From: Gemmobacter aquarius
GTDB lineage: Bacteria; Pseudomonadota; Alphaproteobacteria; Rhodobacterales; Rhodobacteraceae
Reading direction: 5' to 3'
Assembly (NCBI RefSeq): GCF_003060865.1
Contig: NZ_CP028918.1
Location: forward strand, 1,476,001-1,540,000
DNA length: 64,000 nucleotides
Positions 1 through 64,000 of the stretch are shown piece after piece. A model generated the notes under the pieces. The model did no database searches. It had not been told where the DNA came from and saw only the letters and a list, made by a program, of their open reading frames with translations. Each line of letters starts with the position of its first letter. Position 1 is the stretch's first letter. Made by a program: the position numbers and the translations under genes.

Positions 1-688
1 CTTCGGCTACAGCCTCGTCGCCCGCCATGTCCCCGTCGACGGCCTCGCCCTCGACCTCGGCATAGCCTTCGTCTTCGGCCTGCATGTCGGTCTCGAACTC
101 TTCCGACGTGACCGATTCCTCGATCATTGTCTCGGAGGCTTCGTAGCTTTCGGTGATTTCTTCGGAATACTCGGCGTAATATTCGCTGTAGCTGAAACTT
201 TCATAGGAATAGCTCGACCAGCTCGACACGGTGGTGATGTCGATCACGCTTTCCCACGATTCCAGCGTGATCGTCGTCGTGGCCTTGTAAGGCTTGCCCC
301 CGCGCAGCGCGTTCATTTCGAAATCGAAGGCACCCTGCAGGATCCAGTAATAGACCACCTCGTCCAGATCGGCGGGGCTCAGGATCGCCTCGCCCTTCAC
401 GAAATCGATCACGTCGCCCGGTTCGATGCCAGCGGCATCGGCCAGACCGTCGGGTTCGGTCGCAAGGACCAGAACGCCTGTAGAGCCAGCCGCCAGACCG
501 AATGCCGACACCACCGAGGCATCGACCGGCATCAGCACCGCATCGAGCGCGCGCGAAACAGAGGGTGCCGGCAGGGTGCCGGCCGCCAGCGCAGGCACCG
601 GTGCAAGCAGCACGTAGCCCGCTGCCGGAACCGTTACGGTCAAAGCGAGAGCAGCCATTTTCAGGAAGGTCGTCTTGGGTCGCGACAT
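1..688 (-). CDS. Secreted PDZ-domain protein with acidic Ser/Tyr/Glu-rich tail (3' end outside window)
   Basis: The frame opens at an ATG at 688 and is still open at base 1, giving at least 229 residues. Residues 1-36 form a signal peptide: a basic start (MSRPK), a hydrophobic core and an Ala-rich end (PALAA). Residues about 45-125 read as a PDZ domain, with GLAAGSTGVLVL as the carboxylate-binding strand and ADAAGIEPGDVI as the usual PDZ turn. After about residue 135 the protein becomes low-complexity, rich in Ser, Tyr and Glu and then strongly acidic. No serine-protease domain is seen before the PDZ, so this is not a DegP-type protease in the visible part. The function is unknown; an envelope adaptor or scaffold role is only inference. 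The 105 bases upstream must hold its promoter. Confidence 0.7.
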   Translation of the reverse strand, partial: MSRPKTTFLKMAALALTVTVPAAGYVLLAPVPALAAGTLPAPSVSRALDAVLMPVDASVVSAFGLAAGSTGVLVLATEPDGLADAAGIEPGDVIDFVKGEAILSPADLDEVVYYWILQGAFDFEMNALRGGKPYKATTTITLESWESVIDITTVSSWSSYSYESFSYSEYYAEYSEEITESYEASETMIEESVTSEEFETDMQAEDEGYAEVEGEAVDGDMAGDEAVAE

Positions 689-793
689 GGATATACACCG
701 TTAACGAATACAGAAGACGACACCCCGCCGCCCCCTTGTCCATACATGGGACGGCTTTTCTTACCCGCTCCTTATCCCTGATGCAGCGAAAAT

Positions 794-2944
794 CTACACC
801 AGATGCAAACGATCCTTCGCCTTGCGCTCAAGCCTGCGGCGATGCAGCACCGGCTCGGTATATCCCGAAGGCTGTTCGCGCCCGCGCAGGACCAGATCGC
901 AGGCCGCCTTGAAGGCGATACCGTCGAACCCCGGCGCCATGGGCCGGTAAGCCGGATCGCCTGCGTTCTGCCGGTCGACCACGGCCGCCATCTTGCGAAG
1001 AGCGGCCATCACCCGCGCCTCGTCGATCACGCCGTGATGCAGCCAGTTTGCCAGCGCCTGACTGGAAATCCGGCAGGTGGCGCGGTCCTCCATCAGGCCG
1101 ACATCATGAATGTCGGGCACCTTGGAACAGCCCACGCCCTGATCGATCCAGCGCACCACATAGCCAAGGATGCCTTGCGCGTTGTTCTCGACCTCGGCCT
1201 GCACCTCGGCCTCGGACCAGTTCACGCCCGCAGCCAGCGGCAGGGTCAGCAAATCGTCCAGCCGACCGCGTGGCCCGCCTGCGGCAATCTCGTCCTGCCG
1301 CGCCAGCACATCGACGCGGTGGTAATGCGTGGCATGCAGCGTGGCCGCGGTGGGCGATGGTACCCAGGCGCAGGTCGCCCCCGCGCGCGGATGGGCGATC
1401 TTTTGCTCCAGCATCGCGGCCATCAGGTCGGGCATCGCCCACATCCCCTTGCCGATCTGCGCCCGCCCCTTTAGCCCGCAGCCAAGGCCGATATCGACGT
1501 TGCGATCTTCATACGCCCTGATCCAGGCGGCGTTCTTCATTTCGCCCTTCCGGACCATCGGCCCCGCTTCCATGCCGGTGTGGATCTCGTCCCCCGTCCG
1601 GTCGAGGAAGCCGGTATTGATGAACGCCACCCGCGATTTCGCCGCGCGGATACATTCCTTGAGGTTGGCCGATGTGCGCCGCTCCTCGTCCATGATCCCC
1701 AGCTTGACGGTGTGGCGGGGCAGGCCAAGCGTATCTTCCACCGCGTCAAAGATGCGGCAGGCAAAAGCCACCTCGTCCGGCCCGTGCATCTTGGGTTTGA
1801 CCACATAGACCGACCCGTGCAGCGAATTGCGCGGCCCTTCGGTCTTTCCCAGATCATGCAGCGCGCAAAGCGTGGTCACGAAAGCATCCATGATCCCTTC
1901 GCCCACCTCGCGCCCCCCGGCATCGAGGATGGCGGGGTTGGTCATCAGGTGCCCCACATTCCGCACCAGCATCAGCGCGCGGCCCTTAAGCGTCAGGGGT
2001 GTGCTGTCGGGGGCAGTAAAGGCGTAATCGTCGCGCAGACGCCGCTCGATGGTCTGCCCACCCTTGGCCACCATCTCGACCAGATCGCCCCGCATCAGGC
2101 CCAGCCAGTTGGCATAGGCCAGAACCTTGTCCTCGGCATCGACGGCGGCGACCGAATCCTCGCAATCCATGATTGCCGACATCGCCGATTCCATCCGCAG
2201 ATCGGCCATGCCCGCCTTGTCGACCGCCCCGATCCGGTGCAGGGGATCGATGCGAAGAACCAGATGCAAGCCGTTGTTCTTGAGCAATATCGCCGAAGGC
2301 GCACCCGCCTCGCCGCGATAGCCCGCGAATTGTGCGGGGTCTTTCAGCGCAGGCAAAAGCGCCCCGCCCACGACACGATAGGTCGTTACATCGGCATGGC
2401 TTCCCTTGGCCAGCGGGGCGACATCGTCCAGAAACGCCTTGGCCCAGGCGATCACCCGGCTTCCCCGCGCCGGATCATAATCCTTGCCCTGCGGCGCATC
2501 CCCCAGCGCGTCGGTCCCGTAAAGCGCGTCGTATAGCGACCCCCAGCGCGCATTGGCGGCGTTGAGCGCATAGCGCGCATTCATCACCGGCACGACCAGC
2601 TGCGGCCCCGGAACCAGCGACATCTCGGGGTCGACGCCCGCGGTCTCGATTTGGAAATCCGGCCCCTCGGGCACCAGATAGCCGATCTCTGCCAGAAACG
2701 CACGGTAAGCCACCGCGTCGAACGCCTGACCGCGCCGCGCCACATGCCATGCGTCGATTTCGGCCTGCATCCGCGCCCGCACCGCCAGCAGGTCGCGGTT
2801 CACCGGCCCCAGTTCGGCAATCGCCGCCGCAAATCCGGCCCAGAACCGCCCCGCATCGACCCCGCTGCCGGGCAGCGCCGCCCCTTCGACAAAGTCGACC
2901 AGACGACGGTCCACCGAAAGCCCCTGTCTCTCGATCCGCTCCAT
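794..2944 (-). CDS. glcB: Malate synthase G
   Basis: This enzyme condenses glyoxylate with acetyl-CoA to malate in the cytoplasm (glyoxylate and glycolate assimilation). The protein is 716 residues, close to the usual 720-725 for the monomeric G form. It carries the family's long N-terminal helical domain and TIM-barrel segments such as [18 protein letters not shown] and the acidic [11 protein letters not shown] stretch. The start at 2944 is chosen because GGAGGAG lies just upstream of that ATG. The frame extends 12 codons further, but that extension ([12 protein letters not shown]) is not family-like and lacks a ribosome site. It stands alone as a transcription unit, although glycerate 2-kinase a few kb away also handles C2/C3 hydroxyacid metabolism. 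Confidence 0.96.
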
Positions 2945-3160
2945 GCCTCGTCTCCTCCGTTCCGGTATGCCACGGCACACAATACACGGGGCGCAACGCC
3001 ATCACAATCAAACCGCCCGCAGTATTTCCCTGCAAAGCCGAACATCACCTTTCGGGAATTCCTGCCAATCGCCCGCCTTCCGACCACGCAAAACCTCGCC
3101 TCGCGGCAAGGTTTTGCGCCCGCTCGCCTGCGTCGCGCAGCCCTTCCATTCACGCTGGTG

Positions 3161-3263
3161 CAAATATCCTCGGGTGAGGTCCGGAGAGGGCAGACAGCCC
3201 TCTCCGGGGCCAGCCGCGGGCACGACACCAGACCGAAGGGCGCGATTTTTCGCAGAAAAATCG
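3161..3263 (+). repeat. Composite intergenic repeat, copy A (box, G/C hairpin, palindrome)
   Basis: The 337 bases between glcB and the DUF2256 gene hold no gene but contain one copy of a recurring element. It starts with CAAATATCCTCGGGTGAG (3161-3178). A perfect 11-bp stem follows (CCGGAGAGGGC 3181-3191, loop AGACA, GCCCTCTCCGG 3197-3207). It ends in the palindrome CGATTTTTC-GCA-GAAAAATCG (3243-3263). The same modules recur at the other repeat entries listed here. The two neighbouring genes read leftward, so in this orientation the element is antisense to them. Confidence 0.75.
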
Positions 3264-3281
3264 GGGCAGGGACAAGGCGCG

Positions 3282-3440
3282 CTAACCGTCCTTGCGCTTG
3301 GCCCTGTCCATGCGGCAGCGGTCCGAGCAGTATTTCACCTCGTCCCAGACCTTCTCCCATGCCTTGCGCCACACAAAGGGCCGCCCGCAGGTGGCGCAGG
3401 TCTTCGACGGCAGGTCGGACTTTTTACGCATCTTCGCCAT
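3282..3440 (-). CDS. DUF2256 family zinc-ribbon-like small protein
   Basis: A 52-residue protein reading MAKMRKKSDLPSKTCATCGR and then a Trp-rich middle (FVWRKAWEKVWDEVKYCS). CxxC near residues 19-22 and Cys-x3-Cys near residues 42-46 look like a small metal-binding module. This matches the DUF2256 family, whose members are typically about 50 residues and lie beside, or are fused to, photolyase/cryptochrome genes. Its ATG (3440-3438) shares one base with the photolyase stop (TGATG), so translation is probably coupled. The exact function is unknown; association with the photolyase is the only contextual clue. Confidence 0.8.
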   Translation of the reverse strand: MAKMRKKSDLPSKTCATCGRPFVWRKAWEKVWDEVKYCSDRCRMDRAKRKDG

Positions 3441-4969
3441 CAGAGGTCAAAGCTCATCTGTGCCACATCCCCCTTGCGCCGCGCCATGCGGCTGCGGTCA
3501 TTGACGAAGCGGCGGTCATTGCCGGGGCTGGCGTGGCGTTCGACCACCTCGAAGGCTGCGGCGCGGAACCCCGGCTCTTTGCGTAATCCCCAGCACAGCT
3601 CGCGCGCCGCCCGCGCGCTTGCGGCCACATCCACCACGGGTTCGGGATACATCCGACCCAAGAGCGACCCCGCCCCGCTCCACTTCCACGGCTCTTGCAA
3701 ATACGCATCGGGCACGGCGGCGAGTTCGGGCACCCAGCGGCGGGTAAAAGCGCCGCTTGGGTCCTGGTCCTGCCCCTGTTTGACGGGGTTATAGATCCGC
3801 AACGTGTTTATCCCCGTCACCCCGGCCTGCATCTGCATCTGCGGCCAATGTATGCCGGGTTCGTAATCGGTAAAGCGCCGCGCCAGAACCGCCCCCGTCG
3901 CCCGCCAATCAAGCCACAGGTGATAGGACGCCACCGAAACCACCATGCCCCGCATGCGGAAATTCAGCCAGCCCGTCGCCCGCAGATAGCGCATGCAGGC
4001 ATCCAGAAACGGCAGCCCCGTCTCGCCCTTTTCCCATGCCGCCAGCCGCAGGGCATCGGGTTCGCGCGGCCGCAGGGCATCGGCGGCGCGGTGCAGGGCG
4101 CGCATCTCGATCGCGGGTTCGGTTTCCAGCTTTTGCATGAAATGGTCGCGCCACGCGATGCGCGACTGGAACGACGACAGCGACCCGCCCCAGCGCCCGC
4201 CCGCCCGTTCGGCCCGCACCTCGGCCTGCCGCGCCGCCGTGGCCTGCACCACCTCGCGCGGCGAGATCGACCCAAGCGCCAGATGCGGTGACAGCCGCGA
4301 ACAGGCCCGCTCGCCGGTCAGGGGCGAGGACATGGCGGCACGGTAAGTCTCGCCCCGCTGGCCAAGGAACGTGTCGAGCATGAGCAACCCCTGCGCCCGC
4401 CCGCCCGCCTGACGGTGCGCGCAGGGGTCATCGGCCAGCCGCAGGGCGCGGGCGGGCGGGATCGCCCCCGGTTCCACCCCCGCGATGGCCCGCAGGGCAG
4501 GGGGCGCGTCAATTACCGCCTCGCGCAGCACCGCATCCCTGCGCCCGGCCCAGCCGTCACGCCGGGCAAGGCGCCGGATAACGCCCTGCTGTGGCAGCTC
4601 GCGCCATTCCACCCCCGCGCCCCGTGCCCATTCCGCAACCCGACGGTCGCGGCCATAGGTCCACAGGTTCCCCGTCTCCTCATGGCTGATCACGCGGGCC
4701 ACATCGTTCTGGCGGCACAGCCGGTCGAGCACCTCGACCGCCTCGCCCACCCGCACGATCAGCGGCGCACCAAGCCGCGCCAGATCCTCGCGCAGACCGG
4801 CCAGCGCCTCGGCGGTAAAGGCCCATTGCCGCGCCGATGTGTCGGGCAGGCGCCAATAGTCAGGCTCGACGATGTACAGCGGCAAGACCGCGCCCATCGC
4901 GGCGGCCTGCACCAGCGCGGGGTTGTCTTCGATGCGCAGATCGCGCTTGAACCAAACGAGAACATTCAT
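3440..4969 (-). CDS. Cryptochrome/deoxyribodipyrimidine photolyase family protein
   Basis: A 509-residue protein. The N-terminal alpha/beta photolyase domain (about 1-130) begins MNVLVWFKRDLRIEDNPAL. The C-terminal half is the helical FAD-binding domain, including RATGWLNFRMRGMVVS. Where many class I enzymes have an NGGWQW-type segment, this one has EPGIHWPQMQMQAGVTG. It therefore belongs to a separate clade, and CPD repair, (6-4) repair or light signalling cannot be distinguished from sequence alone. The ATG at 4969 begins the conserved domain directly; longer in-frame starts add Arg-rich non-family sequence. It is cotranscribed with the DUF2256 gene (TGATG overlap) and diverges from the glycerate kinase gene. 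Confidence 0.88.
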   Translation of the reverse strand: MNVLVWFKRDLRIEDNPALVQAAAMGAVLPLYIVEPDYWRLPDTSARQWAFTAEALAGLREDLARLGAPLIVRVGEAVEVLDRLCRQNDVARVISHEETGNLWTYGRDRRVAEWARGAGVEWRELPQQGVIRRLARRDGWAGRRDAVLREAVIDAPPALRAIAGVEPGAIPPARALRLADDPCAHRQAGGRAQGLLMLDTFLGQRGETYRAAMSSPLTGERACSRLSPHLALGSISPREVVQATAARQAEVRAERAGGRWGGSLSSFQSRIAWRDHFMQKLETEPAIEMRALHRAADALRPREPDALRLAAWEKGETGLPFLDACMRYLRATGWLNFRMRGMVVSVASYHLWLDWRATGAVLARRFTDYEPGIHWPQMQMQAGVTGINTLRIYNPVKQGQDQDPSGAFTRRWVPELAAVPDAYLQEPWKWSGAGSLLGRMYPEPVVDVAASARAARELCWGLRKEPGFRAAAFEVVERHASPGNDRRFVNDRSRMARRKGDVAQMSFDL

Positions 4970-5049
4970 GGAACATTTATCTAACCATGCCCGCAGATTC
5001 GTAAAGTCCCCATCTTGCCATCGTCGCGCTTTGCTGGCCCTATCCGGCC

Positions 5050-6309
5050 ATGATCGATGCCAACCCCGCCGCCTTCTTGCGAAGCCTGTTCGACCGCGCC
5101 GTCGCCGTGGCCGATCCGATGCAATCGCTTGCCGGTTTCCTGCCACCCAGACCCGCAGGCCGCGTGGTCGTCGTCGGCGCAGGCAAAGCCAGCGCCCGCA
5201 TGGCCGAAGCGGTCGAGGCGGTCTGGGGCCAGTGCGAGGGACTGGTCATCACGCGCTACGGCTATGCCCGCCCCTGTGCAGGGATAGAGATAATCGAAGC
5301 CGCGCATCCCGTGCCCGACCAATCGGGCGCAAAGGCCACAGCGCGCATGCTCTCGCTGCTCGAAAGCCTCGGTGAGGGCGATTTCGTCCTCGCCCTGATC
5401 TCGGGCGGGGCCTCCGCGCTGCTGGTCGCGCCAAGCGAAGGCGTGACGCTGGCCCAAAAGCAACAGGTCAATGCGGCCCTTCTTGCCAGCGGCGCGCCGA
5501 TCGACCGGATGAACACGGTCCGCAAACACCTGAGCCGCGTCAAGGGCGGCCAACTCGCCGCCGCCGCCTATCCGGCGCGGATGCTTGCGCTGATGATTTC
5601 CGATGTGCCCCGCGACGATCCGGCCTTCATCGGCTCTGGCCCCACCGTGGGCGATGCCTCGACCCCCGCCAATGCCTTGGCCATCTTGCGCGACTGGTCC
5701 GTGCCCGCGCCTGCATCCGTCACCGCCGCCCTGTCGCGGCCTTCGGGCGTGGTCGTGCCCGACGACCCGCGCCTGTCGCGCACCACCAACATCATATATG
5801 CCGCCCCCGCCCAATCGCTGCATGCCGCAGCCGAACTTGCACGGGCAGGGGGGGCCGAAGTCCGCATCCTCGGTGATGCAATCGAAGGCGAAGCCCGCGA
5901 CGTGGCGGCATCGATGGCGGCCGAGGCGCTCCGCCTGCAAAGCGTCCGCAAGCCTGCCGATCCGCCGCTTGTTCTGCTGTCGGGCGGCGAACTTACCGTC
6001 ACCCGCCGTGGCGCAGGCATCGGCGGGCCGAATGCCGAATTCTGCCTTGGGCTGGTCCTCGCGCTGAAAGGCGCAGCCGGTATCCACGCCATCGCCTGCG
6101 ACACGGACGGAATCGATGGCGCGGCGGAGGTGGCGGGCGCGATCATCGGCCCCGACACGCTGGCAAAAGCCGCAGCCCTTGGGCTCGACCCCGCCGCAGC
6201 CCTTGCCGCCAATGATGCCCACAGCTTTTTCGGCAAGATCGGCGCGCAGGTCGTCACCGGCCCCACCCTGACCAATGTCAACGATTTCCGCGCAATCCTG
6301 ATCGTCTGA
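5050..6309 (+). CDS. Glycerate 2-kinase (DUF4147/MOFRL family)
   Basis: A 419-residue cytoplasmic enzyme predicted to phosphorylate D-glycerate to 2-phosphoglycerate. Older annotation calls this family hydroxypyruvate reductase TtuD. The N-terminal DUF4147 domain shows VVVVGAGKASARMAEAVE and LALISGGASALLVAP. The C-terminal MOFRL domain shows GGPNAEFCLG and ACDTDGIDGAAEVAG. Length and motif order are normal. Its TGA (6307-6309) abuts the stop of the convergent GntR gene with no base between them. It could serve glyoxylate/glycerate or sugar-acid assimilation, which fits malate synthase nearby, but no operon partner is visible. Confidence 0.92.
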   Translation: MIDANPAAFLRSLFDRAVAVADPMQSLAGFLPPRPAGRVVVVGAGKASARMAEAVEAVWGQCEGLVITRYGYARPCAGIEIIEAAHPVPDQSGAKATARMLSLLESLGEGDFVLALISGGASALLVAPSEGVTLAQKQQVNAALLASGAPIDRMNTVRKHLSRVKGGQLAAAAYPARMLALMISDVPRDDPAFIGSGPTVGDASTPANALAILRDWSVPAPASVTAALSRPSGVVVPDDPRLSRTTNIIYAAPAQSLHAAAELARAGGAEVRILGDAIEGEARDVAASMAAEALRLQSVRKPADPPLVLLSGGELTVTRRGAGIGGPNAEFCLGLVLALKGAAGIHAIACDTDGIDGAAEVAGAIIGPDTLAKAAALGLDPAAALAANDAHSFFGKIGAQVVTGPTLTNVNDFRAILIV

Positions 6310-6945
6310 TCACTGCGTCAATCGCCGGAACGCCTGTTCCCCCTCGACCACGAAGCGCAGCATCCGGTCGGAGGCCCCCACCACATCGCCCGCGGCAAAG
6401 GCCGCCAGCAACTCGCGCTGGCCTGCAATCACAACGGCATGCGACACCGGATCGCGCATCGTCGTCAGCCGCACGCGCTGCACCTGCGCCATGTAGCGGC
6501 GGATCGTGTCCAGAAGTGCGCGGTTCGGCACCATCGACAGCCAGCCGCTGCGAAACCGTTCCGACGCGCGGAAGAACAGCGGAATATCGCCGCTGAGCAG
6601 CGTGCTTTGCACCTGTTCCACCGCCTCGGCCAGCAGGGCAATCTGCGCCCCGGTCATCGCTTGCGCCGCCATCGCCGCCGCCCGCGGTTCGAGCAGACGC
6701 CGCAGTTCGAACACCTCCAGCACCTCGGCATCGGTCAGGTTGGGCAGGGTAAAGCCCCGCGTGGTGGGCACCAGATAGCCCTCTGCCGCCAGTTGCAGCA
6801 ACGCATCGCGCACCGGCATGCGCGACACGCCCATATCGCTGGCCAGCGTGGTGTCGACCAGACGGTCCTGCCAGCCCAGCTCGCCATTCTGGATGCGGGT
6901 CAGCAGCAGGTCGTAAATGCGGTCACGGTGGCTTTGACGGGACAT
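6310..6945 (-). CDS. GntR family transcriptional regulator (FCD type)
   Basis: A 211-residue DNA-binding repressor or activator. The winged helix lies at about residues 5-65 (RIYDLLLTRIQNGEL, then the recognition helix around GVSRMPVRDALLQLAAEG). The helical FCD ligand domain follows at about 80-205. The start at 6945 (MSRQSHRDR) is preferred to an upstream ATG at 6984, which would add 13 residues outside the domain. It diverges from the amino-acid-type ABC transporter cluster that starts at 7146, so it probably regulates that cluster and itself from the shared 200-base region. Confidence 0.9.
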   Translation of the reverse strand: MSRQSHRDRIYDLLLTRIQNGELGWQDRLVDTTLASDMGVSRMPVRDALLQLAAEGYLVPTTRGFTLPNLTDAEVLEVFELRRLLEPRAAAMAAQAMTGAQIALLAEAVEQVQSTLLSGDIPLFFRASERFRSGWLSMVPNRALLDTIRRYMAQVQRVRLTTMRDPVSHAVVIAGQRELLAAFAAGDVVGASDRMLRFVVEGEQAFRRLTQ

Positions 6946-7018
6946 GAATTGAATACTCTTTGCACGCCCTTTCTGCCCCGGCATAGCGGAAAAAGCAACC
7001 TTCTGCGGCTCAAGATTA

Positions 7019-7046
7019 ATTTCAAGCCTAAAACATCACTTGAAAT
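7019..7046. promoter_or_regulatory. Candidate GntR operator: inverted repeat ATTTCAAG-N12-CTTGAAAT
   Basis: A perfect 8-base inverted repeat (ATTTCAAG 7019-7026, CTTGAAAT 7039-7046) lies in an AT-rich patch. The patch sits between the divergent GntR gene and the ABC transporter gene and contrasts with the GC-rich surroundings. Position and symmetry suggest a regulator site. The long 12-base spacer is unusual for FCD-type GntR proteins, so the assignment is tentative. Confidence 0.4.
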
Positions 7047-7145
7047 GGATACGGAATCTGCAAGGCTTTCTTGAGGTCCGGCCCGACGCGAATCCTTCGT
7101 GCCCGAGGATCGCCAGCAACACCGCAGCCCAACAAGGAGGAACCC

Positions 7146-7946
7146 ATGACCATCACCAGACGCCGGACATTCACCCTCGCAGCCGTTTTCGCCTTTGGCC
7201 TCGGCATCGGAGCGCAAGCGCAAGAGGCGCTGAAAGTCGGTTCCTACCCCGCCAATCCGCCGTGGGAGAACAAGACCGAAGCTGGCACCTTCGAAGGCTT
7301 CGAAGTCGACATCGTGAATGAAATCGCCAAGCGCATGGGCACCACCGCCGAAATCGCGGGCCTCGATTTCAAGGCGCTTTTCGTCGCCACCGCGTCGAAC
7401 CGCGTCGACATGGTGATCTCGTCGCTGACCATCACCAACGAGCGTCTGGAAAGCCAGTCCTTCACCCAGCCTTACGTCGAAGGCGCGCTTGGCATCGGCG
7501 TCAAGGAAGGGTCGGACATCACATCCACAGCCGACCTCGAGGGCAAGATCGTCGGCTCCATCGCCACCTCCTTCCCCGAAAGCTGGCTGAAAGAGCGCGA
7601 GGCCGAACTGGGTTACGCCGAATACAAATCGTATGACACCACGTCGAACATGCTGTCCGATCTTGCCAATGGCCGGATCGACGCTGCGGTGAACGATGTC
7701 GTGGGCCTGCGCTATGCTTTCGCCCAGATGACCGGCCTTGCCGTGGCCGAAGAGATCACTACGGGCGAGAAGTTTGCGATCATGATGCCCAAAGGGTCCG
7801 ACAAGCTGGAAGCGGTCAACCAGATCATTTCCGACATGAAGACCGATGGCACCATGGCCGCGATCTATGAAAAATGGCTTGGCGTGGCGCCTGCTGCGGG
7901 CAGCTTTACCGTCACCCCGATGCCGGTCCCGACCTCGGCCGACTGA
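7146..7946 (+). CDS. Amino-acid-type ABC transporter substrate-binding protein
   Basis: A 266-residue periplasmic binding protein of the SBP family 3 type. Residues 1-25 are a signal peptide (MTITRRRTFTLAAVFAFGLG, ending AQAQ). The mature part begins EALKVGSYPANPPWE and carries the family segment GFEVDIVNEIAKRMG. The fold is typical of polar amino-acid or opine binders; the substrate cannot be read from sequence. AAGGAGG lies 7 bases before the ATG at 7146 and fixes the start. It heads a rightward operon with a permease at 9211, but no ATPase gene is present in the cluster. Confidence 0.92.
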   Translation: MTITRRRTFTLAAVFAFGLGIGAQAQEALKVGSYPANPPWENKTEAGTFEGFEVDIVNEIAKRMGTTAEIAGLDFKALFVATASNRVDMVISSLTITNERLESQSFTQPYVEGALGIGVKEGSDITSTADLEGKIVGSIATSFPESWLKEREAELGYAEYKSYDTTSNMLSDLANGRIDAAVNDVVGLRYAFAQMTGLAVAEEITTGEKFAIMMPKGSDKLEAVNQIISDMKTDGTMAAIYEKWLGVAPAAGSFTVTPMPVPTSAD

Positions 7947-7958
7947 CCCCTGCACCAC

Positions 7959-7976
7959 GGGGGGCCACGGCCCCCC
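7959..7976 (+). terminator. Strong G/C hairpin after the binding-protein gene
   Basis: GGGGGGCC (7959-7966) pairs with GGCCCCCC (7969-7976) about 12 bases after the binding-protein stop. There is no T-run after it. Such hairpins after binding-protein genes commonly attenuate transcription or protect the upstream mRNA so that the binding protein is made in excess. That role here is inference. Confidence 0.55.
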
Positions 7977-7997
7977 GAACCCCCCAAGGCCCGCTAA

Positions 7998-8441
7998 ATG
8001 ACAGCCCATCTCGCATCCGTCCGCATCGATGCGCCCTTCGACACCGTCTTCGACGCGCTTGCCGACGGGCATCGCCTTGGCCGCTGGGCGCTTGGCTCTA
8101 TGGACCTGCAGCCTTTGGCCGAAGCCGGTCTGTGGCGCGGCACCTCGCTTTTCGACGGCACCACGGCCGAGGTCGAAATCCGGCCGCACCGCGCGCTTGG
8201 CCTGATCGATTTCCACCTTGGCCCCGCAGGCGCCCGCGTTCCACGCGTGTCGATCCGCGTGACGCGCGGCGCCGACTGGGGCCAGCCCGAAGGCACCGCC
8301 ATGGTGGCCATGACAACATGGCGGGCTGCGTGGATGGATGACGCCCGCTGGGCCCGCACCTGCAAGACGCACGAGCTGGAGGTATTGCTCTTCAAGGCCC
8401 AGATCGAAACGGCTTTCAGCGCCGCGCGGACCAAGCCATGA
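7998..8441 (+). CDS. SRPBCC-like (START/polyketide-cyclase fold) small protein
   Basis: A 147-residue cytoplasmic protein beginning MTAHLASVRIDAPFDTVFDA, which resembles the first strand and helix of the SRPBCC ligand-binding fold. The rest is less typical, so the family call is moderate. Its stop overlaps the next start by ATGA, so it is cotranslated with the hydro-lyase-like gene. The role is unknown. By position it may act on or bind the compound taken up by the ABC importer. Confidence 0.6.
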   Translation: MTAHLASVRIDAPFDTVFDALADGHRLGRWALGSMDLQPLAEAGLWRGTSLFDGTTAEVEIRPHRALGLIDFHLGPAGARVPRVSIRVTRGADWGQPEGTAMVAMTTWRAAWMDDARWARTCKTHELEVLLFKAQIETAFSAARTKP

Positions 8442-9214
8442 TCGATTTGGGCGATACGCCCGCCGCATGGCGCGCCCGCTTCCGCGATGGCGAGGTGCGC
8501 CAGACCTCGGCCCTGTGCGACGGTTACGGGCAAGCCAATCTTGCCGTCATTCCCGAAGCCTGGGCCGACGATTTCGAGTGCTTCCTGCGCGCCAACCCCG
8601 CCGCCTGCCCGCTGCTGGCGCGGGGCAGGGCGGGGGAATGGGGCCTGCCCGCGCTTGGCGATTTCGACCTGCGCCGCGACCTGCCGCTGTACCGGCTGTT
8701 CCGCCATGGCAAGGCCGCTGCCCACACCGCCGATGTCTCGGGCTACTGGACGCCCGACCTCGTGGCCTTTGCCATCGGCTGCTCGCTCAGCTTCGAGGCC
8801 GATCTGGTCGCGGCCGGCGTGACCCTGCGCTGCCACGGGGCAGGGCGCAGCTGTTCGGCCTTTGACACCACGATCCCCAACCGCGCTGCGGGCGGGTTCG
8901 GCGGCAATCTGGTGGTGTCGATGCGGGCGATCCCTGCCGATCAGGTGGGCCTTGCCACAAGTGTCACCAGACAGCACCCCCGGTCGCACGGCGCGCCTGT
9001 CCACATCGGCGACCCCAAAGCCATCGGAGTCGATCTGGCCAAACCCGTCGACGGCATCGGCCTGACCGACATAGGCCCCGGCGAGGTGCCGGTGTTCTGG
9101 GCCTGCGGTGTCACGATGGAGCGCGCCATCGCCTCGGCCCGCGTCCCCTTTGCGATCACCCATGCCCCCGGTCATATGCTGATCACCGACACCCGCGTGA
9201 AAGGCCAGCCATGA
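8438..9214 (+). CDS. DUF1445 / D-glutamate-cyclase-like hydro-lyase
   Basis: A 258-residue cytoplasmic protein of the DUF1445 (putative hydro-lyase) family. Members of the wider family include mammalian D-glutamate cyclase, which interconverts D-glutamate and 5-oxoproline. Recognisable segments are GYGQANLAVIPEAWADDFECF, VAFAIGCSLSFEADL and the C-terminal FAITHAPGHMLITD. Overlaps of 4 bases on both sides place it in the same translated unit as the SRPBCC-like gene and the permease. Together with an amino-acid importer this suggests metabolism of a cyclised or acylated amino acid, but the substrate is unknown. Confidence 0.78.
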   Translation: MIDLGDTPAAWRARFRDGEVRQTSALCDGYGQANLAVIPEAWADDFECFLRANPAACPLLARGRAGEWGLPALGDFDLRRDLPLYRLFRHGKAAAHTADVSGYWTPDLVAFAIGCSLSFEADLVAAGVTLRCHGAGRSCSAFDTTIPNRAAGGFGGNLVVSMRAIPADQVGLATSVTRQHPRSHGAPVHIGDPKAIGVDLAKPVDGIGLTDIGPGEVPVFWACGVTMERAIASARVPFAITHAPGHMLITDTRVKGQP

Positions 9215-9885
9215 GCGCCGTAGACATCTTCTTCAACACCGACGTGCTGTGGCGATCGATCCCCATCCTGATGCGGGGGCTTGCCAACACCGTCCTTCTG
9301 GGCCTGACCGCCATCATCCTCGGCACGCTGGCAGGCCTTGGTGTCGCCATGGTCCGGCTTTACGCGCCGCGCCCGCTGCAACTGCTGGCCATCGGCTATA
9401 CCGACCTGATGCGCGCCATGCCGGTGCTGGTGGTGCTGATACTGATCTATTACGCGCTGCCCTTTGCGGGCATCGTGCTTTCGTCCTTCACCGCCGCCGC
9501 CGTGGCCCTGTCGATGGTCTTTGCCGCCTATGCCGCCGAGGTGATGCGCGCAGGCATCCAGTCGGTGCCAAAGGGCCAATTCGAAGCGGCCTCGGCGCTT
9601 GGCCTCGGCTTCTGGCTGACCATGCGAAAGGTGGTCTACCCGCAGGCGATGCGGATCGTCATCCCGCCCCATGCCTCGAACTGCGTGTCGATCATCAAGG
9701 ACACCTCGCTCGCCTCGGTGGTCGCCATGTCGGACCTCTTGAAACAGGCCACCGACGCGCAGGCGCTTTTCGCCAACCCGACCCCGCTGATCGGGGCCGC
9801 GATCCTTTATGTCGCCATGCTCTGGCCGCTGGTGCGGCTGACAGGATGGCTCGAACACCGTTTCCAGCGCGCCTACGTCCGCTGA
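9211..9885 (+). CDS. Amino-acid ABC transporter permease (HisM/ArtQ type)
   Basis: A 224-residue inner-membrane protein with about five transmembrane helices. The permease EAA loop is readable as GIQSVPKGQFEAASALGLGF followed by the coupling region. It begins in an ATGA overlap with the hydro-lyase gene. It presumably works with the binding protein at 7146. Only one permease and no ATPase are encoded here, so it must homodimerise and borrow an ATPase encoded elsewhere. Confidence 0.92.
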   Translation: MSAVDIFFNTDVLWRSIPILMRGLANTVLLGLTAIILGTLAGLGVAMVRLYAPRPLQLLAIGYTDLMRAMPVLVVLILIYYALPFAGIVLSSFTAAAVALSMVFAAYAAEVMRAGIQSVPKGQFEAASALGLGFWLTMRKVVYPQAMRIVIPPHASNCVSIIKDTSLASVVAMSDLLKQATDAQALFANPTPLIGAAILYVAMLWPLVRLTGWLEHRFQRAYVR

Positions 9886-9908
9886 CACGCAAGACCCCAA
9901 GGAATACC

Positions 9909-11027
9909 ATGGAAGACGCCTATTTCCTCTACCACTCGATCGGCCAATACCCCGGCAAGGCCGATGATCTTGCCCGCGCTATGGCCGAATTCGCAGGCGT
10001 CTGGGGGGCCGCCAATGACGCGCAATGGGGCTATCTGCTCGGCGGTCGCGCCCGTTTCATCGACCGTTGGCGCAGCATCATAGGCGCCCCCGAGGCCACG
10101 CTGACCACATCAGAGTCGGTCACCCAAAGCCTGCACATGCTGGTGACAGCGCTGCCGCCCGAAACCCTGCGCGGCAAGCGCGTGCTGGTGGGGGCCGATT
10201 GCTTCCCGTCGAACCATTTCCTCTTGACGAAACTGGCCGACCGCATGGGCTTCACCCTCCACACCGTGCCTTTCCACCAAGGGGCCGCTCATGTCGAGGA
10301 TGAAGACTTTACCGCCGCATGGGGCCCTGACGTGGGCCTCGCCCTGCTCACATGGGTGTCATCGACCACCTCGCACCGCATCGATCTGGACGCGCTCGTC
10401 ACCCATGGCCGCCAGATGGGCAGCCTGATCGGCGTCGACATCACCCAAGCCGCGGGATTGCTGCCCTTTGACGTCACCGCTCCGGCGGTCGATTTCACCG
10501 TCTCGACCAGTCTGAAATGGATGTGCGGCACGCCGGGGGCAGGCATCCTGCACGTTGCGCCTGAACTCATCGCCCGATGCCAGCCCGAACTCCGCGGCTG
10601 GTTCAGCCAGGACAACCCCTTCAACTGGGGCTTGGACACCTTCGAATACGCCCCCGACATCCGCCGCTTCGACAATGGCACACCGGGATGCATGGCCGCA
10701 CTGGCCTCGCTTCCCGCGCTTGACTGGCACGCGCAGGCCGACCGCCCCGCCATCGCGGCGCAAAACCGCCGCCAGACCGCCCGCATCATCGAGGCTGCGG
10801 ACGAGATGGGCCTGACACTCGTCACCCCCCGAGCAGAGGCGAAACGCGGCGGCTCGGTCATGCTGAGGATCGATCCGCCCGCCGCACAGGTCGTGGCGGC
10901 CTTGCGCGAAGAGGGCATCGCAACCGACGCACGCGGCCAGACCTTGCGCCTGTCGCCCGGAATCGTGACCACCGACGATGGCGTGGAACGGTTGATCACG
11001 GCGCTTGGCCATCTTTTGCGCGCCTGA
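9909..11027 (+). CDS. Kynureninase-like PLP enzyme (aminotransferase class V fold)
   Basis: A 372-residue PLP enzyme. Lys203 in STSLKWMCGTPG is the likely Schiff-base lysine, and D177 in GVDITQAAGLLPFD is the pyridine-N partner. The GTPG segment after the lysine is shared with kynureninase. The ATG at 9909 is 23 bases after the permease stop; a longer frame reading in from 9249 overlaps the permease and is rejected. It could cleave kynurenine to anthranilate and alanine, which would link to the 2-aminobenzoyl-CoA island downstream. It equally could be a desulfurase-like or lyase paralogue acting on the imported amino compound. Confidence 0.72.
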   Translation: MEDAYFLYHSIGQYPGKADDLARAMAEFAGVWGAANDAQWGYLLGGRARFIDRWRSIIGAPEATLTTSESVTQSLHMLVTALPPETLRGKRVLVGADCFPSNHFLLTKLADRMGFTLHTVPFHQGAAHVEDEDFTAAWGPDVGLALLTWVSSTTSHRIDLDALVTHGRQMGSLIGVDITQAAGLLPFDVTAPAVDFTVSTSLKWMCGTPGAGILHVAPELIARCQPELRGWFSQDNPFNWGLDTFEYAPDIRRFDNGTPGCMAALASLPALDWHAQADRPAIAAQNRRQTARIIEAADEMGLTLVTPRAEAKRGGSVMLRIDPPAAQVVAALREEGIATDARGQTLRLSPGIVTTDDGVERLITALGHLLRA

Positions 11028-11055
11028 CCGCAGCACCCTGCATCCTGCCCGGAAA

Positions 11056-11215
11056 GAGGGGGGCTTTCCGCCCCCCTCGGCACGTCCCGTGCCTCACCCC
11101 CCGAGGATATTTGTCGCCGAGAAGAAACGGACCGCATCCTTGCCCTTCTTCTCGGCCCAAATATCCTCGGGGGGAGGCGAGGCTGGCCGAGCCACGGGGG
11201 GCAGAAGGCCCCCCG
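11056..11215. repeat. Two head-to-head copies of the composite intergenic repeat (copies B1 and B2)
   Basis: The 273 bases between the kynureninase-like gene and the thioesterase gene are filled by two copies in opposite orientation. The left copy reads leftward: box 11094-11113, hairpin GGCAC/GTGCC (11079-11093), hairpin GAGGGGGGC/GCCCCCCTC (11056-11078). The right copy reads rightward: box 11158-11176, hairpin CGGGGGGC/GCCCCCCG (11195-11215). The two boxes with their purine flanks (GAGGATATTTG...GAGAAGAA) form a long near-perfect inverted repeat centred near 11136. Either half could act as a terminator. Confidence 0.75.
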
Positions 11216-11300
11216 CCTTGATGCCCCCGATGCGCCTTGCCGGAAAGCCTCTTGACGCCCCCGCCGCCCGCGTCCCCAATGCGGGACGGAGGGACCCGTC

Positions 11301-11750
11301 ATGACCAGCTTCACCACCGACCGCATGCTCAACTTCGGCGATTGCGATATTTCCGGCACCGCCTATTACCCCGCCTACCTCAACATCCTGAACGGCGTGG
11401 TCGAGGAATTCTGGACCCATATCGGCTATCCGTGGCACGAGATCATCTGGAAGGAACGCTGGGGCACCCCCACCGTCCACCTGTCGTGCGACTTCTCGCG
11501 CCCTTCGTTTTTCGGCGACAGGCTGACCTTCCGCTTAAGCGTGCTCAAGGTCGGCAAATCCTCGGTCCGCATCCGCCACACCGTCCATTGCGGGGCCGAA
11601 GACCGCTGGTCGGGCGAACAGGTGCTTGCGGCAAGCTGGCTTGACAAACACACCTCGATGCCATGGCCTGACGATGTGAAAGCCAAGCTCGAAAGCTTCC
11701 TTGCCCCCGCCGACCCCGTCCCGCACATTCCGGTTCAGGCCCAGACGTAA
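11301..11750 (+). CDS. Hotdog-fold acyl-CoA thioesterase (4-hydroxybenzoyl-CoA thioesterase type)
   Basis: A 149-residue cytoplasmic thioesterase. The segment FGDCDISGTAYYPAYL matches the 4HBT active-site strand and helix, with the Asp in CDISG at the catalytic position. A second such gene lies at 31103. It is convergent with the ABC operon and ends 1 base from it. Aryl-CoA hydrolysis is likely by family; within this island it may recycle CoA from a dead-end aromatic thioester, but the substrate is inferred. Confidence 0.85.
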   Translation: MTSFTTDRMLNFGDCDISGTAYYPAYLNILNGVVEEFWTHIGYPWHEIIWKERWGTPTVHLSCDFSRPSFFGDRLTFRLSVLKVGKSSVRIRHTVHCGAEDRWSGEQVLAASWLDKHTSMPWPDDVKAKLESFLAPADPVPHIPVQAQT

Positions 11751-11751
11751 G

Positions 11752-12552
11752 CTAGGCCCAAACCTGATCGGGGTCGGGCAGGGGGATCGCATCCAGCAAT
11801 TCGCGCGTATAGGCGGCCTGCGGGTCTGCGAACAAATCCGCCGTAATGCGGTCTTCCACGATAACGCCCTGATGCAACACGATGGTCCGCTGGCACAGCC
11901 TGCGGATCACGCTCAGATCATGGCTGATAAAGGCCAGCGTCAGCCCCAGATCGGCCACCAGCCGTTCCAGCAGGTTCAACACCTGCGCCTGTGACGACAC
12001 GTCCAGCCCCGACACGATTTCATCGGCCAGAATGAAGTCCGGCTCCAGCGCAATCGCCCGCGCGATCCCCACCCGCTGCCGCTGCCCGCCCGAAAGTTCA
12101 TGCGGATAGCGCGCAGCAAACCCCTGCGGCAGCCCCACATGGTCCAACGCCCGCGCAACGCGGCCCGCCACATCGTCGAACTGATGCAGCCGCAACGGCT
12201 CGGCGATGATCGTGCCGACCCCGTGGCGCGGGTTCAAACTGCTCATCGGGTCTTGGAATATCATCTGGAACCGCCGCCGCAGCGGGCGCAAAGCCGACTC
12301 GTCCAGATGGGTAATATCCACCCCGTCGAACGAAACCCGCCCGCCCGAAGGCTCCAAAAGCCTGACCAGCACCCGCCCCAGCGTCGATTTCCCCGACCCC
12401 GACCCGCCGACGATCCCGACCACGGCACCCTTCGGGATCGTGAAACTCAACCCCTTCAGAATCTCCAAGCGCGGCGCTGCCCCCAGCAAGGGCTTGCGCG
12501 TCATATCCGCCAGCGACAGACGCAGGTTCTCGACCGTGTAAAGATCAGCCAT
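11752..12552 (-). CDS. Peptide-type ABC transporter ATP-binding protein (DppF/OppF-like)
   Basis: A 266-residue ATPase with Walker A GGSGSGKST, signature LSGGQRQRV, Walker B FILADEIVSGLD and the family's peptide-transport C-terminal end (AAYTRELLDAIP). It is the last gene of a leftward operon. Its ATG (12552) lies 8 bases inside the end of the preceding ATPase gene. It would drive the importer formed by the two permeases at 13408-15262 together with its partner ATPase. Confidence 0.93.
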   Translation of the reverse strand: MADLYTVENLRLSLADMTRKPLLGAAPRLEILKGLSFTIPKGAVVGIVGGSGSGKSTLGRVLVRLLEPSGGRVSFDGVDITHLDESALRPLRRRFQMIFQDPMSSLNPRHGVGTIIAEPLRLHQFDDVAGRVARALDHVGLPQGFAARYPHELSGGQRQRVGIARAIALEPDFILADEIVSGLDVSSQAQVLNLLERLVADLGLTLAFISHDLSVIRRLCQRTIVLHQGVIVEDRITADLFADPQAAYTRELLDAIPLPDPDQVWA

Positions 12553-13411
12553 GCGACCCCCCGTCAAAATCGGCCACTTCCGCCCGCACCGCCGCGATGA
12601 CCGCGTCAGGCACCGGCGTCAGGCTCGCCAAGGGATCGGTATATTTCGGTGTCGCAGCCAGCAGCGCCGCCGAATAGGCATGGCGCGGGGCGGCAAAGAA
12701 ATCGCGCACCCTTGCGTCCTCGACGACCATCCCGCCGTAAAGCACGCTCAAGCTCTGGCACACCTTGCTCACCACCCCCAGATCATGCGTCACGAACAAC
12801 AGCGCCGTGCCGTGCCGCGCCTGCATCCCCGCGATCAGCTTCAGGATCTGCTTTTGCACCGTCACATCCAGCGCGGTGGTGGGTTCATCCGCCACTATCA
12901 GCTTCGGCTCGGCCGCAAATGCGCTCGCGATCAAGATCCGCTGCCGCATTCCGCCCGAAAGCTCGTGCGGATAGCACCGCAACACCCGCTCCGGCTCGGC
13001 AATCTGCACCTCGGCCAGCAACTCCAGCGCCCGCGCCTCGGCCCGCCCGCGCTCCCAGCCCAGAATATCCACCAGCCGGTCGGTGATCTGCCCCCCGATC
13101 CGGCGCGAAGGGTTCAGCGCGGTCAACGGGTCTTGCGGGATCAGCGCCGCCGTCGCCCCGATCCGCCGCCGCCGTTCCGCGACCGGCAGCGCCAGCAAAT
13201 CCACCCCGTCGAGCCAGATTTCCCCGCCCGTCACCTGTACCGACTGCGGCAATATCCCCAAGACCGCCTTGCCGATCATCGACTTGCCGGCCCCGCTTTC
13301 GCCCACCAGCCCCCGCACCTCGCCCGCCGCAACGTCGAGTGACACCGCCCGCAACAGCGCAGGCCCGCCCTTGACCCGCGCCGACAACCCGCGCACCGAA
13401 AGAAAGCTCAT
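12545..13411 (-). CDS. Peptide-type ABC transporter ATP-binding protein (DppD/OppD-like)
   Basis: A 288-residue ATPase with Walker A GESGAGKSM (Met in place of the usual Thr/Ser after GKS), signature LSGGMRQRI and Walker B LIVADEPTTALD. The C-terminal oligopeptide-transport domain (RHAYSAALLAATPK) is present. The start at 13411 overlaps the permease stop as ATGA. The larger open frame running on to 14212 crosses the permease gene out of frame and is not real. Confidence 0.93.
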   Translation of the reverse strand: MSFLSVRGLSARVKGGPALLRAVSLDVAAGEVRGLVGESGAGKSMIGKAVLGILPQSVQVTGGEIWLDGVDLLALPVAERRRRIGATAALIPQDPLTALNPSRRIGGQITDRLVDILGWERGRAEARALELLAEVQIAEPERVLRCYPHELSGGMRQRILIASAFAAEPKLIVADEPTTALDVTVQKQILKLIAGMQARHGTALLFVTHDLGVVSKVCQSLSVLYGGMVVEDARVRDFFAAPRHAYSAALLAATPKYTDPLASLTPVPDAVIAAVRAEVADFDGGSHG

Positions 13412-14259
13412 CGCAGCACCGGATCGAAGCGGTCCTTCAACCCCTCGCCTAGTTGGGAAAACGCCAGCACCGTCAGGAACAAGGCGACCAGCGGGAACAC
13501 CAGCACCCACCATGCCTGATAGACCGATGTGCGCCCTTCGGAAATCATCCCCCCCCAGGTCGGGAAATCGGTGGAAATCGACAGGTTCACAAAGGACAGA
13601 ATGGCCTCGACGATCACGGCAATCCCCATCTCCAGCGTCAGCAGAACCACCACAGTCGGCAGCACATTGGGCACGATCTCGCGCCACATCACACCCAGCC
13701 GCCCCCGCCCCGCCACACGCGCCGAGGCCACATAATCCATCGCCCCTTGCGTCATCGCCTCGGCCCGCACCACCCGCGCAAAGCGCGTCCAGTCGATCAC
13801 CACGATGGCAAGGATGATCGACCAAAGCCCCGGCCCCAGCACCGCAATCAGCAGGATCGAAAACAGCACCGGCGGAAAGGCCATCCAGATGTCGATCAGA
13901 CGCGAAATCACCAGATCCACCCAGCCGCGCAGAAAACCCGCCATGACCCCCAGCACAGCCCCGATCAGACACGTCACCGTTCCTGCCACCAGCGCCACCC
14001 CCAGCGCAATCCGCGCGCCAAAGATGATGCGCGACAGCACATCGCGCCCCAGACTGTCGGTTCCCAGCAGGTACCCCGGTTCCGCCCCCGCCGCCCAGAA
14101 CGGCGGCAAGCGGCCCAGAAACAGATCCTGCGCCAAGGGGTCTTTCGGTGCCACCCATGGCGCAAAGACCGCCACCAGCACCAAAAGCCCCAGCCACCCC
14201 GCCGAAAGCCACAGGCGAACCCCCGCCCGCCGCTTCACCGCGCCCTTCCCGTCAAGCAT
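13408..14259 (-). CDS. Peptide-type ABC transporter permease (DppC-like)
   Basis: A 283-residue inner-membrane permease with an N-terminal membrane anchor (WLGLLVLVAVFAPWVAPKDP). The segment LLGTDSLGRDVLSRIIFGAR is diagnostic of DppC/OppC. Five further membrane helices follow, with an EAA-type loop around YVASARVAGRG. It overlaps both neighbours by 4-8 bases, so it belongs to one translated operon. Confidence 0.94.
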   Translation of the reverse strand: MLDGKGAVKRRAGVRLWLSAGWLGLLVLVAVFAPWVAPKDPLAQDLFLGRLPPFWAAGAEPGYLLGTDSLGRDVLSRIIFGARIALGVALVAGTVTCLIGAVLGVMAGFLRGWVDLVISRLIDIWMAFPPVLFSILLIAVLGPGLWSIILAIVVIDWTRFARVVRAEAMTQGAMDYVASARVAGRGRLGVMWREIVPNVLPTVVVLLTLEMGIAVIVEAILSFVNLSISTDFPTWGGMISEGRTSVYQAWWVLVFPLVALFLTVLAFSQLGEGLKDRFDPVLR

Positions 14260-15262
14260 GGCGCAACCTCGGGTTCAGTGCGGCATAAAGCAGGTCGACC
14301 ACCAGATTGACGCCGGTAAAGATCACCGCAAACAGGATGACGATCCCCTGTATCAACGGCAAATCGCGGTTGATCACGGCATCGATCGCCATATTCCCCA
14401 ACCCTTCATAGGAAAACAGCCGCTCGATGATCACAGTGCCCCCGATCAGAAAGGTGAACTGCACCCCCACCAGCGTCAGCGTGGGCAGCACGGCGTTGCG
14501 TAGCGCCTCGCGCAAGATGACATGGGTCTCGCCATAGCCCTTTGTGCGCGCAAGCGTCACGTAATCCAGATGCATCGTCTCTTTCAGGCTTTGCTTGAGC
14601 AATTGCCCGATGATCGCAGCCAGCGGAATGGCCAGCGCCAAAGCGGGCATCAACATATGGCTCACGATATCCAGCCACAGATCGAAGCGCAGCCGCAGCA
14701 GACTCTCGAACAGGTAGAAGTTGGTGCTGAACGGCAATTCCAGCGAAGGCGTCACCCGGCCCGAAATATGAAACACCGGCACCAGCACGCCAAACAGCAA
14801 GATCAGAACCAGCCCCCACAGGAAATCCGGCACCGATAGCGCCATGCCATTGGCGACATCGATCGCCCCCTCCACCCGCGTCCCGCGCCGCTTGGTCCCC
14901 ACCAGCGCCGCAAAACCGCCAATGATCACCGCCATCACCAGCGCCATGATCGAAAGCTCCAGCGTCGCAGGCAACCGCCCGAGAACCAGCCCCAGCACCG
15001 GCTGCCGCGTGGTGATCGAGGTGCCGAAATCCCCCTGCACCACCCCCGAAACCCAGATCAGGAATTGCTGCCAGATCGGCTTGTCCAACCCGTAAAGCGC
15101 GGTCAGTTGTGCTATATCCGCCTCCGTCGCCCCCGGAGGCAGCATCATGGCAATCGGATTGCCCGGCACCACGCGGATCACGAAGAACACGATGACCGCC
15201 ACCCCCGCCAGCGTCACCGCCGTCGTCGCCAGCCGCAAAAGAAGAACCCGAAAGACCTGCAT
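14252..15262 (-). CDS. Peptide-type ABC transporter permease (DppB-like)
   Basis: About 336 residues starting MQVFRVLLLRLATTAVTLAG, with six predicted membrane helices. The DppB segment VVPGNPIAMMLPPGATEADI and the loop TLARTKGYGETHVILREAL are present. An ATG three codons upstream (15271) is also possible; neither has a clear ribosome site, only G-rich sequence. It pairs with the DppC-like permease and overlaps it by 8 bases. Confidence 0.92.
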   Translation of the reverse strand: MQVFRVLLLRLATTAVTLAGVAVIVFFVIRVVPGNPIAMMLPPGATEADIAQLTALYGLDKPIWQQFLIWVSGVVQGDFGTSITTRQPVLGLVLGRLPATLELSIMALVMAVIIGGFAALVGTKRRGTRVEGAIDVANGMALSVPDFLWGLVLILLFGVLVPVFHISGRVTPSLELPFSTNFYLFESLLRLRFDLWLDIVSHMLMPALALAIPLAAIIGQLLKQSLKETMHLDYVTLARTKGYGETHVILREALRNAVLPTLTLVGVQFTFLIGGTVIIERLFSYEGLGNMAIDAVINRDLPLIQGIVILFAVIFTGVNLVVDLLYAALNPRLRHA

Positions 15263-15310
15263 CCACCCCATCCCCCCGCGCCAAGGCACAGGGCAGGGGC
15301 CTCGCCCCCT

Positions 15311-15363
15311 CATTTTCTGTCCTACAAATATCCCACGGGGGTGCGGGGGTGTGAAACCCCCGC
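15311..15363 (+). repeat. Composite intergenic repeat, copy C
   Basis: Within the 205 bases between the binding-protein gene and the DppB-like gene, the + strand reads TTTTCTGTCCT, then CAAATATCCCACGGGGGTG (15325-15343). A perfect hairpin GCGGGGGT/ACCCCCGC (15343-15363, loop GTGAA) follows. It is the same arrangement as the other copies. It lies inside a leftward operon and is therefore antisense to it in this reading. Confidence 0.7.
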
Positions 15364-15418
15364 TCCGCCGCCGACACAGGGCACCCCGCGTCACCCACGT
15401 TTCGGTCCCCATCGGGGG

Positions 15419-15445
15419 GTCCGGGGGGACGCAAGTCCCCCGGAC
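15419..15445 (-). terminator. GNRA-like capped hairpin after the binding-protein gene
   Basis: On the + strand GTCCGGGGGGAC (15419-15430) and GTCCCCCGGAC (15435-15445) pair as an 11-bp stem with one bulged G around the loop GCAA. It starts 22 bases past the binding-protein stop and precedes the permease genes of the same operon. As after the other ABC binding-protein gene, it probably lowers read-through or stabilises the upstream message. No T-run follows. Confidence 0.55.
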
Positions 15446-15467
15446 GTCTGCAAAAGGAACCGACCCG

Positions 15468-16991
15468 TCAGGCCCGCTTCATCAGATGCGGCAACAGGGC
15501 CCCGCTTGCATGGGGCGTCACCACAACCCCCGGCGCGTGCAGGATCGGCTGGACGTATTGCAGCAGCGGAATGACCAGCGCGTTCTCGGCGATGAACTTG
15601 TCCACGGCCTTCCAGCCCTCGATCCGCTTGGCCTCGTCGGCCTCGCCCCACAAAGGCCCGATCATGCCGATCAGATCCTCGCCGTCCCAGACCGAATGGG
15701 GCGACGGCCCGAACATCGCAAAGCCGGTCGAAGTGGTCGGATCGCCCACCGAATTGCCCCAGTTGTAGAACGCCGCAGGCGCCAACTGGTCCGCCGCGCG
15801 CAGCTCGTAGTGCTTGGCGATCTCGTAAACCTCGATCTCCGCCTCGATCCCGACCTTGCGCCACAGGCCCACAATGGCCTGCACCATCTCGTAATCCTTG
15901 GGCTTGAAACCCTTGGTGGTCTGGATCTTGAACTTTACCGGCTTGTCGACGCTGTAGCCCGAAGCCGCCAGCAACTCGACCGCCTTCTCGGGGGAATATT
16001 CCACAGTGATCGACGCATCATAGGCGTCGTATTCCGGCGTCTCGAGAGTGTCGATCTTGACGCCATAGCCCGACAGCAGCCGGTCGATGATCGTCTGCTT
16101 GTCCACCGCATGGGCTGCGGCTTTCCGGACGTTCGGGTCCAGCATCACGTCGATATCGTTCAGGAAAATCATCCCGATATCGGAAATGGGTGCTGCCACA
16201 CCGGCCAAGGGGCCGCCCTTCAGGCGGTCATATTCCTCATAGGGCATTTCCAGCGTGACATGGCTGTTGCCGCTTTCCACCTCGGCCACGCGCGCCGCCG
16301 CATCGGGCACGAACTTGATCGTCACCGTGTCGAAATCGGGCTTGCCACCCCAGTAATTCGCGTTCGCCTTCAACCGCACGAATGCGTTGCGCTCGAACTT
16401 TTCCACCATATAGGGGCCGGTCCCGATGGGGGCAGCCTCGAAGCCCTCGGCCCCGACCTTTTCGTAATAGGCTTTGGGCAGAACGTATCCGGTCAGGAAA
16501 TACATCCACTTGAAGATGGTGGGATCGAACTGCTTCACATCGGCCGTGACCGTGTTGCCTTCGACCACGAAATTGGTCAGCGATCCCCAGACAAAGTTGA
16601 TCGGGTTCCCCGTTTCGGGGTTCGCCGCCCGTTCCAGCGACCAAGCCACATCTTCCGCCGTAAAGGGCGACCCGTCGTGCCAGGTCACGCCTTCGCGCAC
16701 GGTCATCTTCACCTTGGTCCGGTCCTCGTTCCAGCCCCATTCGGTCAGCAACCCCGGCGCAGGCTTGAGGTCAGGCTGCTGCAAGATGAACTGGTCGAAC
16801 ACCGACTGGTAAAGCCCTTGGATCGTCGGGTTCACCGCACTCGGCCCCACGGTCGGGTCCCATGACGGGAGCGTAACGTTATAGGCGATCACCAATTCCT
16901 CGATGGCCTGCGCGCTTGCGGGCAGGCCAACCGCCCCCGCGGCCACACCCGCCGCCGAGATCTTGATCAGGCTTCTTCTGCTGAGTTTCAT
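15468..16991 (-). CDS. Peptide-type ABC transporter substrate-binding protein, Tat-exported
   Basis: A 507-residue periplasmic SBP family 5 protein. The N-terminus MKLSRRSLIKISAAG carries a twin-arginine motif (SRRSLIK, residues 4-10) and a typical AxA cleavage site. Family segments include the conserved GVTWHDGSPFTAEDV and GTGPYMVEKF. It heads the transporter part of the leftward operon, 43 bases after the FAD oxidoreductase gene. SBP5 proteins bind peptides but also nickel, sugars or small aromatic and amino compounds. The neighbouring catabolic genes suggest that it captures the island's substrate. Confidence 0.93.
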   Translation of the reverse strand: MKLSRRSLIKISAAGVAAGAVGLPASAQAIEELVIAYNVTLPSWDPTVGPSAVNPTIQGLYQSVFDQFILQQPDLKPAPGLLTEWGWNEDRTKVKMTVREGVTWHDGSPFTAEDVAWSLERAANPETGNPINFVWGSLTNFVVEGNTVTADVKQFDPTIFKWMYFLTGYVLPKAYYEKVGAEGFEAAPIGTGPYMVEKFERNAFVRLKANANYWGGKPDFDTVTIKFVPDAAARVAEVESGNSHVTLEMPYEEYDRLKGGPLAGVAAPISDIGMIFLNDIDVMLDPNVRKAAAHAVDKQTIIDRLLSGYGVKIDTLETPEYDAYDASITVEYSPEKAVELLAASGYSVDKPVKFKIQTTKGFKPKDYEMVQAIVGLWRKVGIEAEIEVYEIAKHYELRAADQLAPAAFYNWGNSVGDPTTSTGFAMFGPSPHSVWDGEDLIGMIGPLWGEADEAKRIEGWKAVDKFIAENALVIPLLQYVQPILHAPGVVVTPHASGALLPHLMKRA

Positions 16992-17034
16992 CGTTGTTTT
17001 CCCTGTTGTCGTCTTTGTTGTTGGTCTTGGTATA

Positions 17035-18603
17035 TCACGCACCGGCCAGACGTTGCGCCAAAAGATAACCCGGATTGGCCCCGGTTCCGGCCCCCGGCCA
17101 GACGGCGGCCCCCGTCATGTGCAGTCCCGCCAGCGGGGTCGATCCATCGGCATGGCCGCGCATCGGGCGAAACAGGAAATGCTGGCCCAGATGGTGGCTG
17201 CCGCAAACCTGATCGCCACCGACAAGGTTCGGGTTCTCGGCCTGCAATTGCACAGGGGTAACAACACTTTGCCCGATGATCTTCGCGCGGGTTCCGGGCG
17301 CATGGGCTTCCAGAATATCCAAGACCCGCTCCGCAAACGGCCCCGCCGCCCCGTCCCAATCGCGCGCCCCGATCTGACCCTTGGCATCGCCCGCGATCAC
17401 GCCCGGCGCCATCCGCACCTGCACCCACAGCGTGTGCTTGCCCGCAGGCGCACGGGTGGCATCGACCACCGTCGGCTGCCCGACCACCAGTATCGGCTCG
17501 TCCGGCAACAGCCCCGCGCTGGCTTGGCTGTAGGTCCGCGCCATCTTGTCCAAACTCGGCGCGATATGCACGTAAGCATAGCCCCGCAGTGCCGCCCCGG
17601 CCCGCCATTCCGGCAGGTCCGACAGCGCAAGATGGATCATCATCGTCCCCGGCGCATGCCGGAACGCCGCCAACCCCTTGTCGAAAGCGGGCGTCACCGC
17701 CCCCGTCAGCCGCGACAGGTTCTGCGGCGCGACCCCTGCGATCACGGCGCGTCCTGCCATCACCCGCCGCCCGTCCGCCAGTTCCACACCCGTGACCCGA
17801 TCCCCCTCGCGCAGCACCCGTGCCACCGGCGCATCGCACTCGACCACGCCGCCCCGCGCCCGGATCGCCGCCACCAGCGCGTTGATGATCGTATCCGCGC
17901 CGCCCTGGCCCAGCACCATGCCGAAGGCCTGACCCGCCATGCCTTCCAGATAGGGAAAAATCGCACCCCCCGCGATGTCGGGCGCATAATCCAGATGCAT
18001 CCCCCATGCGCCCAGCATCGCCTTGGTGCGGGGGGAGGCAAAGGTTTCGTCCAGCCATGCCCGGGGCGAGGCGAGCAGGAAGCGGCCCATGTCCAGCGTT
18101 CCCGCCACACCCTTGGCGCGAAGCATTTTGAATATGAAATATCCAAGCGCACGCATCCGCATCGGGCTTCCGAGCAGGCCGAACAGATGCGGCGCCTCGT
18201 CCCCGAACCCGTCGCAAAGCCGCGCCCAGGTCGCCGCGTCATCCTGCGAAAGGCGGGCAAGGTTGGCCATCGTCTCGGCGCGGTCGGTCGAAACCCCGCA
18301 CCACGACCCGTCCGGAAAACTCGACGCAAAGGGCCGCGCCACCGGCACGAAGGCGCAGCCGTGCCGCTGCAATTCGGCCCCGTATTGCTTGAAAAACGCG
18401 CTTCCTGCGAACAGTGACAGGTTCATCGCCGCCCAGTCGTGGCGAAAGCCGGGCAGGGTGTATTCGCCGGTCTTGACCGCACCGCCCGCCGTTGCCGCCC
18501 CCTCGAACACGCCCACGCGCCAGCCTTTGGCCGACAGGTGCAGGGCAGCGGCCAACGTGTTGTGGCCCGCCCCGATCATCACCGCGTCAAAGCTCGATTT
18601 CAT
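17035..18603 (-). CDS. Phytoene-desaturase-like FAD oxidoreductase 1 (PYROXD2 type)
   Basis: A 522-residue flavoprotein. The dinucleotide-binding motif is at the N-terminus (DAVMIGAGHNTLAAALHLSA), followed by EGAATAGGAVKTGEYTLPGF. The C-terminal FAD segment is GAGTGANPGYLLAQRLAG. It is paralogous to the gene at 19588: both share an LPGFxHD segment and NLVGGD followed by FLFRP. The start at 18603 begins the fold; the ATG at 18645 would add 14 residues. It leads the leftward transporter operon and diverges from the isatin-hydrolase-like gene. The substrate is unknown; oxidation of an indole-derived ring is a context guess. Confidence 0.85.
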   Translation of the reverse strand: MKSSFDAVMIGAGHNTLAAALHLSAKGWRVGVFEGAATAGGAVKTGEYTLPGFRHDWAAMNLSLFAGSAFFKQYGAELQRHGCAFVPVARPFASSFPDGSWCGVSTDRAETMANLARLSQDDAATWARLCDGFGDEAPHLFGLLGSPMRMRALGYFIFKMLRAKGVAGTLDMGRFLLASPRAWLDETFASPRTKAMLGAWGMHLDYAPDIAGGAIFPYLEGMAGQAFGMVLGQGGADTIINALVAAIRARGGVVECDAPVARVLREGDRVTGVELADGRRVMAGRAVIAGVAPQNLSRLTGAVTPAFDKGLAAFRHAPGTMMIHLALSDLPEWRAGAALRGYAYVHIAPSLDKMARTYSQASAGLLPDEPILVVGQPTVVDATRAPAGKHTLWVQVRMAPGVIAGDAKGQIGARDWDGAAGPFAERVLDILEAHAPGTRAKIIGQSVVTPVQLQAENPNLVGGDQVCGSHHLGQHFLFRPMRGHADGSTPLAGLHMTGAAVWPGAGTGANPGYLLAQRLAGA

Positions 18604-18792
18604 GCAGCGCCTCGTCTGGTTGCCGAAGGATATTTGCAAATGCATTTAAATCTGTCTAGCATGATTCATCAGCCCCGAACGCAGCGGCCCGCAGTCTAAG
18701 CCGGCAGCCAAACCCGTCAGGGCGCGATGCATAACAGAATGCACGGGTGATGCAGACAGATGCCTCACACCGCGACCTAGAGGGAGATGGAA
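18604..18792. promoter_or_regulatory. Divergent promoter region with AT-rich dyads (candidate MarR site)
   Basis: These 189 bases separate the two divergent catabolic operons. Near the left end lies a run of nested palindromes: ATTTGCAAAT (18632-18641), ATGCAT (18640-18645) and ATTTAAAT (18644-18651). MarR-family operators are often AT-rich dyads of this size, and a MarR gene is in the rightward operon. GGATATTTG (18628-18636) also matches the core of the recurrent box, but without its hairpins. The remaining bases show no clear feature. Confidence 0.45.
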
Positions 18793-19584
18793 ATGACTTC
18801 TGCAAACGTGCTGACCCAGTTGGCGGGCCTGCTCGCCTCGGGCGGGATCGAGGTGGTGGATTGCTCGGGCACGCTCGGCCCCGAAACGCCGCTTCTCAAA
18901 CTGCCGCCGGATTTCGCCAAGGACACGCCGCCGATCAAGATCCACCGCATCAGCGAATACGATCAGAACGGCCCGTTCTGGGCGTGGAACTGGCTTGAAC
19001 TGGGCGAACATTCCGGCACCCATTTCGACGCCCCGCACCACTGGATCACCGGCAAGGATTACCCCGACGGCTATACCGACACGCTGAACGTCCAACGCCT
19101 TGTCGCCCCCGTCAACGTTCTGGACTTCAGTGCCGAATGCAACGCCAACCCCGATTTCCTGCTGACCATCGATCATGTGAAGGCGTGGGAGGCCAAGCAC
19201 GGCGCCATCAACGCGGGTGAATGGGTGGTGCTGCGGTCGGACTGGGACGCCCGCGCCCATGACGAGAACCTGTTCCTGAACGCCGATGCCACCGGCCCCC
19301 ACACGCCGGGCCCGACCGCCGAGGTGATCGAATACCTCATCGCCAAGGGCATCGTCGGCTGGGGCAGCCAGTGCATCGGCACCGATGCAGGCCAAGCGGG
19401 CGGCATGACCCCGCCATTCCCGGCGCATAACCTTTTGCACAAGAACAACTGCTTCGGTCTGGCCTCGCTTGCCAACCTGTCGAAACTGCCGGCCAAGGGC
19501 GCGATCCTGATCGCGGCACCCTTGAAGATCAAGGAAGGCACGGGTTCCCCGATCCGCGCCTTGGCACTGGTTCCCAAGGGCTGA
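18793..19584 (+). CDS. Isatin-hydrolase-like cyclase-family metalloenzyme
   Basis: A 263-residue cytoplasmic hydrolase of the cyclase family (kynurenine formamidase/isatin hydrolase superfamily, Mn-dependent). The metal motif is clear: H73-SGT-H77-F-D79, then PHHW. The WAWNWLELGEHSGTHFDAP context, the GSQCIGTDAGQAGG segment and the C-terminus GSPIRALALVPKG resemble, from memory, characterised isatin hydrolase of Labrenzia more than the roughly 210-residue KynB. Isatin hydrolase opens isatin to isatinate. The start at 18793 is chosen over 18787 because AGGGAG ends 6 bases before it. It leads the rightward operon, 3 bases from the next gene. Confidence 0.8.
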   Translation: MTSANVLTQLAGLLASGGIEVVDCSGTLGPETPLLKLPPDFAKDTPPIKIHRISEYDQNGPFWAWNWLELGEHSGTHFDAPHHWITGKDYPDGYTDTLNVQRLVAPVNVLDFSAECNANPDFLLTIDHVKAWEAKHGAINAGEWVVLRSDWDARAHDENLFLNADATGPHTPGPTAEVIEYLIAKGIVGWGSQCIGTDAGQAGGMTPPFPAHNLLHKNNCFGLASLANLSKLPAKGAILIAAPLKIKEGTGSPIRALALVPKG

Positions 19585-19587
19585 ACG

Positions 19588-21153
19588 ATGCAGTCCCCCG
19601 ACCACATCATCATCGGCTCCGGCATCAACGCGCTTGTGGCGGGGGCTTTGCTCTCGCTCAAGGGAAAGCGCGTCTTGATGCTGGAACGCAGCGATGTGGC
19701 GGGGGGCTGCCTGCGAACCGAGGAAATCACCCTGCCGGGCTTCCACCATGATGTGATGGCCGCCACCTGGGTGCTGTTCATGACCTCGCCCGCAGGCGCG
19801 GCACTCAGCCCGCATCTGGCGAAACACGGGTTCGACTATTGCCACACCGTCCATCCCACCGCCGTGCTGCGCCCTGACGGGTCGTCGCTGGTGCTTACCA
19901 CCGACCGCGCCAAGAACGTTGCCACCTTCGACGCCCTCGCAACGGGCGATGGCACCCAGCACGCCGCCGACGTGGGCGGGATCGAAGCCGACGCGCCTTT
20001 CCTCTTCTCGCTGCTCGGCGGCGACCTCTGGTCTTGGCCCACGCTGAAACTGCTGATCGGACAGGCCCGCAAACGCGGCCCGCGCGGGCTTGCCGCATGG
20101 TTCGGAACTGCCCTTACCCCCGCACGCGGCTGGCTCGAGTCGGGCTACCAAAGCCCGCTCGTCCAAGCCCTTTTCGCCCCGTGGGTGCTGCATTGCGGGT
20201 TGACCCCCGAAAGCACCTATTCCGGCAAGATGGGCCAGGTCGTCGCCTTTGCTCTCGAAGCCGCAGGCGCGCCCGTGGTCAAGGGCGGCTCGGGTCAAGC
20301 CGTCAAAGCCTTCTGCGCCCTGATCGAGGCGAACGGCGGCGCACTCCGCACCAATGCCGATGTCGCCGAAATCCTGACCGCGAACGACCGCACCACAGGC
20401 GTGCGCCTTGCCACCGGCGAAACCATCGCCTGCGCTTCCGTCCTCGCCTCGGTCACGCCAAGCCAACTGACCACCCGCCTTTTGCCCAACGCCGTCCCCG
20501 CCACGCAAGCGGCGGCGAAATCCTTCCGCCACGGGCGCGGCAATTTCCAACTGCACTACGCGCTCGACCGCCCGCCCGAATGGCTGGCCAAGGGCCTTGA
20601 CGATGTCGCGCTGATCCATCTGACCGACGGCATCGACGCCGTCTCGAAATCCGCGAACGAGGCGGAACGCGGCCTTCTGCCCGCCACCCCCACGATCTGC
20701 GTGGGCCAACCCCACCGGCTCGACCCCACGCGCTGCCCTGACGGCAAGGCCATCCTCTGGCTGCAAATCCCCGACGCGCCGCGCCACGTCAAAGGGGATG
20801 CCGCAGGCGAGATCGCCACGAACGGCTGGGACGAGGCCACCCGCGAAGCCTTTGCCGACCGCATCGAAGCGATCCTTTCCCGCCACATCAAGGATTTCGC
20901 CGCAATCAAACTGGCCCGCACCGCCCATTCCCCCGCCGACCTGAACGCGCTCAACATCAACCTCGTCGGCGGCGACCCTTACGGCGGGCTGTGCTCGATC
21001 GACCAGTTCTTCCTGTTCCGCCCCTTTGCCGCAGCCCCCGACCTGCCAAAGGGCCTGACGCTCATCGGCGCCTCCACCCATCCCGGCCCCGGCCTTGGCG
21101 GCGGGTCCGGCTTCATCGCGGCCAACCGGCTTGCCAAACGGGGGCGCGCATGA
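19588..21153 (+). CDS. Phytoene-desaturase-like FAD oxidoreductase 2 (PYROXD2 type)
   Basis: A 521-residue flavoprotein. It has an N-terminal FAD motif (IIGSGINALVAGALLSLKG), ERSDVAGGCLRTEEITLPGF, and a C-terminal GASTHPGPGLGGGSGFIAAN. It is paralogous to the product of 17035-18603, and the pair flank the isatin-hydrolase-like gene. It follows that gene by 3 bases and overlaps the MarR gene by ATGA, so they form one operon. Family members oxidise or desaturate diverse hydrophobic substrates. A role in oxidising an indole or oxindole intermediate toward isatin is plausible but unproven. Confidence 0.85.
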   Translation: MQSPDHIIIGSGINALVAGALLSLKGKRVLMLERSDVAGGCLRTEEITLPGFHHDVMAATWVLFMTSPAGAALSPHLAKHGFDYCHTVHPTAVLRPDGSSLVLTTDRAKNVATFDALATGDGTQHAADVGGIEADAPFLFSLLGGDLWSWPTLKLLIGQARKRGPRGLAAWFGTALTPARGWLESGYQSPLVQALFAPWVLHCGLTPESTYSGKMGQVVAFALEAAGAPVVKGGSGQAVKAFCALIEANGGALRTNADVAEILTANDRTTGVRLATGETIACASVLASVTPSQLTTRLLPNAVPATQAAAKSFRHGRGNFQLHYALDRPPEWLAKGLDDVALIHLTDGIDAVSKSANEAERGLLPATPTICVGQPHRLDPTRCPDGKAILWLQIPDAPRHVKGDAAGEIATNGWDEATREAFADRIEAILSRHIKDFAAIKLARTAHSPADLNALNINLVGGDPYGGLCSIDQFFLFRPFAAAPDLPKGLTLIGASTHPGPGLGGGSGFIAANRLAKRGRA

Positions 21154-21620
21154 ACGACGAAGCGCCCCGCAAACCCCGCCTTGGTGAAATCGGCCTGTCG
21201 AATTACGCGCCTTACCTGATGAACCGCATCATGGGCCGCTACAACGCGTCCTTGCGCGACGAAATGGCCGACCTTGGCCTGACCACGCCAAAGATGCGTG
21301 TCCTTGCCGTGCTGTCGGTGATCGAGGCCCCGCTGATCCGCGATCTTGCGGTCCTGACCGTCATCGAACAATCCACGCTTTCGCGCGCGCTCGACCAGCT
21401 TGCCACTGATGGCATGGTCCGGCGCGAGGCTGATCCCGCCGACAGCCGCGCCACCCGCATCCATCTGACGAAAGCGGGCCGCACCACCTTCGAATCGCTC
21501 TGGCCCCGCATGGCCGATGCCCACGCCCGCATGTTCAAAGGCATAGACGAAGCCGAGCGCCGCGCCTTTGTCGGCACCTTGCAAAAGATGCTGGCCAATA
21601 TCCGCAAGCACGAGATCTAG
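21150..21620 (+). CDS. MarR family transcriptional regulator 1
   Basis: A 156-residue winged-helix regulator. The recognition region is VLTVIEQSTLSRALDQLATDG and the wing is RREADPADSRATRIHLTKAG. The start at 21150 overlaps the preceding stop as ATGA; longer in-frame sequence belongs to the oxidoreductase gene in another frame. Being inside the operon, it likely senses an aromatic or CoA-ester intermediate and controls the divergent promoter at 18604-18792. Confidence 0.92.
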   Translation: MNDEAPRKPRLGEIGLSNYAPYLMNRIMGRYNASLRDEMADLGLTTPKMRVLAVLSVIEAPLIRDLAVLTVIEQSTLSRALDQLATDGMVRREADPADSRATRIHLTKAGRTTFESLWPRMADAHARMFKGIDEAERRAFVGTLQKMLANIRKHEI

Positions 21621-21630
21621 GGAAAAGCCC

Positions 21631-23778
21631 ATGGCCGAACGGTCGTTCAAAGCCGAAGTCGAAGACCTGCGGTTGGGGCAGGGCGAAACCTTCACGGGCG
21701 AGGGGATTCTTGCGATCACCAAGGCGCTTCTGGAAAACGGCGTCGGGTACGTCGGCGGCTATCAGGGTGCCCCGATTTCCCACCTGATGGACGTGTTGGC
21801 CGATGCCGAAGACCTGCTCACCGAACTTGGCGTGCGGTACGAGGCCAACGCGAACGAGGCCGCCGCCGCCGCCATGCTTGCCGCTTCCGTCCATTACCCG
21901 ATCCGCGGCGCCGTCACCTTCAAAGGGTCGGTCGGTGTCAACGTGGCCAGTGACGCGCTGGCCAACCTCGCCTCTTCGGGCGTGAACGGCGGCGCGCTTA
22001 TCATCGTGGGCGAAGATTACGGCGAAGGCTCCAGCATCATGCAGGAACGCAGCCACGCCTTTGCGATGAAATCGCAGTTCTGGCTGCTAGATCCGCGCCC
22101 GAACCTGCCCTGCATCACCAAGGCGGTCAAGGACGGGTTCGAGCTTTCGGAAGCCTCCAACACCCCCGTCATGCTGATGGTCCGCATCCGGTCGTGCCAT
22201 GTCACAGGGTCGTTCACCACCCGCGACAACCAGCGCCCGCCGCTGACCGTGCGCGACGCGCTGTCGAACCCGCAATCCGATTTCGCCCGCGTCGTGCTGC
22301 CGCCGATGTCGTTCTCCCATGAACAGGACAAGATCAAGAACCGCTGGCCCGCCGCCGAACGCTTTGTCGTCGACAACGGCCTGAACGAGGTTTTCGGCCC
22401 CGCAAACGCCCCTGTCGGCATCGTCCTGCAAGGCGGCATGTACAACGGAGTCATCCGCGCCCTGCAACGCCTCGGCCTCGCTGACCTTTACGGCAACTCC
22501 CAAGTCCCGCTCTACGTCCTCAACGTCACCTATCCCCTTGTATCGGAAGAATTCCACCGCTTCTGCGAAGACAAGCGCCACATCCTCGTGGTCGAGGAAG
22601 GCCAGCCCGAATTCATCGAACAGCAGCTTTCCACCTTCCTCTACCGCAAGGGCAGCAGCGTCATGCTGCATGGGAAAGACATCTTCCCCATGGCGGGCGA
22701 ATACACCGGCCAAGTCATGCTCGACAGCCTCTCTGCCTTCCTCAAACAGGCCGCCCCCGACATGCTGCCCGCCCTCGTCCGCGCCCCGAACGAGGAACGC
22801 CCCGAAATCCCCGACCTCACGAAAACCGTCCCCATCCGCCCGCCCGGTTTCTGCACCGGCTGCCCCGAACGCCCGATCTTCGCCGCGATGAAGCTGGTGC
22901 AGCAGGAAACCGGCAAGTTGCAGATCACCGCCGATATCGGCTGCCACCTCTTCGGCTCGCTGCCGCCGTTCGAGGTGGGGGGCGCCACCATGGGTTACGG
23001 CCTCGGCCCCGCCGCCAACGCCGCCTTCGACGGCGGCGGCGAGCGCCGCGCCATCTCGATCATCGGCGACGGCGGCTTTTGGCACAACGGGCTGTCGTCC
23101 TCCTTCACCAACATGGCCTTCAACAAATCCGATAGCGTCGCGGTGATCGTCGACAACTACTATTCCGCCGCCACCGGCGGGCAAGACATCATGTCGTCAC
23201 GTGCCGACAATCCCACCAAAGCGACCAAACACCCCATCTCCAAGGCCTTGCGCGGCATCGGCATCGACTATGTGGTCGAGGTCGACCGCACCTATGACGT
23301 GGGCCGCATGCGCGACGTGCTGCGCGAGGCGCTGACGACCGACACGCCGGGGCCAAAGGTCATCGTCGCCTCGTCCGAATGCATGCTGAACAAACAGCGC
23401 CGCGAAAAACCCCTCGCCGCGAAAGCCATCCGCGAAGGCCGCCGCGTCGAAGCCCCCCGCTTCGGCATCGACGAAGACATCTGCACCGGCGACCACGCCT
23501 GCATCCGCCTGTCGGGCTGCCCCTCGCTGTCCCTGAAACGCCTTGACGACCCCTTGCGCGACGACCCCGTCGCTTCCATCGACCAATCCTGCGTCGGCTG
23601 CGGCAACTGCGGCGAGGTGGCTGATGCCGCCGTCCTCTGCCCCAGTTTCTACCGCGCCGATGTGGTGCATAACCCGACGAAACGGGAGGCCCGCCTTGCC
23701 GCCTTTTCCGCCCGCGTCACCACATGGCTGCAAGCCCGCCGCGCCGCCAAACGGCTGACATTCGAGGTGCCAGCATGA
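21631..23778 (+). CDS. iorA: Indolepyruvate:ferredoxin oxidoreductase-type enzyme, alpha (TPP/Fe-S) subunit
   Basis: A 715-residue thiamine-diphosphate enzyme that oxidatively decarboxylates an aryl 2-oxoacid to the aryl-CoA. Residues about 25-200 are the pyrimidine-binding domain (GGYQGAPISHLMDVL). The TPP domain starts near C408 (GFCTGCPERPIF) and continues through ISIIGDGGFWHNGL. The C-terminal ferredoxin part has one canonical cluster (C654-x2-C657-x2-C660...C670-P) and a reduced first set (C618-x5-C624-x5-C630). It lies 10 bases after the MarR stop and overlaps the beta gene by ATGA. In this context isatinate is an attractive substrate; indolepyruvate is the alternative. Confidence 0.88.
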   Translation: MAERSFKAEVEDLRLGQGETFTGEGILAITKALLENGVGYVGGYQGAPISHLMDVLADAEDLLTELGVRYEANANEAAAAAMLAASVHYPIRGAVTFKGSVGVNVASDALANLASSGVNGGALIIVGEDYGEGSSIMQERSHAFAMKSQFWLLDPRPNLPCITKAVKDGFELSEASNTPVMLMVRIRSCHVTGSFTTRDNQRPPLTVRDALSNPQSDFARVVLPPMSFSHEQDKIKNRWPAAERFVVDNGLNEVFGPANAPVGIVLQGGMYNGVIRALQRLGLADLYGNSQVPLYVLNVTYPLVSEEFHRFCEDKRHILVVEEGQPEFIEQQLSTFLYRKGSSVMLHGKDIFPMAGEYTGQVMLDSLSAFLKQAAPDMLPALVRAPNEERPEIPDLTKTVPIRPPGFCTGCPERPIFAAMKLVQQETGKLQITADIGCHLFGSLPPFEVGGATMGYGLGPAANAAFDGGGERRAISIIGDGGFWHNGLSSSFTNMAFNKSDSVAVIVDNYYSAATGGQDIMSSRADNPTKATKHPISKALRGIGIDYVVEVDRTYDVGRMRDVLREALTTDTPGPKVIVASSECMLNKQRREKPLAAKAIREGRRVEAPRFGIDEDICTGDHACIRLSGCPSLSLKRLDDPLRDDPVASIDQSCVGCGNCGEVADAAVLCPSFYRADVVHNPTKREARLAAFSARVTTWLQARRAAKRLTFEVPA

Positions 23779-25319
23779 CCCTGCAAGACAGCTTTACCCC
23801 GAAACCCGACCCCGCCTTGGGCGGCATCATCAAACTTGCCATCCTCGCCGTCGGCGGGCAGGGCGGGGGCGTGCTGACCGGCTGGATCGAAGCCGTCGCC
23901 CGCTCTTCCGGCTACGCGGCGCAGGCCACCTCCGTCGCGGGTGTGTCGCAGCGCACGGGGGCCACGGTCTATTACGTCGAAATGGCGCCGATGCTCGCCA
24001 CCGGAGCCATGCCCGTCTTCTCGCTGCAACCCGCCGCAGGCGACGTCGACATCATGATCACCGCCGAAATGATGGAGGCGGGGCGTTCGATCATCCGCGG
24101 CTTCGTCACTCCCGACCGCACCACGCTCATCACCTCGACCCACCGCGCCCTCGCGGTCTCGGAAAAGATGGTCCCCGGCGACGGCATCGCCGACAGCGCC
24201 GAAGTCCTCGCCGCCGCCGAAATCGCCGCCCGCCGCGTCATCGCCGCCGATTTCGACGCGCTTGCCATCGCCCAAGGCTCCGTCATCTCCGCCTCCCTCC
24301 TCGGCGCACTCGCCGCCTCCGCAACGCTGCCCTTCCCGCGCGGGGCCTTCGAGGCCGCGATCCGCGCAGGCGGCAAAGGCCTTGAGGCCTCGCTCCGCGC
24401 CTTTGCCGCAGGCTTTGACGCCGCCACCACACCGCAGGCCCAAAACGCCGAAGCCGCCGCCAAACCCGCTCCCGAACCCCGAGGCCCCGCAAACCTTCTG
24501 GCCGAATGGCAACGGCTCGAGTCCCGCGCCAAAGCCATGCCCGCCCCCGTCGCCGAACTCGCCCTTCCGGGCCTGCAAAAGGTCGTGGGCTTCCAATCCC
24601 TCGCATATGGCGCCGACTACCTGACGCGGCTGGAAACGGTCCTCGCCACCGACACCCCCGCCAAATCCTTCGCCCTGTCGCGTGAAGCCGCCAAATACAT
24701 CGCCAACGCCATGGCTTACGACGATGTGATCCGCGTGGCCGACCTGAAAACACGTGGCACCCGTTTCGACCGCATCACCCGCGAGATGGGCGTCAAGGAC
24801 CGGAACGTCATGCACCTTACCGAATTCTTCCACCCTAGGGCCGAGGAAATCGCCGGAATGCTTCCCGCCCGCCTTGGTGCCCGAATCCAGTCCAGCCCCA
24901 AAGCCATGGCCCGCCTGACAAGGTGGTTCGACAAGGGCCGTCGCCTGCGTACCGACAGCCTGCCCGCCTTCCTGACGCTCTACCTGATCGGCGGCTTGCG
25001 CTTCTGGCGCCCCCGCACGCTGCGCCACGCGCAGGAAATGGCCCATCTCGAAAACTGGCTCGCCCTCGCCCTGACCACGGCCGCCCGAAACTACGACCTT
25101 GCCGTCGAAATCGTCAAATGCCGCCGCCTTGTGAAAGGCTACTCCGACACCCACGCGCGCGGCCTGTCGAAATTCGACCGCGTGCTCGATGCCATCGCCC
25201 TGATCGCCCACCGCGACGACGCCCCCGACTGGGCCCGCCGCCTGCGCGAAGCCGCCCTGAAAGACGAAGAAGGCAAGGCCCTGAACGGCGCAATCGCAAC
25301 GATCAAATCCTTCGCCTGA
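23775..25319 (+). CDS. Indolepyruvate oxidoreductase beta-type subunit with long C-terminal domain
   Basis: A 514-residue partner of the alpha subunit. Residues about 18-205 form the gamma/beta domain typical of 2-oxoacid oxidoreductases (LAILAVGGQGGGVLTGWIEA; GVSQRTGATVYYVEM). After an Ala/Pro linker near 220-240, a helical C-terminal domain of about 270 residues follows, as in the long bacterial IorB-like subfamily; classical IorB is only about 200 residues. The start at 23775 overlaps the alpha stop (ATGA). The gene ends the operon and is followed by a terminator-like composite repeat. Confidence 0.86.
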   Translation: MTLQDSFTPKPDPALGGIIKLAILAVGGQGGGVLTGWIEAVARSSGYAAQATSVAGVSQRTGATVYYVEMAPMLATGAMPVFSLQPAAGDVDIMITAEMMEAGRSIIRGFVTPDRTTLITSTHRALAVSEKMVPGDGIADSAEVLAAAEIAARRVIAADFDALAIAQGSVISASLLGALAASATLPFPRGAFEAAIRAGGKGLEASLRAFAAGFDAATTPQAQNAEAAAKPAPEPRGPANLLAEWQRLESRAKAMPAPVAELALPGLQKVVGFQSLAYGADYLTRLETVLATDTPAKSFALSREAAKYIANAMAYDDVIRVADLKTRGTRFDRITREMGVKDRNVMHLTEFFHPRAEEIAGMLPARLGARIQSSPKAMARLTRWFDKGRRLRTDSLPAFLTLYLIGGLRFWRPRTLRHAQEMAHLENWLALALTTAARNYDLAVEIVKCRRLVKGYSDTHARGLSKFDRVLDAIALIAHRDDAPDWARRLREAALKDEEGKALNGAIATIKSFA

Positions 25320-25344
25320 CGGGCGTTCCGGCTTCATCCTTGCC

Positions 25345-25397
25345 CAAATACTCGCCAGGGTGAGCCGCAAAGCGGCGAGGGGGCGGCAGCCCCCTTT
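25345..25397 (+). terminator. Composite intergenic repeat, copy E, acting as likely operon terminator
   Basis: About 25 bases after the beta-subunit stop the + strand reads CAAATACTCGCCAGGGTGAG (25345-25364). Hairpin GCCGC/GCGGC (25364-25376, loop AAA) follows, then GGGGGC/GCCCCC (25379-25394, loop GGCA) and TTT. It sits in the 201-base gap before the monooxygenase gene. Of all copies this one is best placed to end transcription. Confidence 0.65.
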
Positions 25398-25433
25398 CCC
25401 CCGCCATCCCCCGCGACTGCCTGTCACGGAATA

Positions 25434-25451
25434 AATTTTAAACTTGAAATT
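25434..25451. promoter_or_regulatory. AT-rich imperfect dyad upstream of the monooxygenase gene (candidate MarR site)
   Basis: AATTTTAAACTTGAAATT is an 18-base imperfect palindrome with matching ends AATTT/AAATT. It stands out in GC-rich DNA about 70 bases before the ATG of the aminobenzoyl-CoA monooxygenase gene. A MarR gene lies third in the operon it would control. The remainder of the gap shows only copy E of the repeat. Confidence 0.4.
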
Positions 25452-25520
25452 GTTTTCCGCCAATGCCAGCCTAAAACCAGCACAGCAGCCATTCCGCTGC
25501 CCGCAAAAGGATACAGGGCC

Positions 25521-27806
25521 ATGAAGATTCTCTGCCTCGGCGGCGGCCCCGCCGGACTTTACTTCGCCATCTCGATGAAACTGCGCGATCCCTCGCATCA
25601 GATCACCGTTCTGGAACGCAACCGCGCCAACGACACCTTCGGCTGGGGCGTGGTGCTGTCGGACGATGCCTTGGGCCGGATGCAAAAGAACGATCCCGTT
25701 TCCACCCAGTCCATCCGCGACCACTTCGCCTATTGGGACGACATCGCCGTTGTGCATGACGGCGTGCGCAACGTCTCGGGCGGGCATGGCTTTGCGGGCA
25801 TCGGGCGCAAGCAAATGCTGATCCTGTTGCAAGCCCGCGCCCGCGAACTCGGCGTCGATCTGCAATTCGAGACCGAATTCAAGACCGCCGAGGAATACCG
25901 CCGCGTCTATGACATCGTGGTCGCCTGCGACGGCATCAACTCTGCCGTCCGCCGCGAATATGAAAGCACCTTCCAGCCCGACATCGACATGCGCCTGTGC
26001 AAATTCGTCTGGCTCGGCACGCAAGCGAAATTCGACGACGCCTTCACCTTCATCTTCGAGAACACCGAACACGGCTGGGTCTGGGCGCACGCCTACCAGT
26101 TCGACGCCACCACTGCGACCTTCATCGTCGAATGCACGCAGGAAACGTGGGATCGCTGGGGCTTCGACGCCATGTCCAAGGAAGACACGGTCGAGACCTG
26201 CCGCAAGATCTTCGCCAGCCACCTTGGCGGGCATGACCTCATTTCGAACGCCGCCCACCTGCGCGGATCGGCGGTCTGGATGAACTTCCCCCGCGTTGTC
26301 TGCAACACGTGGTTCCATGAAAACGTCGTCCTGATGGGTGACGCCGCCGCAACGGGCCACTTCTCGATCGGTTCCGGCACCCGCCTCGCGCTCGACAGTG
26401 CCATCGCACTTGCCGAATACCTCCACTCCGAACCGACGATCCAAACCGCCTTCCGGCGCTATCAGGACGAACGCCGTGTCGAAGTGCTGCGCCTGCAATC
26501 GGCCGCCCGCAATTCGCTCGAATGGTTCGAACAGGTCGAACGCTACCTCGACATGCCGCCCACGCAATTCGCCTATTCGCTGCTCACCCGCAGCCAGCGC
26601 ATTTCCCACGAAAACCTGCGCCTGCGCGACCCTGCATGGCTGCGTCAGGCCGAGGATTGGTTCGCCGAGCAAGCGGGTGGCCCGAAAGGCCGCGCGCCGA
26701 TGTTCGCGCCCTTCACCTTGCGCGACATGGCCTTGCAAAACCGCATCGTCGTCTCGCCCATGGCGCAATACAAGGCGGTCGACGGCTGCCCGACCGACTG
26801 GCACTTCGTCCATTACGCCGAACGCGCCAAGGGCGGTGCTGGCCTCGTCTATACCGAAATGACCTGCACCAGCGCGCAGGGCCGCATCACCCCCGGCTGC
26901 CCCGGCCTTTACGCGCCCGAACACGAAGCCGCATGGAAACGCCTGACCGATTTCGTCCATACTGAGACCCCTGCAAAAATCTGCTGCCAGATCGGCCACG
27001 CAGGCCGCAAGGCCAGCACCCAAGTGGGATGGGAGGAAGGCGACGCCCCCCTGACATCCGGCAACTGGGAGATCATCGCGCCGTCCGCGATTCCGTGGTC
27101 GCCCAAAAACGCCACCCCGCGCGAGATGACCCGTGCCGATATGGAGGCCGTCACGCTCGAATTCGTGGCCGCCACCGAAATGGCCAAGCGGGCAGGCTTT
27201 GACATGGTCGAGTTGCATGCCGCCCACGGTTACCTCGTGTCGTCCTTCATCTCGCCCGTCTCGAACCACCGCACCGACGCCTACGGCGGCAGCCTCGAGA
27301 ACCGCATGCGCTGGCCGCTCGAAGTCCTTCGCGCAATGCGCTCGGCATGGGGAAGTGAAAAACCCCTGTCTGTCCGCATCTCGGCGACCGACTGGATGGG
27401 CGACGAAGGCGTCACCCCCGCCGAAGCCGTCGAAATCGCCAAGATGTTCGCCGCCAACGGTGCCGATATCATCGACGTCTCGGCTGGCCAGACCAGCACC
27501 GATGCCAAACCCGTCTACGGCCGCATGTTCCAGACCCCGTTTTCCGACCGCATCCGAAATGAGGCCGGCATCGCCACCATGGCCGTCGGCAACATCACCG
27601 AACCTGACCATGTGAACTCCATCCTCCTCGCAGGGCGGGCCGATCTGGTTTGCCTCGCGCGGCCCCATCTTGCCGATCCCTACTGGACGCTTCACGCCGC
27701 CGCCCGTATGGGCGATACCGGAACCGACTGGCCGCTGCCCTACCTTGCCGGGCGCGACCAGCTTTACCGGTTGCAGGCAAAAACGACCGAGGTGCTGCGG
27801 GCATGA
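25521..27806 (+). CDS. 2-Aminobenzoyl-CoA monooxygenase/reductase (salicylyl-CoA 5-hydroxylase/oxidoreductase family)
   Basis: A 761-residue two-domain flavoprotein. Residues 1 to about 385 are a class A FAD monooxygenase ([38 protein letters not shown]). Residues about 395-761 are an Old Yellow Enzyme-type barrel ([42 protein letters not shown]). This fusion matches 2-aminobenzoyl-CoA monooxygenase/reductase, which hydroxylates and then reduces the ring of the CoA thioester to a non-aromatic product. The automatic name is often salicylyl-CoA 5-hydroxylase. It begins after CAAAAGGATACAGGGCC and overlaps the SDR gene by ATGA. Confidence 0.92.
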
Positions 27807-28546
27807 CCGATCTGGCAGGCAAACGCGTGTTGGTGACGGGCGGAGGCTCCGGTGTCGGGGCCGACCTCGCCCGTGGCTTCGCCGCAAAAGGGGCCGAAGT
27901 GGTGATCTGCGGCCGCCGCATGGCCGCGTTGGAAGCGGTAGCCACCAGCGTCGGCGGCATCCGCGCCTTGCCCTGTGATGTGACGGATGAGGCCTCGGTC
28001 AACGCCCTGTTCAAGGCAGCTGGCCCGCTCGACATCGTCATCGCCAATGCGGGCCAAGCCGACAGCGCCACGCTGGCCAAGACCACGCTCGACCAATGGA
28101 ACGCCATGATCGCGGCCAACCTGACAGGGGTCTTCCTGACCTTCCGCGCCGGATTGCAGCAATTCAACGGTTGGGGGAGGCTCATTGCGGTCGCCTCGAC
28201 CGCGGGCGTCAAGGGGTATGCGAAAGTCGCCCCCTATGCCGCCGCCAAACATGGCGTCATCGGCCTGACCCGCTCCGTCGCCCTCGAAATCGCCCGCAAA
28301 CCGATCACTGCCAACGCGATCTGCCCCGGTTTCCTCGACACCGAAATGACCGACCACTCCATCCGCGTCATTTCCGAAAAGACCGGACGCACCGAAGCCG
28401 AGGCCCGCGCCGCCCTCGAATCGCTCAACCCGCAAAACCGCCTGTTCCGCCCTGACGAGGTCACCGCCACCGCGCTCTGGCTTTGCGGTGCAGGCTCGGA
28501 CGGGGTGAACGGCCAAGCCATTACCCTGTCGGGGGGCGAGGTATGA
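27803..28546 (+). CDS. SDR family oxidoreductase
   Basis: A 247-residue NAD(P)-dependent dehydrogenase. It has the glycine-rich motif VTGGGSGVG (11-19), NAG (82-84), the active-site Ser132 region ([10 protein letters not shown]) and Y145-AAA-K149. Length and motifs are classical. It is cotranslated with the monooxygenase gene (ATGA) and the following MarR gene (ATGA). It probably oxidises or reduces a hydroxy/keto group on the alicyclic CoA intermediate, a beta-oxidation-like step, by context only. Confidence 0.9.
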
Positions 28547-29001
28547 CCGCATCCGACCCCCAAGCGCATGACCCGCTGTCGAAACGCCGCCTGAAACTGT
28601 GGATCCGGCTTTTGGGTGTCACCCGCCAAGCCGAAGGGTCTTTGCGCGAGTTCCTCCGCCTGCGCCATGAGACGACCCTGCCGCGCTTCGATGTCATGGC
28701 CGCGCTCTACCGCCGCCGCGACGGGGTGACGATGTCCGAACTCAGCCGCATGCTTCTGGTGTCGAACGGCAATGCAACCACCGTGGTGGACCGGCTGGAA
28801 AAAGACGGCCTCGTGCGCCGCACGCAATCGGAAACCGACCGCCGCACCGTTTTTGTCGCCCTGACCCCGGAGGGGCTGGCGAGTTTCGAGACGCTGGCGA
28901 CAGGCCACGAGGCCGAGGTGAACCAGCTTTTCGCCAGCCTGACCGAAAGCGACCTCGACACGCTGACCGATATCTTCAAACGCATGGGAAGCCCGAAATG
29001 A
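28543..29001 (+). CDS. MarR family transcriptional regulator 2
   Basis: A 152-residue winged-helix protein. The recognition helix is in [20 protein letters not shown] and the wing in [20 protein letters not shown]. It overlaps both neighbours by 4 bases, so it is produced with the catabolic enzymes. MarR repressors in aromatic-CoA operons often respond to the CoA thioester. This one would most simply control its own operon through the AT-rich dyad at 25434-25451. Confidence 0.92.
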
Positions 29002-29810
29002 CCGCGCTTGCGACCCTGAAACCGCAGCATTTCCTGTGGGAGGTGGCAGATCGCATCGGCACGGTGCGGCTGAACCGCCCCGACCGCAAGAATCCGCTGA
29101 CCTTTGAATCCTACGCCGAACTGCGCGACCTGTTCCGCGATCTGGTCTATGCGTCCGATGTCGATGTGGTGGTCTTTGCCTCGAACGGGGGTAATTTCTG
29201 CTCGGGCGGCGATGTGCATGACATCATCGGCCCGCTGATCGGGCTGCCGATGAAGGAGTTGCTCGCCTTTACCCGCATGACCGGCGATCTGGTCAAAGCC
29301 ATGATCGGCTGCGGCAAACCCATCATCGCCGCCGTCGACGGCGTGGCGGTGGGGGCAGGGGCGATCATCGCCATGGCATCCGACCTGCGCCTTGCCACGC
29401 CCGCCGCCAAATGCGCCTTCCTCTTCACCCGCGTCGGCCTTGCCGGTTGCGACATGGGCGCCTGTGCCATGCTCCCGCGCATCATCGGGCAGGGCAGGGC
29501 GGCCGAACTGCTCTACACCGGCCGCACGATGCGGGCCGAGGAAGGGGAACGCTGGGGCTTCTGGAACGCGCTGCACGCGCCCGAGGCGCTGGAGGCCGAA
29601 GCGATGGCGCTGGCGCGGTCCTTGGCGGCTGGCCCGACCTTTGCCCATTCCATGACCAAGACCCAGCTCAACCACGAATGGAACATGGGGCTGGAACAGG
29701 CGATCGAGGCCGAGGCGCAGGCGCAGGCGATCTGCATGCAGACCCGCGATTTCGAACGCGCCTACCGTGCCTTTGTCGCCAAGGAAAAACCGGTCTTTGC
29801 GGGCGACTGA
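28998..29810 (+). CDS. Enoyl-CoA hydratase/isomerase family protein
   Basis: A 270-residue crotonase-fold protein. The oxyanion-hole segment [12 protein letters not shown] (66-77) and [20 protein letters not shown] are clear. By my alignment to mitochondrial hydratase, the first catalytic Glu position (the E of QPE) is Arg145 (FTRVGL), while the second Glu is kept as E170 ([10 protein letters not shown]). It may therefore be an isomerase, thioester hydrolase or ring-cleaving hydrolase rather than a simple hydratase. It closes a run of ATGA-coupled genes; 159 bases separate it from the dehydrogenase gene. Confidence 0.85.
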
Positions 29811-29820
29811 CCGACCAGAT

Positions 29821-29898
29821 CCGGGTGGCTAAAGCCGGGTGGCTAAAGCCGGGGGGTCAAAGCCGGGGGCCAAAGCCGGGGGCCAACCGGCCCCCCGG
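29821..29898 (+). repeat. Degenerate 14-base tandem repeat ending in a G/C hairpin
   Basis: Just after the hydratase-like stop, CCGGGTGGCTAAAG occurs twice (29821-29834, 29835-29848). Variants CCGGGGGGTCAAAG (29849-29862) and CCGGGGGCCAAAG (29863-29875) follow, then a truncated fifth unit (29876-29886). The last unit pairs with GGCCCCCCGG (29889-29898) as a strong hairpin. The array looks as if it grew by duplication of the hairpin's left arm. It could terminate or attenuate the operon before the dehydrogenase gene. Confidence 0.7.
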
Positions 29899-29948
29899 AC
29901 CCCCATTCGGATTTATTCTGTATCGTCACCCTGTTCCCCCGCCGTCGC

Positions 29949-29972
29949 ATGGATATTTGTAGACAGAAAATG
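29949..29972 (-). repeat. Composite intergenic repeat box, copy F, overlapping the dehydrogenase start
   Basis: The + strand reads GGATATTTGTAGACAGAAAATG, the reverse complement of the recurrent TTTTCTGTCnnCAAATATCC box. Read leftward it is followed by the G/C hairpin at 29876-29898. The ATG at its right end is the proposed start of the acyl-CoA dehydrogenase gene, so a repeat copy supplies the leader and start of a gene. Confidence 0.65.
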
Positions 29973-31106
29973 AATGATCAGACCTATCAGCACTGGCCGT
30001 TCTTCGAGCCGCAGCACCGCGATCTTGCCGCGGCCCTTGAGGCTTGGTGCGCGGCAAACCTGCCCGTTGAGCATGGCGATACCGATGCCGCCTGCCGCGC
30101 CTTGGTTGCCGCCTTGGGGCAGGGCGGCTGGCTGCGCCATTCGGGGGCGGGGATGGGCGAACGGCTGGATGTCCGCAGCCTGTGCCTCATCCGCGAGATT
30201 TTGGCCCGCCACGACCCCTTGGCCGATTTCGCCTTTGCCATGCAGGGCCTTGGCATGGGCCCCGTGTCGCTGTTCGGCACGACCGACCAGCGCGCATGGC
30301 TTGACCGCACCCGCACCGGCACCGCGATTTCGGCTTTTGCGCTGACCGAACCGGGGTCGGGGTCCGACGTGGCCGCCACCGCCAGCACCGCGCGCAAGGT
30401 GCAGGGCGGCTGGGTGCTCGACGGCGAGAAGACGTGGATTTCCAATGGCGGCATCGCCGATGTCTACGTCATCTTTGCCCGCACCGGCGAGGCGCCGGGC
30501 GCACGCGGCCTTTCCGCCTTTCTGCTGCCAGCCGACACCCCCGGCTTGCAGGTCGCCGAACGCCTGCACACCATCGCCCCCCATCCCCTCGCACGGCTTA
30601 CCCTGTCCGGCGTCGAACTGCCCGACAGCGCCCTGATCGGCACGACAGGCGCAGGCTTCAAGATCGCCATGTCCACGCTCGACGTCTTCCGCCCCACCGT
30701 GGGTGCCGCCGCACTTGGCATGGCGCGGCGCGCGCTTGGCGAAAGCCTGACCCGCACCACCACCCGCAAGATCGGCGGCGAACCCCTCGCCTCGATGCAG
30801 ATGGTACAAGGCCACCTTGCCGACATGGCGCTGAAAATCGACGCGGCCGCCCTTTTGGTCTATCGCGCCGCATGGACCAAGGACATGGGGGCGGACCGCA
30901 TCACCCGCGAAGCCGCCATGGCGAAACTTTACGCCACCGAAGCCGCGCAAGAGGTGATCGACATGGCCGTGCAACTGCATGGCGGCGACGGCGTGCGGTC
31001 AGGCGCAACCGTCGAGTCGCTTTACCGCGACATCCGCGCGCTGCGTATCTACGAAGGTGCCTCGGACGTGCAACGCATCGTCATCGCGCGAAGCCTGATG
31101 CCATGA
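29970..31106 (+). CDS. Acyl-CoA dehydrogenase family protein
   Basis: A 378-residue FAD enzyme. [18 protein letters not shown] and [16 protein letters not shown] are the two conserved ACAD segments. The C-terminal [18 protein letters not shown] holds the usual catalytic Glu. The ATG at 29970 lies in a recurrent repeat and has no good ribosome site (AGACAGAAA), so it may be weakly translated or start elsewhere. It is followed by a thioesterase gene with ATGA overlap. It likely desaturates an alicyclic or ring-opened CoA intermediate made upstream. Confidence 0.9.
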
Positions 31107-31513
31107 CCTATTCCCGCCAGATCCGTGTCGAGTTCAACCACTGCGACCCCGCGGGTATCGTCTTTTACCCGCGCTATTACGAAATGACCAACTCGACCGT
31201 CGAAAACTTCTTCCGCGACCAGATCGGCTGGCCCTTCGAGGCGATGATGGCGCAAGGCATCGGCGTGCCCACCGTGCGGATCGAAACCGATTTCCGCGCC
31301 CCCTCGCGCCTTGGCGACCTGCTGGACTGGACGCTGGACCTGACCCGCCTTGGCCATGCCTCGGCCACGCTGCGTCTGACCGCCACCTGCGGCGGGCAAG
31401 AGCGGCTTGTCGTCACGCTTACGCTCGTCTGGCTTGGCCCCGACCACCGCCCCGCCCCTTGGCCCGAAACCGTCCGCCCCCGCCTTGCCGCGCATCTTCA
31501 GGAGACGCCATGA
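31103..31513 (+). CDS. Hotdog-fold acyl-CoA thioesterase 2 (4HBT type)
   Basis: A 136-residue thioesterase whose [20 protein letters not shown] matches the 4-hydroxybenzoyl-CoA thioesterase active site, with the catalytic Asp in CDPAG. It overlaps both neighbours by ATGA, so it is coupled to the dehydrogenase and Rid genes. It is related to the thioesterase at 11301 but is not a close duplicate. It may release a late acid product or clear a dead-end aryl-CoA. Confidence 0.9.
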
Positions 31514-31914
31514 CCCTCTCTCCGCATCAGGTCTTGCACCCCGCCCATTGGAAAGCTGCCCGCGGCTACGCCAACGGCATGGCGGCGACGGGGCGCATGG
31601 TCTTTACCGGCGGCATCATCGGCTGGAACGCCGCGCAGGAATTCGAGACCGACGATTTCGCGCAGCAGGCGGGCCAAGCCCTGCGCTCTATCGTCGAGGT
31701 GCTGGCCGAAGCGGGTGCACGCCCCGAACATCTGGTGCGGCTGACATGGTATGTCACCGACAAGGCCGAATACCTCGCTTCGCTCAAGGCGCTTGGCCAG
31801 CAGTACCGCACCCATATCGGCGCGCATTACCCCGCCATGGCGCTGGTGCAGGTCGTGGCGCTGGTGGAAGACCGCGCCAAGGTAGAGATCGAGGCGACGG
31901 CGGTGATTCCGTAA
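31510..31914 (+). CDS. Rid (YjgF/YER057c/UK114) family protein lacking the catalytic arginine
   Basis: A 134-residue protein of the RidA fold (GRMVFTGGIIGWNAAQEF; RLTWYVTDKAEYL; VEIEATAVIP). In canonical RidA enamine/imine deaminases an Arg sits in the PARS-type motif before the last strand. Here the motif reads YPAMALVQVVAL, with Met110 at the Arg position. It therefore resembles the Rid4-7 subfamilies, which lack the archetypal activity. Being last in an operon whose central product is an enamine, it may still bind or hydrolyse that compound in a different way. Confidence 0.88.
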   Translation: MTLSPHQVLHPAHWKAARGYANGMAATGRMVFTGGIIGWNAAQEFETDDFAQQAGQALRSIVEVLAEAGARPEHLVRLTWYVTDKAEYLASLKALGQQYRTHIGAHYPAMALVQVVALVEDRAKVEIEATAVIP

Positions 31915-32130
31915 CCCCCTTTCCGTGTCGCTGCGCCAAATCCCCCGAACCCCCGCGCACCGTGCGAAATCCTGTCGGTAGCGCCATAGGGCTGTGTGGC
32001 TGCCCATCCGCACGGGGCCAAACGGCGGGCTTTCGACAAATCCTGTTCACAGCGCCCCCTAGGCGTGATTGAAAAGGGTCAAGGCCAGCGTTTGGCGTGT
32101 CCCTGTCACAAAGCCCGGTTTGCAGGAAAG

Positions 32131-34200
32131 ATGGAACAACCCGCCACTCCCCGAAAGCCCGTGCCGCTTCGCAAATGGCTGTGGAATTCCTATGTCCGGG
32201 CCGCGCTCGTACCGCTTTTGCTGATCGAGCTTGGCTTTGTCGGGCTTTACTGGGGCACCAGCCGCGTCGTCTATGACCGCGGCGCCGTGGCCGTTACCAA
32301 ACTCGCCACCGACGCCCTGACCGATGCCGCACAGCGCGAAGGCCAGGTCATAGCGCGGCGTCTGGAAAAGATTGCCGCCCTCACCGGCGTTTTCGCCGAG
32401 GAAACCGCCCGCGCCCTGACAACACCCGCCGATGCCACACCCGGCGAAAAGGCGCGCTACGCGCTGTCACCCGATGGCAGCTTTTACACCACAAGCGACA
32501 CGGGCGGCGCTGCGGTCTTTTATTCCGGCGTGGTTCCGGTGGGCGAGGCCGAACGGCAAAAGGTCTGGCGCACGGTCAGGCTCGATCCGCTGATGAAATC
32601 GATCACCGCGACCGATCCGCTGATCCAGCAGATCTATTTCAACACCCATGACAGCTATAACCGCATCTATCCCTATTTCGACGTGCTGGGCATCTACCCG
32701 CCCAAAATGGATATCCCGAGCTACAATTTCTATTACGAGGCCGATGCCATCCATAACCCCGACCGCAAGGTGGTGTGGACCGATTCTTACGTCGATCCTG
32801 CGGGTTCGGGCTGGATGGTTTCGGCCATCGCGCCCGCTTACGGGCCCGACCGGCTCGAAGCGGTTGCGGGTATCGATGTCACAATCAGTTCCATCGTCGA
32901 TCAGGTCCTGAACCTGAATCTGCAAGGCGACGGTTACGCCATCCTCGTCAGCCGCGATGGCACCATCCTTGCCCTGCCGCCACAGGGCGAGCGCGATTTC
33001 GGGCTGAGCGAGCTTTTGACCCACAGCTACGAGCAGGCGATCAAGGAAGACACGTTCAAGCCGGGCGAATTCAACATCTTCCGCCGCGCCGACCTTTCGG
33101 TGATCGCAAACGCGCTGCAATCCTCGGACAGCGGCAACCAGAGGGTCGACCTCGGCCAGCCGATGATCGCCGCTTGGTCGACAGTCGCCGGTCCCGACTG
33201 GAAGCTTGTCGTGCTGGCAAGCGAGGCAAGCATCCTGACCGAAGCCACCTCGCTGCGCGAACAACTGGCGCTGGTCAGCAAGCTGATGCTCGGCGGGCTG
33301 GTGCTGTTCTACCTTCTGTTCTTCGCCTTCCTCTGGCGCCGTTCTGCCGCCATGAGCGAACGCGTCGCCCGCCCGCTTGCGGAAATCGAGGCGAACATGC
33401 AGCGCATCTCCGAGGGTGGCCGCATGTCGGATCGTCCGGCCTACGGGGTCGCAGAACTTCAGGCCGTGGGCGACCATCTGGTCAGCATGGGCAGCAAGCT
33501 CGACGCGGCAAACCGTGCCAAGGCCAATTTCCTGTCGGCCATGAGCCATGAATTGCGCACCCCGCTCAACGCGATCCTCGGCTTTTCCGAGCTTCTGGAG
33601 ATGTCGAAGGGCGACAGGCTGGACGAGACGAACATGCGGCAGGTCAAGGCCATCTCGCGCGCGGGCTGGCATCTTTTGCAACTGGTCGAAGGTGTGATCG
33701 ACCTGAGCCGCATCGAACAGGACGAAATCCGCCTGACGATGGGACCGCTCGATCCGATGCCCGTCTTGCGCGATGCGCGCGACACCGTGCTTCCCGCCAT
33801 CGGCGACCGCAAGATCACCGTCACCATCGCCAAACCCGCAAGCCCCCTACCGCAGGTCCGGGCCGACCGCGAGGTTCTTGGCCGCATCGTCACCCATCTT
33901 CTGTCCAACGCGGTCAAGTACAACCGCGACGGCGGTTCGGTCAGCATCGGATACGACACCTCCGATCCCGCCACGCTGGCCTTTACCGTGACCGACAGCG
34001 GCGTCGGCATCGACCCCGAATTGCATGGGCGGGTGTTTATCCCGTTCGACCGCCTCGGCCATGAGAACGGCACGATCAGCGGCACCGGAATCGGCCTTGC
34101 GATCTGCAAGCGGCTTGCCGACCTGACGGGATGCACGCTGTCCTTCACCAGCGAAAGCGGCAAGGGTACGGTGTTCATCCTGCGGGTCCCCCGCGCCTGA
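32131..34200 (+). CDS. Membrane sensor histidine kinase with periplasmic Cache-type domain
   Basis: A 689-residue kinase. TM1 lies at about residues 22-42 (AALVPLLLIELGFVGLYWG). A periplasmic region of about 340 residues resembles a double Cache sensor (MVSAIAPAYGPDRLEAVAGI). TM2 is near 385-402, followed by a HAMP-like stretch. H473 in AMSHELRTPLNAI is the phosphorylation site, and the ATPase boxes are SGVGIDPELHGRVF and GTGIGLAICKRLA. AGGAAAG before the ATG at 32131 sets the start. No response-regulator gene is adjacent, so its partner is unknown. The 216 bases upstream contain nothing I can assign. Confidence 0.93.
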   Translation: MEQPATPRKPVPLRKWLWNSYVRAALVPLLLIELGFVGLYWGTSRVVYDRGAVAVTKLATDALTDAAQREGQVIARRLEKIAALTGVFAEETARALTTPADATPGEKARYALSPDGSFYTTSDTGGAAVFYSGVVPVGEAERQKVWRTVRLDPLMKSITATDPLIQQIYFNTHDSYNRIYPYFDVLGIYPPKMDIPSYNFYYEADAIHNPDRKVVWTDSYVDPAGSGWMVSAIAPAYGPDRLEAVAGIDVTISSIVDQVLNLNLQGDGYAILVSRDGTILALPPQGERDFGLSELLTHSYEQAIKEDTFKPGEFNIFRRADLSVIANALQSSDSGNQRVDLGQPMIAAWSTVAGPDWKLVVLASEASILTEATSLREQLALVSKLMLGGLVLFYLLFFAFLWRRSAAMSERVARPLAEIEANMQRISEGGRMSDRPAYGVAELQAVGDHLVSMGSKLDAANRAKANFLSAMSHELRTPLNAILGFSELLEMSKGDRLDETNMRQVKAISRAGWHLLQLVEGVIDLSRIEQDEIRLTMGPLDPMPVLRDARDTVLPAIGDRKITVTIAKPASPLPQVRADREVLGRIVTHLLSNAVKYNRDGGSVSIGYDTSDPATLAFTVTDSGVGIDPELHGRVFIPFDRLGHENGTISGTGIGLAICKRLADLTGCTLSFTSESGKGTVFILRVPRA

Positions 34201-34296
34201 GCAGCCGCCCCGCATCCCGCGACACAGCCCCCCGCATGCGCCCCGCCTTGCATCCCCCGCGTCGCCTGCCTAGCCTTCCCTCAACAGGAGAGCCAA

Positions 34297-36858
34297 ATGA
34301 CGCACCAGAGCCGCACCGTCCATCTGTCGGATTACCAGCCCTTCACCCATCTCGTCACCCGCGTCGCCCTGACCTTCCGCCTTGCGCCACGCGCCACCGA
34401 AGTTGCGGCCACCCTGCACTTCGCCCCCAACCCCGCCCGCCCCGGCAGGCACGACCTGCGCCTCGACGGCGAGAACCTGACGCTGAAATCCCTGACCCTG
34501 AACGGCAAGCCGCTCGACATCATCCCCGATGCGACCGGCCTGACCATCCCCGCAAGCCTGCTTCCCGACGCGCCCTTCATTCTTGAAACGCTGGTCGAGA
34601 TCAGCCCCGAAACCAACACCGCGCTCGAAGGGCTTTACATGTCGCGCGGCATGTATTGCACCCAATGCGAGGCCGAAGGTTTCCGCAAGATCACCTTCTA
34701 TCCCGACCGCCCCGATGTGATGGCCCGCTTCCGCGTGCGCGTGGAATCCGACCTGCCGGTGCTGCTGTCCAACGGCAACCCCGCAGGGCAGGGCGCTGCT
34801 TGGGCCGAATGGGACGACCCATGGCCCAAACCCGCCTATCTTTTCGCGCTCGTCGCGGGCGATCTCAAGGCCCATTCCGCGCTCTTTACCACCGCCTCGG
34901 GCTCCCCCGTGCAACTGAACATCTGGGTCCGCCCCGGCGACGAAAACCGCTGCGCCTATGCGATGGACAGCCTGATCCGCTCGATGACTTGGGATGAACG
35001 GGTCTACGGGCGCGAATACGACCTGTCGGTGTTCAACATCGTCGCGGTCGACGATTTCAACATGGGCGCGATGGAGAACAAGGGACTGAACATCTTCAAC
35101 TCCAAATTCGTCCTCGCCAGCCCCGAAACCGCGACCGACGATGATTTTGGCCGGATCGAGGCGATCATCGCCCATGAATATTTCCACAACTGGACCGGCA
35201 ACCGCATCACCTGCCGCGACTGGTTCCAGCTTTGCCTGAAAGAGGGTCTCACCGTCTTCCGCGACCAGCAGTTCTCCGGTGACATGCGGTCACACGCCGT
35301 CAAACGCATCGAAGACGTCCTGCTGCTGCGCGCCCGCCAGTTCCGCGAAGACGGCGGCCCGCTCGCCCATCCCGTCCGGCCAGACAGCTTTGTCGAGATC
35401 AACAATTTCTACACCGCCACGGTCTATGAAAAGGGTGCCGAGCTGATCGGCATGCTCAAACGCCTCGTCGGTGACGACAGCTATGCAAAGGCGCTCGACC
35501 TTTACTTCACCCGCCATGACGGCGAAGCCGCCACCATCGAAGACTGGCTCCGCGTCTTCGAAGACACCACCGGCCGCGATCTCGCGCAGTTCAAACGCTG
35601 GTATACCGAAGCCGGAACCCCCCGCGTAAGCGTGACCGAGGCTTGGGACGGCAAGACCTATGCCCTGACCCTGCGGCAGGAAAACCCGCCCACCCCCGGC
35701 CAGCCGGACAAACTGCCCAAGGTCATCCCCGTGGCTTTGGGCCTTTTGAACCCGAATGGCGACGAGATCCTGCCCACCACCGTGCTCGAATTGACCGAAC
35801 CCGAACAAACATTCACATTCTCTGCCGCCACCCGCCCGATCCCGTCGCTCTTGCGCGGCTTTTCCGCCCCCGTGATCCTCGAACGCCAAGCCAGCCCCGA
35901 AGAACGCGCCTTTATGCTGGCCCATGACACCGACCCGTTCAACAAATGGGAGGCAGGCCGCGCGCTTGCCAAGGACGTGTTGGCGCGGATGATCGTGGAC
36001 GGCGCATCGCCCGGCCCCGACTGGCTCGACGCGCTTGCCCGCGTGACGCTCGACGACACGCTCGACCCCGCCTTCCGCGCGCTGGCCCTGCGCCTTCCGG
36101 CCGAAGATGACATGGCCGCCACGCTCCACGCAGCGGGTATCACCCCGGATCCGGCCCGCATTCACGCCGAACGCCGCGGCATGGGCGATGCCTTGGCACG
36201 CCACCTTGCCCCGCAGCTGCCCGCGTTGATCGCAGCACTCGCCGAACCCGGCCCCTTCACGCCCGACGCCCGCGCCGCAGGCCGCCGTGCCCTGCGCCTT
36301 GCCTGCCTGTCGCTTCTGTCGCGCACCGATGGAGGTGCCGCCGCCCGCGCCGCCCATGTTCGCGCCGACAATATGACGGAAGACGCAGGCACCCTTGTCT
36401 GCCTGCTCGACATCGGCGAGGGGGCCGCTGAGGTGCAGCGTTTCGCCGCCCGCTGGGGAGATGACCGCAACGTCATGGACAAATGGTTCGCCCTGCAGAT
36501 CGCCTTTGCAGCCCCCGACCGTGTGGCCGGCGTGGCCGGGGCGCTGACCCGACACCCGGCTTTCGACTGGAAAAATCCCAACCGCTTTCGCGCGGTTCTT
36601 GGCGCGCTTTCGGCCCATCACGCAGGCTTCCATCACGCCAGCGGATCGGGCTACCGGATTCTGGCCGACTGGCTGCTGCGGCTCGATCCCCTGAACCCGC
36701 AGACTGCCGCCCGCATGTCGACCGCATATGAGACATGGCCGCGCTACAACGCCGACCGCAGCAGCCTCGTGCAGGCGGAACTCGCCCGCATGGCCGCAGC
36801 GCCGGGCCTTAGCCGCGATCTGGCCGAGATGGTCGACCGGATGCGAAGCGCTGGTTGA
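34297..36858 (+). CDS. pepN: Aminopeptidase N (M1 family)
   Basis: An 853-residue zinc aminopeptidase of the gammaproteobacterial PepN type; normal length is about 870. The exopeptidase motif GAMEN is at 257-261, and the zinc site is H293-E294-x2-H297 (AHEYFHNWTGN) with Glu316 from KEGLTVFRD. It removes N-terminal residues from peptides in the cytoplasm. AGGAGAG lies 6 bases before the ATG. It appears to be monocistronic. Confidence 0.97.
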   Translation: MTHQSRTVHLSDYQPFTHLVTRVALTFRLAPRATEVAATLHFAPNPARPGRHDLRLDGENLTLKSLTLNGKPLDIIPDATGLTIPASLLPDAPFILETLVEISPETNTALEGLYMSRGMYCTQCEAEGFRKITFYPDRPDVMARFRVRVESDLPVLLSNGNPAGQGAAWAEWDDPWPKPAYLFALVAGDLKAHSALFTTASGSPVQLNIWVRPGDENRCAYAMDSLIRSMTWDERVYGREYDLSVFNIVAVDDFNMGAMENKGLNIFNSKFVLASPETATDDDFGRIEAIIAHEYFHNWTGNRITCRDWFQLCLKEGLTVFRDQQFSGDMRSHAVKRIEDVLLLRARQFREDGGPLAHPVRPDSFVEINNFYTATVYEKGAELIGMLKRLVGDDSYAKALDLYFTRHDGEAATIEDWLRVFEDTTGRDLAQFKRWYTEAGTPRVSVTEAWDGKTYALTLRQENPPTPGQPDKLPKVIPVALGLLNPNGDEILPTTVLELTEPEQTFTFSAATRPIPSLLRGFSAPVILERQASPEERAFMLAHDTDPFNKWEAGRALAKDVLARMIVDGASPGPDWLDALARVTLDDTLDPAFRALALRLPAEDDMAATLHAAGITPDPARIHAERRGMGDALARHLAPQLPALIAALAEPGPFTPDARAAGRRALRLACLSLLSRTDGGAAARAAHVRADNMTEDAGTLVCLLDIGEGAAEVQRFAARWGDDRNVMDKWFALQIAFAAPDRVAGVAGALTRHPAFDWKNPNRFRAVLGALSAHHAGFHHASGSGYRILADWLLRLDPLNPQTAARMSTAYETWPRYNADRSSLVQAELARMAAAPGLSRDLAEMVDRMRSAG

Positions 36859-36864
36859 GGGCAC

Positions 36865-36955
36865 GATTTTTCTGCGAAAAATCTGGCGCCCTTCCGGTCA
36901 GGGACCGCGCCCTTGGCTGCCGCTTGCATGAGTATTTGAGCAAAGGTGAAACATG
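36865..36955 (-). repeat. Composite intergenic repeat, copy G
   Basis: The box is on the minus strand (CAAATACTC, complement of 36930-36938, with CACCTTTGCT before it). Read leftward it runs into GGAAGGGCGC and the palindrome GATTTTTC-GCA-GAAAAATC (complement of 36865-36883). Copy A has the same AAGGGCGC-palindrome junction, which shows that the box and the palindrome travel together. Confidence 0.7.
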
Positions 36956-36995
36956 CAGGCCACGTTAACCCTGGCGGAACGGTGCAGGACGGGCT

Positions 36996-37014
36996 GATTT
37001 TTCGCAGAAAAATC
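36996..37014. repeat. Isolated palindrome GATTTTTC-GCA-GAAAAATC
   Basis: A perfect 8-bp stem with a 3-base loop, identical in core to the palindromes at 3243-3263 and 36865-36883. It lies 33 bases downstream of the lytic transglycosylase stop on the strand of that gene. It may act as a terminator or be a stray module of the composite repeat. Confidence 0.65.
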
Positions 37015-37046
37015 GTTGCCCGGTTAGGCGTGGTGTGAGGCGTGGT

Positions 37047-37652
37047 TCAGATCGCGCAATAGGGCTGGCTACGGGTCCAGGCCGACATCGCGGCGCGTTT
37101 CGTGGCGTCGCGCATCGGCATCCAGTCGCGACCGGCGCCCTGACGGCCGGATCCCGCGACCACGCCGTCGCTTGCAACCGCAGAAGCCACGATCTTGGCC
37201 GCACAGGCAAGGTTTCCTGCCCCGTCCTTCAGCTCGGCCGAGGTATCTGCCTCGCAGCCGTGCAGGTCGGCGGTGCGCGGCGAGATCTGCATCACTCCGA
37301 TATAGCGCCCGCCACCGCCCGCCGCTTGCGGGTTCCAGCTGCTTTCGTAGCGCGCAACAGCCGACATCATCCCTGCCCAGAAGGCGCGACGTTCGGTCAT
37401 TGTGGCGCTCTCGTAGCCGGGACACCAGGTTTCGATATCGGCGGGCACCGCTCCGGCCAGCGCATCGTCTTGCTCTGCCAGTGCCGTCAGCGTCTTGCCG
37501 GTCCAGTCCTTGGCTTCGGGCCGCATATCCCATTGCATCGGCGGCACCATGCCGCTGGTCGAAAGCTGGGCGGTTCCGGGTGCTTCCATGCAGCCCGCCA
37601 GCGCGGTCAGGCCCAGAAACGATAGCGAAAGCAGGAACTGTCTTTGCGGCAT
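37047..37652 (-). CDS. Lipoprotein lytic transglycosylase-like (SLT domain)
   Basis: A 201-residue protein with a lipoprotein signal (MPQRQFLLSLSFLGL, lipobox LAGC, Cys21). The C-terminal half resembles an SLT lysozyme-like domain: ARYESSWNPQAAG holds the likely catalytic Glu, and YIGVMQISPRTA is the second signature. It would cleave peptidoglycan glycan strands from the outer-membrane inner leaflet. No operon partner is evident; two palindromes lie just downstream. Confidence 0.85.
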   Translation of the reverse strand: MPQRQFLLSLSFLGLTALAGCMEAPGTAQLSTSGMVPPMQWDMRPEAKDWTGKTLTALAEQDDALAGAVPADIETWCPGYESATMTERRAFWAGMMSAVARYESSWNPQAAGGGGRYIGVMQISPRTADLHGCEADTSAELKDGAGNLACAAKIVASAVASDGVVAGSGRQGAGRDWMPMRDATKRAAMSAWTRSQPYCAI

Positions 37653-37873
37653 TGGCCCGTCGTCGGTGGCGATGCGTCATTGCGCAACTCCGGAGTGATG
37701 CCAAGCGCGCGGCGGCGCTGTCCACCCTGACGCAGGCTGCCCGCCCGAGATCGGCGCGTTTCCGCCGCCATGCCGTCGCGGCTATTTATGCAACCTGCCG
37801 CGTTACCGCCCCGATGCTGCCACGTTTCCCCTTTACCGAAAGGGTCCTGTGCAGGTGCGAGACGGTTTTGCCC

Positions 37874-38056
37874 ATGATGTCTTTTCGACCCATTCCCAAG
37901 CGGGCAAAGCCCCTCGCCAGTGCCCTTGGTGGTTTGGCCGAAGCGGTTTTGTTCATTTGCCTCATCCCCGCGATCCTGATTCTCGCGGCAATCGAGGCCC
38001 GGCGCAGCCCGCGCCCGTCGCAGCCCCTACTTGAAGACCGGCAGCATCGCGCCTAG
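37874..38056 (+). CDS. Possible small single-pass membrane protein
   Basis: In the 437-base gap before gatB, one frame starting ATGATG gives 60 residues: a basic start (MMSFRPIPKRAKPLASALGG), a hydrophobic segment (AVLFICLIPAILILAA) and a basic tail (EARRSPRPSQPLLEDRQHR). The layout is that of a small inner-membrane protein, but the ribosome site is poor and I recognise no family. The rest of the gap (37653-37873) shows nothing I can assign. Confidence 0.35.
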   Translation: MMSFRPIPKRAKPLASALGGLAEAVLFICLIPAILILAAIEARRSPRPSQPLLEDRQHRA

Positions 38057-38089
38057 ACAGTCGGGCAAACGGCCAAAAGGACGGCACCG

Positions 38090-39601
38090 ATGCTCGATCT
38101 TTCCTATCAGACCCCCAAACCCAAAGTGATCGCGGGCGCGACCGGCGATTGGGAACTGGTGATCGGCATGGAAATCCATGCTCAGGTCGCCTCGAACGCC
38201 AAGTTGTTCTCGGGCGCGTCCACGCAAGTGGGGTCTGAACCCAATTCGAACGTGGCCTTCGTCGACGCAGCCATGCCCGGCATGCTGCCCGTCATAAACG
38301 CATATTGCATCGAACAGGCGGTGCGCTCGGGTCTTGGCCTGAAAGCGCATATCAACCTGACGAGCGCCTTTGACCGCAAGAACTACTTCTACCCCGACCT
38401 GCCGCAGGGCTACCAGATCAGCCAGCTTTACCACCCCATCGTGGGCGAGGGCGAAGTGCTGGTCGACATGGGCGCGGGCATCGCGCGTCTGGTGCGGATC
38501 GAACGCATCCACCTTGAACAGGATGCGGGAAAATCGATTCATGACATGGACCCGACCATGTCCTTTGTCGATTTCAACCGTACCGGCGTGGCGTTGATGG
38601 AGATCGTCAGCCGCCCCGACATCCGCGGCCCCGAAGAAGCCGCGGCCTATGTGTCGAAACTGCGCCAGATCCTGCGTTACCTTGGCACCTGCGATGGCAA
38701 CATGCAGAACGGCAACCTGCGAGCCGATGTGAACGTGTCGGTCTGCCGTCCGGGGCAGTATGAGAAATATCAGGCCACGCAAGACTTTGGCCACCTCGGC
38801 ACGCGCTGCGAGATCAAGAACATGAACTCGCTGCGCTTCATCCAGCAGGCGATCGACCATGAGGCCCGCCGCCAGATCGCCATTCTGGAAGATGGCGGCA
38901 AGGTGATGCAGGAAACCCGGCTTTATGACCCCGACAAGGGCGAGACGCGGTCGATGCGGTCCAAGGAAGAAGCCCATGATTACCGCTACTTCCCCTGTCC
39001 CGACCTGCTGCCGCTGGAAATCGAACAGGCCTGGGTCGATGACATCGCGGCGTCGATGCCCGAACTGCCAGACGCCAAAAAGGCCCGCTTCATGGCTGAT
39101 TTCGGCCTGACCGATTACGATGCCAACGTGCTGACCGCCGAACTCGAATCCGCCGGTTTCTTCGAGGCCGTGGCACAGGGGCGTGATGGCAAAACCTCGG
39201 CTAACTGGGTCATCAACGAGCTTTTCGGTCGCTTGAACAAAGAGGGCAAGGCAATCGCAGACAGCCCCGTGTCGGCAGCGCAGCTTGGCGGAATGCTCGA
39301 TCTTCTGGCCAGTGGCGAGATCACCGGCAAGATGGCCAAGGACCTTTTCGAACTTATCTGGACGGAAGGCGGCGACCCCGCCGAAGTGGCCGCAAAGCAT
39401 GGCATGAAGGCCGTGACCGATACCGGAGCGATCGAAGAGGCGCTGGACCAGCTGATCGAAGCCAACCCCGCGCAGGTGGAAAAGGCCAAGGTCAACGCCA
39501 AGCTGGCAGGCTGGTTCACCGGACAGGTGTTGAAGGCAACCGGCGGCAAGGCCGATCCGGCGGTCGTCAATGCCATGGTCGCGCAGAAATTGGGACTCTG
39601 A
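38090..39601 (+). CDS. gatB: Aspartyl/glutamyl-tRNA(Asn/Gln) amidotransferase subunit B
   Basis: A 503-residue subunit of the GatCAB complex that amidates misacylated Glu-tRNA(Gln) or Asp-tRNA(Asn). [26 protein letters not shown] and [14 protein letters not shown] are GatB signatures. The C-terminal YqeY-like tail ends [12 protein letters not shown]. GatC and GatA are not nearby. The start at ATG 38090 begins the family N-terminus. Confidence 0.97.
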
Positions 39602-39608
39602 TTACGAT

Positions 39609-39624
39609 CCCCGCGCAAGCGGGG
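39609..39624 (+). terminator. Short hairpin after gatB
   Basis: CCCCGC-GCAA-GCGGGG is a 6-bp stem capped by a GNRA-like tetraloop, 7 bases past the gatB stop. No T-run follows. It may end or pause gatB transcription before the small gene downstream. Confidence 0.5.
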
Positions 39625-39670
39625 AGTTCGCCGCGCCTTGCCCTTCCTTATGCAATGGAACAAGATTGTC

Positions 39671-40014
39671 ATGCAGCGCTTTGAATTCAAAGTCATTCCT
39701 GCCCCCGCCGTGGAGAAAAGGCGCGTGACGCCAAGACGAGCGAGGATCGTTTCGCCCTAGCCCTGACCACGCTGATGAACAAGATGGGTGCCGAGGGCTG
39801 GGATTACCTTCGCGCCGACACATTGCCGGTCGACGAGCGGAGCGGTCTGACCGGCACCAAGACGACGCTGCAAAATCTGCTCGTCTTTCGCCGGCCCTTG
39901 GGCGAAGGCGTGGATATGCCGCTGGTTGCACCCCTCGTCGCAACCGTGCCGCGCCTTGGCCCCGCGACCGAAGCGCCGCTTGGTCCTGCGCCGGCGGTAA
40001 AGCTGGACAAATAG
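39671..40014 (+). pseudogene. DUF4177-like small protein, apparently frameshifted
   Basis: Starting at ATG 39671 the frame reads MQRFEFKVIPAP and then runs to a stop at 39758-39760. One base over, the frame continues as a coherent protein: RRGEKARDAKTSEDRFALA, then GAEGWDYLRADTLP and LLVFRRPLG, to a stop at 40012-40014. Adding one C to the C-run at 39702-39706 would join them into about 114 residues. The FEFKVIPAP start and GWDYLRADTLP resemble DUF4177 proteins. Either the gene is broken or the assembly lost a base in a homopolymer. The second frame has no ATG before 39775. Confidence 0.7.
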
Positions 40015-40040
40015 CCCAGGGCCCAGCCGTTAGCCTGCCG

Positions 40041-41153
40041 CTAGCCCGCCGCAAGCAGCTCTGTCAGCACCTCGGGCAAGACAGCGGCCAGAACCTCCAT
40101 CTCAGCCGGACCACCAACCGAAATGCGGATGCAGCGGTCCAGCGGGGCCACACCCGGCATCCGCACGAAAACGCCGCGCGTGACCAGACCCGCCAGCACG
40201 GCCCGCGCATGGTCACCGTCTTGCCCGCAATCCACCGTCACGAAATTGGTGGCCGAGGGCAGGGGCACCAGACCGTTTTCCGTCGCGATCCGAGCGATCG
40301 CCCCGCGCCCCGCCTCGACGTGCATCTTGACCGACCCGAGCCAGTCCTGATCGGCCAGCGCGGCCAAAGCTCCGGCCTGCGCCACGCGGCCCAGCCCGAA
40401 ATGGTTTCGTACCTTGTCGAAGGCCCCGATCAATCCGGGCGCGCCGATGGCATAACCGACCCGCAGCCCCGCCAGCCCGTAGCCCTTGGAAAAGGTCCGC
40501 ATGCGGATCACGCGGGGATCATCGGCCGCGATCACCGGAACCGTACCTGCGGGGGCGAGGTCGCAATAGGCCTCGTCGAGCAGCAAAACACAGCCCTCGG
40601 GCACCGCCGCAACCATCGCCTCGACCGCCGCCGCGCCGTGCCATGATCCCATCGGATTGTCCGGATTGGCGAAATAGACCAGCTTCGCCCCGACCTCTGC
40701 CGCCTTTGCAAGCAGAGCGTGCGGGTCTTCGTGGTCGCCCGCATAGGGCACGCGGAAAAGCGTGCCGCCAAAGCCTGCCACGTGGAAATTGAACGTCGGA
40801 TATGCCCCGGCCGAGGTCACCACCGCATCACCCGGCCCGACCAGCAAGCGCAGCAGATAGCCGAGAAGCCCGTCGATCCCCTCGCCCACGACGATATGCG
40901 CGGGCGTCACGCCATGATGCGCGGCCAATGCGGCGCGCAGATTATGCACCTCGGGGTCGCCATACATCCATGCGTCTTTCGCCGCCCGCTCCATCGCCGC
41001 TATCGCCTTTGGCGACGGGCCGAACAGGCTTTCGTTGGCCCCCAGCCGGGCGCGAAAGGCACGACCGGTCAGGCGTTCCTGCGTCTCGGGGCCGACGAAG
41101 GGCACGGTTGCGGGAAGCGAGGCGGAGAGAGGGGTGAAACGCGGTCCGGTCAT
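40041..41153 (-). CDS. PLP-dependent aminotransferase, histidinol-phosphate aminotransferase family
   Basis: A 370-residue class I/II aminotransferase. The PLP lysine is in MRTFSKGYGLAGLRVGYAIG, with the pyridine Asp in LLLDEAYCDLAP and the Asn in YFANPDNPMG. The N-terminus (RARLGANESLFGPSPKAI) matches HisC-like enzymes. The start at 41153 follows a weak site; upstream in-frame sequence lies within inverted repeats and is not protein-like. It may serve histidine or aromatic amino-acid synthesis; no his genes are near, so the symbol is withheld. Confidence 0.85.
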   Translation of the reverse strand: MTGPRFTPLSASLPATVPFVGPETQERLTGRAFRARLGANESLFGPSPKAIAAMERAAKDAWMYGDPEVHNLRAALAAHHGVTPAHIVVGEGIDGLLGYLLRLLVGPGDAVVTSAGAYPTFNFHVAGFGGTLFRVPYAGDHEDPHALLAKAAEVGAKLVYFANPDNPMGSWHGAAAVEAMVAAVPEGCVLLLDEAYCDLAPAGTVPVIAADDPRVIRMRTFSKGYGLAGLRVGYAIGAPGLIGAFDKVRNHFGLGRVAQAGALAALADQDWLGSVKMHVEAGRGAIARIATENGLVPLPSATNFVTVDCGQDGDHARAVLAGLVTRGVFVRMPGVAPLDRCIRISVGGPAEMEVLAAVLPEVLTELLAAG

Positions 41154-41193
41154 GCCCCGATTGGTCCCCAAAGCAACGTCGACCGCAAGGGTG

Positions 41194-41385
41194 GAAAAAT
41201 CTTCGCCGAAGATTTTTCGCCGCCTATGGCATGCTGCCGGTTTCGGGCGGCAGGCCGTCGCGCCAAAGATTTTCGCCGAAAATCTTTGGCTGCCGTGCCG
41301 CATCCGTCGAAAAGCAAGGGGGGCTGCTCGCCCCCCTCGACCCTGCGGGTCTCACCCCCTCGGGATATTTGAAGGACAGAAAATG
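41194..41385 (-). repeat. Composite intergenic repeat, copy H, directly after valS
   Basis: Read leftward from the valS stop, TTTTCTGTCCTTCAAATATC is followed by CCGAGGGGGTGAG. The hairpin AGGGGGGC/GCCCCCCT (41317-41337) with TTGCTTTT after it looks like a terminator. Two perfect palindromes follow: GCCAAAGATTTTCG-C-CGAAAATCTTTGGC (41262-41290) and GAAAAATCTTCG-C-CGAAGATTTTTC (41194-41218). The first fits a valS terminator; the last two lie in the leader of the aminotransferase gene. Confidence 0.75.
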
Positions 41386-44262
41386 TCAGCCGATCTCGGC
41401 CAGACGTTTCAACGCCGCGTTGAGCTTTGCGGCTTCGTCCTCGCGCGCTTCGAGATTGCCGCGCGCCTCGATCACCACCTCTTCGGGGGCCGAGGCGACG
41501 AATGCGGGATTGTTCAGCCGCCCCTTCAGCCCGCCGATTTCCTTGGCCAGCTTGTCGAGCGTCTTTTGCAACCGCGCCTTTTCCTCGGCGATGTCGATGA
41601 TCCCGTCGAGCGGGATGGCAAAGGTCGCCCCCTCCACCGCCAAGGTGATCGCGCCCTTGGGTGCCGCGGTCGCATCGGTCAGGCTTTCCAGACGGGCGAG
41701 CCGCTTGATCAGCGCCTCGTTCCTTGCCCATGCGCCGCGCGCCACGTCGTCCATCGCGGTCGCCAGCATGTCGAGCTTCAGCCCCACCGGAACATGCATC
41801 TGCGCGCGGGCAGAGCGCACCTCGTCGATCAGCCCCGTCACCCATGTCATCTCTCGGTCAGACGCAAGGTCGACCAGACCGGTGCCGTAAACCGGCCAGT
41901 CGGTATGGGCCAGCATCTTGGCGCGGGTGCCTGTCGTGGCCCAAAGCTCTTCGGTGATGAAGGGGGTAAAGGGGTGCAGCATAACCATCGACTGGTCGAG
42001 CACCCAAGCCATCGTCGCCCGCGTCTCGGCCGCGAGGTCGCCATCGAACAGCGGCTTGGCGAATTCGACATACCAATCGCAGACCTTGCCCCAGACGAAT
42101 TTATACAGCGCATCCGCCGCCTGATCGAAACGGAAATCGGCCAGCGCCGCATCGACCTCGGCCCGCACCTTGGCGGTTTCGCCGATGATCCAGCGGTTGA
42201 CGGTCGCGGTGGGGGCAGGGGGCGCGGCTTGCGTCGCGTGGCCCTCCCACACCCCGTTCATCTCGGCAAAGCGGCAGGCGTTCCACAGCTTGGTGCCGAA
42301 ATTCCGGTATCCCGCGATCCGCTGGGTATCGAGTTTCAGCACCCCGCCAAGCGATGCCATCGCCGCATTGGCAAAGCGCAAGCTGTCGGCACCGTATTCG
42401 TCGATGATCTCCAACGGGTCGATCACATTGCCCAAGGATTTCGACATCTTCTTGCCCTTGGCATCGCGCACGAGGCCATGCAGATAAACCGTGTGGAACG
42501 GGATTTCGTCCACCACGGCCAGCTGCATCATCATCATGCGGGCGACCCAGAAAAACAGGATATCCTGCCCGGTCACGAGGACGGAGGTCGGGAAATACCG
42601 CGCCAGTTCCGGGGTTTGCTCGGGCCAACCCAAGGTGCCGATGGGCCAGAGGCCGGACGAGAACCATGTGTCGAGAACGTCGGGGTCGCGCGTCAGCTCC
42701 TTGCCGCCAGCCTTGGCAACCGCCTCGGCTTTGGTCGCAGCGCAGTAATGCTTTCCATCCGCATCATACCACACCGGTATCTGATGCCCCCACCACAACT
42801 GGCGGGAAATGCACCAAGGCTCGATATTCTCCAGCCAATGGTAATAGGTCTTCTCGCCGCTCTCGGGGATGATCTTGGTCTTTCCCGTCCGCACCGCCTC
42901 CAAAGCTGGCCCGACGATCTTGGCCGTGTCCACGAACCACTGGTCGGTCAGCATCGGTTCTATCACCACCTTGGACCGGTCGCCAAAGGGCTGCATGATC
43001 TTTTTCGCTTCGACCACCGGCTCCAGCGTCAGGTGTTCCGACCCCGTTTCCGGATCGGTCGATTTCACCAGCACCGTCACCGCCAGCCCTGCCGCGTTGA
43101 TGTCGGTGACCACGGCCTTGCGGGCCTCGAACCGGTCAAGCCCGCGATACTTTTCGGGCACGAGGTTCAGCGCGTCCACCTCCGCCTCGGTCGTCGCAGA
43201 CCCCGCCGCAATCTCGCGCGCACGGGCCACGGCCACCTCGTAAGGCGCGCCATCCGCCCGCATCGCGCCGCGTGTGTCGAGCAGGCGATAGCACGGCAGG
43301 CCCGCCCGCTTTGCCACCTGATAGTCGTTGAAATCATGCGCGCCGGTGATCTTGACCGCGCCCGACCCGAACGCCGGATCGGGGTATTCGTCGGCGATGA
43401 TCGGGATCAGGCGGTCGCACAAAGGCAGATGCACCATCTTGCCCACGATGGGCGCATAGCGCGCGTCGCTGGGATGCACCGCCACCGCGCCATCGCCGAG
43501 CATGGTTTCCGGCCGCGTGGTCGCGATGGAAATGTAATCGCGCAGCTCGCGGAAGGTCACCGCACCATCCGCATCCGTTTCGACATATTCGTAGGTCTCG
43601 CCCCCCGCGAGGCGATACTTGAAATGCCACATATGCCCCGCCACCTCGAGGTTCTCGACCTCGAGATCCGAAATCGCCGTCTCGAAATGCGGGTCCCAGT
43701 TGACCAGCCGCTTGCCGCGATAGATCAGACCTTTGTCATACATGTCGACAAAGACCTTGATCACCGCGTCGTGGAAGTTCCCCTCCTCGCCCGCCGGTGC
43801 CTGGGGCGCGCCCGACATGGTGAATGCCTCGCGGTCCCAGTCGCAGCTTGCGCCGAGTCGCTGCAACTGCCCGATGATCGTGCCCCGCGACTTGCGCTTT
43901 TGCTCCCAGACGCGGGCCAGAAATGCCTCGCGCCCCATCTCGCGGCGCGTGGCTTCGCCGTTCTTGGCCATCTCGCGTTCTGTCACCATCTGGGTCGCGA
44001 TCCCCGCATGGTCGGTGCCCACCTGCCACAGCGTGTCATGGCCCTGCATCCGGTGCCAGCGGACCAGAATATCCTGCAACGTGTTGTTGAACGCATGGCC
44101 CATGTGCAGACTGCCCGTCACGTTCGGCGGCGGGATCATGATGGAAAAGGCTTCCGCCCCCGCTTTCGCATTCGCCCCGGCGGCAAAGGCCTTGGCTTGC
44201 GTCCACTTGGCCGAAATGCGGGCTTCAGCCTCGGCTGCGTTAAAGTTCTTTTCCATCGGCAT
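41386..44262 (-). CDS. valS: Valine-tRNA ligase
   Basis: A 958-residue class I aminoacyl-tRNA synthetase. The HIGH motif appears as [20 protein letters not shown] as [14 protein letters not shown], and the editing-domain segment is [17 protein letters not shown]. The C-terminal coiled-coil arm ([17 protein letters not shown]) is complete. The start at 44262 (MPMEKNF) is favoured because AGGGA lies 8 bases upstream; 44256 is an alternative. It is transcribed leftward and followed by a terminator-like repeat. Confidence 0.97.
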
Positions 44263-44319
44263 CGCTGTAATCCCTGACTTTGCGGGGGTTCTAGCGTGAC
44301 GGCGGCCCAAGGGAAAGTG

Positions 44320-45108
44320 TCAGATGACCGGAACCCCCATCAGCGCCTGCACGAAAAGCCCGATGACCAGTGCCGCATAAACCCCCGCCGCCACCCAGAC
44401 CGGACCCGTCCGCTGCGGCACCAGCCACCCCACCAACGGCAACCCGTGCAACGCATGGGTGGCAAAGAAATGCGCCACCCGCAAATCGCCCACCTCGCGC
44501 GACCATCCCAGCACGGGCAGCGTGGCCCCCGTCACGGGCATCCCCACGAAATGCCCCGGAAACTGCGCCATCGTCCCGGCCGTCACCAGCGTCAGCGCGA
44601 ATGTCGAAACCATCCCGAGCACCAGCGACAGCCTGAACCCTGCGGGCAGATCGGCCCGCCGCATCGCCAACCCCATGACAAGGCTGGCCGAGGTCAGCGT
44701 GATCGCCAGCACCCCCATCACCGGATAGACCGCCGCCCATAGCCCGTCCTTGTTGAAATGCGACGCCGTCCCGACCGCCGCCGCAGCACCGATCCACACC
44801 AGCTCGGCCAGCACGGCAAATACCACCGCCCGCACATGCCAGCGCCAGAACCGCGTTTCCCTGCTGCCCGCAGGCATCCATCGGGCATAGAAAGCCAGCG
44901 TCGCCAGATAGATCGCCAGCGCGATATGGAACTTTAGCGGCTTCAACCAGACCGACTCGGCCTGAAACAGTCGCGCATCCAACCCCATCGCGGCCAGAAC
45001 CGGCAGGGCGGTCAAGGCGACGAACAGCGTCAGCGCCGCATAGGCAGGCGCATCGCTCCAGAAGCGGTCAGGGCGGGCGGGCAGGGCTGCCGTTGCAAAG
45101 CTTGTCAT
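44320..45108 (-). CDS. Polytopic membrane protein of unknown function
   Basis: A 262-residue protein with about seven hydrophobic helices (for example AALTLFVALTALPVLAAMGL and VYAALVIGLFVQALMGVPVI at the end). A conserved-looking WLKPLKFHIALAIYLATLAF segment holds charged residues in the membrane. Its ATG overlaps the stop of the ABA4-like gene (ATGA), so the two are coupled. I do not recognise a characterised family. The divergent TetR gene at 45648 may regulate both. Confidence 0.75.
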   Translation of the reverse strand: MTSFATAALPARPDRFWSDAPAYAALTLFVALTALPVLAAMGLDARLFQAESVWLKPLKFHIALAIYLATLAFYARWMPAGSRETRFWRWHVRAVVFAVLAELVWIGAAAAVGTASHFNKDGLWAAVYPVMGVLAITLTSASLVMGLAMRRADLPAGFRLSLVLGMVSTFALTLVTAGTMAQFPGHFVGMPVTGATLPVLGWSREVGDLRVAHFFATHALHGLPLVGWLVPQRTGPVWVAAGVYAALVIGLFVQALMGVPVI

Positions 45109-45546
45109 CCCTTCATCCTTTCACGCGGGCCAGTCACGCGGGCCAGCGAAATCCGCACCATCGAGAACAGCAAGAATCCGACCGGCCCGAACAGGAAGGT
45201 CAGGGCAAGGCAGGGAACAACGAAGCCATGCGCCACCCCCTCGGCCAGCGCCCGCCGCACGATCCAGGCGCCGACAAGCAGATCGAAGCACAGGTAATGC
45301 AGCCACCCCGCGAGCAAGAGCCACGGATTTGCGAACAGCTTTGCCACATCGGCCAATGACCCGAAGCCGCCCTCGGCATCGGCCCAATGGCCAAGGATAA
45401 GCCCCGCATAGGCCACCGCCAGCAACAGCGGCACCACCGACCCCGCCACCACCAGCGCCCCCGCGGGGCCAGCGGTGCAAGCACCAGCGCCGCCCAGCCA
45501 AACAGGGCCAACGGGCCGGACAAAGCAAAAATCTGCTCGGGGTCAT
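45105..45546 (-). pseudogene. ABA4-like (DUF4281) membrane protein with two apparent frameshifts
   Basis: The C-terminal 115 residues (from 45452) are open and show GHWADAEGGFGSL and the DUF4281 hallmark LHYLCFDLLVGAWIVRRA. The expected N-terminus (MTPEQIFALSGPLALFGWAA and LVLAPLAPRG) is present upstream but split over frames. One base is missing in the G-run 45539-45542 and one in the C-run 45458-45462. With both restored the protein would be about 147 residues, normal for the family. Either the gene is broken, or it starts internally at 45452, or the assembly dropped bases in homopolymers. Confidence 0.72.
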
Positions 45547-45647
45547 CTGCGGCACCTCTATCTTGACGCTGGCAAGATGCAGATCGCTCCGCCCTCGGTC
45601 AAGGGGGAATCTTTACACCGCCTAGATCGCCGCGTAACAAGATCGCC

Positions 45648-46226
45648 ATGACCGAAAAGAGATACCATCACGGCGACCTGCGCGCCGCTCTCATTGCCGC
45701 AGCCGAGGCAGATCTGGCCGAACGCGGGGTCGAGGCGTTTTCGCTGCGTCAGGTCGCCAAAAGGGCAGGGGTCAGCCATGCCGCCCCGGCGCATCACTTC
45801 GGCGATGCAGACGGGCTTCTGACCGCACTCGCGGTCGAAGGCTTCCATCGCTTCCTTTCCGCCCAAGCCGCCCGCGAAGCCACGGCCGCCCCCGACCCAA
45901 GGTCGCAACTCGCCGCCGCTGGCCTCGGCTATATCGACTTCGCCCTTGCCAGTCCGGCGCTTTTCCGGTTGCTCTTCGGCTCGAACCGTCCCGATTTCGC
46001 CAATCCCGACCTTGCCGCTGCCTCGTCCGCCGCCTATGCCCATCTCGAAGCGCAAGTCACTGCTGCGGGTGGTAGTCTTGCCGATATCGCCGCCGTCTGG
46101 TCACTTGCCCATGGCTTGGCCGACCTCATCGCCGCAGGCCGCCTGACCAGCCTGCAAGGCTTGTCACCGCCCGAACGTGACACGGCACTTGCGGCCCTGC
46201 TGGCCCGTGCCTTTCCCGGCGTTTGA
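45648..46226 (+). CDS. TetR/AcrR family transcriptional regulator
   Basis: A 192-residue regulator with an N-terminal helix-turn-helix (YHHGDLRAALIAAAEADLAE; SLRQVAKRAGVSHAAPAHHF). The C-terminal ligand domain is of the TetR_C_33-like type (PALFRLLFGSNRPDF). It is divergent from the ABA4-like and membrane-protein genes with 101 bases between, so it likely represses that pair. The YHHGDLR start is typical of a common alphaproteobacterial TetR subgroup. Confidence 0.92.
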   Translation: MTEKRYHHGDLRAALIAAAEADLAERGVEAFSLRQVAKRAGVSHAAPAHHFGDADGLLTALAVEGFHRFLSAQAAREATAAPDPRSQLAAAGLGYIDFALASPALFRLLFGSNRPDFANPDLAAASSAAYAHLEAQVTAAGGSLADIAAVWSLAHGLADLIAAGRLTSLQGLSPPERDTALAALLARAFPGV

Positions 46227-46295
46227 TCGGCTGCCCTTTCCAAGCGGAACGACCCGCCCCATATCTCGATGACGCCAACCCGAACCGAGGATTGA

Positions 46296-46493
46296 ATGGC
46301 CATCGACCTTCCCCCCACCCCCGACATCGCCGCGATCATCGCCCCGCATCAGGTCGAGCGCAAAAAGCGCAGCGGCGGTCGCACGACGGCAATCGTCGTT
46401 GGCACGGTGCTGATCCTGTCGGATGGCAGCGAATGCGTGGTCGCGGGGTTTGACGCGCAGGGCAACCCGCTTTGCCATCCGGTCCAGCCCTGA
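46296..46493 (+). CDS. Small conserved-looking hypothetical protein
   Basis: A 65-residue soluble protein. A Pro/Ile-rich start (MAIDLPPTPDIAAIIAPHQV) is followed by a basic patch (ERKKRSGG) and a compact beta-type segment ending DAQGNPLCHPVQP. GAGG lies 6 bases upstream of the ATG. I do not recognise a family; composition and codon use match the neighbours, which supports coding. Confidence 0.55.
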   Translation: MAIDLPPTPDIAAIIAPHQVERKKRSGGRTTAIVVGTVLILSDGSECVVAGFDAQGNPLCHPVQP

Positions 46494-46580
46494 CGGCGCG
46501 CGCGAACAGGTTAACCGCTCTTCACGCTTTTGGTGAAACCGTCTGCACACCCTGTGCATCGCTTGTGCATCGCCTTTGCC

Positions 46581-47012
46581 CTAAACGGCGCGGTCGATCC
46601 GTGTGCTCAGATGGATCAGGCTTTCGGACGACTTCACCCCCGTCATCTGTCCGATCTGGTCAAGCACCTGATCCAGCACCTGCGTATTGGCGCAGGCAAT
46701 CTGCATAAGCAGGTCGAATCGGCCACTGGTGGTAAAGACCTTCTCCACCTCGGAAATCGACTTCAGCCGCTGCAGCACACCCGCCTGCGCCCGGGGCTCG
46801 ATCGACAGCAACACAGACGCCCTAAGCCGCCCCTGTTTGGCCGATTCACCAAGTTTCAGCGTGTAACCGGCTATGATTCCGCTGGTTTCCAGCCGCTCCA
46901 GCCGCGCTTGGATGGTCGAACGCGCAACCTTTAGTCGCCGCGCCAGCGTCGCCACCGACATACGGGCATCGGCCCCGAGAAGCCCCAGAATGTTGCGATC
47001 CAGTTCATCCAT
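46581..47012 (-). CDS. Lrp/AsnC family transcriptional regulator
   Basis: A 143-residue regulator. The N-terminal helix-turn-helix (MDELDRNILGLLGADARMSV; RRLKVARSTIQARLERLE) is followed by the RAM ligand domain (VFTTSGRFDLLMQIACANTQ). It diverges from the ornithine-decarboxylase-type gene with 216 bases between, so it probably controls that gene in response to an amino acid such as ornithine or lysine. Confidence 0.93.
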   Translation of the reverse strand: MDELDRNILGLLGADARMSVATLARRLKVARSTIQARLERLETSGIIAGYTLKLGESAKQGRLRASVLLSIEPRAQAGVLQRLKSISEVEKVFTTSGRFDLLMQIACANTQVLDQVLDQIGQMTGVKSSESLIHLSTRIDRAV

Positions 47013-47031
47013 GCATTTTGCCCGATCTTTT

Positions 47032-47044
47032 CGTCATTATAACG
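47032..47044. promoter_or_regulatory. Candidate Lrp-type dyad in an AT-rich divergent promoter
   Basis: CGTCATTATAACG is a 13-base dyad with one mismatched pair, 20 bases upstream of the Lrp-type gene. It sits in an AT-rich patch (about 47013-47070) unlike the GC-rich surroundings. It is a reasonable operator or promoter element for the divergent pair, but the symmetry is weak. Confidence 0.35.
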
Positions 47045-47228
47045 ATCATTCGCTTCATTTATACAGTTTTGTCCGGTGAAGTTGTAGCGCATATGCACCA
47101 TCCTACGTTGCAGGAAAAGGGCGGCTCATACGCACCTGGCCTGGTTGGAAAAAACCACGCAGGTGCTGCCGTCCCGTCATAAGCAACGGGGGAGGGCTTG
47201 CTTCTTGTTGGCAGAAAGGATCACGCCG

Positions 47229-48374
47229 ATGGGACTGTCCAAAACGATCTGGACCAATCCGACCGAATTTCTCCGCAACCAGCAGCCGGAGAATCCGGTG
47301 CTGTTTTTCTCGCCTTCGGCGCTGCAGGCCGCAGCCCGCCGCTTCATCGACGGCTTCCCCGGCATGGTCACCTATGCCGTGAAGTCGAACCCCGGTGAGG
47401 AAGTGATCGAAAACCTGGCAGCCGCCGGCGTGCGCGGCTACGACTGCGCTTCGGGTTTCGAGATCGACCTGATCCGTCGCTTGGCGCCCGATGCCGCGAT
47501 CCATTACAACAACCCCGTCCGCGCACGGGCCGAGATTTTGCATGCTGTCGCCAAGGGCGTAAAGTCCTACTCGATTGATTCCGCTTCGGAATTGCAAAAG
47601 CTGATCGAACTCGTCCCGGCAGCCGATACCGAAATCACCGTGCGCTTCAAGCTGCCGGTTTCGGGGGCTGCCTATAACTTCGGCGCGAAATTCGGCGCGA
47701 CCGTGGAGCTTGCCGTCGAGCTTTTGAAGACCGTCGCCAAGGCCGGCTTCATCCCCTCGATCGCCTTCCACCCCGGCACGCAATGCACCGACCCCGCCGC
47801 GTGGGAGACCTATATCCGCGCCGCAGCCGACATCGCAAACCAGGCGGGCGTGACCATCGCACGGCTTAACGTCGGCGGCGGGTTCCCGTCGCACCGCCTG
47901 AACGCCGTGTCGCCTCAAATCGAAGCGACCTTCCAACTGATCGACCGCGTGACCACCGAAGCCTTCGGTGCAGACCGCCCGCTTCTGATCTGCGAACCCG
48001 GTCGCGCCCTGTGCGGTGATGCGTTCACCCTCGCCGCCCGCGTCAAGGCGGTGCGTGACGACACGCATGTGTTCCTGAACGATGGCGTCTACGGCTCGCT
48101 CACCGAACTGCCGTTGATCGGCGTGATCGACCGGATGGAAGTGCTGTCGTCGGAAGGAGACCGCCGCATCGGCCCGCTGCAAGGCCGCATCGTCTTTGGT
48201 CCCACCTGCGACTCGGTCGACCGTCTGCCCGGGGATGTGATGCTGCCTGCCGACATCAGCGAAGGCGATTTCGTCATCGTCCAAGGCATGGGTGCCTATT
48301 CGGTGGTCACCAACAGCCGCTTCAACGGTTTTGGCGAACTGCAAATGGCCACGGTTCTGTCGCTGCGCGTCTGA
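47229..48374 (+). CDS. Ornithine (or lysine/ornithine) decarboxylase, alanine-racemase fold type
   Basis: A 381-residue PLP decarboxylase of the eukaryotic-ODC-like group IV. K52 in VTYAVKSNPGEEV binds PLP, the glycine loop is RLNVGGGFPSHRL, and C327 in FGPTCDSVDRL is the active-site cysteine donated across the dimer. It makes putrescine from ornithine (or cadaverine from lysine). The start at 47229 has AAAGGA 9 bases upstream; the longer frame to 47145 is not family-like. The gene is followed by a clear terminator. Confidence 0.9.
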   Translation: MGLSKTIWTNPTEFLRNQQPENPVLFFSPSALQAAARRFIDGFPGMVTYAVKSNPGEEVIENLAAAGVRGYDCASGFEIDLIRRLAPDAAIHYNNPVRARAEILHAVAKGVKSYSIDSASELQKLIELVPAADTEITVRFKLPVSGAAYNFGAKFGATVELAVELLKTVAKAGFIPSIAFHPGTQCTDPAAWETYIRAAADIANQAGVTIARLNVGGGFPSHRLNAVSPQIEATFQLIDRVTTEAFGADRPLLICEPGRALCGDAFTLAARVKAVRDDTHVFLNDGVYGSLTELPLIGVIDRMEVLSSEGDRRIGPLQGRIVFGPTCDSVDRLPGDVMLPADISEGDFVIVQGMGAYSVVTNSRFNGFGELQMATVLSLRV

Positions 48375-48400
48375 CCTGACCAAAGCGTCCAATTACTTTG

Positions 48401-48440
48401 CGCCCCCGGCTGGACATTCCCTGCCGGGGGCGTAGTTTTT
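48401..48440 (+). terminator. Rho-independent terminator of the decarboxylase gene
   Basis: CGCCCCCGGC (48401-48410) pairs perfectly with GCCGGGGGCG (48423-48432) over a 12-base loop, followed by TAGTTTTT. It lies 27 bases past the decarboxylase stop and before the CoxL-like gene, so the two are separate units. Confidence 0.85.
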
Positions 48441-48466
48441 CGCAGGCAAAGCACAGGGAACATGCG

Positions 48467-50740
48467 ATGAAATTCGGCTCCGCCCAACCGCTCCGCCGCC
48501 GCGAGGATCTGCGTTTTCTCACCGGAACGGGCGGTTATGTCGATGATATCGCGCCCGAAGATGCGCTTTACGCATATTTCGTCCGCGCCGATGTGGCCCA
48601 TGCCGATATCTCCGCGGTTGACCTTTCCGCCGCGCGCGCAGCGCCCGGCATCCATCTCGTCCTTGCTGCCCCCGATCTTATCGCCGCTGGCGTCAAGATC
48701 GGCATGGAATTCGAAACCGTCACAAACCGCGATGGCAGCGAAGGCGCCGCGCCCCGGCGCCCCGTGCTGGCGAACGGGCGGGTCCGCTTTGTCGGCGAAG
48801 CCGTGGCCATGATCGTAGCCGACAGCATCGCCGCCGCCCGTGATGCCGCCGAGCTTATCGACATCTCGTCACGCGACCTGCCCGTGACGGTCTCGCTTGT
48901 GCCGGGCGGACCTGCCATCCACCCCGAAGCACCGGGCAACATCGCCTTTGATTGGGGCTTGGGGCAAGAGGCCGAAACCGAAGCCGCCTTTGCCGCCGCC
49001 GCCCATGTCGTGACGACCGAAGTGGTCCATAACCGGGTCATCGCCAATTCGCTGGAACCGCGCGGCGCTTGGGCCGAATGGAGCGGGGACCGCATCCATC
49101 TTTGCGTGAACGGGCAGGGGGTATGGGGCCAGAAGAAAGAGCTTGCCCGCACCCTCGGCCTGCCGCGCGATGCCGTGCGCGTCACCAACCCCGATGTGGG
49201 CGGCGGGTTTGGCATGAAATCCTTTGTCTACCCCGAATATGCCTGCATCGCGCAGGCCGCCCGCATGCTGGGCCGACCCGTGCGCTGGATGTCCGAACGC
49301 ACCGAGGCGATGCTGACCGACAACGCCGGACGCGACCTGATCGCCACGGCCGAACTCGCCTTTGACGATGCGTTAAAGATTACTGCCTATCGTGTGCGTC
49401 TCGTCTCGAACCTCGGCGCTTACAATTCCGGCTACGCCCAAGCGATCCAATCCGAACTTTTCGCAAAAGTGTTAACAGGGGTTTACGATATCCCCCTCGC
49501 ATGGCTGAACGCGGTGGGGGTTTACACCAACACCGCCCCCGTCGATGCCTATCGTGGCGCGGGACGGCCCGAGGCGATTCTGACCATCGAACGCGCCATG
49601 GATCAGGCCGCGCGGCAACTCGGGGTCGACCCGTTCGACCTGCGGCAGCGCAACTTTATCTGCAGCTTTCCCTATCGCTCGGCGACGGGGGAATTGATCG
49701 ACGTGGGCGATTTCGACCGCGTGCTGGATCGCGCCAAGACCGAAGCCGATGTCGCAGGATTTGCAGGGCGCAGAAAGACAAGCGAAGGCAAGGGTTTGCT
49801 GCGCGGTCTTGGCCTTGCCACCTATATCGAATCCATCCTCGGCGATGCGCATGAAACCGCGCGTCTGGTGCTGGATGAAGACGGGGGCGCCACGCTTTAC
49901 GTCGGAACGCAGTCGAACGGGCAGGGGCATGAAACGGTCTATGCCCGTATGGTCGCCGACCAGACCGGCATCGACGAAGCACTGGTCCGCATCGTCCAAG
50001 GCGACAGCGACCGCATCGCCAAGGGCGGCGGCACCGGTGGGTCGCGGTCTGTCACCGTGCAGGGCACCGCGATCCGTGGCACTGTCCTGCAGGTGGTCGC
50101 CCGTTTCAGCGCCTTCCTCGAAGAAACCCAGCAAGTCGAGGGCGTTGCCTTCGACGGCACGGTCTTTGGCGCGCCGGGAAGCAACCTGCGCCTCACCTTG
50201 GCCGAGGCCGCCGATCACGCCCGCCAAAAGGGCCGCGCCGAATTGTGCGACCAATCCGCCACCATCAAACTCGATGGCCGCTCCTTTCCGAACGGCGCGC
50301 ATCTGGCCGAGGTCGAGATCGACCCCGAAACCGGCGCGCTGACGCTTGACCGTTACACCGTGGTCGATGATTTCGGCACGCTGATCCAACCCACCCTTGC
50401 TATCGGCCAAGTCCACGGCGGGGTGGCCCAAGGGTTCGGCCAAGCTGTCACCGAAAACGGTGTTTATGATGACACCGGCCAACTTTTAACCGCCAGCTTC
50501 ATGGATTACGCCATGCCCCGTGCCTCCGACTTGCCCTTCATGGCCTTTACCAGCGAACCCACCCCTTCGATCATGAACCCGCTGGGCATGAAGGGCTGCG
50601 GCGAGGCGGGCACGGTGGGCGCGCTCGGCGCAATCTCGAACGCGGTGCGCGATGCGCTTGCCGGGCGGGGCGTCGAACGGGTCGACATGCCCTTTACCCC
50701 CTTGCGGATATGGACCTGGCTGCAAGAGGCGAGGGCATGA
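48467..50740 (+). CDS. CoxL-like molybdopterin-binding subunit (xanthine dehydrogenase family, form II motif)
   Basis: A 757-residue large subunit of the xanthine-oxidase family. The active-site loop reads A361-YRGAGR-367, the form II signature, not the AYxCSFR of true aerobic CO dehydrogenase. QSNGQGHETVYARM, GGGTGGSRSV and the catalytic Glu713 in GCGEAGTVGA are intact. No medium (FAD) or small (2Fe-2S) subunit gene is adjacent, although the family normally needs them. It overlaps aguB by ATGA. The substrate is unknown; an aldehyde or N-heterocycle linked to polyamines is a guess. Confidence 0.9.
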   Translation: MKFGSAQPLRRREDLRFLTGTGGYVDDIAPEDALYAYFVRADVAHADISAVDLSAARAAPGIHLVLAAPDLIAAGVKIGMEFETVTNRDGSEGAAPRRPVLANGRVRFVGEAVAMIVADSIAAARDAAELIDISSRDLPVTVSLVPGGPAIHPEAPGNIAFDWGLGQEAETEAAFAAAAHVVTTEVVHNRVIANSLEPRGAWAEWSGDRIHLCVNGQGVWGQKKELARTLGLPRDAVRVTNPDVGGGFGMKSFVYPEYACIAQAARMLGRPVRWMSERTEAMLTDNAGRDLIATAELAFDDALKITAYRVRLVSNLGAYNSGYAQAIQSELFAKVLTGVYDIPLAWLNAVGVYTNTAPVDAYRGAGRPEAILTIERAMDQAARQLGVDPFDLRQRNFICSFPYRSATGELIDVGDFDRVLDRAKTEADVAGFAGRRKTSEGKGLLRGLGLATYIESILGDAHETARLVLDEDGGATLYVGTQSNGQGHETVYARMVADQTGIDEALVRIVQGDSDRIAKGGGTGGSRSVTVQGTAIRGTVLQVVARFSAFLEETQQVEGVAFDGTVFGAPGSNLRLTLAEAADHARQKGRAELCDQSATIKLDGRSFPNGAHLAEVEIDPETGALTLDRYTVVDDFGTLIQPTLAIGQVHGGVAQGFGQAVTENGVYDDTGQLLTASFMDYAMPRASDLPFMAFTSEPTPSIMNPLGMKGCGEAGTVGALGAISNAVRDALAGRGVERVDMPFTPLRIWTWLQEARA

Positions 50741-51621
50741 CCATGCGCGAGGTTACCGTTGCCGCCACGCAATTCGCCTGCACATGGGATTTGCCCGAAA
50801 ACGCCGACAAGGCTGAACACCTGATCCGCAAGGCCGCAAAGAACGGCGCGCAAGTGGTTCTGATCCAAGAGCTTTTTGCAGCGCCCTACTTTTGCATCAC
50901 CCAGCGCCCCGAGTATTTCGACCTGGCCCTGCCGTTCGAAAATCACCCGCTCATCACCCGCTTCTCGGCCTTGGCCAAAGAGCTCGGCGTGGTCCTGCCA
51001 CTCTCGCTGTTCGAGAAGGCCGGTCAGGCGCATTACAATTCGGTCGCAATGATCGACGCCGATGGCACGGTTCTGGGCCGCTACCGCAAAAGCCACATCC
51101 CGCAAGGGCCGGGATATGAGGAGAAATTCTACTTCTCGCCCGGCGATACCGGCTTTCGTGTCTGGAACACCGCCGTGGGCAAGATTGGCGTCGGCATCTG
51201 CTGGGACCAATGGTTCCCCGAAGCCGCCCGCGCCATGGCCTTGGCGGGGGCCGAGATGCTGCTTTATCCCACTGCCATCGGGTCGGAACCGCCCGCGCCC
51301 GGCTATGACAGCCAGCCGCATTGGGAAATGGTCATGCGCGGCCACGCCGCCGCCAATATCATGCCGGTTATCGCGTCCAACCGGATCGGCACGGAAACGG
51401 CACCCGAAGGCACCGCGGTTACCTTCTACGGCTCGTCCTTCATCGCCGACCACAGCGGCCAACTGCTGGCAAAGGCCAGCCGGACCGACGAGGAGGTTCT
51501 GACCGCCACGCTCGACCTTGCTGCCATCGCGCAGTTGCGGCGCAGCTGGGGCCTGTTCCGCGACCGCCGGATCGATCTTTATGGAGCGGTCACCACACTC
51601 GACGGTGCGGTGACCCGATAG
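50737..51621 (+). CDS. aguB: N-carbamoylputrescine amidase (nitrilase superfamily)
   Basis: A 294-residue hydrolase producing putrescine, CO2 and ammonia from N-carbamoylputrescine. The Glu-Lys-Cys triad is visible as E45 (VLIQELFAAPYF), K118 (RYRKSHIPQGPGYEEKFYF) and C155 (GVGICWDQWFPEAAR); the contexts are those of AguB. The start at 50737 overlaps the CoxL-like stop (ATGA); 50743 is an alternative. The agmatine deiminase (aguA) that makes its substrate is not in the window. Confidence 0.93.
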   Translation: MTMREVTVAATQFACTWDLPENADKAEHLIRKAAKNGAQVVLIQELFAAPYFCITQRPEYFDLALPFENHPLITRFSALAKELGVVLPLSLFEKAGQAHYNSVAMIDADGTVLGRYRKSHIPQGPGYEEKFYFSPGDTGFRVWNTAVGKIGVGICWDQWFPEAARAMALAGAEMLLYPTAIGSEPPAPGYDSQPHWEMVMRGHAAANIMPVIASNRIGTETAPEGTAVTFYGSSFIADHSGQLLAKASRTDEEVLTATLDLAAIAQLRRSWGLFRDRRIDLYGAVTTLDGAVTR

Positions 51622-51624
51622 CAG

Positions 51625-51653
51625 AACGGCGGCCCCGCAAGGCCGCCGTTTTT
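51625..51653 (+). terminator. Rho-independent terminator of aguB
   Basis: AACGGCGGCC (51625-51634), loop CCGCAA, GGCCGCCGTT (51641-51650), then TTT. It is a perfect 10-bp stem with a T-run, 4 bases after the aguB stop, and lies in the convergent gap with gltA. Confidence 0.9.
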
Positions 51654-51695
51654 GGCAGATTGCAAAGCTGCGCCGTCAAGGCGCAACCTTTGCCC

Positions 51696-52991
51696 TCAGC
51701 GCTGCGAGATATCCACGTAATCGCGCTGCGTTTCGCCCACGTAAAGCTGACGCGGACGGCCGATCTTCTGGTTCGTCTCGCCGATCATCTCTTTCCATTG
51801 GGCAATCCAGCCCACGGTGCGCGAAATCGCGAAGATCGGGGTGAACATCGAGGTCGGGAAACCCATCGCTTCCAGAATGATGCCCGAATAGAAATCGACG
51901 TTCGGATACAGCTTCTTCGAGATGAAATATTCATCCGACAGCGCAATCCGCTCCAATTCCTTGGCAACCTGCAACAGCGGGTTGTCGTGCACGCCCAAGA
52001 GGTCCAGCACCTCGTCGGCGCTTTCCTTCATCACAGTCGCGCGCGGGTCGAAGTTCTTGTAGACGCGGTGGCCAAAGCCCATCAGCCGGAAGCCCGAATT
52101 CTTGTCCTTGGCCTTGGCGACAAATTCCGGGATCCGGTCAACCGTGCCGATTTCCTTGAGCATTTCGAGGCAAGCCTGATTGGCCCCGCCATGCGCCGGC
52201 CCCCAAAGGCAGGCGATACCAGCCGCGATACAGGCAAAGGGATTGGCACCCGACGATCCGGCCAGACGCACCGTGCTGGTCGATGCGTTCTGTTCGTGGT
52301 CGGCATGAAGCATCATGATCCGGTCCATGGCCTTTTCCAGCACCGGGTTGACCACATAATCCTCGGCCGGAACCGCAAAGCACATATGCAGGAAGTTGCC
52401 CGCGTAGCTAAGCGCGTTCTTCGGGTAAACGAAGGGCTGGCCGACCGAATATTTGTAGGCCATCGCCGCGATGGTCGGCAGTTTTGCCACCATCCGGATC
52501 GCCGCTACCTCGCGCTGCCACGGGTCGTTGATGTCCAGGCTGTCATGGTAGAAGGCCGACATCGCACCGACCACGCCAACCATCGTCGCCATCGGGTGGC
52601 TGTCACGGCGGAAGCCACGGAAAAAGTTGTGCATCTGTTCATGCACCATCGTGTGGCGTGTCACGCGACCCTTGAAATCGGACAGTTGCGCGCTGTTCGG
52701 CAACTCTCCGTAAAGGAGAAGATAGCACAGTTCGAGATAGGACGACTGCGCCGCCAACTGCTCGATCGGATAGCCACGATGCAACAATTCGCCCTTGTCA
52801 CCATCGATATAGGTGATCGCGCTTTCGCAAGCGGCGGTCGAGGTAAAGCCGGGGTCAAAGGTGAAAACATCGGCTTCGGCGTAAAGCTTGCGGATATCCA
52901 GCACATCGGGGCCGAGGGTGGGCGAATGGACCGGCAGGTCATAGGACTTTCCGTCCAAAGTCAGCGTTGCGGTTCTTTTGGCGTCAGCCAT
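51696..52991 (-). CDS. gltA: Citrate synthase (type II)
   Basis: A 431-residue TCA-cycle enzyme condensing oxaloacetate and acetyl-CoA. Catalytic segments [34 protein letters not shown] and [15 protein letters not shown] are all present. The N-terminal domain ([20 protein letters not shown]) marks the larger, NADH-sensitive type II form. It is convergent with aguB and probably monocistronic. Confidence 0.97.
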
Positions 52992-53071
52992 CTCTCAATT
53001 CCCCTATAGTGCCGTGGCCAGAGCAGACCGGCGCGGCGTTGGCAGCGGTGCGACTGCAAGACGGATGCCGG

Positions 53072-54487
53072 TCAGCCGGCGGCATCCTTTAGCCGCGAAA
53101 TCGTTTCGTCCCGACCGATGACAAGCATCATGTCGTAAACGCTAGGTGTCGCAGTCCGACCGGCAAGGGCGGCCCGCAGAGGGGCGGCGAGTTTCCCGAA
53201 ACCGATGCCGTGGGCCGCGGCTATTTCGGTCAGGATCGGCTCGAGTTCCTCTTTCGTCCAGCTAACAGTTTGCAGGCGCGGCGTCAATGTTTTCAGTATA
53301 CCACGGGATACCGTATCCAGCGCAGCCTCTGCTGCGGCATCGGCTGAAACAGGCCTCGAAACCAGCGCAAACCTAGCCTTTTCAATAAGTTCCAGAAAAG
53401 TCTTGGCGCGGTCTTTCACGCAGTACATGGCACGTGACAGCAGGTCGCGCTGTGCATCCGTCAACAGCTCCATGTGCGCGGCGGCCAGAAAAGCCTCGAT
53501 TTCATGCAGCAGTGCAGCATCCTCTGCGGCGGCGATATGTTGCCCGCACAGGTTTTCCAGTTTCTTGAAATCGAGCCGCGCCGGAGAACGTCCGATTCCC
53601 CCCAAATCAAACCATTCCATCGCCTGCTGGCTGGTGAAAAATTCGTCATTGCCATGCGCCCAACCAAGCCGCGTGAGGTAATTCCGCATCCCCGCAGCCG
53701 GATAGCCCTGCACCTGATAATCCCCGACCGCTGTCGCGCCATGGCGCTTGGACAGCTTTTTGCCATCGGGTCCATGAATAAGCGGTATATGCGCCCAGAC
53801 CGGAATGTCCCAACCCATCGCATCATAGACCATCTGCTGGCGTGCCGCGTTGTTCAGGTGGTCGTCGCCGCGGATCACATGGGTCACGCCCATGTCATGG
53901 TCATCGACCACCACGGCCAGCATATAGGTCGGCGTTCCATCCGAGCGCAGCACGATCATGTCGTCGAGCGTTGCGTTCTGGATCACCACACGGCCCTGCA
54001 CCTGATCGTCAATCACCGTTTCGCCGTCTCGCGGCGCTTTCATGCGGATGACGTAAGGAAGATCGGGATAACTGGCCGGATCGGCGTCGCGCCACGGGCT
54101 TTGGAACACCGCATAGCTTGCGCCCGCCGCTTCCTGCGCGGCGCGAAAGGTGGCGATGTCTTCCTGCGTGGAAAAGCATTTGTAGGCCGTGCCACGTGCG
54201 AGCATCTGATGCGCGACCTCGGCGTGCCGGTCCTTTTGCTCGAACTGGCTTACCGCCTCGCCATCCCAGTCGAGGCCAAGCCAGCGCAAGCCTTGCAAGA
54301 TCGCCTCGGTCGCCTCGGGGGTCGACCGTTCACGGTCGGTATCCTCGATCCGCAGCAGGAACTTGCCACCACGGCCACGGGCGTAAAGCCAGTTGAACAG
54401 CGCGGTCCGTCCGCCGCCGATATGCAGGTAGCCGGTGGGCGAGGGCGCAAAGCGGGTGACGACGGGTTTGGCCTCGGCGGCGCACAT
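53072..54487 (-). CDS. gltX: Glutamate-tRNA ligase
   Basis: A 471-residue class I synthetase. The HIGH region is [20 protein letters not shown] and the KMSKS region is [13 protein letters not shown]. The C-terminal anticodon-binding domain is complete. The ATG at 54487 begins a few residues before the catalytic domain, with AAAGG about 10 bases upstream. With gatB in the genome, a non-discriminating GltX that also charges tRNA(Gln) is expected. Confidence 0.97.
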
Positions 54488-54562
54488 GTGGGATTAACCT
54501 TTCGGAAACCATGACCGGAATAGGATCGCGCCTGTCTAGGCAATCGCGGGGCGCAAAACAAG

Positions 54563-56581
54563 GTGGGCAGGGCTTGGGTCTTATGGCCACTGGAACGGCT
54601 GCTGGCGGCACGGGGGCGGCTTTTCCCGTTTGTCCCGGTCGGCGTCGGCTGCGGCGTGGGCCTTTGGTTCGCCCTGAACTTCGAGCCGGGCATTCCGCTT
54701 TACGCGCTCTGTGCCCTTGGCGTTCTTGTCATGGCCGGACTTGCCCGCCTCGATCTGTGGCACGCCCCTGCGATCTTGGTCGCCGCCGTCCTGTGCGGTT
54801 TTCTTGCGGCAGGCCTCAGGGTGCATCTGGTTCAGGGGCCGATGCTCGATTTCCGCTACTACGGCCCCGTCACCGGCCGCGTGATCGAGGTGGACCGATC
54901 GCAATCGGACGCTTTGCGTATCACGCTTGACCGGGTGCAACTGGACCGTGTCGCCCCCGAACGCACGCCGCACCGTGTGAGGGTGTCGCTGCATGGCGAT
55001 CAACGCTGGCTGCGGCCTTCGCCCGGACAGACGGTGATCTTGACGGCAATGCTGTCCGCACCGGAAGGACCGGTCGAGCCGAATAGCTTCGATTTCAGGC
55101 AGATGGCGTTTTTCGAAGGGCTGGGCGCGGTCGGTTACACCCGGACGCCTGTGCTGTTGTGGCAGGAACCGGAACCGGGCGAGCAATGGATCGGACAACT
55201 GCGCGACCGGCTGACAGCGGGGATACAAGCCAGAGTTCCCGGTGATGCAGGGGCCTTTGCGGCAGGTGCCATGACGGGCGACAGGTCGGGTCTGTCGCTC
55301 GCTTCGGTGCAGGCCCTGCGCGATTCGAGCCTAGCGCATCTTTTGGCGATCTCGGGGATGAACCTTGCCTTTCTGATCGGCTTCGTCTTTTCCCTTTTGC
55401 GATACGGGCTTTCGCTTGTCCCCTTTGTCGCGCTGAGGGTGGATACGCGCAAACTGGCGGCTGTGGCTTCATTGGGCGTGGCGGGCTTTTACCTGATGCT
55501 TTCGGGGTCGAATGTCGCCACCGAGCGTGCCTTTGTCATGGTCGTGGTCACGCTTGGCGCGGTGCTTCTCGACCGGCGGGCCCTGACGCTGCGTGCGGTG
55601 TCGCTGGCGGGTCTGATCCTGCTTCTTTGGCAACCCGAGGCGCTATTGAGCCCCGGTTTCCAGATGAGCTTTGCCGCGACCGTTGCCCTTATTGCCGGGT
55701 TCGAGGCGATCAATGCCCGTCTGCCAGCGGGTCTGTCGAGGATCAAACGCGCCGCGCTGGTTCTGGTCGCCTCGTCGCTGATCGGCGGTCTGGCAACCGC
55801 GCCCTATGCCGGCGCGCACTTCAACCGCTTTACCGATTACGGCTTTCTGGCCAACCTTTTGACGGTTCCGGTCATGGGTGCCGTGGTCATGCCGGCGGGG
55901 GCCATGGCTGCACTGCTTGCTCCGTTCGGCCTTGCCGACCCCGCACTTTGGGTGATGGGTCGCGGGGCAGAGTGGATTCTTTATGTCGCACATCGCATCG
56001 CAAATATTGAAGGCGCGGTGACGGGGATTGCCGCTCCGCCGTGGTTCGTGCTGCCGGTCGTTACGCTTGGTTTGCTTTGGGCCGTCCTGTGGCGCGGATA
56101 CGGCCGGATTGCCGGAGTAGCGGTTGCCGCCTTGGGGGTGTTTTTCTGGGTCGAAGCCGAACGCCCCGCTCTTCTGGTGGCATCCGATGGCAAACTGATC
56201 GGTCTGCTCGGGCCAGAGGGCAGGGCCATTTCGAAGCCCAAGGGCGGCGGTTTCGCTGCGCGGACTTGGCTCGAGAATGACGGTGATCTTGGAGTGCAGG
56301 AACAGGCTGCCGGACGATCGGGATTCGTGGATGACGCTTTGGGACAAAGGTTTGAAATCGGCGGCAAGAGCGGCCTGTTTCTTGCGACCAAGGCTGAGGT
56401 CGGTGGTTTGGATGTCTGCCGACTGGCCGAGGTCGTCATCACAACAAATGAGGCCCGCGGCACTGGCTGCCTGATCGTGGATAGCGCCCTATTGGCCAAA
56501 AGCGGGGCCTTGGCGATCTATGATGATCTTCGCGTCGTTCCAACAAAGTCGGCGCAACGAATCTGGTCGACGCCTCAGTAA
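54563..56581 (+). CDS. comEC: ComEC/Rec2 family DNA-uptake channel protein
   Basis: A 672-residue inner-membrane protein starting with GTG. The N-terminal membrane/DUF4131 region covers about 1-190, and the competence domain about 210-500 ([20 protein letters not shown] is the ComEC hallmark). The C-terminal 150 residues lie where a metallo-beta-lactamase-like domain often follows, but no HxHxDH motif is present. It is expected to pass single-stranded DNA across the membrane. Its end overlaps the convergent lexA by 7 bases. Confidence 0.9.
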
Positions 56582-57264
56582 GTGCGGATCAACCCGACAA
56601 GCCGCCCTTGAACGCGCACGGCATGGTCGGGAAAAAGCCGCGTCTCGTAGGCGGGGTTTGCCGCTTCCAGCGCGATCATCCCGCCCTTGCGACGAAAGCG
56701 CTTGAGCGTTGCTTCCTGCTCTTCGACGAGTGCGACTACGATGTCGCCATTGTCCGCGGTCGACTGTTCCCGGATCACGACGATGTCGCCATCGTTGATC
56801 CCCGCCTCGATCATCGAGTCACCTTTGACTTCAAGCGCATAATGATGACCACGGCCCGACAGCATCGATCCGGGCACTGCGATGTGGTGCGAGACCTCGG
56901 CAATCGCTTCGATCGGAACACCGGCAGCGATCCGGCCCATGACCGGCAGTTCCATCGCATCGACCAAGGCCTGAACCGGCAAGGCCGCCTTTGGTGCATC
57001 AACCTTCGAGCCTGCGATGACGCGCGGGGTAAAGCCCGGTTTTTCCATCGCTTCGGGCAGTTTGACGATTTCCAGAGCGCGGGCGCGATGGGCCAGCCTG
57101 CGGATAAAGCCACGCTCTTCCAACGCGGTGATCAGGCGGTGGATGCCCGATTTGGATTTCAGGTCCAACGCTTCTTTCATCTCGTCGAACGAGGGCGGGA
57201 CACCGTCGCGATCCATCCGCGTCTTGATGAAATCGAGCAGTTCAAGCTGTTTGCGCGTCAACAT
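56575..57264 (-). CDS. lexA: LexA repressor
   Basis: A 229-residue SOS repressor. The N-terminal winged helix is [20 protein letters not shown] with [20 protein letters not shown]. The self-cleavage bond is A114-G115 ([12 protein letters not shown]), and the Ser150-Lys188 dyad lies in [13 protein letters not shown] and [12 protein letters not shown]. It represses DNA-damage genes until RecA stimulates cleavage. A LexA box lies 33 bases upstream, indicating autoregulation. Confidence 0.97.
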
Positions 57265-57296
57265 GGGGCCGCCCCTGTTCAGGATGTTTTCGCTAT

Positions 57297-57311
57297 GTTC
57301 TGCCAGCGTTC
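57297..57311. promoter_or_regulatory. LexA operator GTTC-N7-GTTC
   Basis: GTTC-TGCCAGC-GTTC matches exactly the direct-repeat LexA box described for Rhodobacter and other alphaproteobacteria. It lies between the lexA start and the moeA stop. A further GTTC occurs at 57277-57280 without a full partner. Confidence 0.85.
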
Positions 57312-57346
57312 TTGTTTTGTGTCAAGCCGCAAGCGGCCTGTGCCGA

Positions 57347-58513
57347 TCACAGCGGGATAAACGCGACCTCGGAACCTGCCGGAACCGCACCGTCGGATGC
57401 GGGCCGGACCAGAAGAGCGTCCGCCTCGGTCAGGATGGTGATAAGGGCCGAGTCCTGTCGTTCGAATGGAGTGATCCGGTCGCCTGCGAGGCGCGCGCGC
57501 ATGTAATGGGTGCGCGGACCGTTTGCCGGAACGCCAACCGCCAGCACCGCGCGCCGCGTTTCGGGTGGGGTTTGACCAAGGCCGAGCATCGCGCGCAGCA
57601 TCGGCAAAAGGAAAAGATGGCCGCAGACGATGGACGATACCGGATTGCCGGGCAGGCCCAACATCGGCACACCGCGCAAGCGCCCTGCCATCAGCGGCTT
57701 TCCGGGCCGCATGGCGATCTTGTAGAAAGCCCGCTCGAGCCCCATGCTTTCTGCGACGCGGCCGACAAGATCATGGTCGCCGACCGATGCTCCACCGATG
57801 GTAACGATGAGGTCGCAAGCTTCGGTCATCGAGAGCACGGTGAAAAGTTCGGCCTCGGTGTCGCGGGCGATCGGCAAAATCCGCGCCTCGCCCCCGGCCG
57901 CTTCGACCATGGCGGCAAGGGCAAAGGTGTTCGAGGCGATGATCTGGTCAGGGCGCGGTTCCTCGCCGGGCATCACCAACTCATCTCCGGTGGCGATCAG
58001 GGCCACGACGGGGCGGCGGGTGACAGGCACTGCGGCGATGTTCATCGCGGCCAGAAGTGCCAGGTCGTTTGGCCGCAACAGGCGGGGCGACAGGGTGTCA
58101 CCGGCCCGAAAATCCTGTCCGGCGGGGCGGATGTTGGTGCCGCTGTCGGCATTCGGGTTCACGGTGATGGTCGCGCCCGATCGGGCGACGTCTTCCTGGA
58201 TGATCACGCGGGTGGCGCCCTGTGGCACGGGTGCGCCGGTGAAGATCCGTACCGTCTGACGCGGCCCGACTGCGCCAGCGAATGCATGGCCCGCTCCGGC
58301 CTCGCCGATCACGGTAAAGCGGTCGCCAGCCACCGCATCGCCCTGAACCGCATAGCCATCCATAGCCGAGGCCGCAAAGGGCGGTTGGTCGCGCCGCGCC
58401 GTGGCGGCTTGCGGCATCGCCCGACCTGCCGCGTGACGCAGTGACACAACCTCGGGCGGCAAGACCGGAACCAGTGCGAAACAGCGCGAAAGCGCTTCGT
58501 CCACGGTGATCAT
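57347..58513 (-). CDS. moeA: Molybdopterin molybdenumtransferase
   Basis: A 388-residue enzyme inserting molybdate into adenylylated molybdopterin. [33 protein letters not shown] and [11 protein letters not shown] are MoeA signatures, and [13 protein letters not shown] is the conserved domain III loop. Its ATG overlaps the moaC stop. The molybdoenzyme at 48467 is one possible client in this window. Confidence 0.96.
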
Positions 58514-58983
58514 GTCGCCTCGTAACGGCCTGATTTGCCGCCATCTTTCAGCACCAGCCGGATGCCTTCGATCCGCATCGATTTCTCGACAGCTTTGACC
58601 ATGTCGTAGATCGTCAGGCAGGCGACCGAAACGGCGGTCAAAGCTTCCATCTCGACGCCGGTCTGCCCTCCGGTCTTTACAGTCGCTTCCACCACGATGC
58701 CGGGAAGCGATGCGTCAGGCGTCAGGTCCAGCGCAACCTTGGTGATGGGCAGCGGATGGCAGAGCGGGATGAGATCGGCGGTTTTCTTTGCCGCCATGAT
58801 CCCGGCCAGCCGTGCCACAGCCAGAACGTCACCCTTTTTCGCGCGACCTTCGGTTATCATCGCCAGCGTTTCCGGCGACATCACGACCGATCCCCGCGCC
58901 ACGGCGACGCGGTCGGTCACCGGCTTGCCCGACACATCGACCATATGCGCGTGACCCTGTTCGTCGAAATGCGTCAGGCTCAT
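58510..58983 (-). CDS. moaC: Cyclic pyranopterin monophosphate synthase
   Basis: A 157-residue enzyme acting after MoaA in molybdenum cofactor synthesis. [34 protein letters not shown] and [20 protein letters not shown] are family signatures including the conserved His-Pro and Glu/Met loops. It overlaps trpC upstream and moeA downstream by ATGA, so cofactor and tryptophan genes share a transcript. Confidence 0.97.
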
Positions 58984-59792
58984 ATGCCACCTTGGGATTT
59001 CAGCGGAGCAGACAGGATCGTGCGGGTTGCCGCTTCGACATCCTTTTGCCGCATCAGGCTTTCCCCGATCAGGAAGCAGCGGGCGCCGTAACGGGCCATA
59101 TCGGCAAGGTCCGCGGGTGTGTAAAGGCCGCTTTCGGAGACGATCATGCGGTCTTCGGGTACGCGGCGGGCCAAATCGCGGGTCGTCTCGAGCGTCACTT
59201 CAAACGTGTGAAGGTTGCGGTTGTTGATGCCGATCAACTCGCTTTTCAGCTTGGCTGCACGGTCGAGTTCGGCGCGGTCGTGCACCTCGATCAGGACATC
59301 CATCTTCCACTCCAGCGCCACGGCTTCCAACTCTGCCGCTTGCGCGTCGGAAAGTGAGGCCATGATCAGCAGGATGCAATCGGCGTGCAGGCCCCGCGCC
59401 TCGACGATCTGGTAGGGATCGTAGATGAAATCCTTTCGCAGGCAGGGCAGGGCCGTCGCCTCGCTGCACTGGGTCAGGAATTCGTCGGCGCCCTGAAACG
59501 AAGGTCCGTCCGTCAGCACGGAAAGACAGGTCGCCCCGCCTGCCTCGTAGGCGCGGGCGATGGCTGGCGGGTCGAAATCGGGCCGGATCAGGCCTTTGGA
59601 GGGCGAGGCTTTCTTGACCTCGGCGATCAGCCCGTAGCCGGTGGTGCTGGCCTCGTGCAGGGCGCGCGCGAACCCGCGGGGCGCAGGAGCGGCGTTCGCG
59701 GCTTCCTCGAGGTCCTGCACCGAGCGTTGCGCCTTGCGGGTCGCGACTTCTTCCAGCTTGTAGGATTTGATGCGGTCCAGAATCGTGGGCAT
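58980..59792 (-). CDS. trpC: Indole-3-glycerol phosphate synthase
   Basis: A 270-residue TIM-barrel enzyme of tryptophan synthesis. [38 protein letters not shown] and [13 protein letters not shown] are the active-site segments. It is monofunctional (no trpF fusion). It lies 36 bases after trpD and overlaps moaC by ATGA. Confidence 0.97.
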
Positions 59793-59828
59793 TGGTGTCT
59801 ATCCGGCCATTCGGCGTTATGTGAGGGT

Positions 59829-60845
59829 TCAGGCCGTTTGCGTGATACGCGCAAGGGCCGCGACTTTGGCCTGGGCCGCCTTGGAGTCGATGGCATGACG
59901 GGCGAGTTCAACGCCTTCGGTCAGCGATTTGGTCTTTTCTGCCACGACCAGCGCCGCCGCGGCGTTCAGCAGCACGGCGTCGCGGTAGGCCCCGGTTGCA
60001 CCGTCAAGCAGGGCGCGGAAGGCCACGGCGTTTTCGGCTGGCGTGCCGCCGAGGATGGATTCGAACGGGTGATAGGGAAGGCCAGCATCTTCGGGGCCGA
60101 TCTCGAATTCCTTGATGAATCCTCCCTCGACCGCGCAGACCTTGGTGCGGGCGGCGATGGAGATTTCGTCGGTGCCATCCCCGCCATGCACCAGCCAAGC
60201 CTTTTCCGAGCCGAGTTTCAGCAGCGTTTCGGCCATGGGCCGGATCAACCGGTCTGAAAACGTGCCGGTCAGTTGCCGTGTCGCCCCTGCGGGGTTGGTC
60301 AGCGGGCCAAGGATGTTGAAGATGGTGCGCGTGCCAAGTTCGGCGCGAACGGGGCCGACATGGCGCATGGCGGGATGGTGCATCGGCGCCATCATGAAGC
60401 CGATCCCGACTTCGGCCAGACAACGCTCGACCAGTTCGGGGCCGATCATCACGTTCAGCCCCATTTCCGTCAGCGCATCGGCCGAGCCGGATTTGGACGA
60501 CAGGTTGCGGTTGCCGTGCTTGGCCACGGCCACACCGCAGGCCGCCACGACAAAGGCGGTTGCTGTCGAGATGTTCAGCGTACCCTTGCCGTCGCCTCCG
60601 GTGCCGACGATGTCCATCGCCCCGGCAGGGGCTGTAACCTTGTGGCATTTGGACCGCATGACGCTGGCGGCGGCGGTGTATTCGTCGACCGTCTCGCCCC
60701 GCGTTCGCAAGGCCATGAGGAACCCGCCCATCTGCGCGGGCGTGCCCTCGCCGTTAAACAAGGCTTCAAAGGCGCGCTCGGCCTCGGCACGGGTCAGCGG
60801 GCGTTCGGCGGCAAGGCCAATCAGCGGGCGCAGCACATCGCTCAT
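59829..60845 (-). CDS. trpD: Anthranilate phosphoribosyltransferase
   Basis: A 338-residue enzyme joining anthranilate to [24 protein letters not shown] is the PRPP loop, and [19 protein letters not shown] and [15 protein letters not shown] are conserved. Length and motifs are normal. It overlaps trpG by ATGA. Confidence 0.97.
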
Positions 60846-61435
60846 GCGGGCACCCCTTGAAGTGCGCCTGCCTCGGTCAGGAAGTTCCGCAGCAATTGAT
60901 GCCCGTGTTCCGAAGCGATGCTTTCCGGATGAAACTGCACCCCTTCGATCAGCGCGGTCTTGTGGCGCAGGCCCATGATCGTGCCATCGTCAAGCCATGC
61001 CGTCACTTCGAGGCAATCGGGCAGGGTGGCGCGGTCCACGATCAGCGAATGGTAGCGCGTGGCCTGAAACGGCGAGGGCAGGTCGCGGAACACGCCTTTG
61101 CCTGTGTGGTGCATGGTGCCCATCTTGCCATGCACGATTTCATGGCAGCGCACGACATCTCCGCCAAAAGCCTGCCCGATGGTCTGATGCCCGAGGCAAA
61201 CGCCCAGAAGGGGGATTCGCGCTTCGTATGCAGCGAGTGTCAGAGGCAGGCAAATCCCGGCCTGCGCAGGGTCGCATGGGCCTGGCGATAGCACGATTGC
61301 CTGCGGTTTCATTGCCATGAGCGCCTGCACGTCTAGCGCATCGTTGCGCTTTACGACGATATCGGCCCCCAACTCGCCCAGATAATGCACGAGATTGTAG
61401 GTGAAACTGTCGTAGTTATCGATCAGGAGCAGCAT
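60842..61435 (-). CDS. trpG: Anthranilate synthase component II (glutamine amidotransferase)
   Basis: A 197-residue subunit supplying ammonia to TrpE. The nucleophile is C80 in [16 protein letters not shown], and the His/Glu of the triad are in [14 protein letters not shown]. The start at 61435 ([14 protein letters not shown]) is the family N-terminus; the frame to 61489 adds unrelated residues. It may also serve folate synthesis as PabA. It is separated from trpE by an oppositely oriented gene. Confidence 0.96.
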
Positions 61436-61567
61436 CTTGCGGGCCTTGCCGGATTGGGGGTGAAGCCTGGAACGGGTCGGGCTATACATGGGCAGAGCTA
61501 AGGCGGGGCGTCAAGGTGACGAAGCCGCCCAAGACGGCGAATAGGGCTGGCAAGACGGGGGAACGGC

Positions 61568-62956
61568 GTGATCCGTGGGTTTGGGACAGGGTTGGTCTGG
61601 GGTGGCATTGTCGCGGGCGCAGGCCTTGCGGTGATATCGCAGGTGGCGCCTTTGCCTCGTCCGGTAGAGCCGGAGGTCGCGGCCACTTCCGCACCGCAAG
61701 TGCAGGATGCACCGGTGATCGTCGGCGAACCGCCTGCGGTGGCGATTGCCGAAGATCCGGGTGGCCTGCCCGATGCCGTGAATGACGCCCTGCCCGATGC
61801 CCTGCCGGAAACTGCGATTCAATCGCCGGACGCGGAGCCTGCACCGGCGGGCGATAGTGTCGCCGAACCGCCCCTGGTGGCGCAGGATGTTGCCCCTGAC
61901 CGTGTGGCGACGCCTGACGTGTCCTTGACTGCCCCCGAGGCGCCCGTGCCACAGACCGGCGATCTGCCGAGTATCCTTCCTTTGCCGTCGGTTCCGCCTT
62001 TGTCGGGTGACAGCGCGCCCGAAACGGTCGAACCGCCGCCCGTCATCGCCGATGCGCCGTCTGAACCTTTGCTCGAAAAAGCGCCGGAACTGCCAGAGCC
62101 GCCTGCCGCAACCGGCGGGGCCGCGATCATTGCGCTCGACCCGGTGCCGACATTGCCAGAAGCGCCAAGTTTGATCGTACCCGACAGCCGACCGTTGACC
62201 GAGCGTCAGCAACCCCCGACCGCAGATGCGCTTCCCCGCATCGGTGATGGGACCGAGGAGGTTGTGGCACTGCCCGCTGCGACCACTCCGCTTGATCTCT
62301 TCTCGCGTCCTTTCGACAATGCGGATGGAAAGCCCCTGTTTGCGCTGGTTCTGATCGATGACGGTGCGCCGGACCTCGACCGCGAGACGCTTGCAGCGCT
62401 GCCATTCCCGGTTACCTTTGTCGTCGATCCGCTTTTGCCGGATGTCGCAGCGATTGCCGCAGTCTACCGGAACGCGGGGCAAGAGGTGATGATCCAGACG
62501 ACCGGTGTGCCCAAGGGGGCAAAGCCGGCGGATATCGAGCAGAGCTATCAGGCGATGGACATCGCGGTGCCCGAGGCGGTTGCCGTTCTGGGCGCTGCGG
62601 GACTGGAAGAAGACAACCGCGCTTTGGCGGCTGCGGTGGCGCCGATTCTCGTGGCACAGGGCAGGGGTATCCTGACGATGGAACGCGGTTTGAACGCCGT
62701 CGATCAGGCCGCGCGCCGCGAGGGTGTACCACAAGCGACCGCCTTCAGGATGCTTGACGCTGCGGGTGAATCGGTGCCCGTGATCCGCCGTTATCTGGAC
62801 CGTGCGGCCTTCCGTGCGGCGCAGGAAGGGTCGGTCGTGGTGCTGGGCAGCACGCGCCCCGATACGATTGCCGCGATTCTGCAGTGGAACGTCGAAGGGC
62901 GCGCCGCTTCCGTTGCGCTGGCCCCGATCAGCGCGGTGCTGCGTAAGGAAAACTGA
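61568..62956 (+). CDS. Divergent polysaccharide deacetylase family protein (YibQ-like), Pro/Ala-rich linker
   Basis: A 462-residue protein starting with GTG. Residues 1-26 are a signal or membrane anchor (GTGLVWGGIVAGAGLAVISQ). Residues about 30-235 are a Pro/Ala/Glu-rich, presumably disordered linker. The C-terminal 225 residues form the divergent deacetylase domain (KPLFALVLIDDGAPDLD; LPFPVTFVVDPLLPD). It is likely periplasmic with cell-envelope function. It is inserted head-on between trpE and trpG, on the opposite strand. Confidence 0.85.
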   Translation: MIRGFGTGLVWGGIVAGAGLAVISQVAPLPRPVEPEVAATSAPQVQDAPVIVGEPPAVAIAEDPGGLPDAVNDALPDALPETAIQSPDAEPAPAGDSVAEPPLVAQDVAPDRVATPDVSLTAPEAPVPQTGDLPSILPLPSVPPLSGDSAPETVEPPPVIADAPSEPLLEKAPELPEPPAATGGAAIIALDPVPTLPEAPSLIVPDSRPLTERQQPPTADALPRIGDGTEEVVALPAATTPLDLFSRPFDNADGKPLFALVLIDDGAPDLDRETLAALPFPVTFVVDPLLPDVAAIAAVYRNAGQEVMIQTTGVPKGAKPADIEQSYQAMDIAVPEAVAVLGAAGLEEDNRALAAAVAPILVAQGRGILTMERGLNAVDQAARREGVPQATAFRMLDAAGESVPVIRRYLDRAAFRAAQEGSVVVLGSTRPDTIAAILQWNVEGRAASVALAPISAVLRKEN

Positions 62957-62977
62957 GCGTTGCCGGTTGTCGGTGCC

Positions 62978-64000
62978 TTAGCCGTTCGAGCGTCGGGCGA
63001 ACATGCCTGCGTCTTCCGCCGCGCGGCGCAGGGCGCGGGATTTGTTGACGGTTTCCTGATATTCGGCCTCGGGGTCGCTGTCATAGACAACGCCGCCGCC
63101 CGCCTGAATATAAAGCGTCTCGTCCTTGAGCACGGCCGTTCGCAACGCGATGCAGAAATCCATTTCCCCATTCGCTGCGAAATAGCCCAAGCCCCCGCCA
63201 TAGATGCCGCGCTTTTCGGGTTCCAGCTCGTCGATGATCTCCATCGCGCGCACCTTTGGCGCACCCGAAACCGTGCCGGCAGGCAGGCCCGCCAACAGTG
63301 CCGATAGCGCATCTTCGCCGTCAGCGATTTCGCCCACGACGTTCGACACGATATGCATCACATGGCTGTAGCGTTCGATGATGAACTGTTCGGTCGGACG
63401 CACGGTGCCGAGTTTTGCGACCCGTCCCACATCGTTGCGCCCCAGATCGAGCAGCATCAGATGCTCGGCCAGTTCCTTCTGGTCGGCCAGAAGATCAAGC
63501 TCTAGCGCCTTGTCCTCTTCCGCCGTTGCGCCGCGTTTGCGGGTTCCGGCAATGGGGCGCACCGTCACCTCGCCGTCGCGCAGACGGACAAGGATTTCGG
63601 GGCTGGCGCCGATGACCTGAAAGCCGCCGAAGTTGAAGAAGAACATGAAGGGCGAAGGGTTGGTGCGACGAAGCGAGCGGTACAGTGCAAAGGGCGGCAG
63701 CTCGAATCGCTGCGCCCAACGCTGGCTGGGAACGACCTGAAAGATGTCGCCCGCGCGGATATAATCCTTGGCCTTTTCGACGGCGGCCTTGTAGCCGTCA
63801 TGCGTGAAATTCGACTGCGCTTCGCCCACGGGCCGTGCCTCGCCCAGATCACGCTGTGCCGGTGGTGCGCGGTCAAGGTCGCGCAGCGCGTCCATCACAC
63901 GCTCGGCGGCTTGGGCATAGGCTGCGCGGGCGGTCAGGCCCGATGCGGTCCAGGCGGGGGCGACGAGCGTGACCTCTCCCTTGACGCCGTCAAGCACGGC
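62978..64000 (-). CDS. trpE: Anthranilate synthase component I (5' end outside window)
   Basis: At least 341 C-terminal residues of TrpE, which makes anthranilate from chorismate. The chorismate-binding domain shows [43 protein letters not shown] and [14 protein letters not shown]. The N-terminal part with the tryptophan-feedback site, and any leader attenuator, lie beyond base 64000. Its stop faces the stop of the deacetylase gene 22 bases away. Confidence 0.96.

Follow-up and report, generated by a model that had tools for sequence, protein, structure and literature searches.

A gene island of Gemmobacter aquarius that most likely breaks down isatin straight to a CoA-bound aromatic acid

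A 2-aminobenzoyl-CoA pathway that includes a 2-aminobenzoate-CoA ligase is known from Azoarcus evansii. The iad auxin-degradation loci, which are marked by IorA/IorB-type genes, run via isatin and isatinic acid according to excerpts of PMC9613470. The excerpts of this paper and of PMC12633357 assign no reaction to iadA and iadB, the IorAB homologues of these loci. The 2-aminobenzoyl-CoA cluster has been cited in indole degradation in a 2018 review (PMC6221969), an excerpt of which poses two unanswered questions: does the pathway really pass through isatin, and by which cluster is anthranilate metabolised? Analysis of a 64,000-nucleotide stretch of the G. aquarius genome (the window) revealed a gene island that bears on both questions and offers a directly testable reaction for iadA/iadB, the markers of auxin-degradation loci. 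Its most likely function is the breakdown of isatin straight to a CoA-bound aromatic acid.

Gene content and shared putative operator

All genes named in the original prediction were confirmed at their positions. The catabolic island reaches left to approximately 7.1 kb. Two CrtO-like flavoproteins (17035-18603, minus strand; 19588-21153, plus strand) and a left module (7146-11027) were absent from that prediction. The features of the island are as follows.

7146..7946, plus strand: amino-acid-type ABC solute-binding protein (SBP_bac_3), left-module gene 1; PF00497, 118 bits
7998..8441, plus strand: SRPBCC-like protein; PF10604, 20 bits, below the cut-off of 27.4; homologues in L073, L079 and L237
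8438..9214, plus strand: D-glutamate cyclase family protein; PF07286, 164.8 bits
9211..9885, plus strand: ABC transporter permease; PF00528, 89.4 bits
9909..11027, plus strand: kynureninase-like PLP enzyme, proposed dioxindolylalanine retro-aldolase; 1qz9, 88.6 bits; TIGR01814, 74.3 bits
11301..11750, plus strand: 4HBT thioesterase (thioA); PF13279, 57.7 bits
11752..12552, minus strand: ABC ATPase, OppF type
12545..13411, minus strand: ABC ATPase, OppD type; PF00005, 91.5 bits
13408..14259, minus strand: ABC permease, OppC type; PF00528, 82.1 bits; OppC_N, 25.4 bits
14252..15412, minus strand: ABC permease, OppB type (start uncertain)
15468..16991, minus strand: Opp/Dpp-type solute-binding protein
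17035..18603, minus strand: CrtO/CrtI-like FAD oxidoreductase 1 (CrtO1); putative operator directly upstream of its start
18629..18659, no strand: conserved putative operator in the divergent promoter; 31-bp motif
18787..19584, plus strand: isatin hydrolase (B type); 4j0n alignment, active-site residues
19588..21153, plus strand: CrtO/CrtI-like FAD oxidoreductase 2 (CrtO2)
21150..21620, plus strand: MarR regulator 1 (MarR1); PF12802, 42.2 bits; best PDB match 3cjn, 184 bits
21631..23778, plus strand: IorA-like TPP/FeS subunit, proposed isatinate:CoA oxidoreductase alpha; TIGR03336, 284.7 bits
23775..25319, plus strand: IorB-like subunit with DUF6537; NF006179, 669.9 bits, cut-off 348
25521..27806, plus strand: 2-aminobenzoyl-CoA monooxygenase/reductase type flavoprotein; NF006101, 1280.7 bits, cut-off 1078
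27803..28546, plus strand: SDR dehydrogenase
28543..29001, plus strand: MarR regulator 2
28998..29810, plus strand: crotonase-family protein; NF006107, 480.6 bits, cut-off 330
29949..31106, plus strand: acyl-CoA dehydrogenase
31103..31513, plus strand: 4HBT thioesterase; PF13279, 36.7 bits
31510..31914, plus strand: Rid-family protein, operon end (a ligase comes next in many relatives)

The Opp-type ABC importer occupies 11752-16991 on the minus strand. The CrtO pair has only weak PDB matches, to phytoene dehydrogenase (E 6.7e-5) and one oxidoreductase. Around the isatin hydrolase, 80 loci of named genomes were fetched; they are the best 80 of 453 relatives found and therefore lean to close kin. 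At least 18 kb was available in 53 of the 80, and these 53 loci carry IorA in 52 cases and CrtO1, CrtO2 and oppB in 48 cases each. The gene arrangement, which recurs in these longer loci, is not due to chance. A luciferase-like monooxygenase accompanies the island in 28 of the 80 loci; its counterpart here (88% identical) lies approximately 68 kb before the window, beside other genes.

The island is probably best explained as a catabolic hub that leads from isatin through isatinate to 2-aminobenzoyl-CoA via IorAB and is fed by differing inlets. The observations behind it are gene content, gene order, a gene fusion, co-occurrence and a shared putative operator. Isatin hydrolase would open isatin to isatinate (2-aminobenzoylformate). 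We infer that IorAB catalyzes the oxidative decarboxylation of isatinate with CoA to 2-aminobenzoyl-CoA in the direction of the monooxygenase, and that the thioesterases release CoA from surplus ester. The downstream operon (monooxygenase/reductase, SDR, crotonase, acyl-CoA dehydrogenase and Rid) would degrade 2-aminobenzoyl-CoA, which a distant ligase would also supply from kynurenine-route anthranilate. The inlets would vary by genome, comprising IadCDE-like (auxin), SmoAB-like (indole), CrtO/Opp and kynureninase-like enzymes.

The putative operator is a 31-bp motif with 27 to 31 of 31 matches across 52 aligned promoters. Its core precedes isatin hydrolase in 76 of the 80 named loci (the best 80 of 453 relatives). 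In a set of 61 loci, the core was found in 29: 22 times before isatin hydrolase, 5 times before MarR1-IorAB and twice elsewhere. Where it precedes MarR1-IorAB, it faces thioA (L061, L067), IadC (L082) or the monooxygenase (L055); thioA adjoins MarR1-IorAB in L059, L061 and L067. One putative DNA operator thus recurs at several predicted inlet types. It counts against the hub that the operator was found in the window only at 18629, so that neither the monooxygenase nor the left module is preceded by one, and that 32 of the 61 loci, including the three fusion loci, are without a site.

Isatin hydrolase, IorAB and the inlet genes

The window isatin hydrolase shares 197 of 261 aligned residues with isatin hydrolase B of Labrenzia (4j0n). 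It keeps the metal motif HxG[T/A]HxDxPxH, as given in an excerpt of PMC6117287, together with the Asp-His-His residues. The aromatic cage around isatin is present (W65, W67, W86 and F211), and the cage positions are likewise aromatic in the fused isatin-hydrolase domains. At the second-metal position, the window protein has Ala where LaIHA has Gln219 and BaKynB has Glu173. Mn-dependent hydrolysis of isatin by this enzyme is predicted from assays of published homologues.

Co-occurrence was determined across the family in 248 genomes, almost every one from a different genus. Isatin hydrolase (E <= 1e-60) was found in 50 of them, a count that includes seven genomes with only a 44 to 55% type, and IorA is present in all 50. 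IorA itself was found in 52 of the 248 genomes at an identity of at least 60%, a threshold set after the identities had been seen and dropping seven genomes with only 52 to 54% homologues. This pairing supports the view that the hydrolase and IorAB belong together as a unit, and the two as the core of the island are strongly supported. The two of the 52 IorA-positive genomes without an isatin hydrolase match, G155 (contig cut) and G229, count against the hub.

The strict pairing (50 of 50) also argues against the view that IorAB is an indolepyruvate oxidoreductase of tryptophan or auxin metabolism and merely a neighbour of isatin hydrolase. The family name and a partial match to TIGR03336 (indolepyruvate ferredoxin oxidoreductase alpha) speak for this function, but the window IorA remains below the cut-off (284.7 versus 650.9 bits), and IorA is paired with auxin- and indole-type oxygenases as well. 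All 21 genomes with an IadD-like gene (Rieske oxygenase, auxin/iad kind) and 9 of the 10 with a SmoA-like gene (styrene-monooxygenase type) are IorA positive, and we know of no indolepyruvate production on the routes of these oxygenases. We consider an indolepyruvate oxidoreductase very improbable.

The window IorB passes NF006179 (IorB-like family PRK08312; 669.9 bits versus 348). No solved-structure relative of IorA was found by profile at E <= 0.001, so its pocket cannot be read. The window carries IorA/IorB-type genes, the marker of iad loci, and its IorA shares a clade with IorA of the family's iad-like loci. One clade of 50 of the 61 IorA rows mixes iad-like, fusion and CrtO/Opp loci in interleaved fashion. 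This interleaving points to a swapping of IorA among inlets, so that the compound on which the inlets converge would be expected as its substrate. As far as sequence can tell, the coupling of a single clade to three kinds of inlet fits a conversion of isatinate to 2-aminobenzoyl-CoA by IorAB.

According to an excerpt of PMC12633357, strains overexpressing only iadC-K2 accumulate C8H7NO3, which speaks for the hub, as an excerpt of PMC8383072 lists isatinic acid with this formula. Judging from its name, this region excludes iadA and iadB. The same excerpt of PMC12633357 describes iadC-K2 as sufficient for anthranilate formation; the isatinate step can thus take another way, which counts against the hub.

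Indole-3-acetate or indole had been suggested as the starting compound, and for this genome that suggestion fails: neither an IadD-like gene (E <= 1e-100) nor a SmoA-like gene (E <= 1e-80) was found in it. IadCDE and SmoA were rejected as isatin sources here because close homologues of both oxygenases are absent.

The monooxygenase operon and the CoA ligase

The monooxygenase/reductase passes NF006101, named salicylyl-CoA 5-hydroxylase/oxidoreductase (1280.7 bits versus 1078). That it acts on 2-aminobenzoyl-CoA rather than salicylyl-CoA may be read from gene context, since relatives carry genes for tryptophan dioxygenase, a true kynureninase and the ligase nearby. The monooxygenase operon begins 201 bp past iorB and lacks a terminal ligase gene. 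At an identity of at least 60%, which drops G055 and G139 (48 to 49%), the monooxygenase was found in 46 of 52 IorA-positive genomes versus 38 of the 196 others of the 248-genome survey; Fisher tests treat the genomes as independent. The proposed tie of the IorA/hydrolase pair to the monooxygenase therefore stands. Counted against the hub are the 6 of 52 IorA-positive genomes without a monooxygenase at this threshold, two of which carry a 48 to 49% homologue, and the distance between the genes: of the 46 genomes that have both, only 9 carry them no more than 25 kb apart.

The original prediction that no CoA ligase is encoded locally is right, because the genome's 14 AMP-binding (PF00501) matches all lie outside the window. 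Its wider claim that no ligase is present or needed is not supported. A benzoate-CoA-ligase-like gene lies 1.29 Mb away (G000:C1:2792471-2794057), and a ligase-free genome was rejected because this ligase is of the operon's kind. It reaches 362.5 bits with TIGR02262 (benzoate-CoA ligase), under the cut-off of 375.25 and the best of 106 families. Such a ligase ends the same operon in many relatives, and it was found in 11 of 12 named genomes that had been selected for a monooxygenase or kynureninase-like gene near IorAB.

The ligase is retained in 43 of the 46 genomes with IorA and monooxygenase, this genome included, which counts against the hub, and in 67 of 84 genomes no more than 15 kb separates it from the monooxygenase. 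These figures support an anthranilate route, in which isatinate would be converted to anthranilate by IorAB with a thioesterase, or by another enzyme, and then activated by the ATP-dependent ligase, with no direct link between IorAB and the monooxygenase. In agreement with such a route, some loci have thioesterase genes close to IorAB, and excerpts of PMC9613470 and PMC12633357 report that iad loci end in anthranilate. However, the ligase is not tied to isatin, because it is as frequent without IorA (37 of 38 monooxygenase genomes). It also has partners of its own, adjoining tryptophan 2,3-dioxygenase and a true kynureninase in G193 and the dioxygenase in G228, and to form, cleave and re-form a CoA ester would waste ATP. 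The anthranilate route is unlikely in our estimation. The neighbourhood of the ligase suggests that it serves anthranilate from kynurenine as a second inlet of the hub.

A dedicated ligase in all homologous loci had been put forward as evidence against the direct conversion. The ligase does occur in nearly all (80 of 84) monooxygenase-bearing genomes, yet its place beside kynurenine-route genes makes its presence no test of the isatinate route. Ligase-loss genomes were rejected as natural tests, since contig ends explain three of the four cases: the start of the ligase gene is present at the contig end in G119, and the operon is broken by contig ends in G102 and G212. In the sole remaining case, G138, a tryptophan dioxygenase gene takes the place of the ligase, and the contig ends approximately 0.8 kb past Rid.

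The kynureninase-like gene and comparison with described systems

The left module recurs in L073, L079 and L237. Its kynureninase-like gene was found in 33 genomes, 31 of them with IorA, and 10 genomes have it as an in-frame fusion with isatin hydrolase. The best PDB match of the protein is kynureninase 1qz9 (88.6 bits). In an alignment of 121 sequences (that of the window and the 120 matches listed from at most 8000 scored candidates), K205 and R349, which by their roles in kynureninase we take to be the PLP lysine and the carboxylate-site arginine, are kept in all 121. The His and Tyr positions of kynureninase are Gln and Leu in all 121, and the Asp position is also replaced; the roles of these three positions are presumed from kynureninase.

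The left module may tentatively be seen as a salvage system for oxidised tryptophan. An importer would take up dioxindolyl-L-alanine (3-hydroxy-2-oxo-tryptophan), the kynureninase-like enzyme would cleave it by a retro-aldol reaction to isatin and L-alanine, and isatin hydrolase, often fused to this enzyme, and IorAB would carry isatin on to 2-aminobenzoyl-CoA. The isatin source in this genome may then be damaged tryptophan rather than a plant hormone. If true, the module would belong to a catabolic route of the tryptophan type that avoids kynurenine, with a natural retro-aldolase of the kynureninase fold; a correct kynureninase-like step would mean a dedicated bacterial path for a tryptophan oxidation product.

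Alternatively, fusion and left module could represent kynurenine chemistry, in which the hydrolase domain would be an N-formylkynurenine formamidase and the PLP domain a kynureninase, yielding anthranilate for the ligase. Isatin hydrolase and kynurenine formamidase belong to the same fold superfamily, the PLP domain is nearest to kynureninases, and G228, without an IorA match, has its kynureninase-like gene before monooxygenase, ligase and dioxygenase genes; G070 is the second such genome without IorA. Against this, the window hydrolase fails the kynurenine formamidase profile TIGR03035 (27.9 bits versus a cut-off of 223.05), and of the 114 fused domains, 113 carry Ala where formamidase has its second-metal Glu, the last one having a gap there, with the aromatic isatin pocket kept. 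The Gln/Leu replacements argue in the same direction, as do the TIGR01814 scores of the window gene (74.3 bits) and the G228 gene (53.4 bits), both under the cut-off of 246.4, versus 282.1 bits for the true kynureninase of G193. Kynurenine chemistry would also leave IorAB without a task in 31 of the 33 genomes, and we regard it as rather unlikely.

Comparison with Labrenzia aggregata isatin hydrolase B (4j0n; PMC6117287, excerpt) revealed the same metal motif and pocket residues and no clear difference, apart from the PLP-domain fusion in some relatives of the window enzyme. The kynureninase-like enzyme resembles kynureninases (1qz9, 3e9k) over most of its length, including the PLP lysine, the carboxylate-site arginine and the C-terminal domain; unlike them, it falls under the family cut-off and has the His, Tyr and Asp positions replaced. 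In some relatives, a styrene-monooxygenase-type gene, a flavin reductase and an SDR adjoin the island, as in iif/ipo indole degradation (excerpt of PMC12538310), whereas this genome has no close homologue (SmoA-like, E <= 1e-80). The monooxygenase/reductase with beta-oxidation-like genes is shared with the 2-aminobenzoyl-CoA pathway, whose ligase ends the operon in many relatives; in contrast, the window operon has no terminal ligase, and the ligase lies 1.29 Mb off.

The iad locus (Variovorax, Bradyrhizobium and Achromobacter; excerpts of PMC9613470 and PMC12633357) has, like the island, genes of the IorA/IorB type (iadA/iadB), two MarR regulators and a member of the isatin-hydrolase family, IadI, which carries the annotation kynurenine formamidase, and its route runs over isatin and isatinic acid, as proposed for the island. 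In L067 and L059, homologues of the window IorA (79 and 80% identity) stand beside Rieske oxygenase/reductase genes, named IadCDE by domains and order. Unlike the iad locus, this genome is without an IadCDE-type oxygenase at the IadD threshold given above, and the island MarR1 resembles 3cjn (184 bits) more than auxin-binding 3cdh (59 bits). The island further differs from the iad locus in that it joins CrtO-like flavoproteins, an Opp importer, a kynureninase-like module and a 2-aminobenzoyl-CoA operon.

Gene organization and operator of the island

The window (G000:C1:1476001-1540000) was drawn from a 4.2 Mb genome and compared with 248 genomes of its family and 80 loci from named genomes. 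The named loci were mostly from Rhodobacteraceae, many of them metagenome assembled, with isolates of Tabrizicola, Gemmobacter, Rhodobacter, Pararhodobacter, and others. A single promoter near 18.65 kb serves two divergent operons.

7146-11027, left module: amino-acid-type binding protein, SRPBCC-like protein, D-glutamate cyclase family protein, permease, kynureninase-like enzyme
Leftward operon (minus strand): CrtO-like flavoprotein (17035-18603), followed by an Opp-type importer (solute-binding protein, two permeases, two ATPases)
Rightward operon (plus strand): isatin hydrolase (18787-19584), second CrtO-like flavoprotein (19588-21153), MarR1, IorA, IorB
25521-31914, monooxygenase/reductase operon: starts 201 bases past IorB; last gene, Rid

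The two CrtO/CrtI-like flavoproteins (17035-18603 and 19588-21153) share about 35% identity and often accompany isatin hydrolase (each in 48 of the 53 long named loci). The left module lies to the left of the span taken in by the original prediction. It was counted with the island because homologues of its five genes are clustered in the relatives' loci L073, L079 (with a slightly different order), and L237. The SRPBCC-like and D-glutamate cyclase family genes (7998-9214) accompany the kynureninase-like gene again in these three loci.

Alignment of the window's promoter with 51 others from named loci revealed a nearly invariant 31-base motif between CrtO1 and isatin hydrolase (27 to 31 of 31 matches across the 52 promoters). 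Its 15-base core, scanned with two mismatches allowed, occurred once in the window; neither the monooxygenase nor the left module is preceded by a copy, and ten mononucleotide-shuffled versions yielded no match. The core preceded isatin hydrolase in 76/80 named loci. It was found in 29 of 61 family-sample loci: within 350 bases before isatin hydrolase in 22, before MarR1 in 5 (L055, L061, L064, L067, and L082), and elsewhere in 2 (L077 and L095). The scan found no core in the other 32, including all three fusion loci. The MarR1-side core faces the 4HBT thioesterase gene thioA (L061 and L067), IadC (L082), or the monooxygenase (L055). The names IadC, IadD, IadE, and SmoA were assigned from domains and gene order, not from published sequences. 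Judged by the position of the motif, MarR1 is its candidate binder. MarR1 is far closer to 3cjn (184 bits) than to 3cdh (59 bits), a MarR protein with reported auxin binding.

Isatin hydrolase and IorAB

Against Labrenzia isatin hydrolase B (4j0n), the window isatin hydrolase scored 473 bits, with 197/261 identical residues. It preserves the metal-binding residues, the catalytic Asp and His residues, and the tryptophans of the pocket. Activity assays of isatin hydrolases are described in one publication (PMC6117287). Conversion of isatin to isatinate is the surest of the predicted steps.

Window-type IorA, counted at 60% identity or more, was present in 52 of the 248 genomes, including all 50 with isatin hydrolase (E ≤ 1e-60; Fisher 1.5e-50). 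All 21 genomes with an IadD-like Rieske oxygenase were IorA positive, as were 9 of 10 with a styrene-monooxygenase-type gene; the exception, G166, is 71% complete. Enzymes of this latter kind have known indole-oxidising activity. Neither gene was found in 27 of the 52 IorA-positive genomes, this genome among them, so that indole-3-acetate or indole, originally proposed as the starting compound, does not fit here. Phylogenetic analysis of 61 IorA proteins (bootstrap not fully settled) interleaved IadCDE-, fusion-, and CrtO/Opp-associated IorA in one 50-row clade (95/89), separate from a 9-row outgroup (100/100). Because IorA is exchanged among inlets, and the two inlets with a likely substrate converge on isatin, the IorAB substrate is best explained as what follows isatin, i.e., isatinate. 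The proposed bridge from isatinate to 2-aminobenzoyl-CoA thus has strong genomic support, while the reaction itself remains a prediction.

IorA in L095 and L096 (63 and 62% identity) has a thioesterase-like and a MarR gene directly behind IorB. Loci L097 to L105 carry a distinct IorA group (about 51 to 54% identity to window IorA), perhaps another arylglyoxylate oxidoreductase; some members lie near 4HBT thioesterase-like genes, and the group is accompanied by TRAP transporter-like genes. In the window's genome, a luciferase-like monooxygenase with a MarR-like neighbour is encoded some 68 kb ahead of the window (L243, 9020-10785), beside genes presumably of methylated-amine metabolism; such a pair is found near IorB in some relatives.

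The kynureninase-like gene

The kynureninase-like partner of isatin hydrolase, outside the originally predicted span, is the most interesting part of the island and may provide an entry point for oxidised tryptophan. The gene was present in 33/248 genomes, 31 of them IorA positive (Fisher 2.9e-23; exceptions, G070 and G228). Ten genomes carry it as an in-frame fusion with isatin hydrolase; the fusion directly precedes IorAB in L080 and L083, and thioA lies between them in L079. When 5.8 billion database proteins were searched for relatives of one fusion's PLP part, 114 of the best 120 had fusion length.

The nearest solved structures are kynureninases. The PLP lysine and a carboxylate-site arginine are invariant across 121 aligned sequences, and the His, Tyr, and Asp positions, which we take to be catalytic in kynureninase, are replaced by Gln, Leu, and mostly Leu/Ile/Val (Asn at the third in the window). 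The fused hydrolase domain preserves the isatin pocket and has Ala at the position of the kynurenine formamidase second-metal Glu; on these sequence grounds, the PLP enzyme should yield isatin itself. The proposed reaction, retro-aldol cleavage of dioxindolyl-L-alanine, would produce just that, together with alanine. For the reverse bond formation by PLP enzymes, one paper describes aminotransferases joining the L-alanine beta carbon to isatin, and gamma-hydroxy amino acids made by UstD and KynU (PMC13397446). No report of such a catabolic retro-aldol step was found in the open-licence literature.

The CoA ligase and comparison with iad loci

In relatives, the monooxygenase operon runs monooxygenase, SDR, MarR, crotonase, and acyl-CoA dehydrogenase, often with thioesterase and Rid, and a benzoate-CoA-ligase-like gene (362.5 bits, below the cut-off of 375.25) stands at or near its end. 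This gene was present in 83/248 genomes and in 80 of 84 with the monooxygenase, no more than 15 kb away from the latter in 67; the distance is 1.29 Mb in this genome and 318 kb in its congener G104. The predicted lack of a CoA ligase therefore holds for the island but not for the genome. The ligase adjoins a kynureninase (282.1 bits, above the cut-off of 246.4) and a tryptophan dioxygenase (379 bits, below the cut-off of 390.7) in G193, and a tryptophan dioxygenase in G228; these neighbours point to a ligase serving kynurenine-derived anthranilate. Its frequency among monooxygenase genomes is about equal with IorA (43/46) and without (37/38), so its presence speaks neither for nor against the direct isatinate route. 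In G138 (rated 100% complete), the usual-type ligase was not found, and a tryptophan dioxygenase (L206, 14297-15133; 386.6 bits, cut-off 390.7) stands in the monooxygenase operon, after acyl-CoA dehydrogenase and ahead of Rid. The tryptophan 2,3-dioxygenase gene of the window's genome (G000:C1:1163206-1164005; L231 and L232) was matched in two frames, as if frameshifted.

The IorAB-isatinate proposal was not found in the literature; only open-licence papers were covered, so novelty is not proven. In one study, iadA/iadB are IorA/IorB-type markers of the auxin-degradation (iad) loci, whose route leads to anthranilate by way of isatin and isatinic acid (PMC9613470). A 2025 preprint gives roles within iadC to iadK2, the main text lacking the terms iadA and iadB; strong C8H7NO3 accumulation is described only in strains overexpressing the whole region (PMC12633357). 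That region is reported there to be sufficient for anthranilate (PMC12633357), which argues against a strict need for IorAB.
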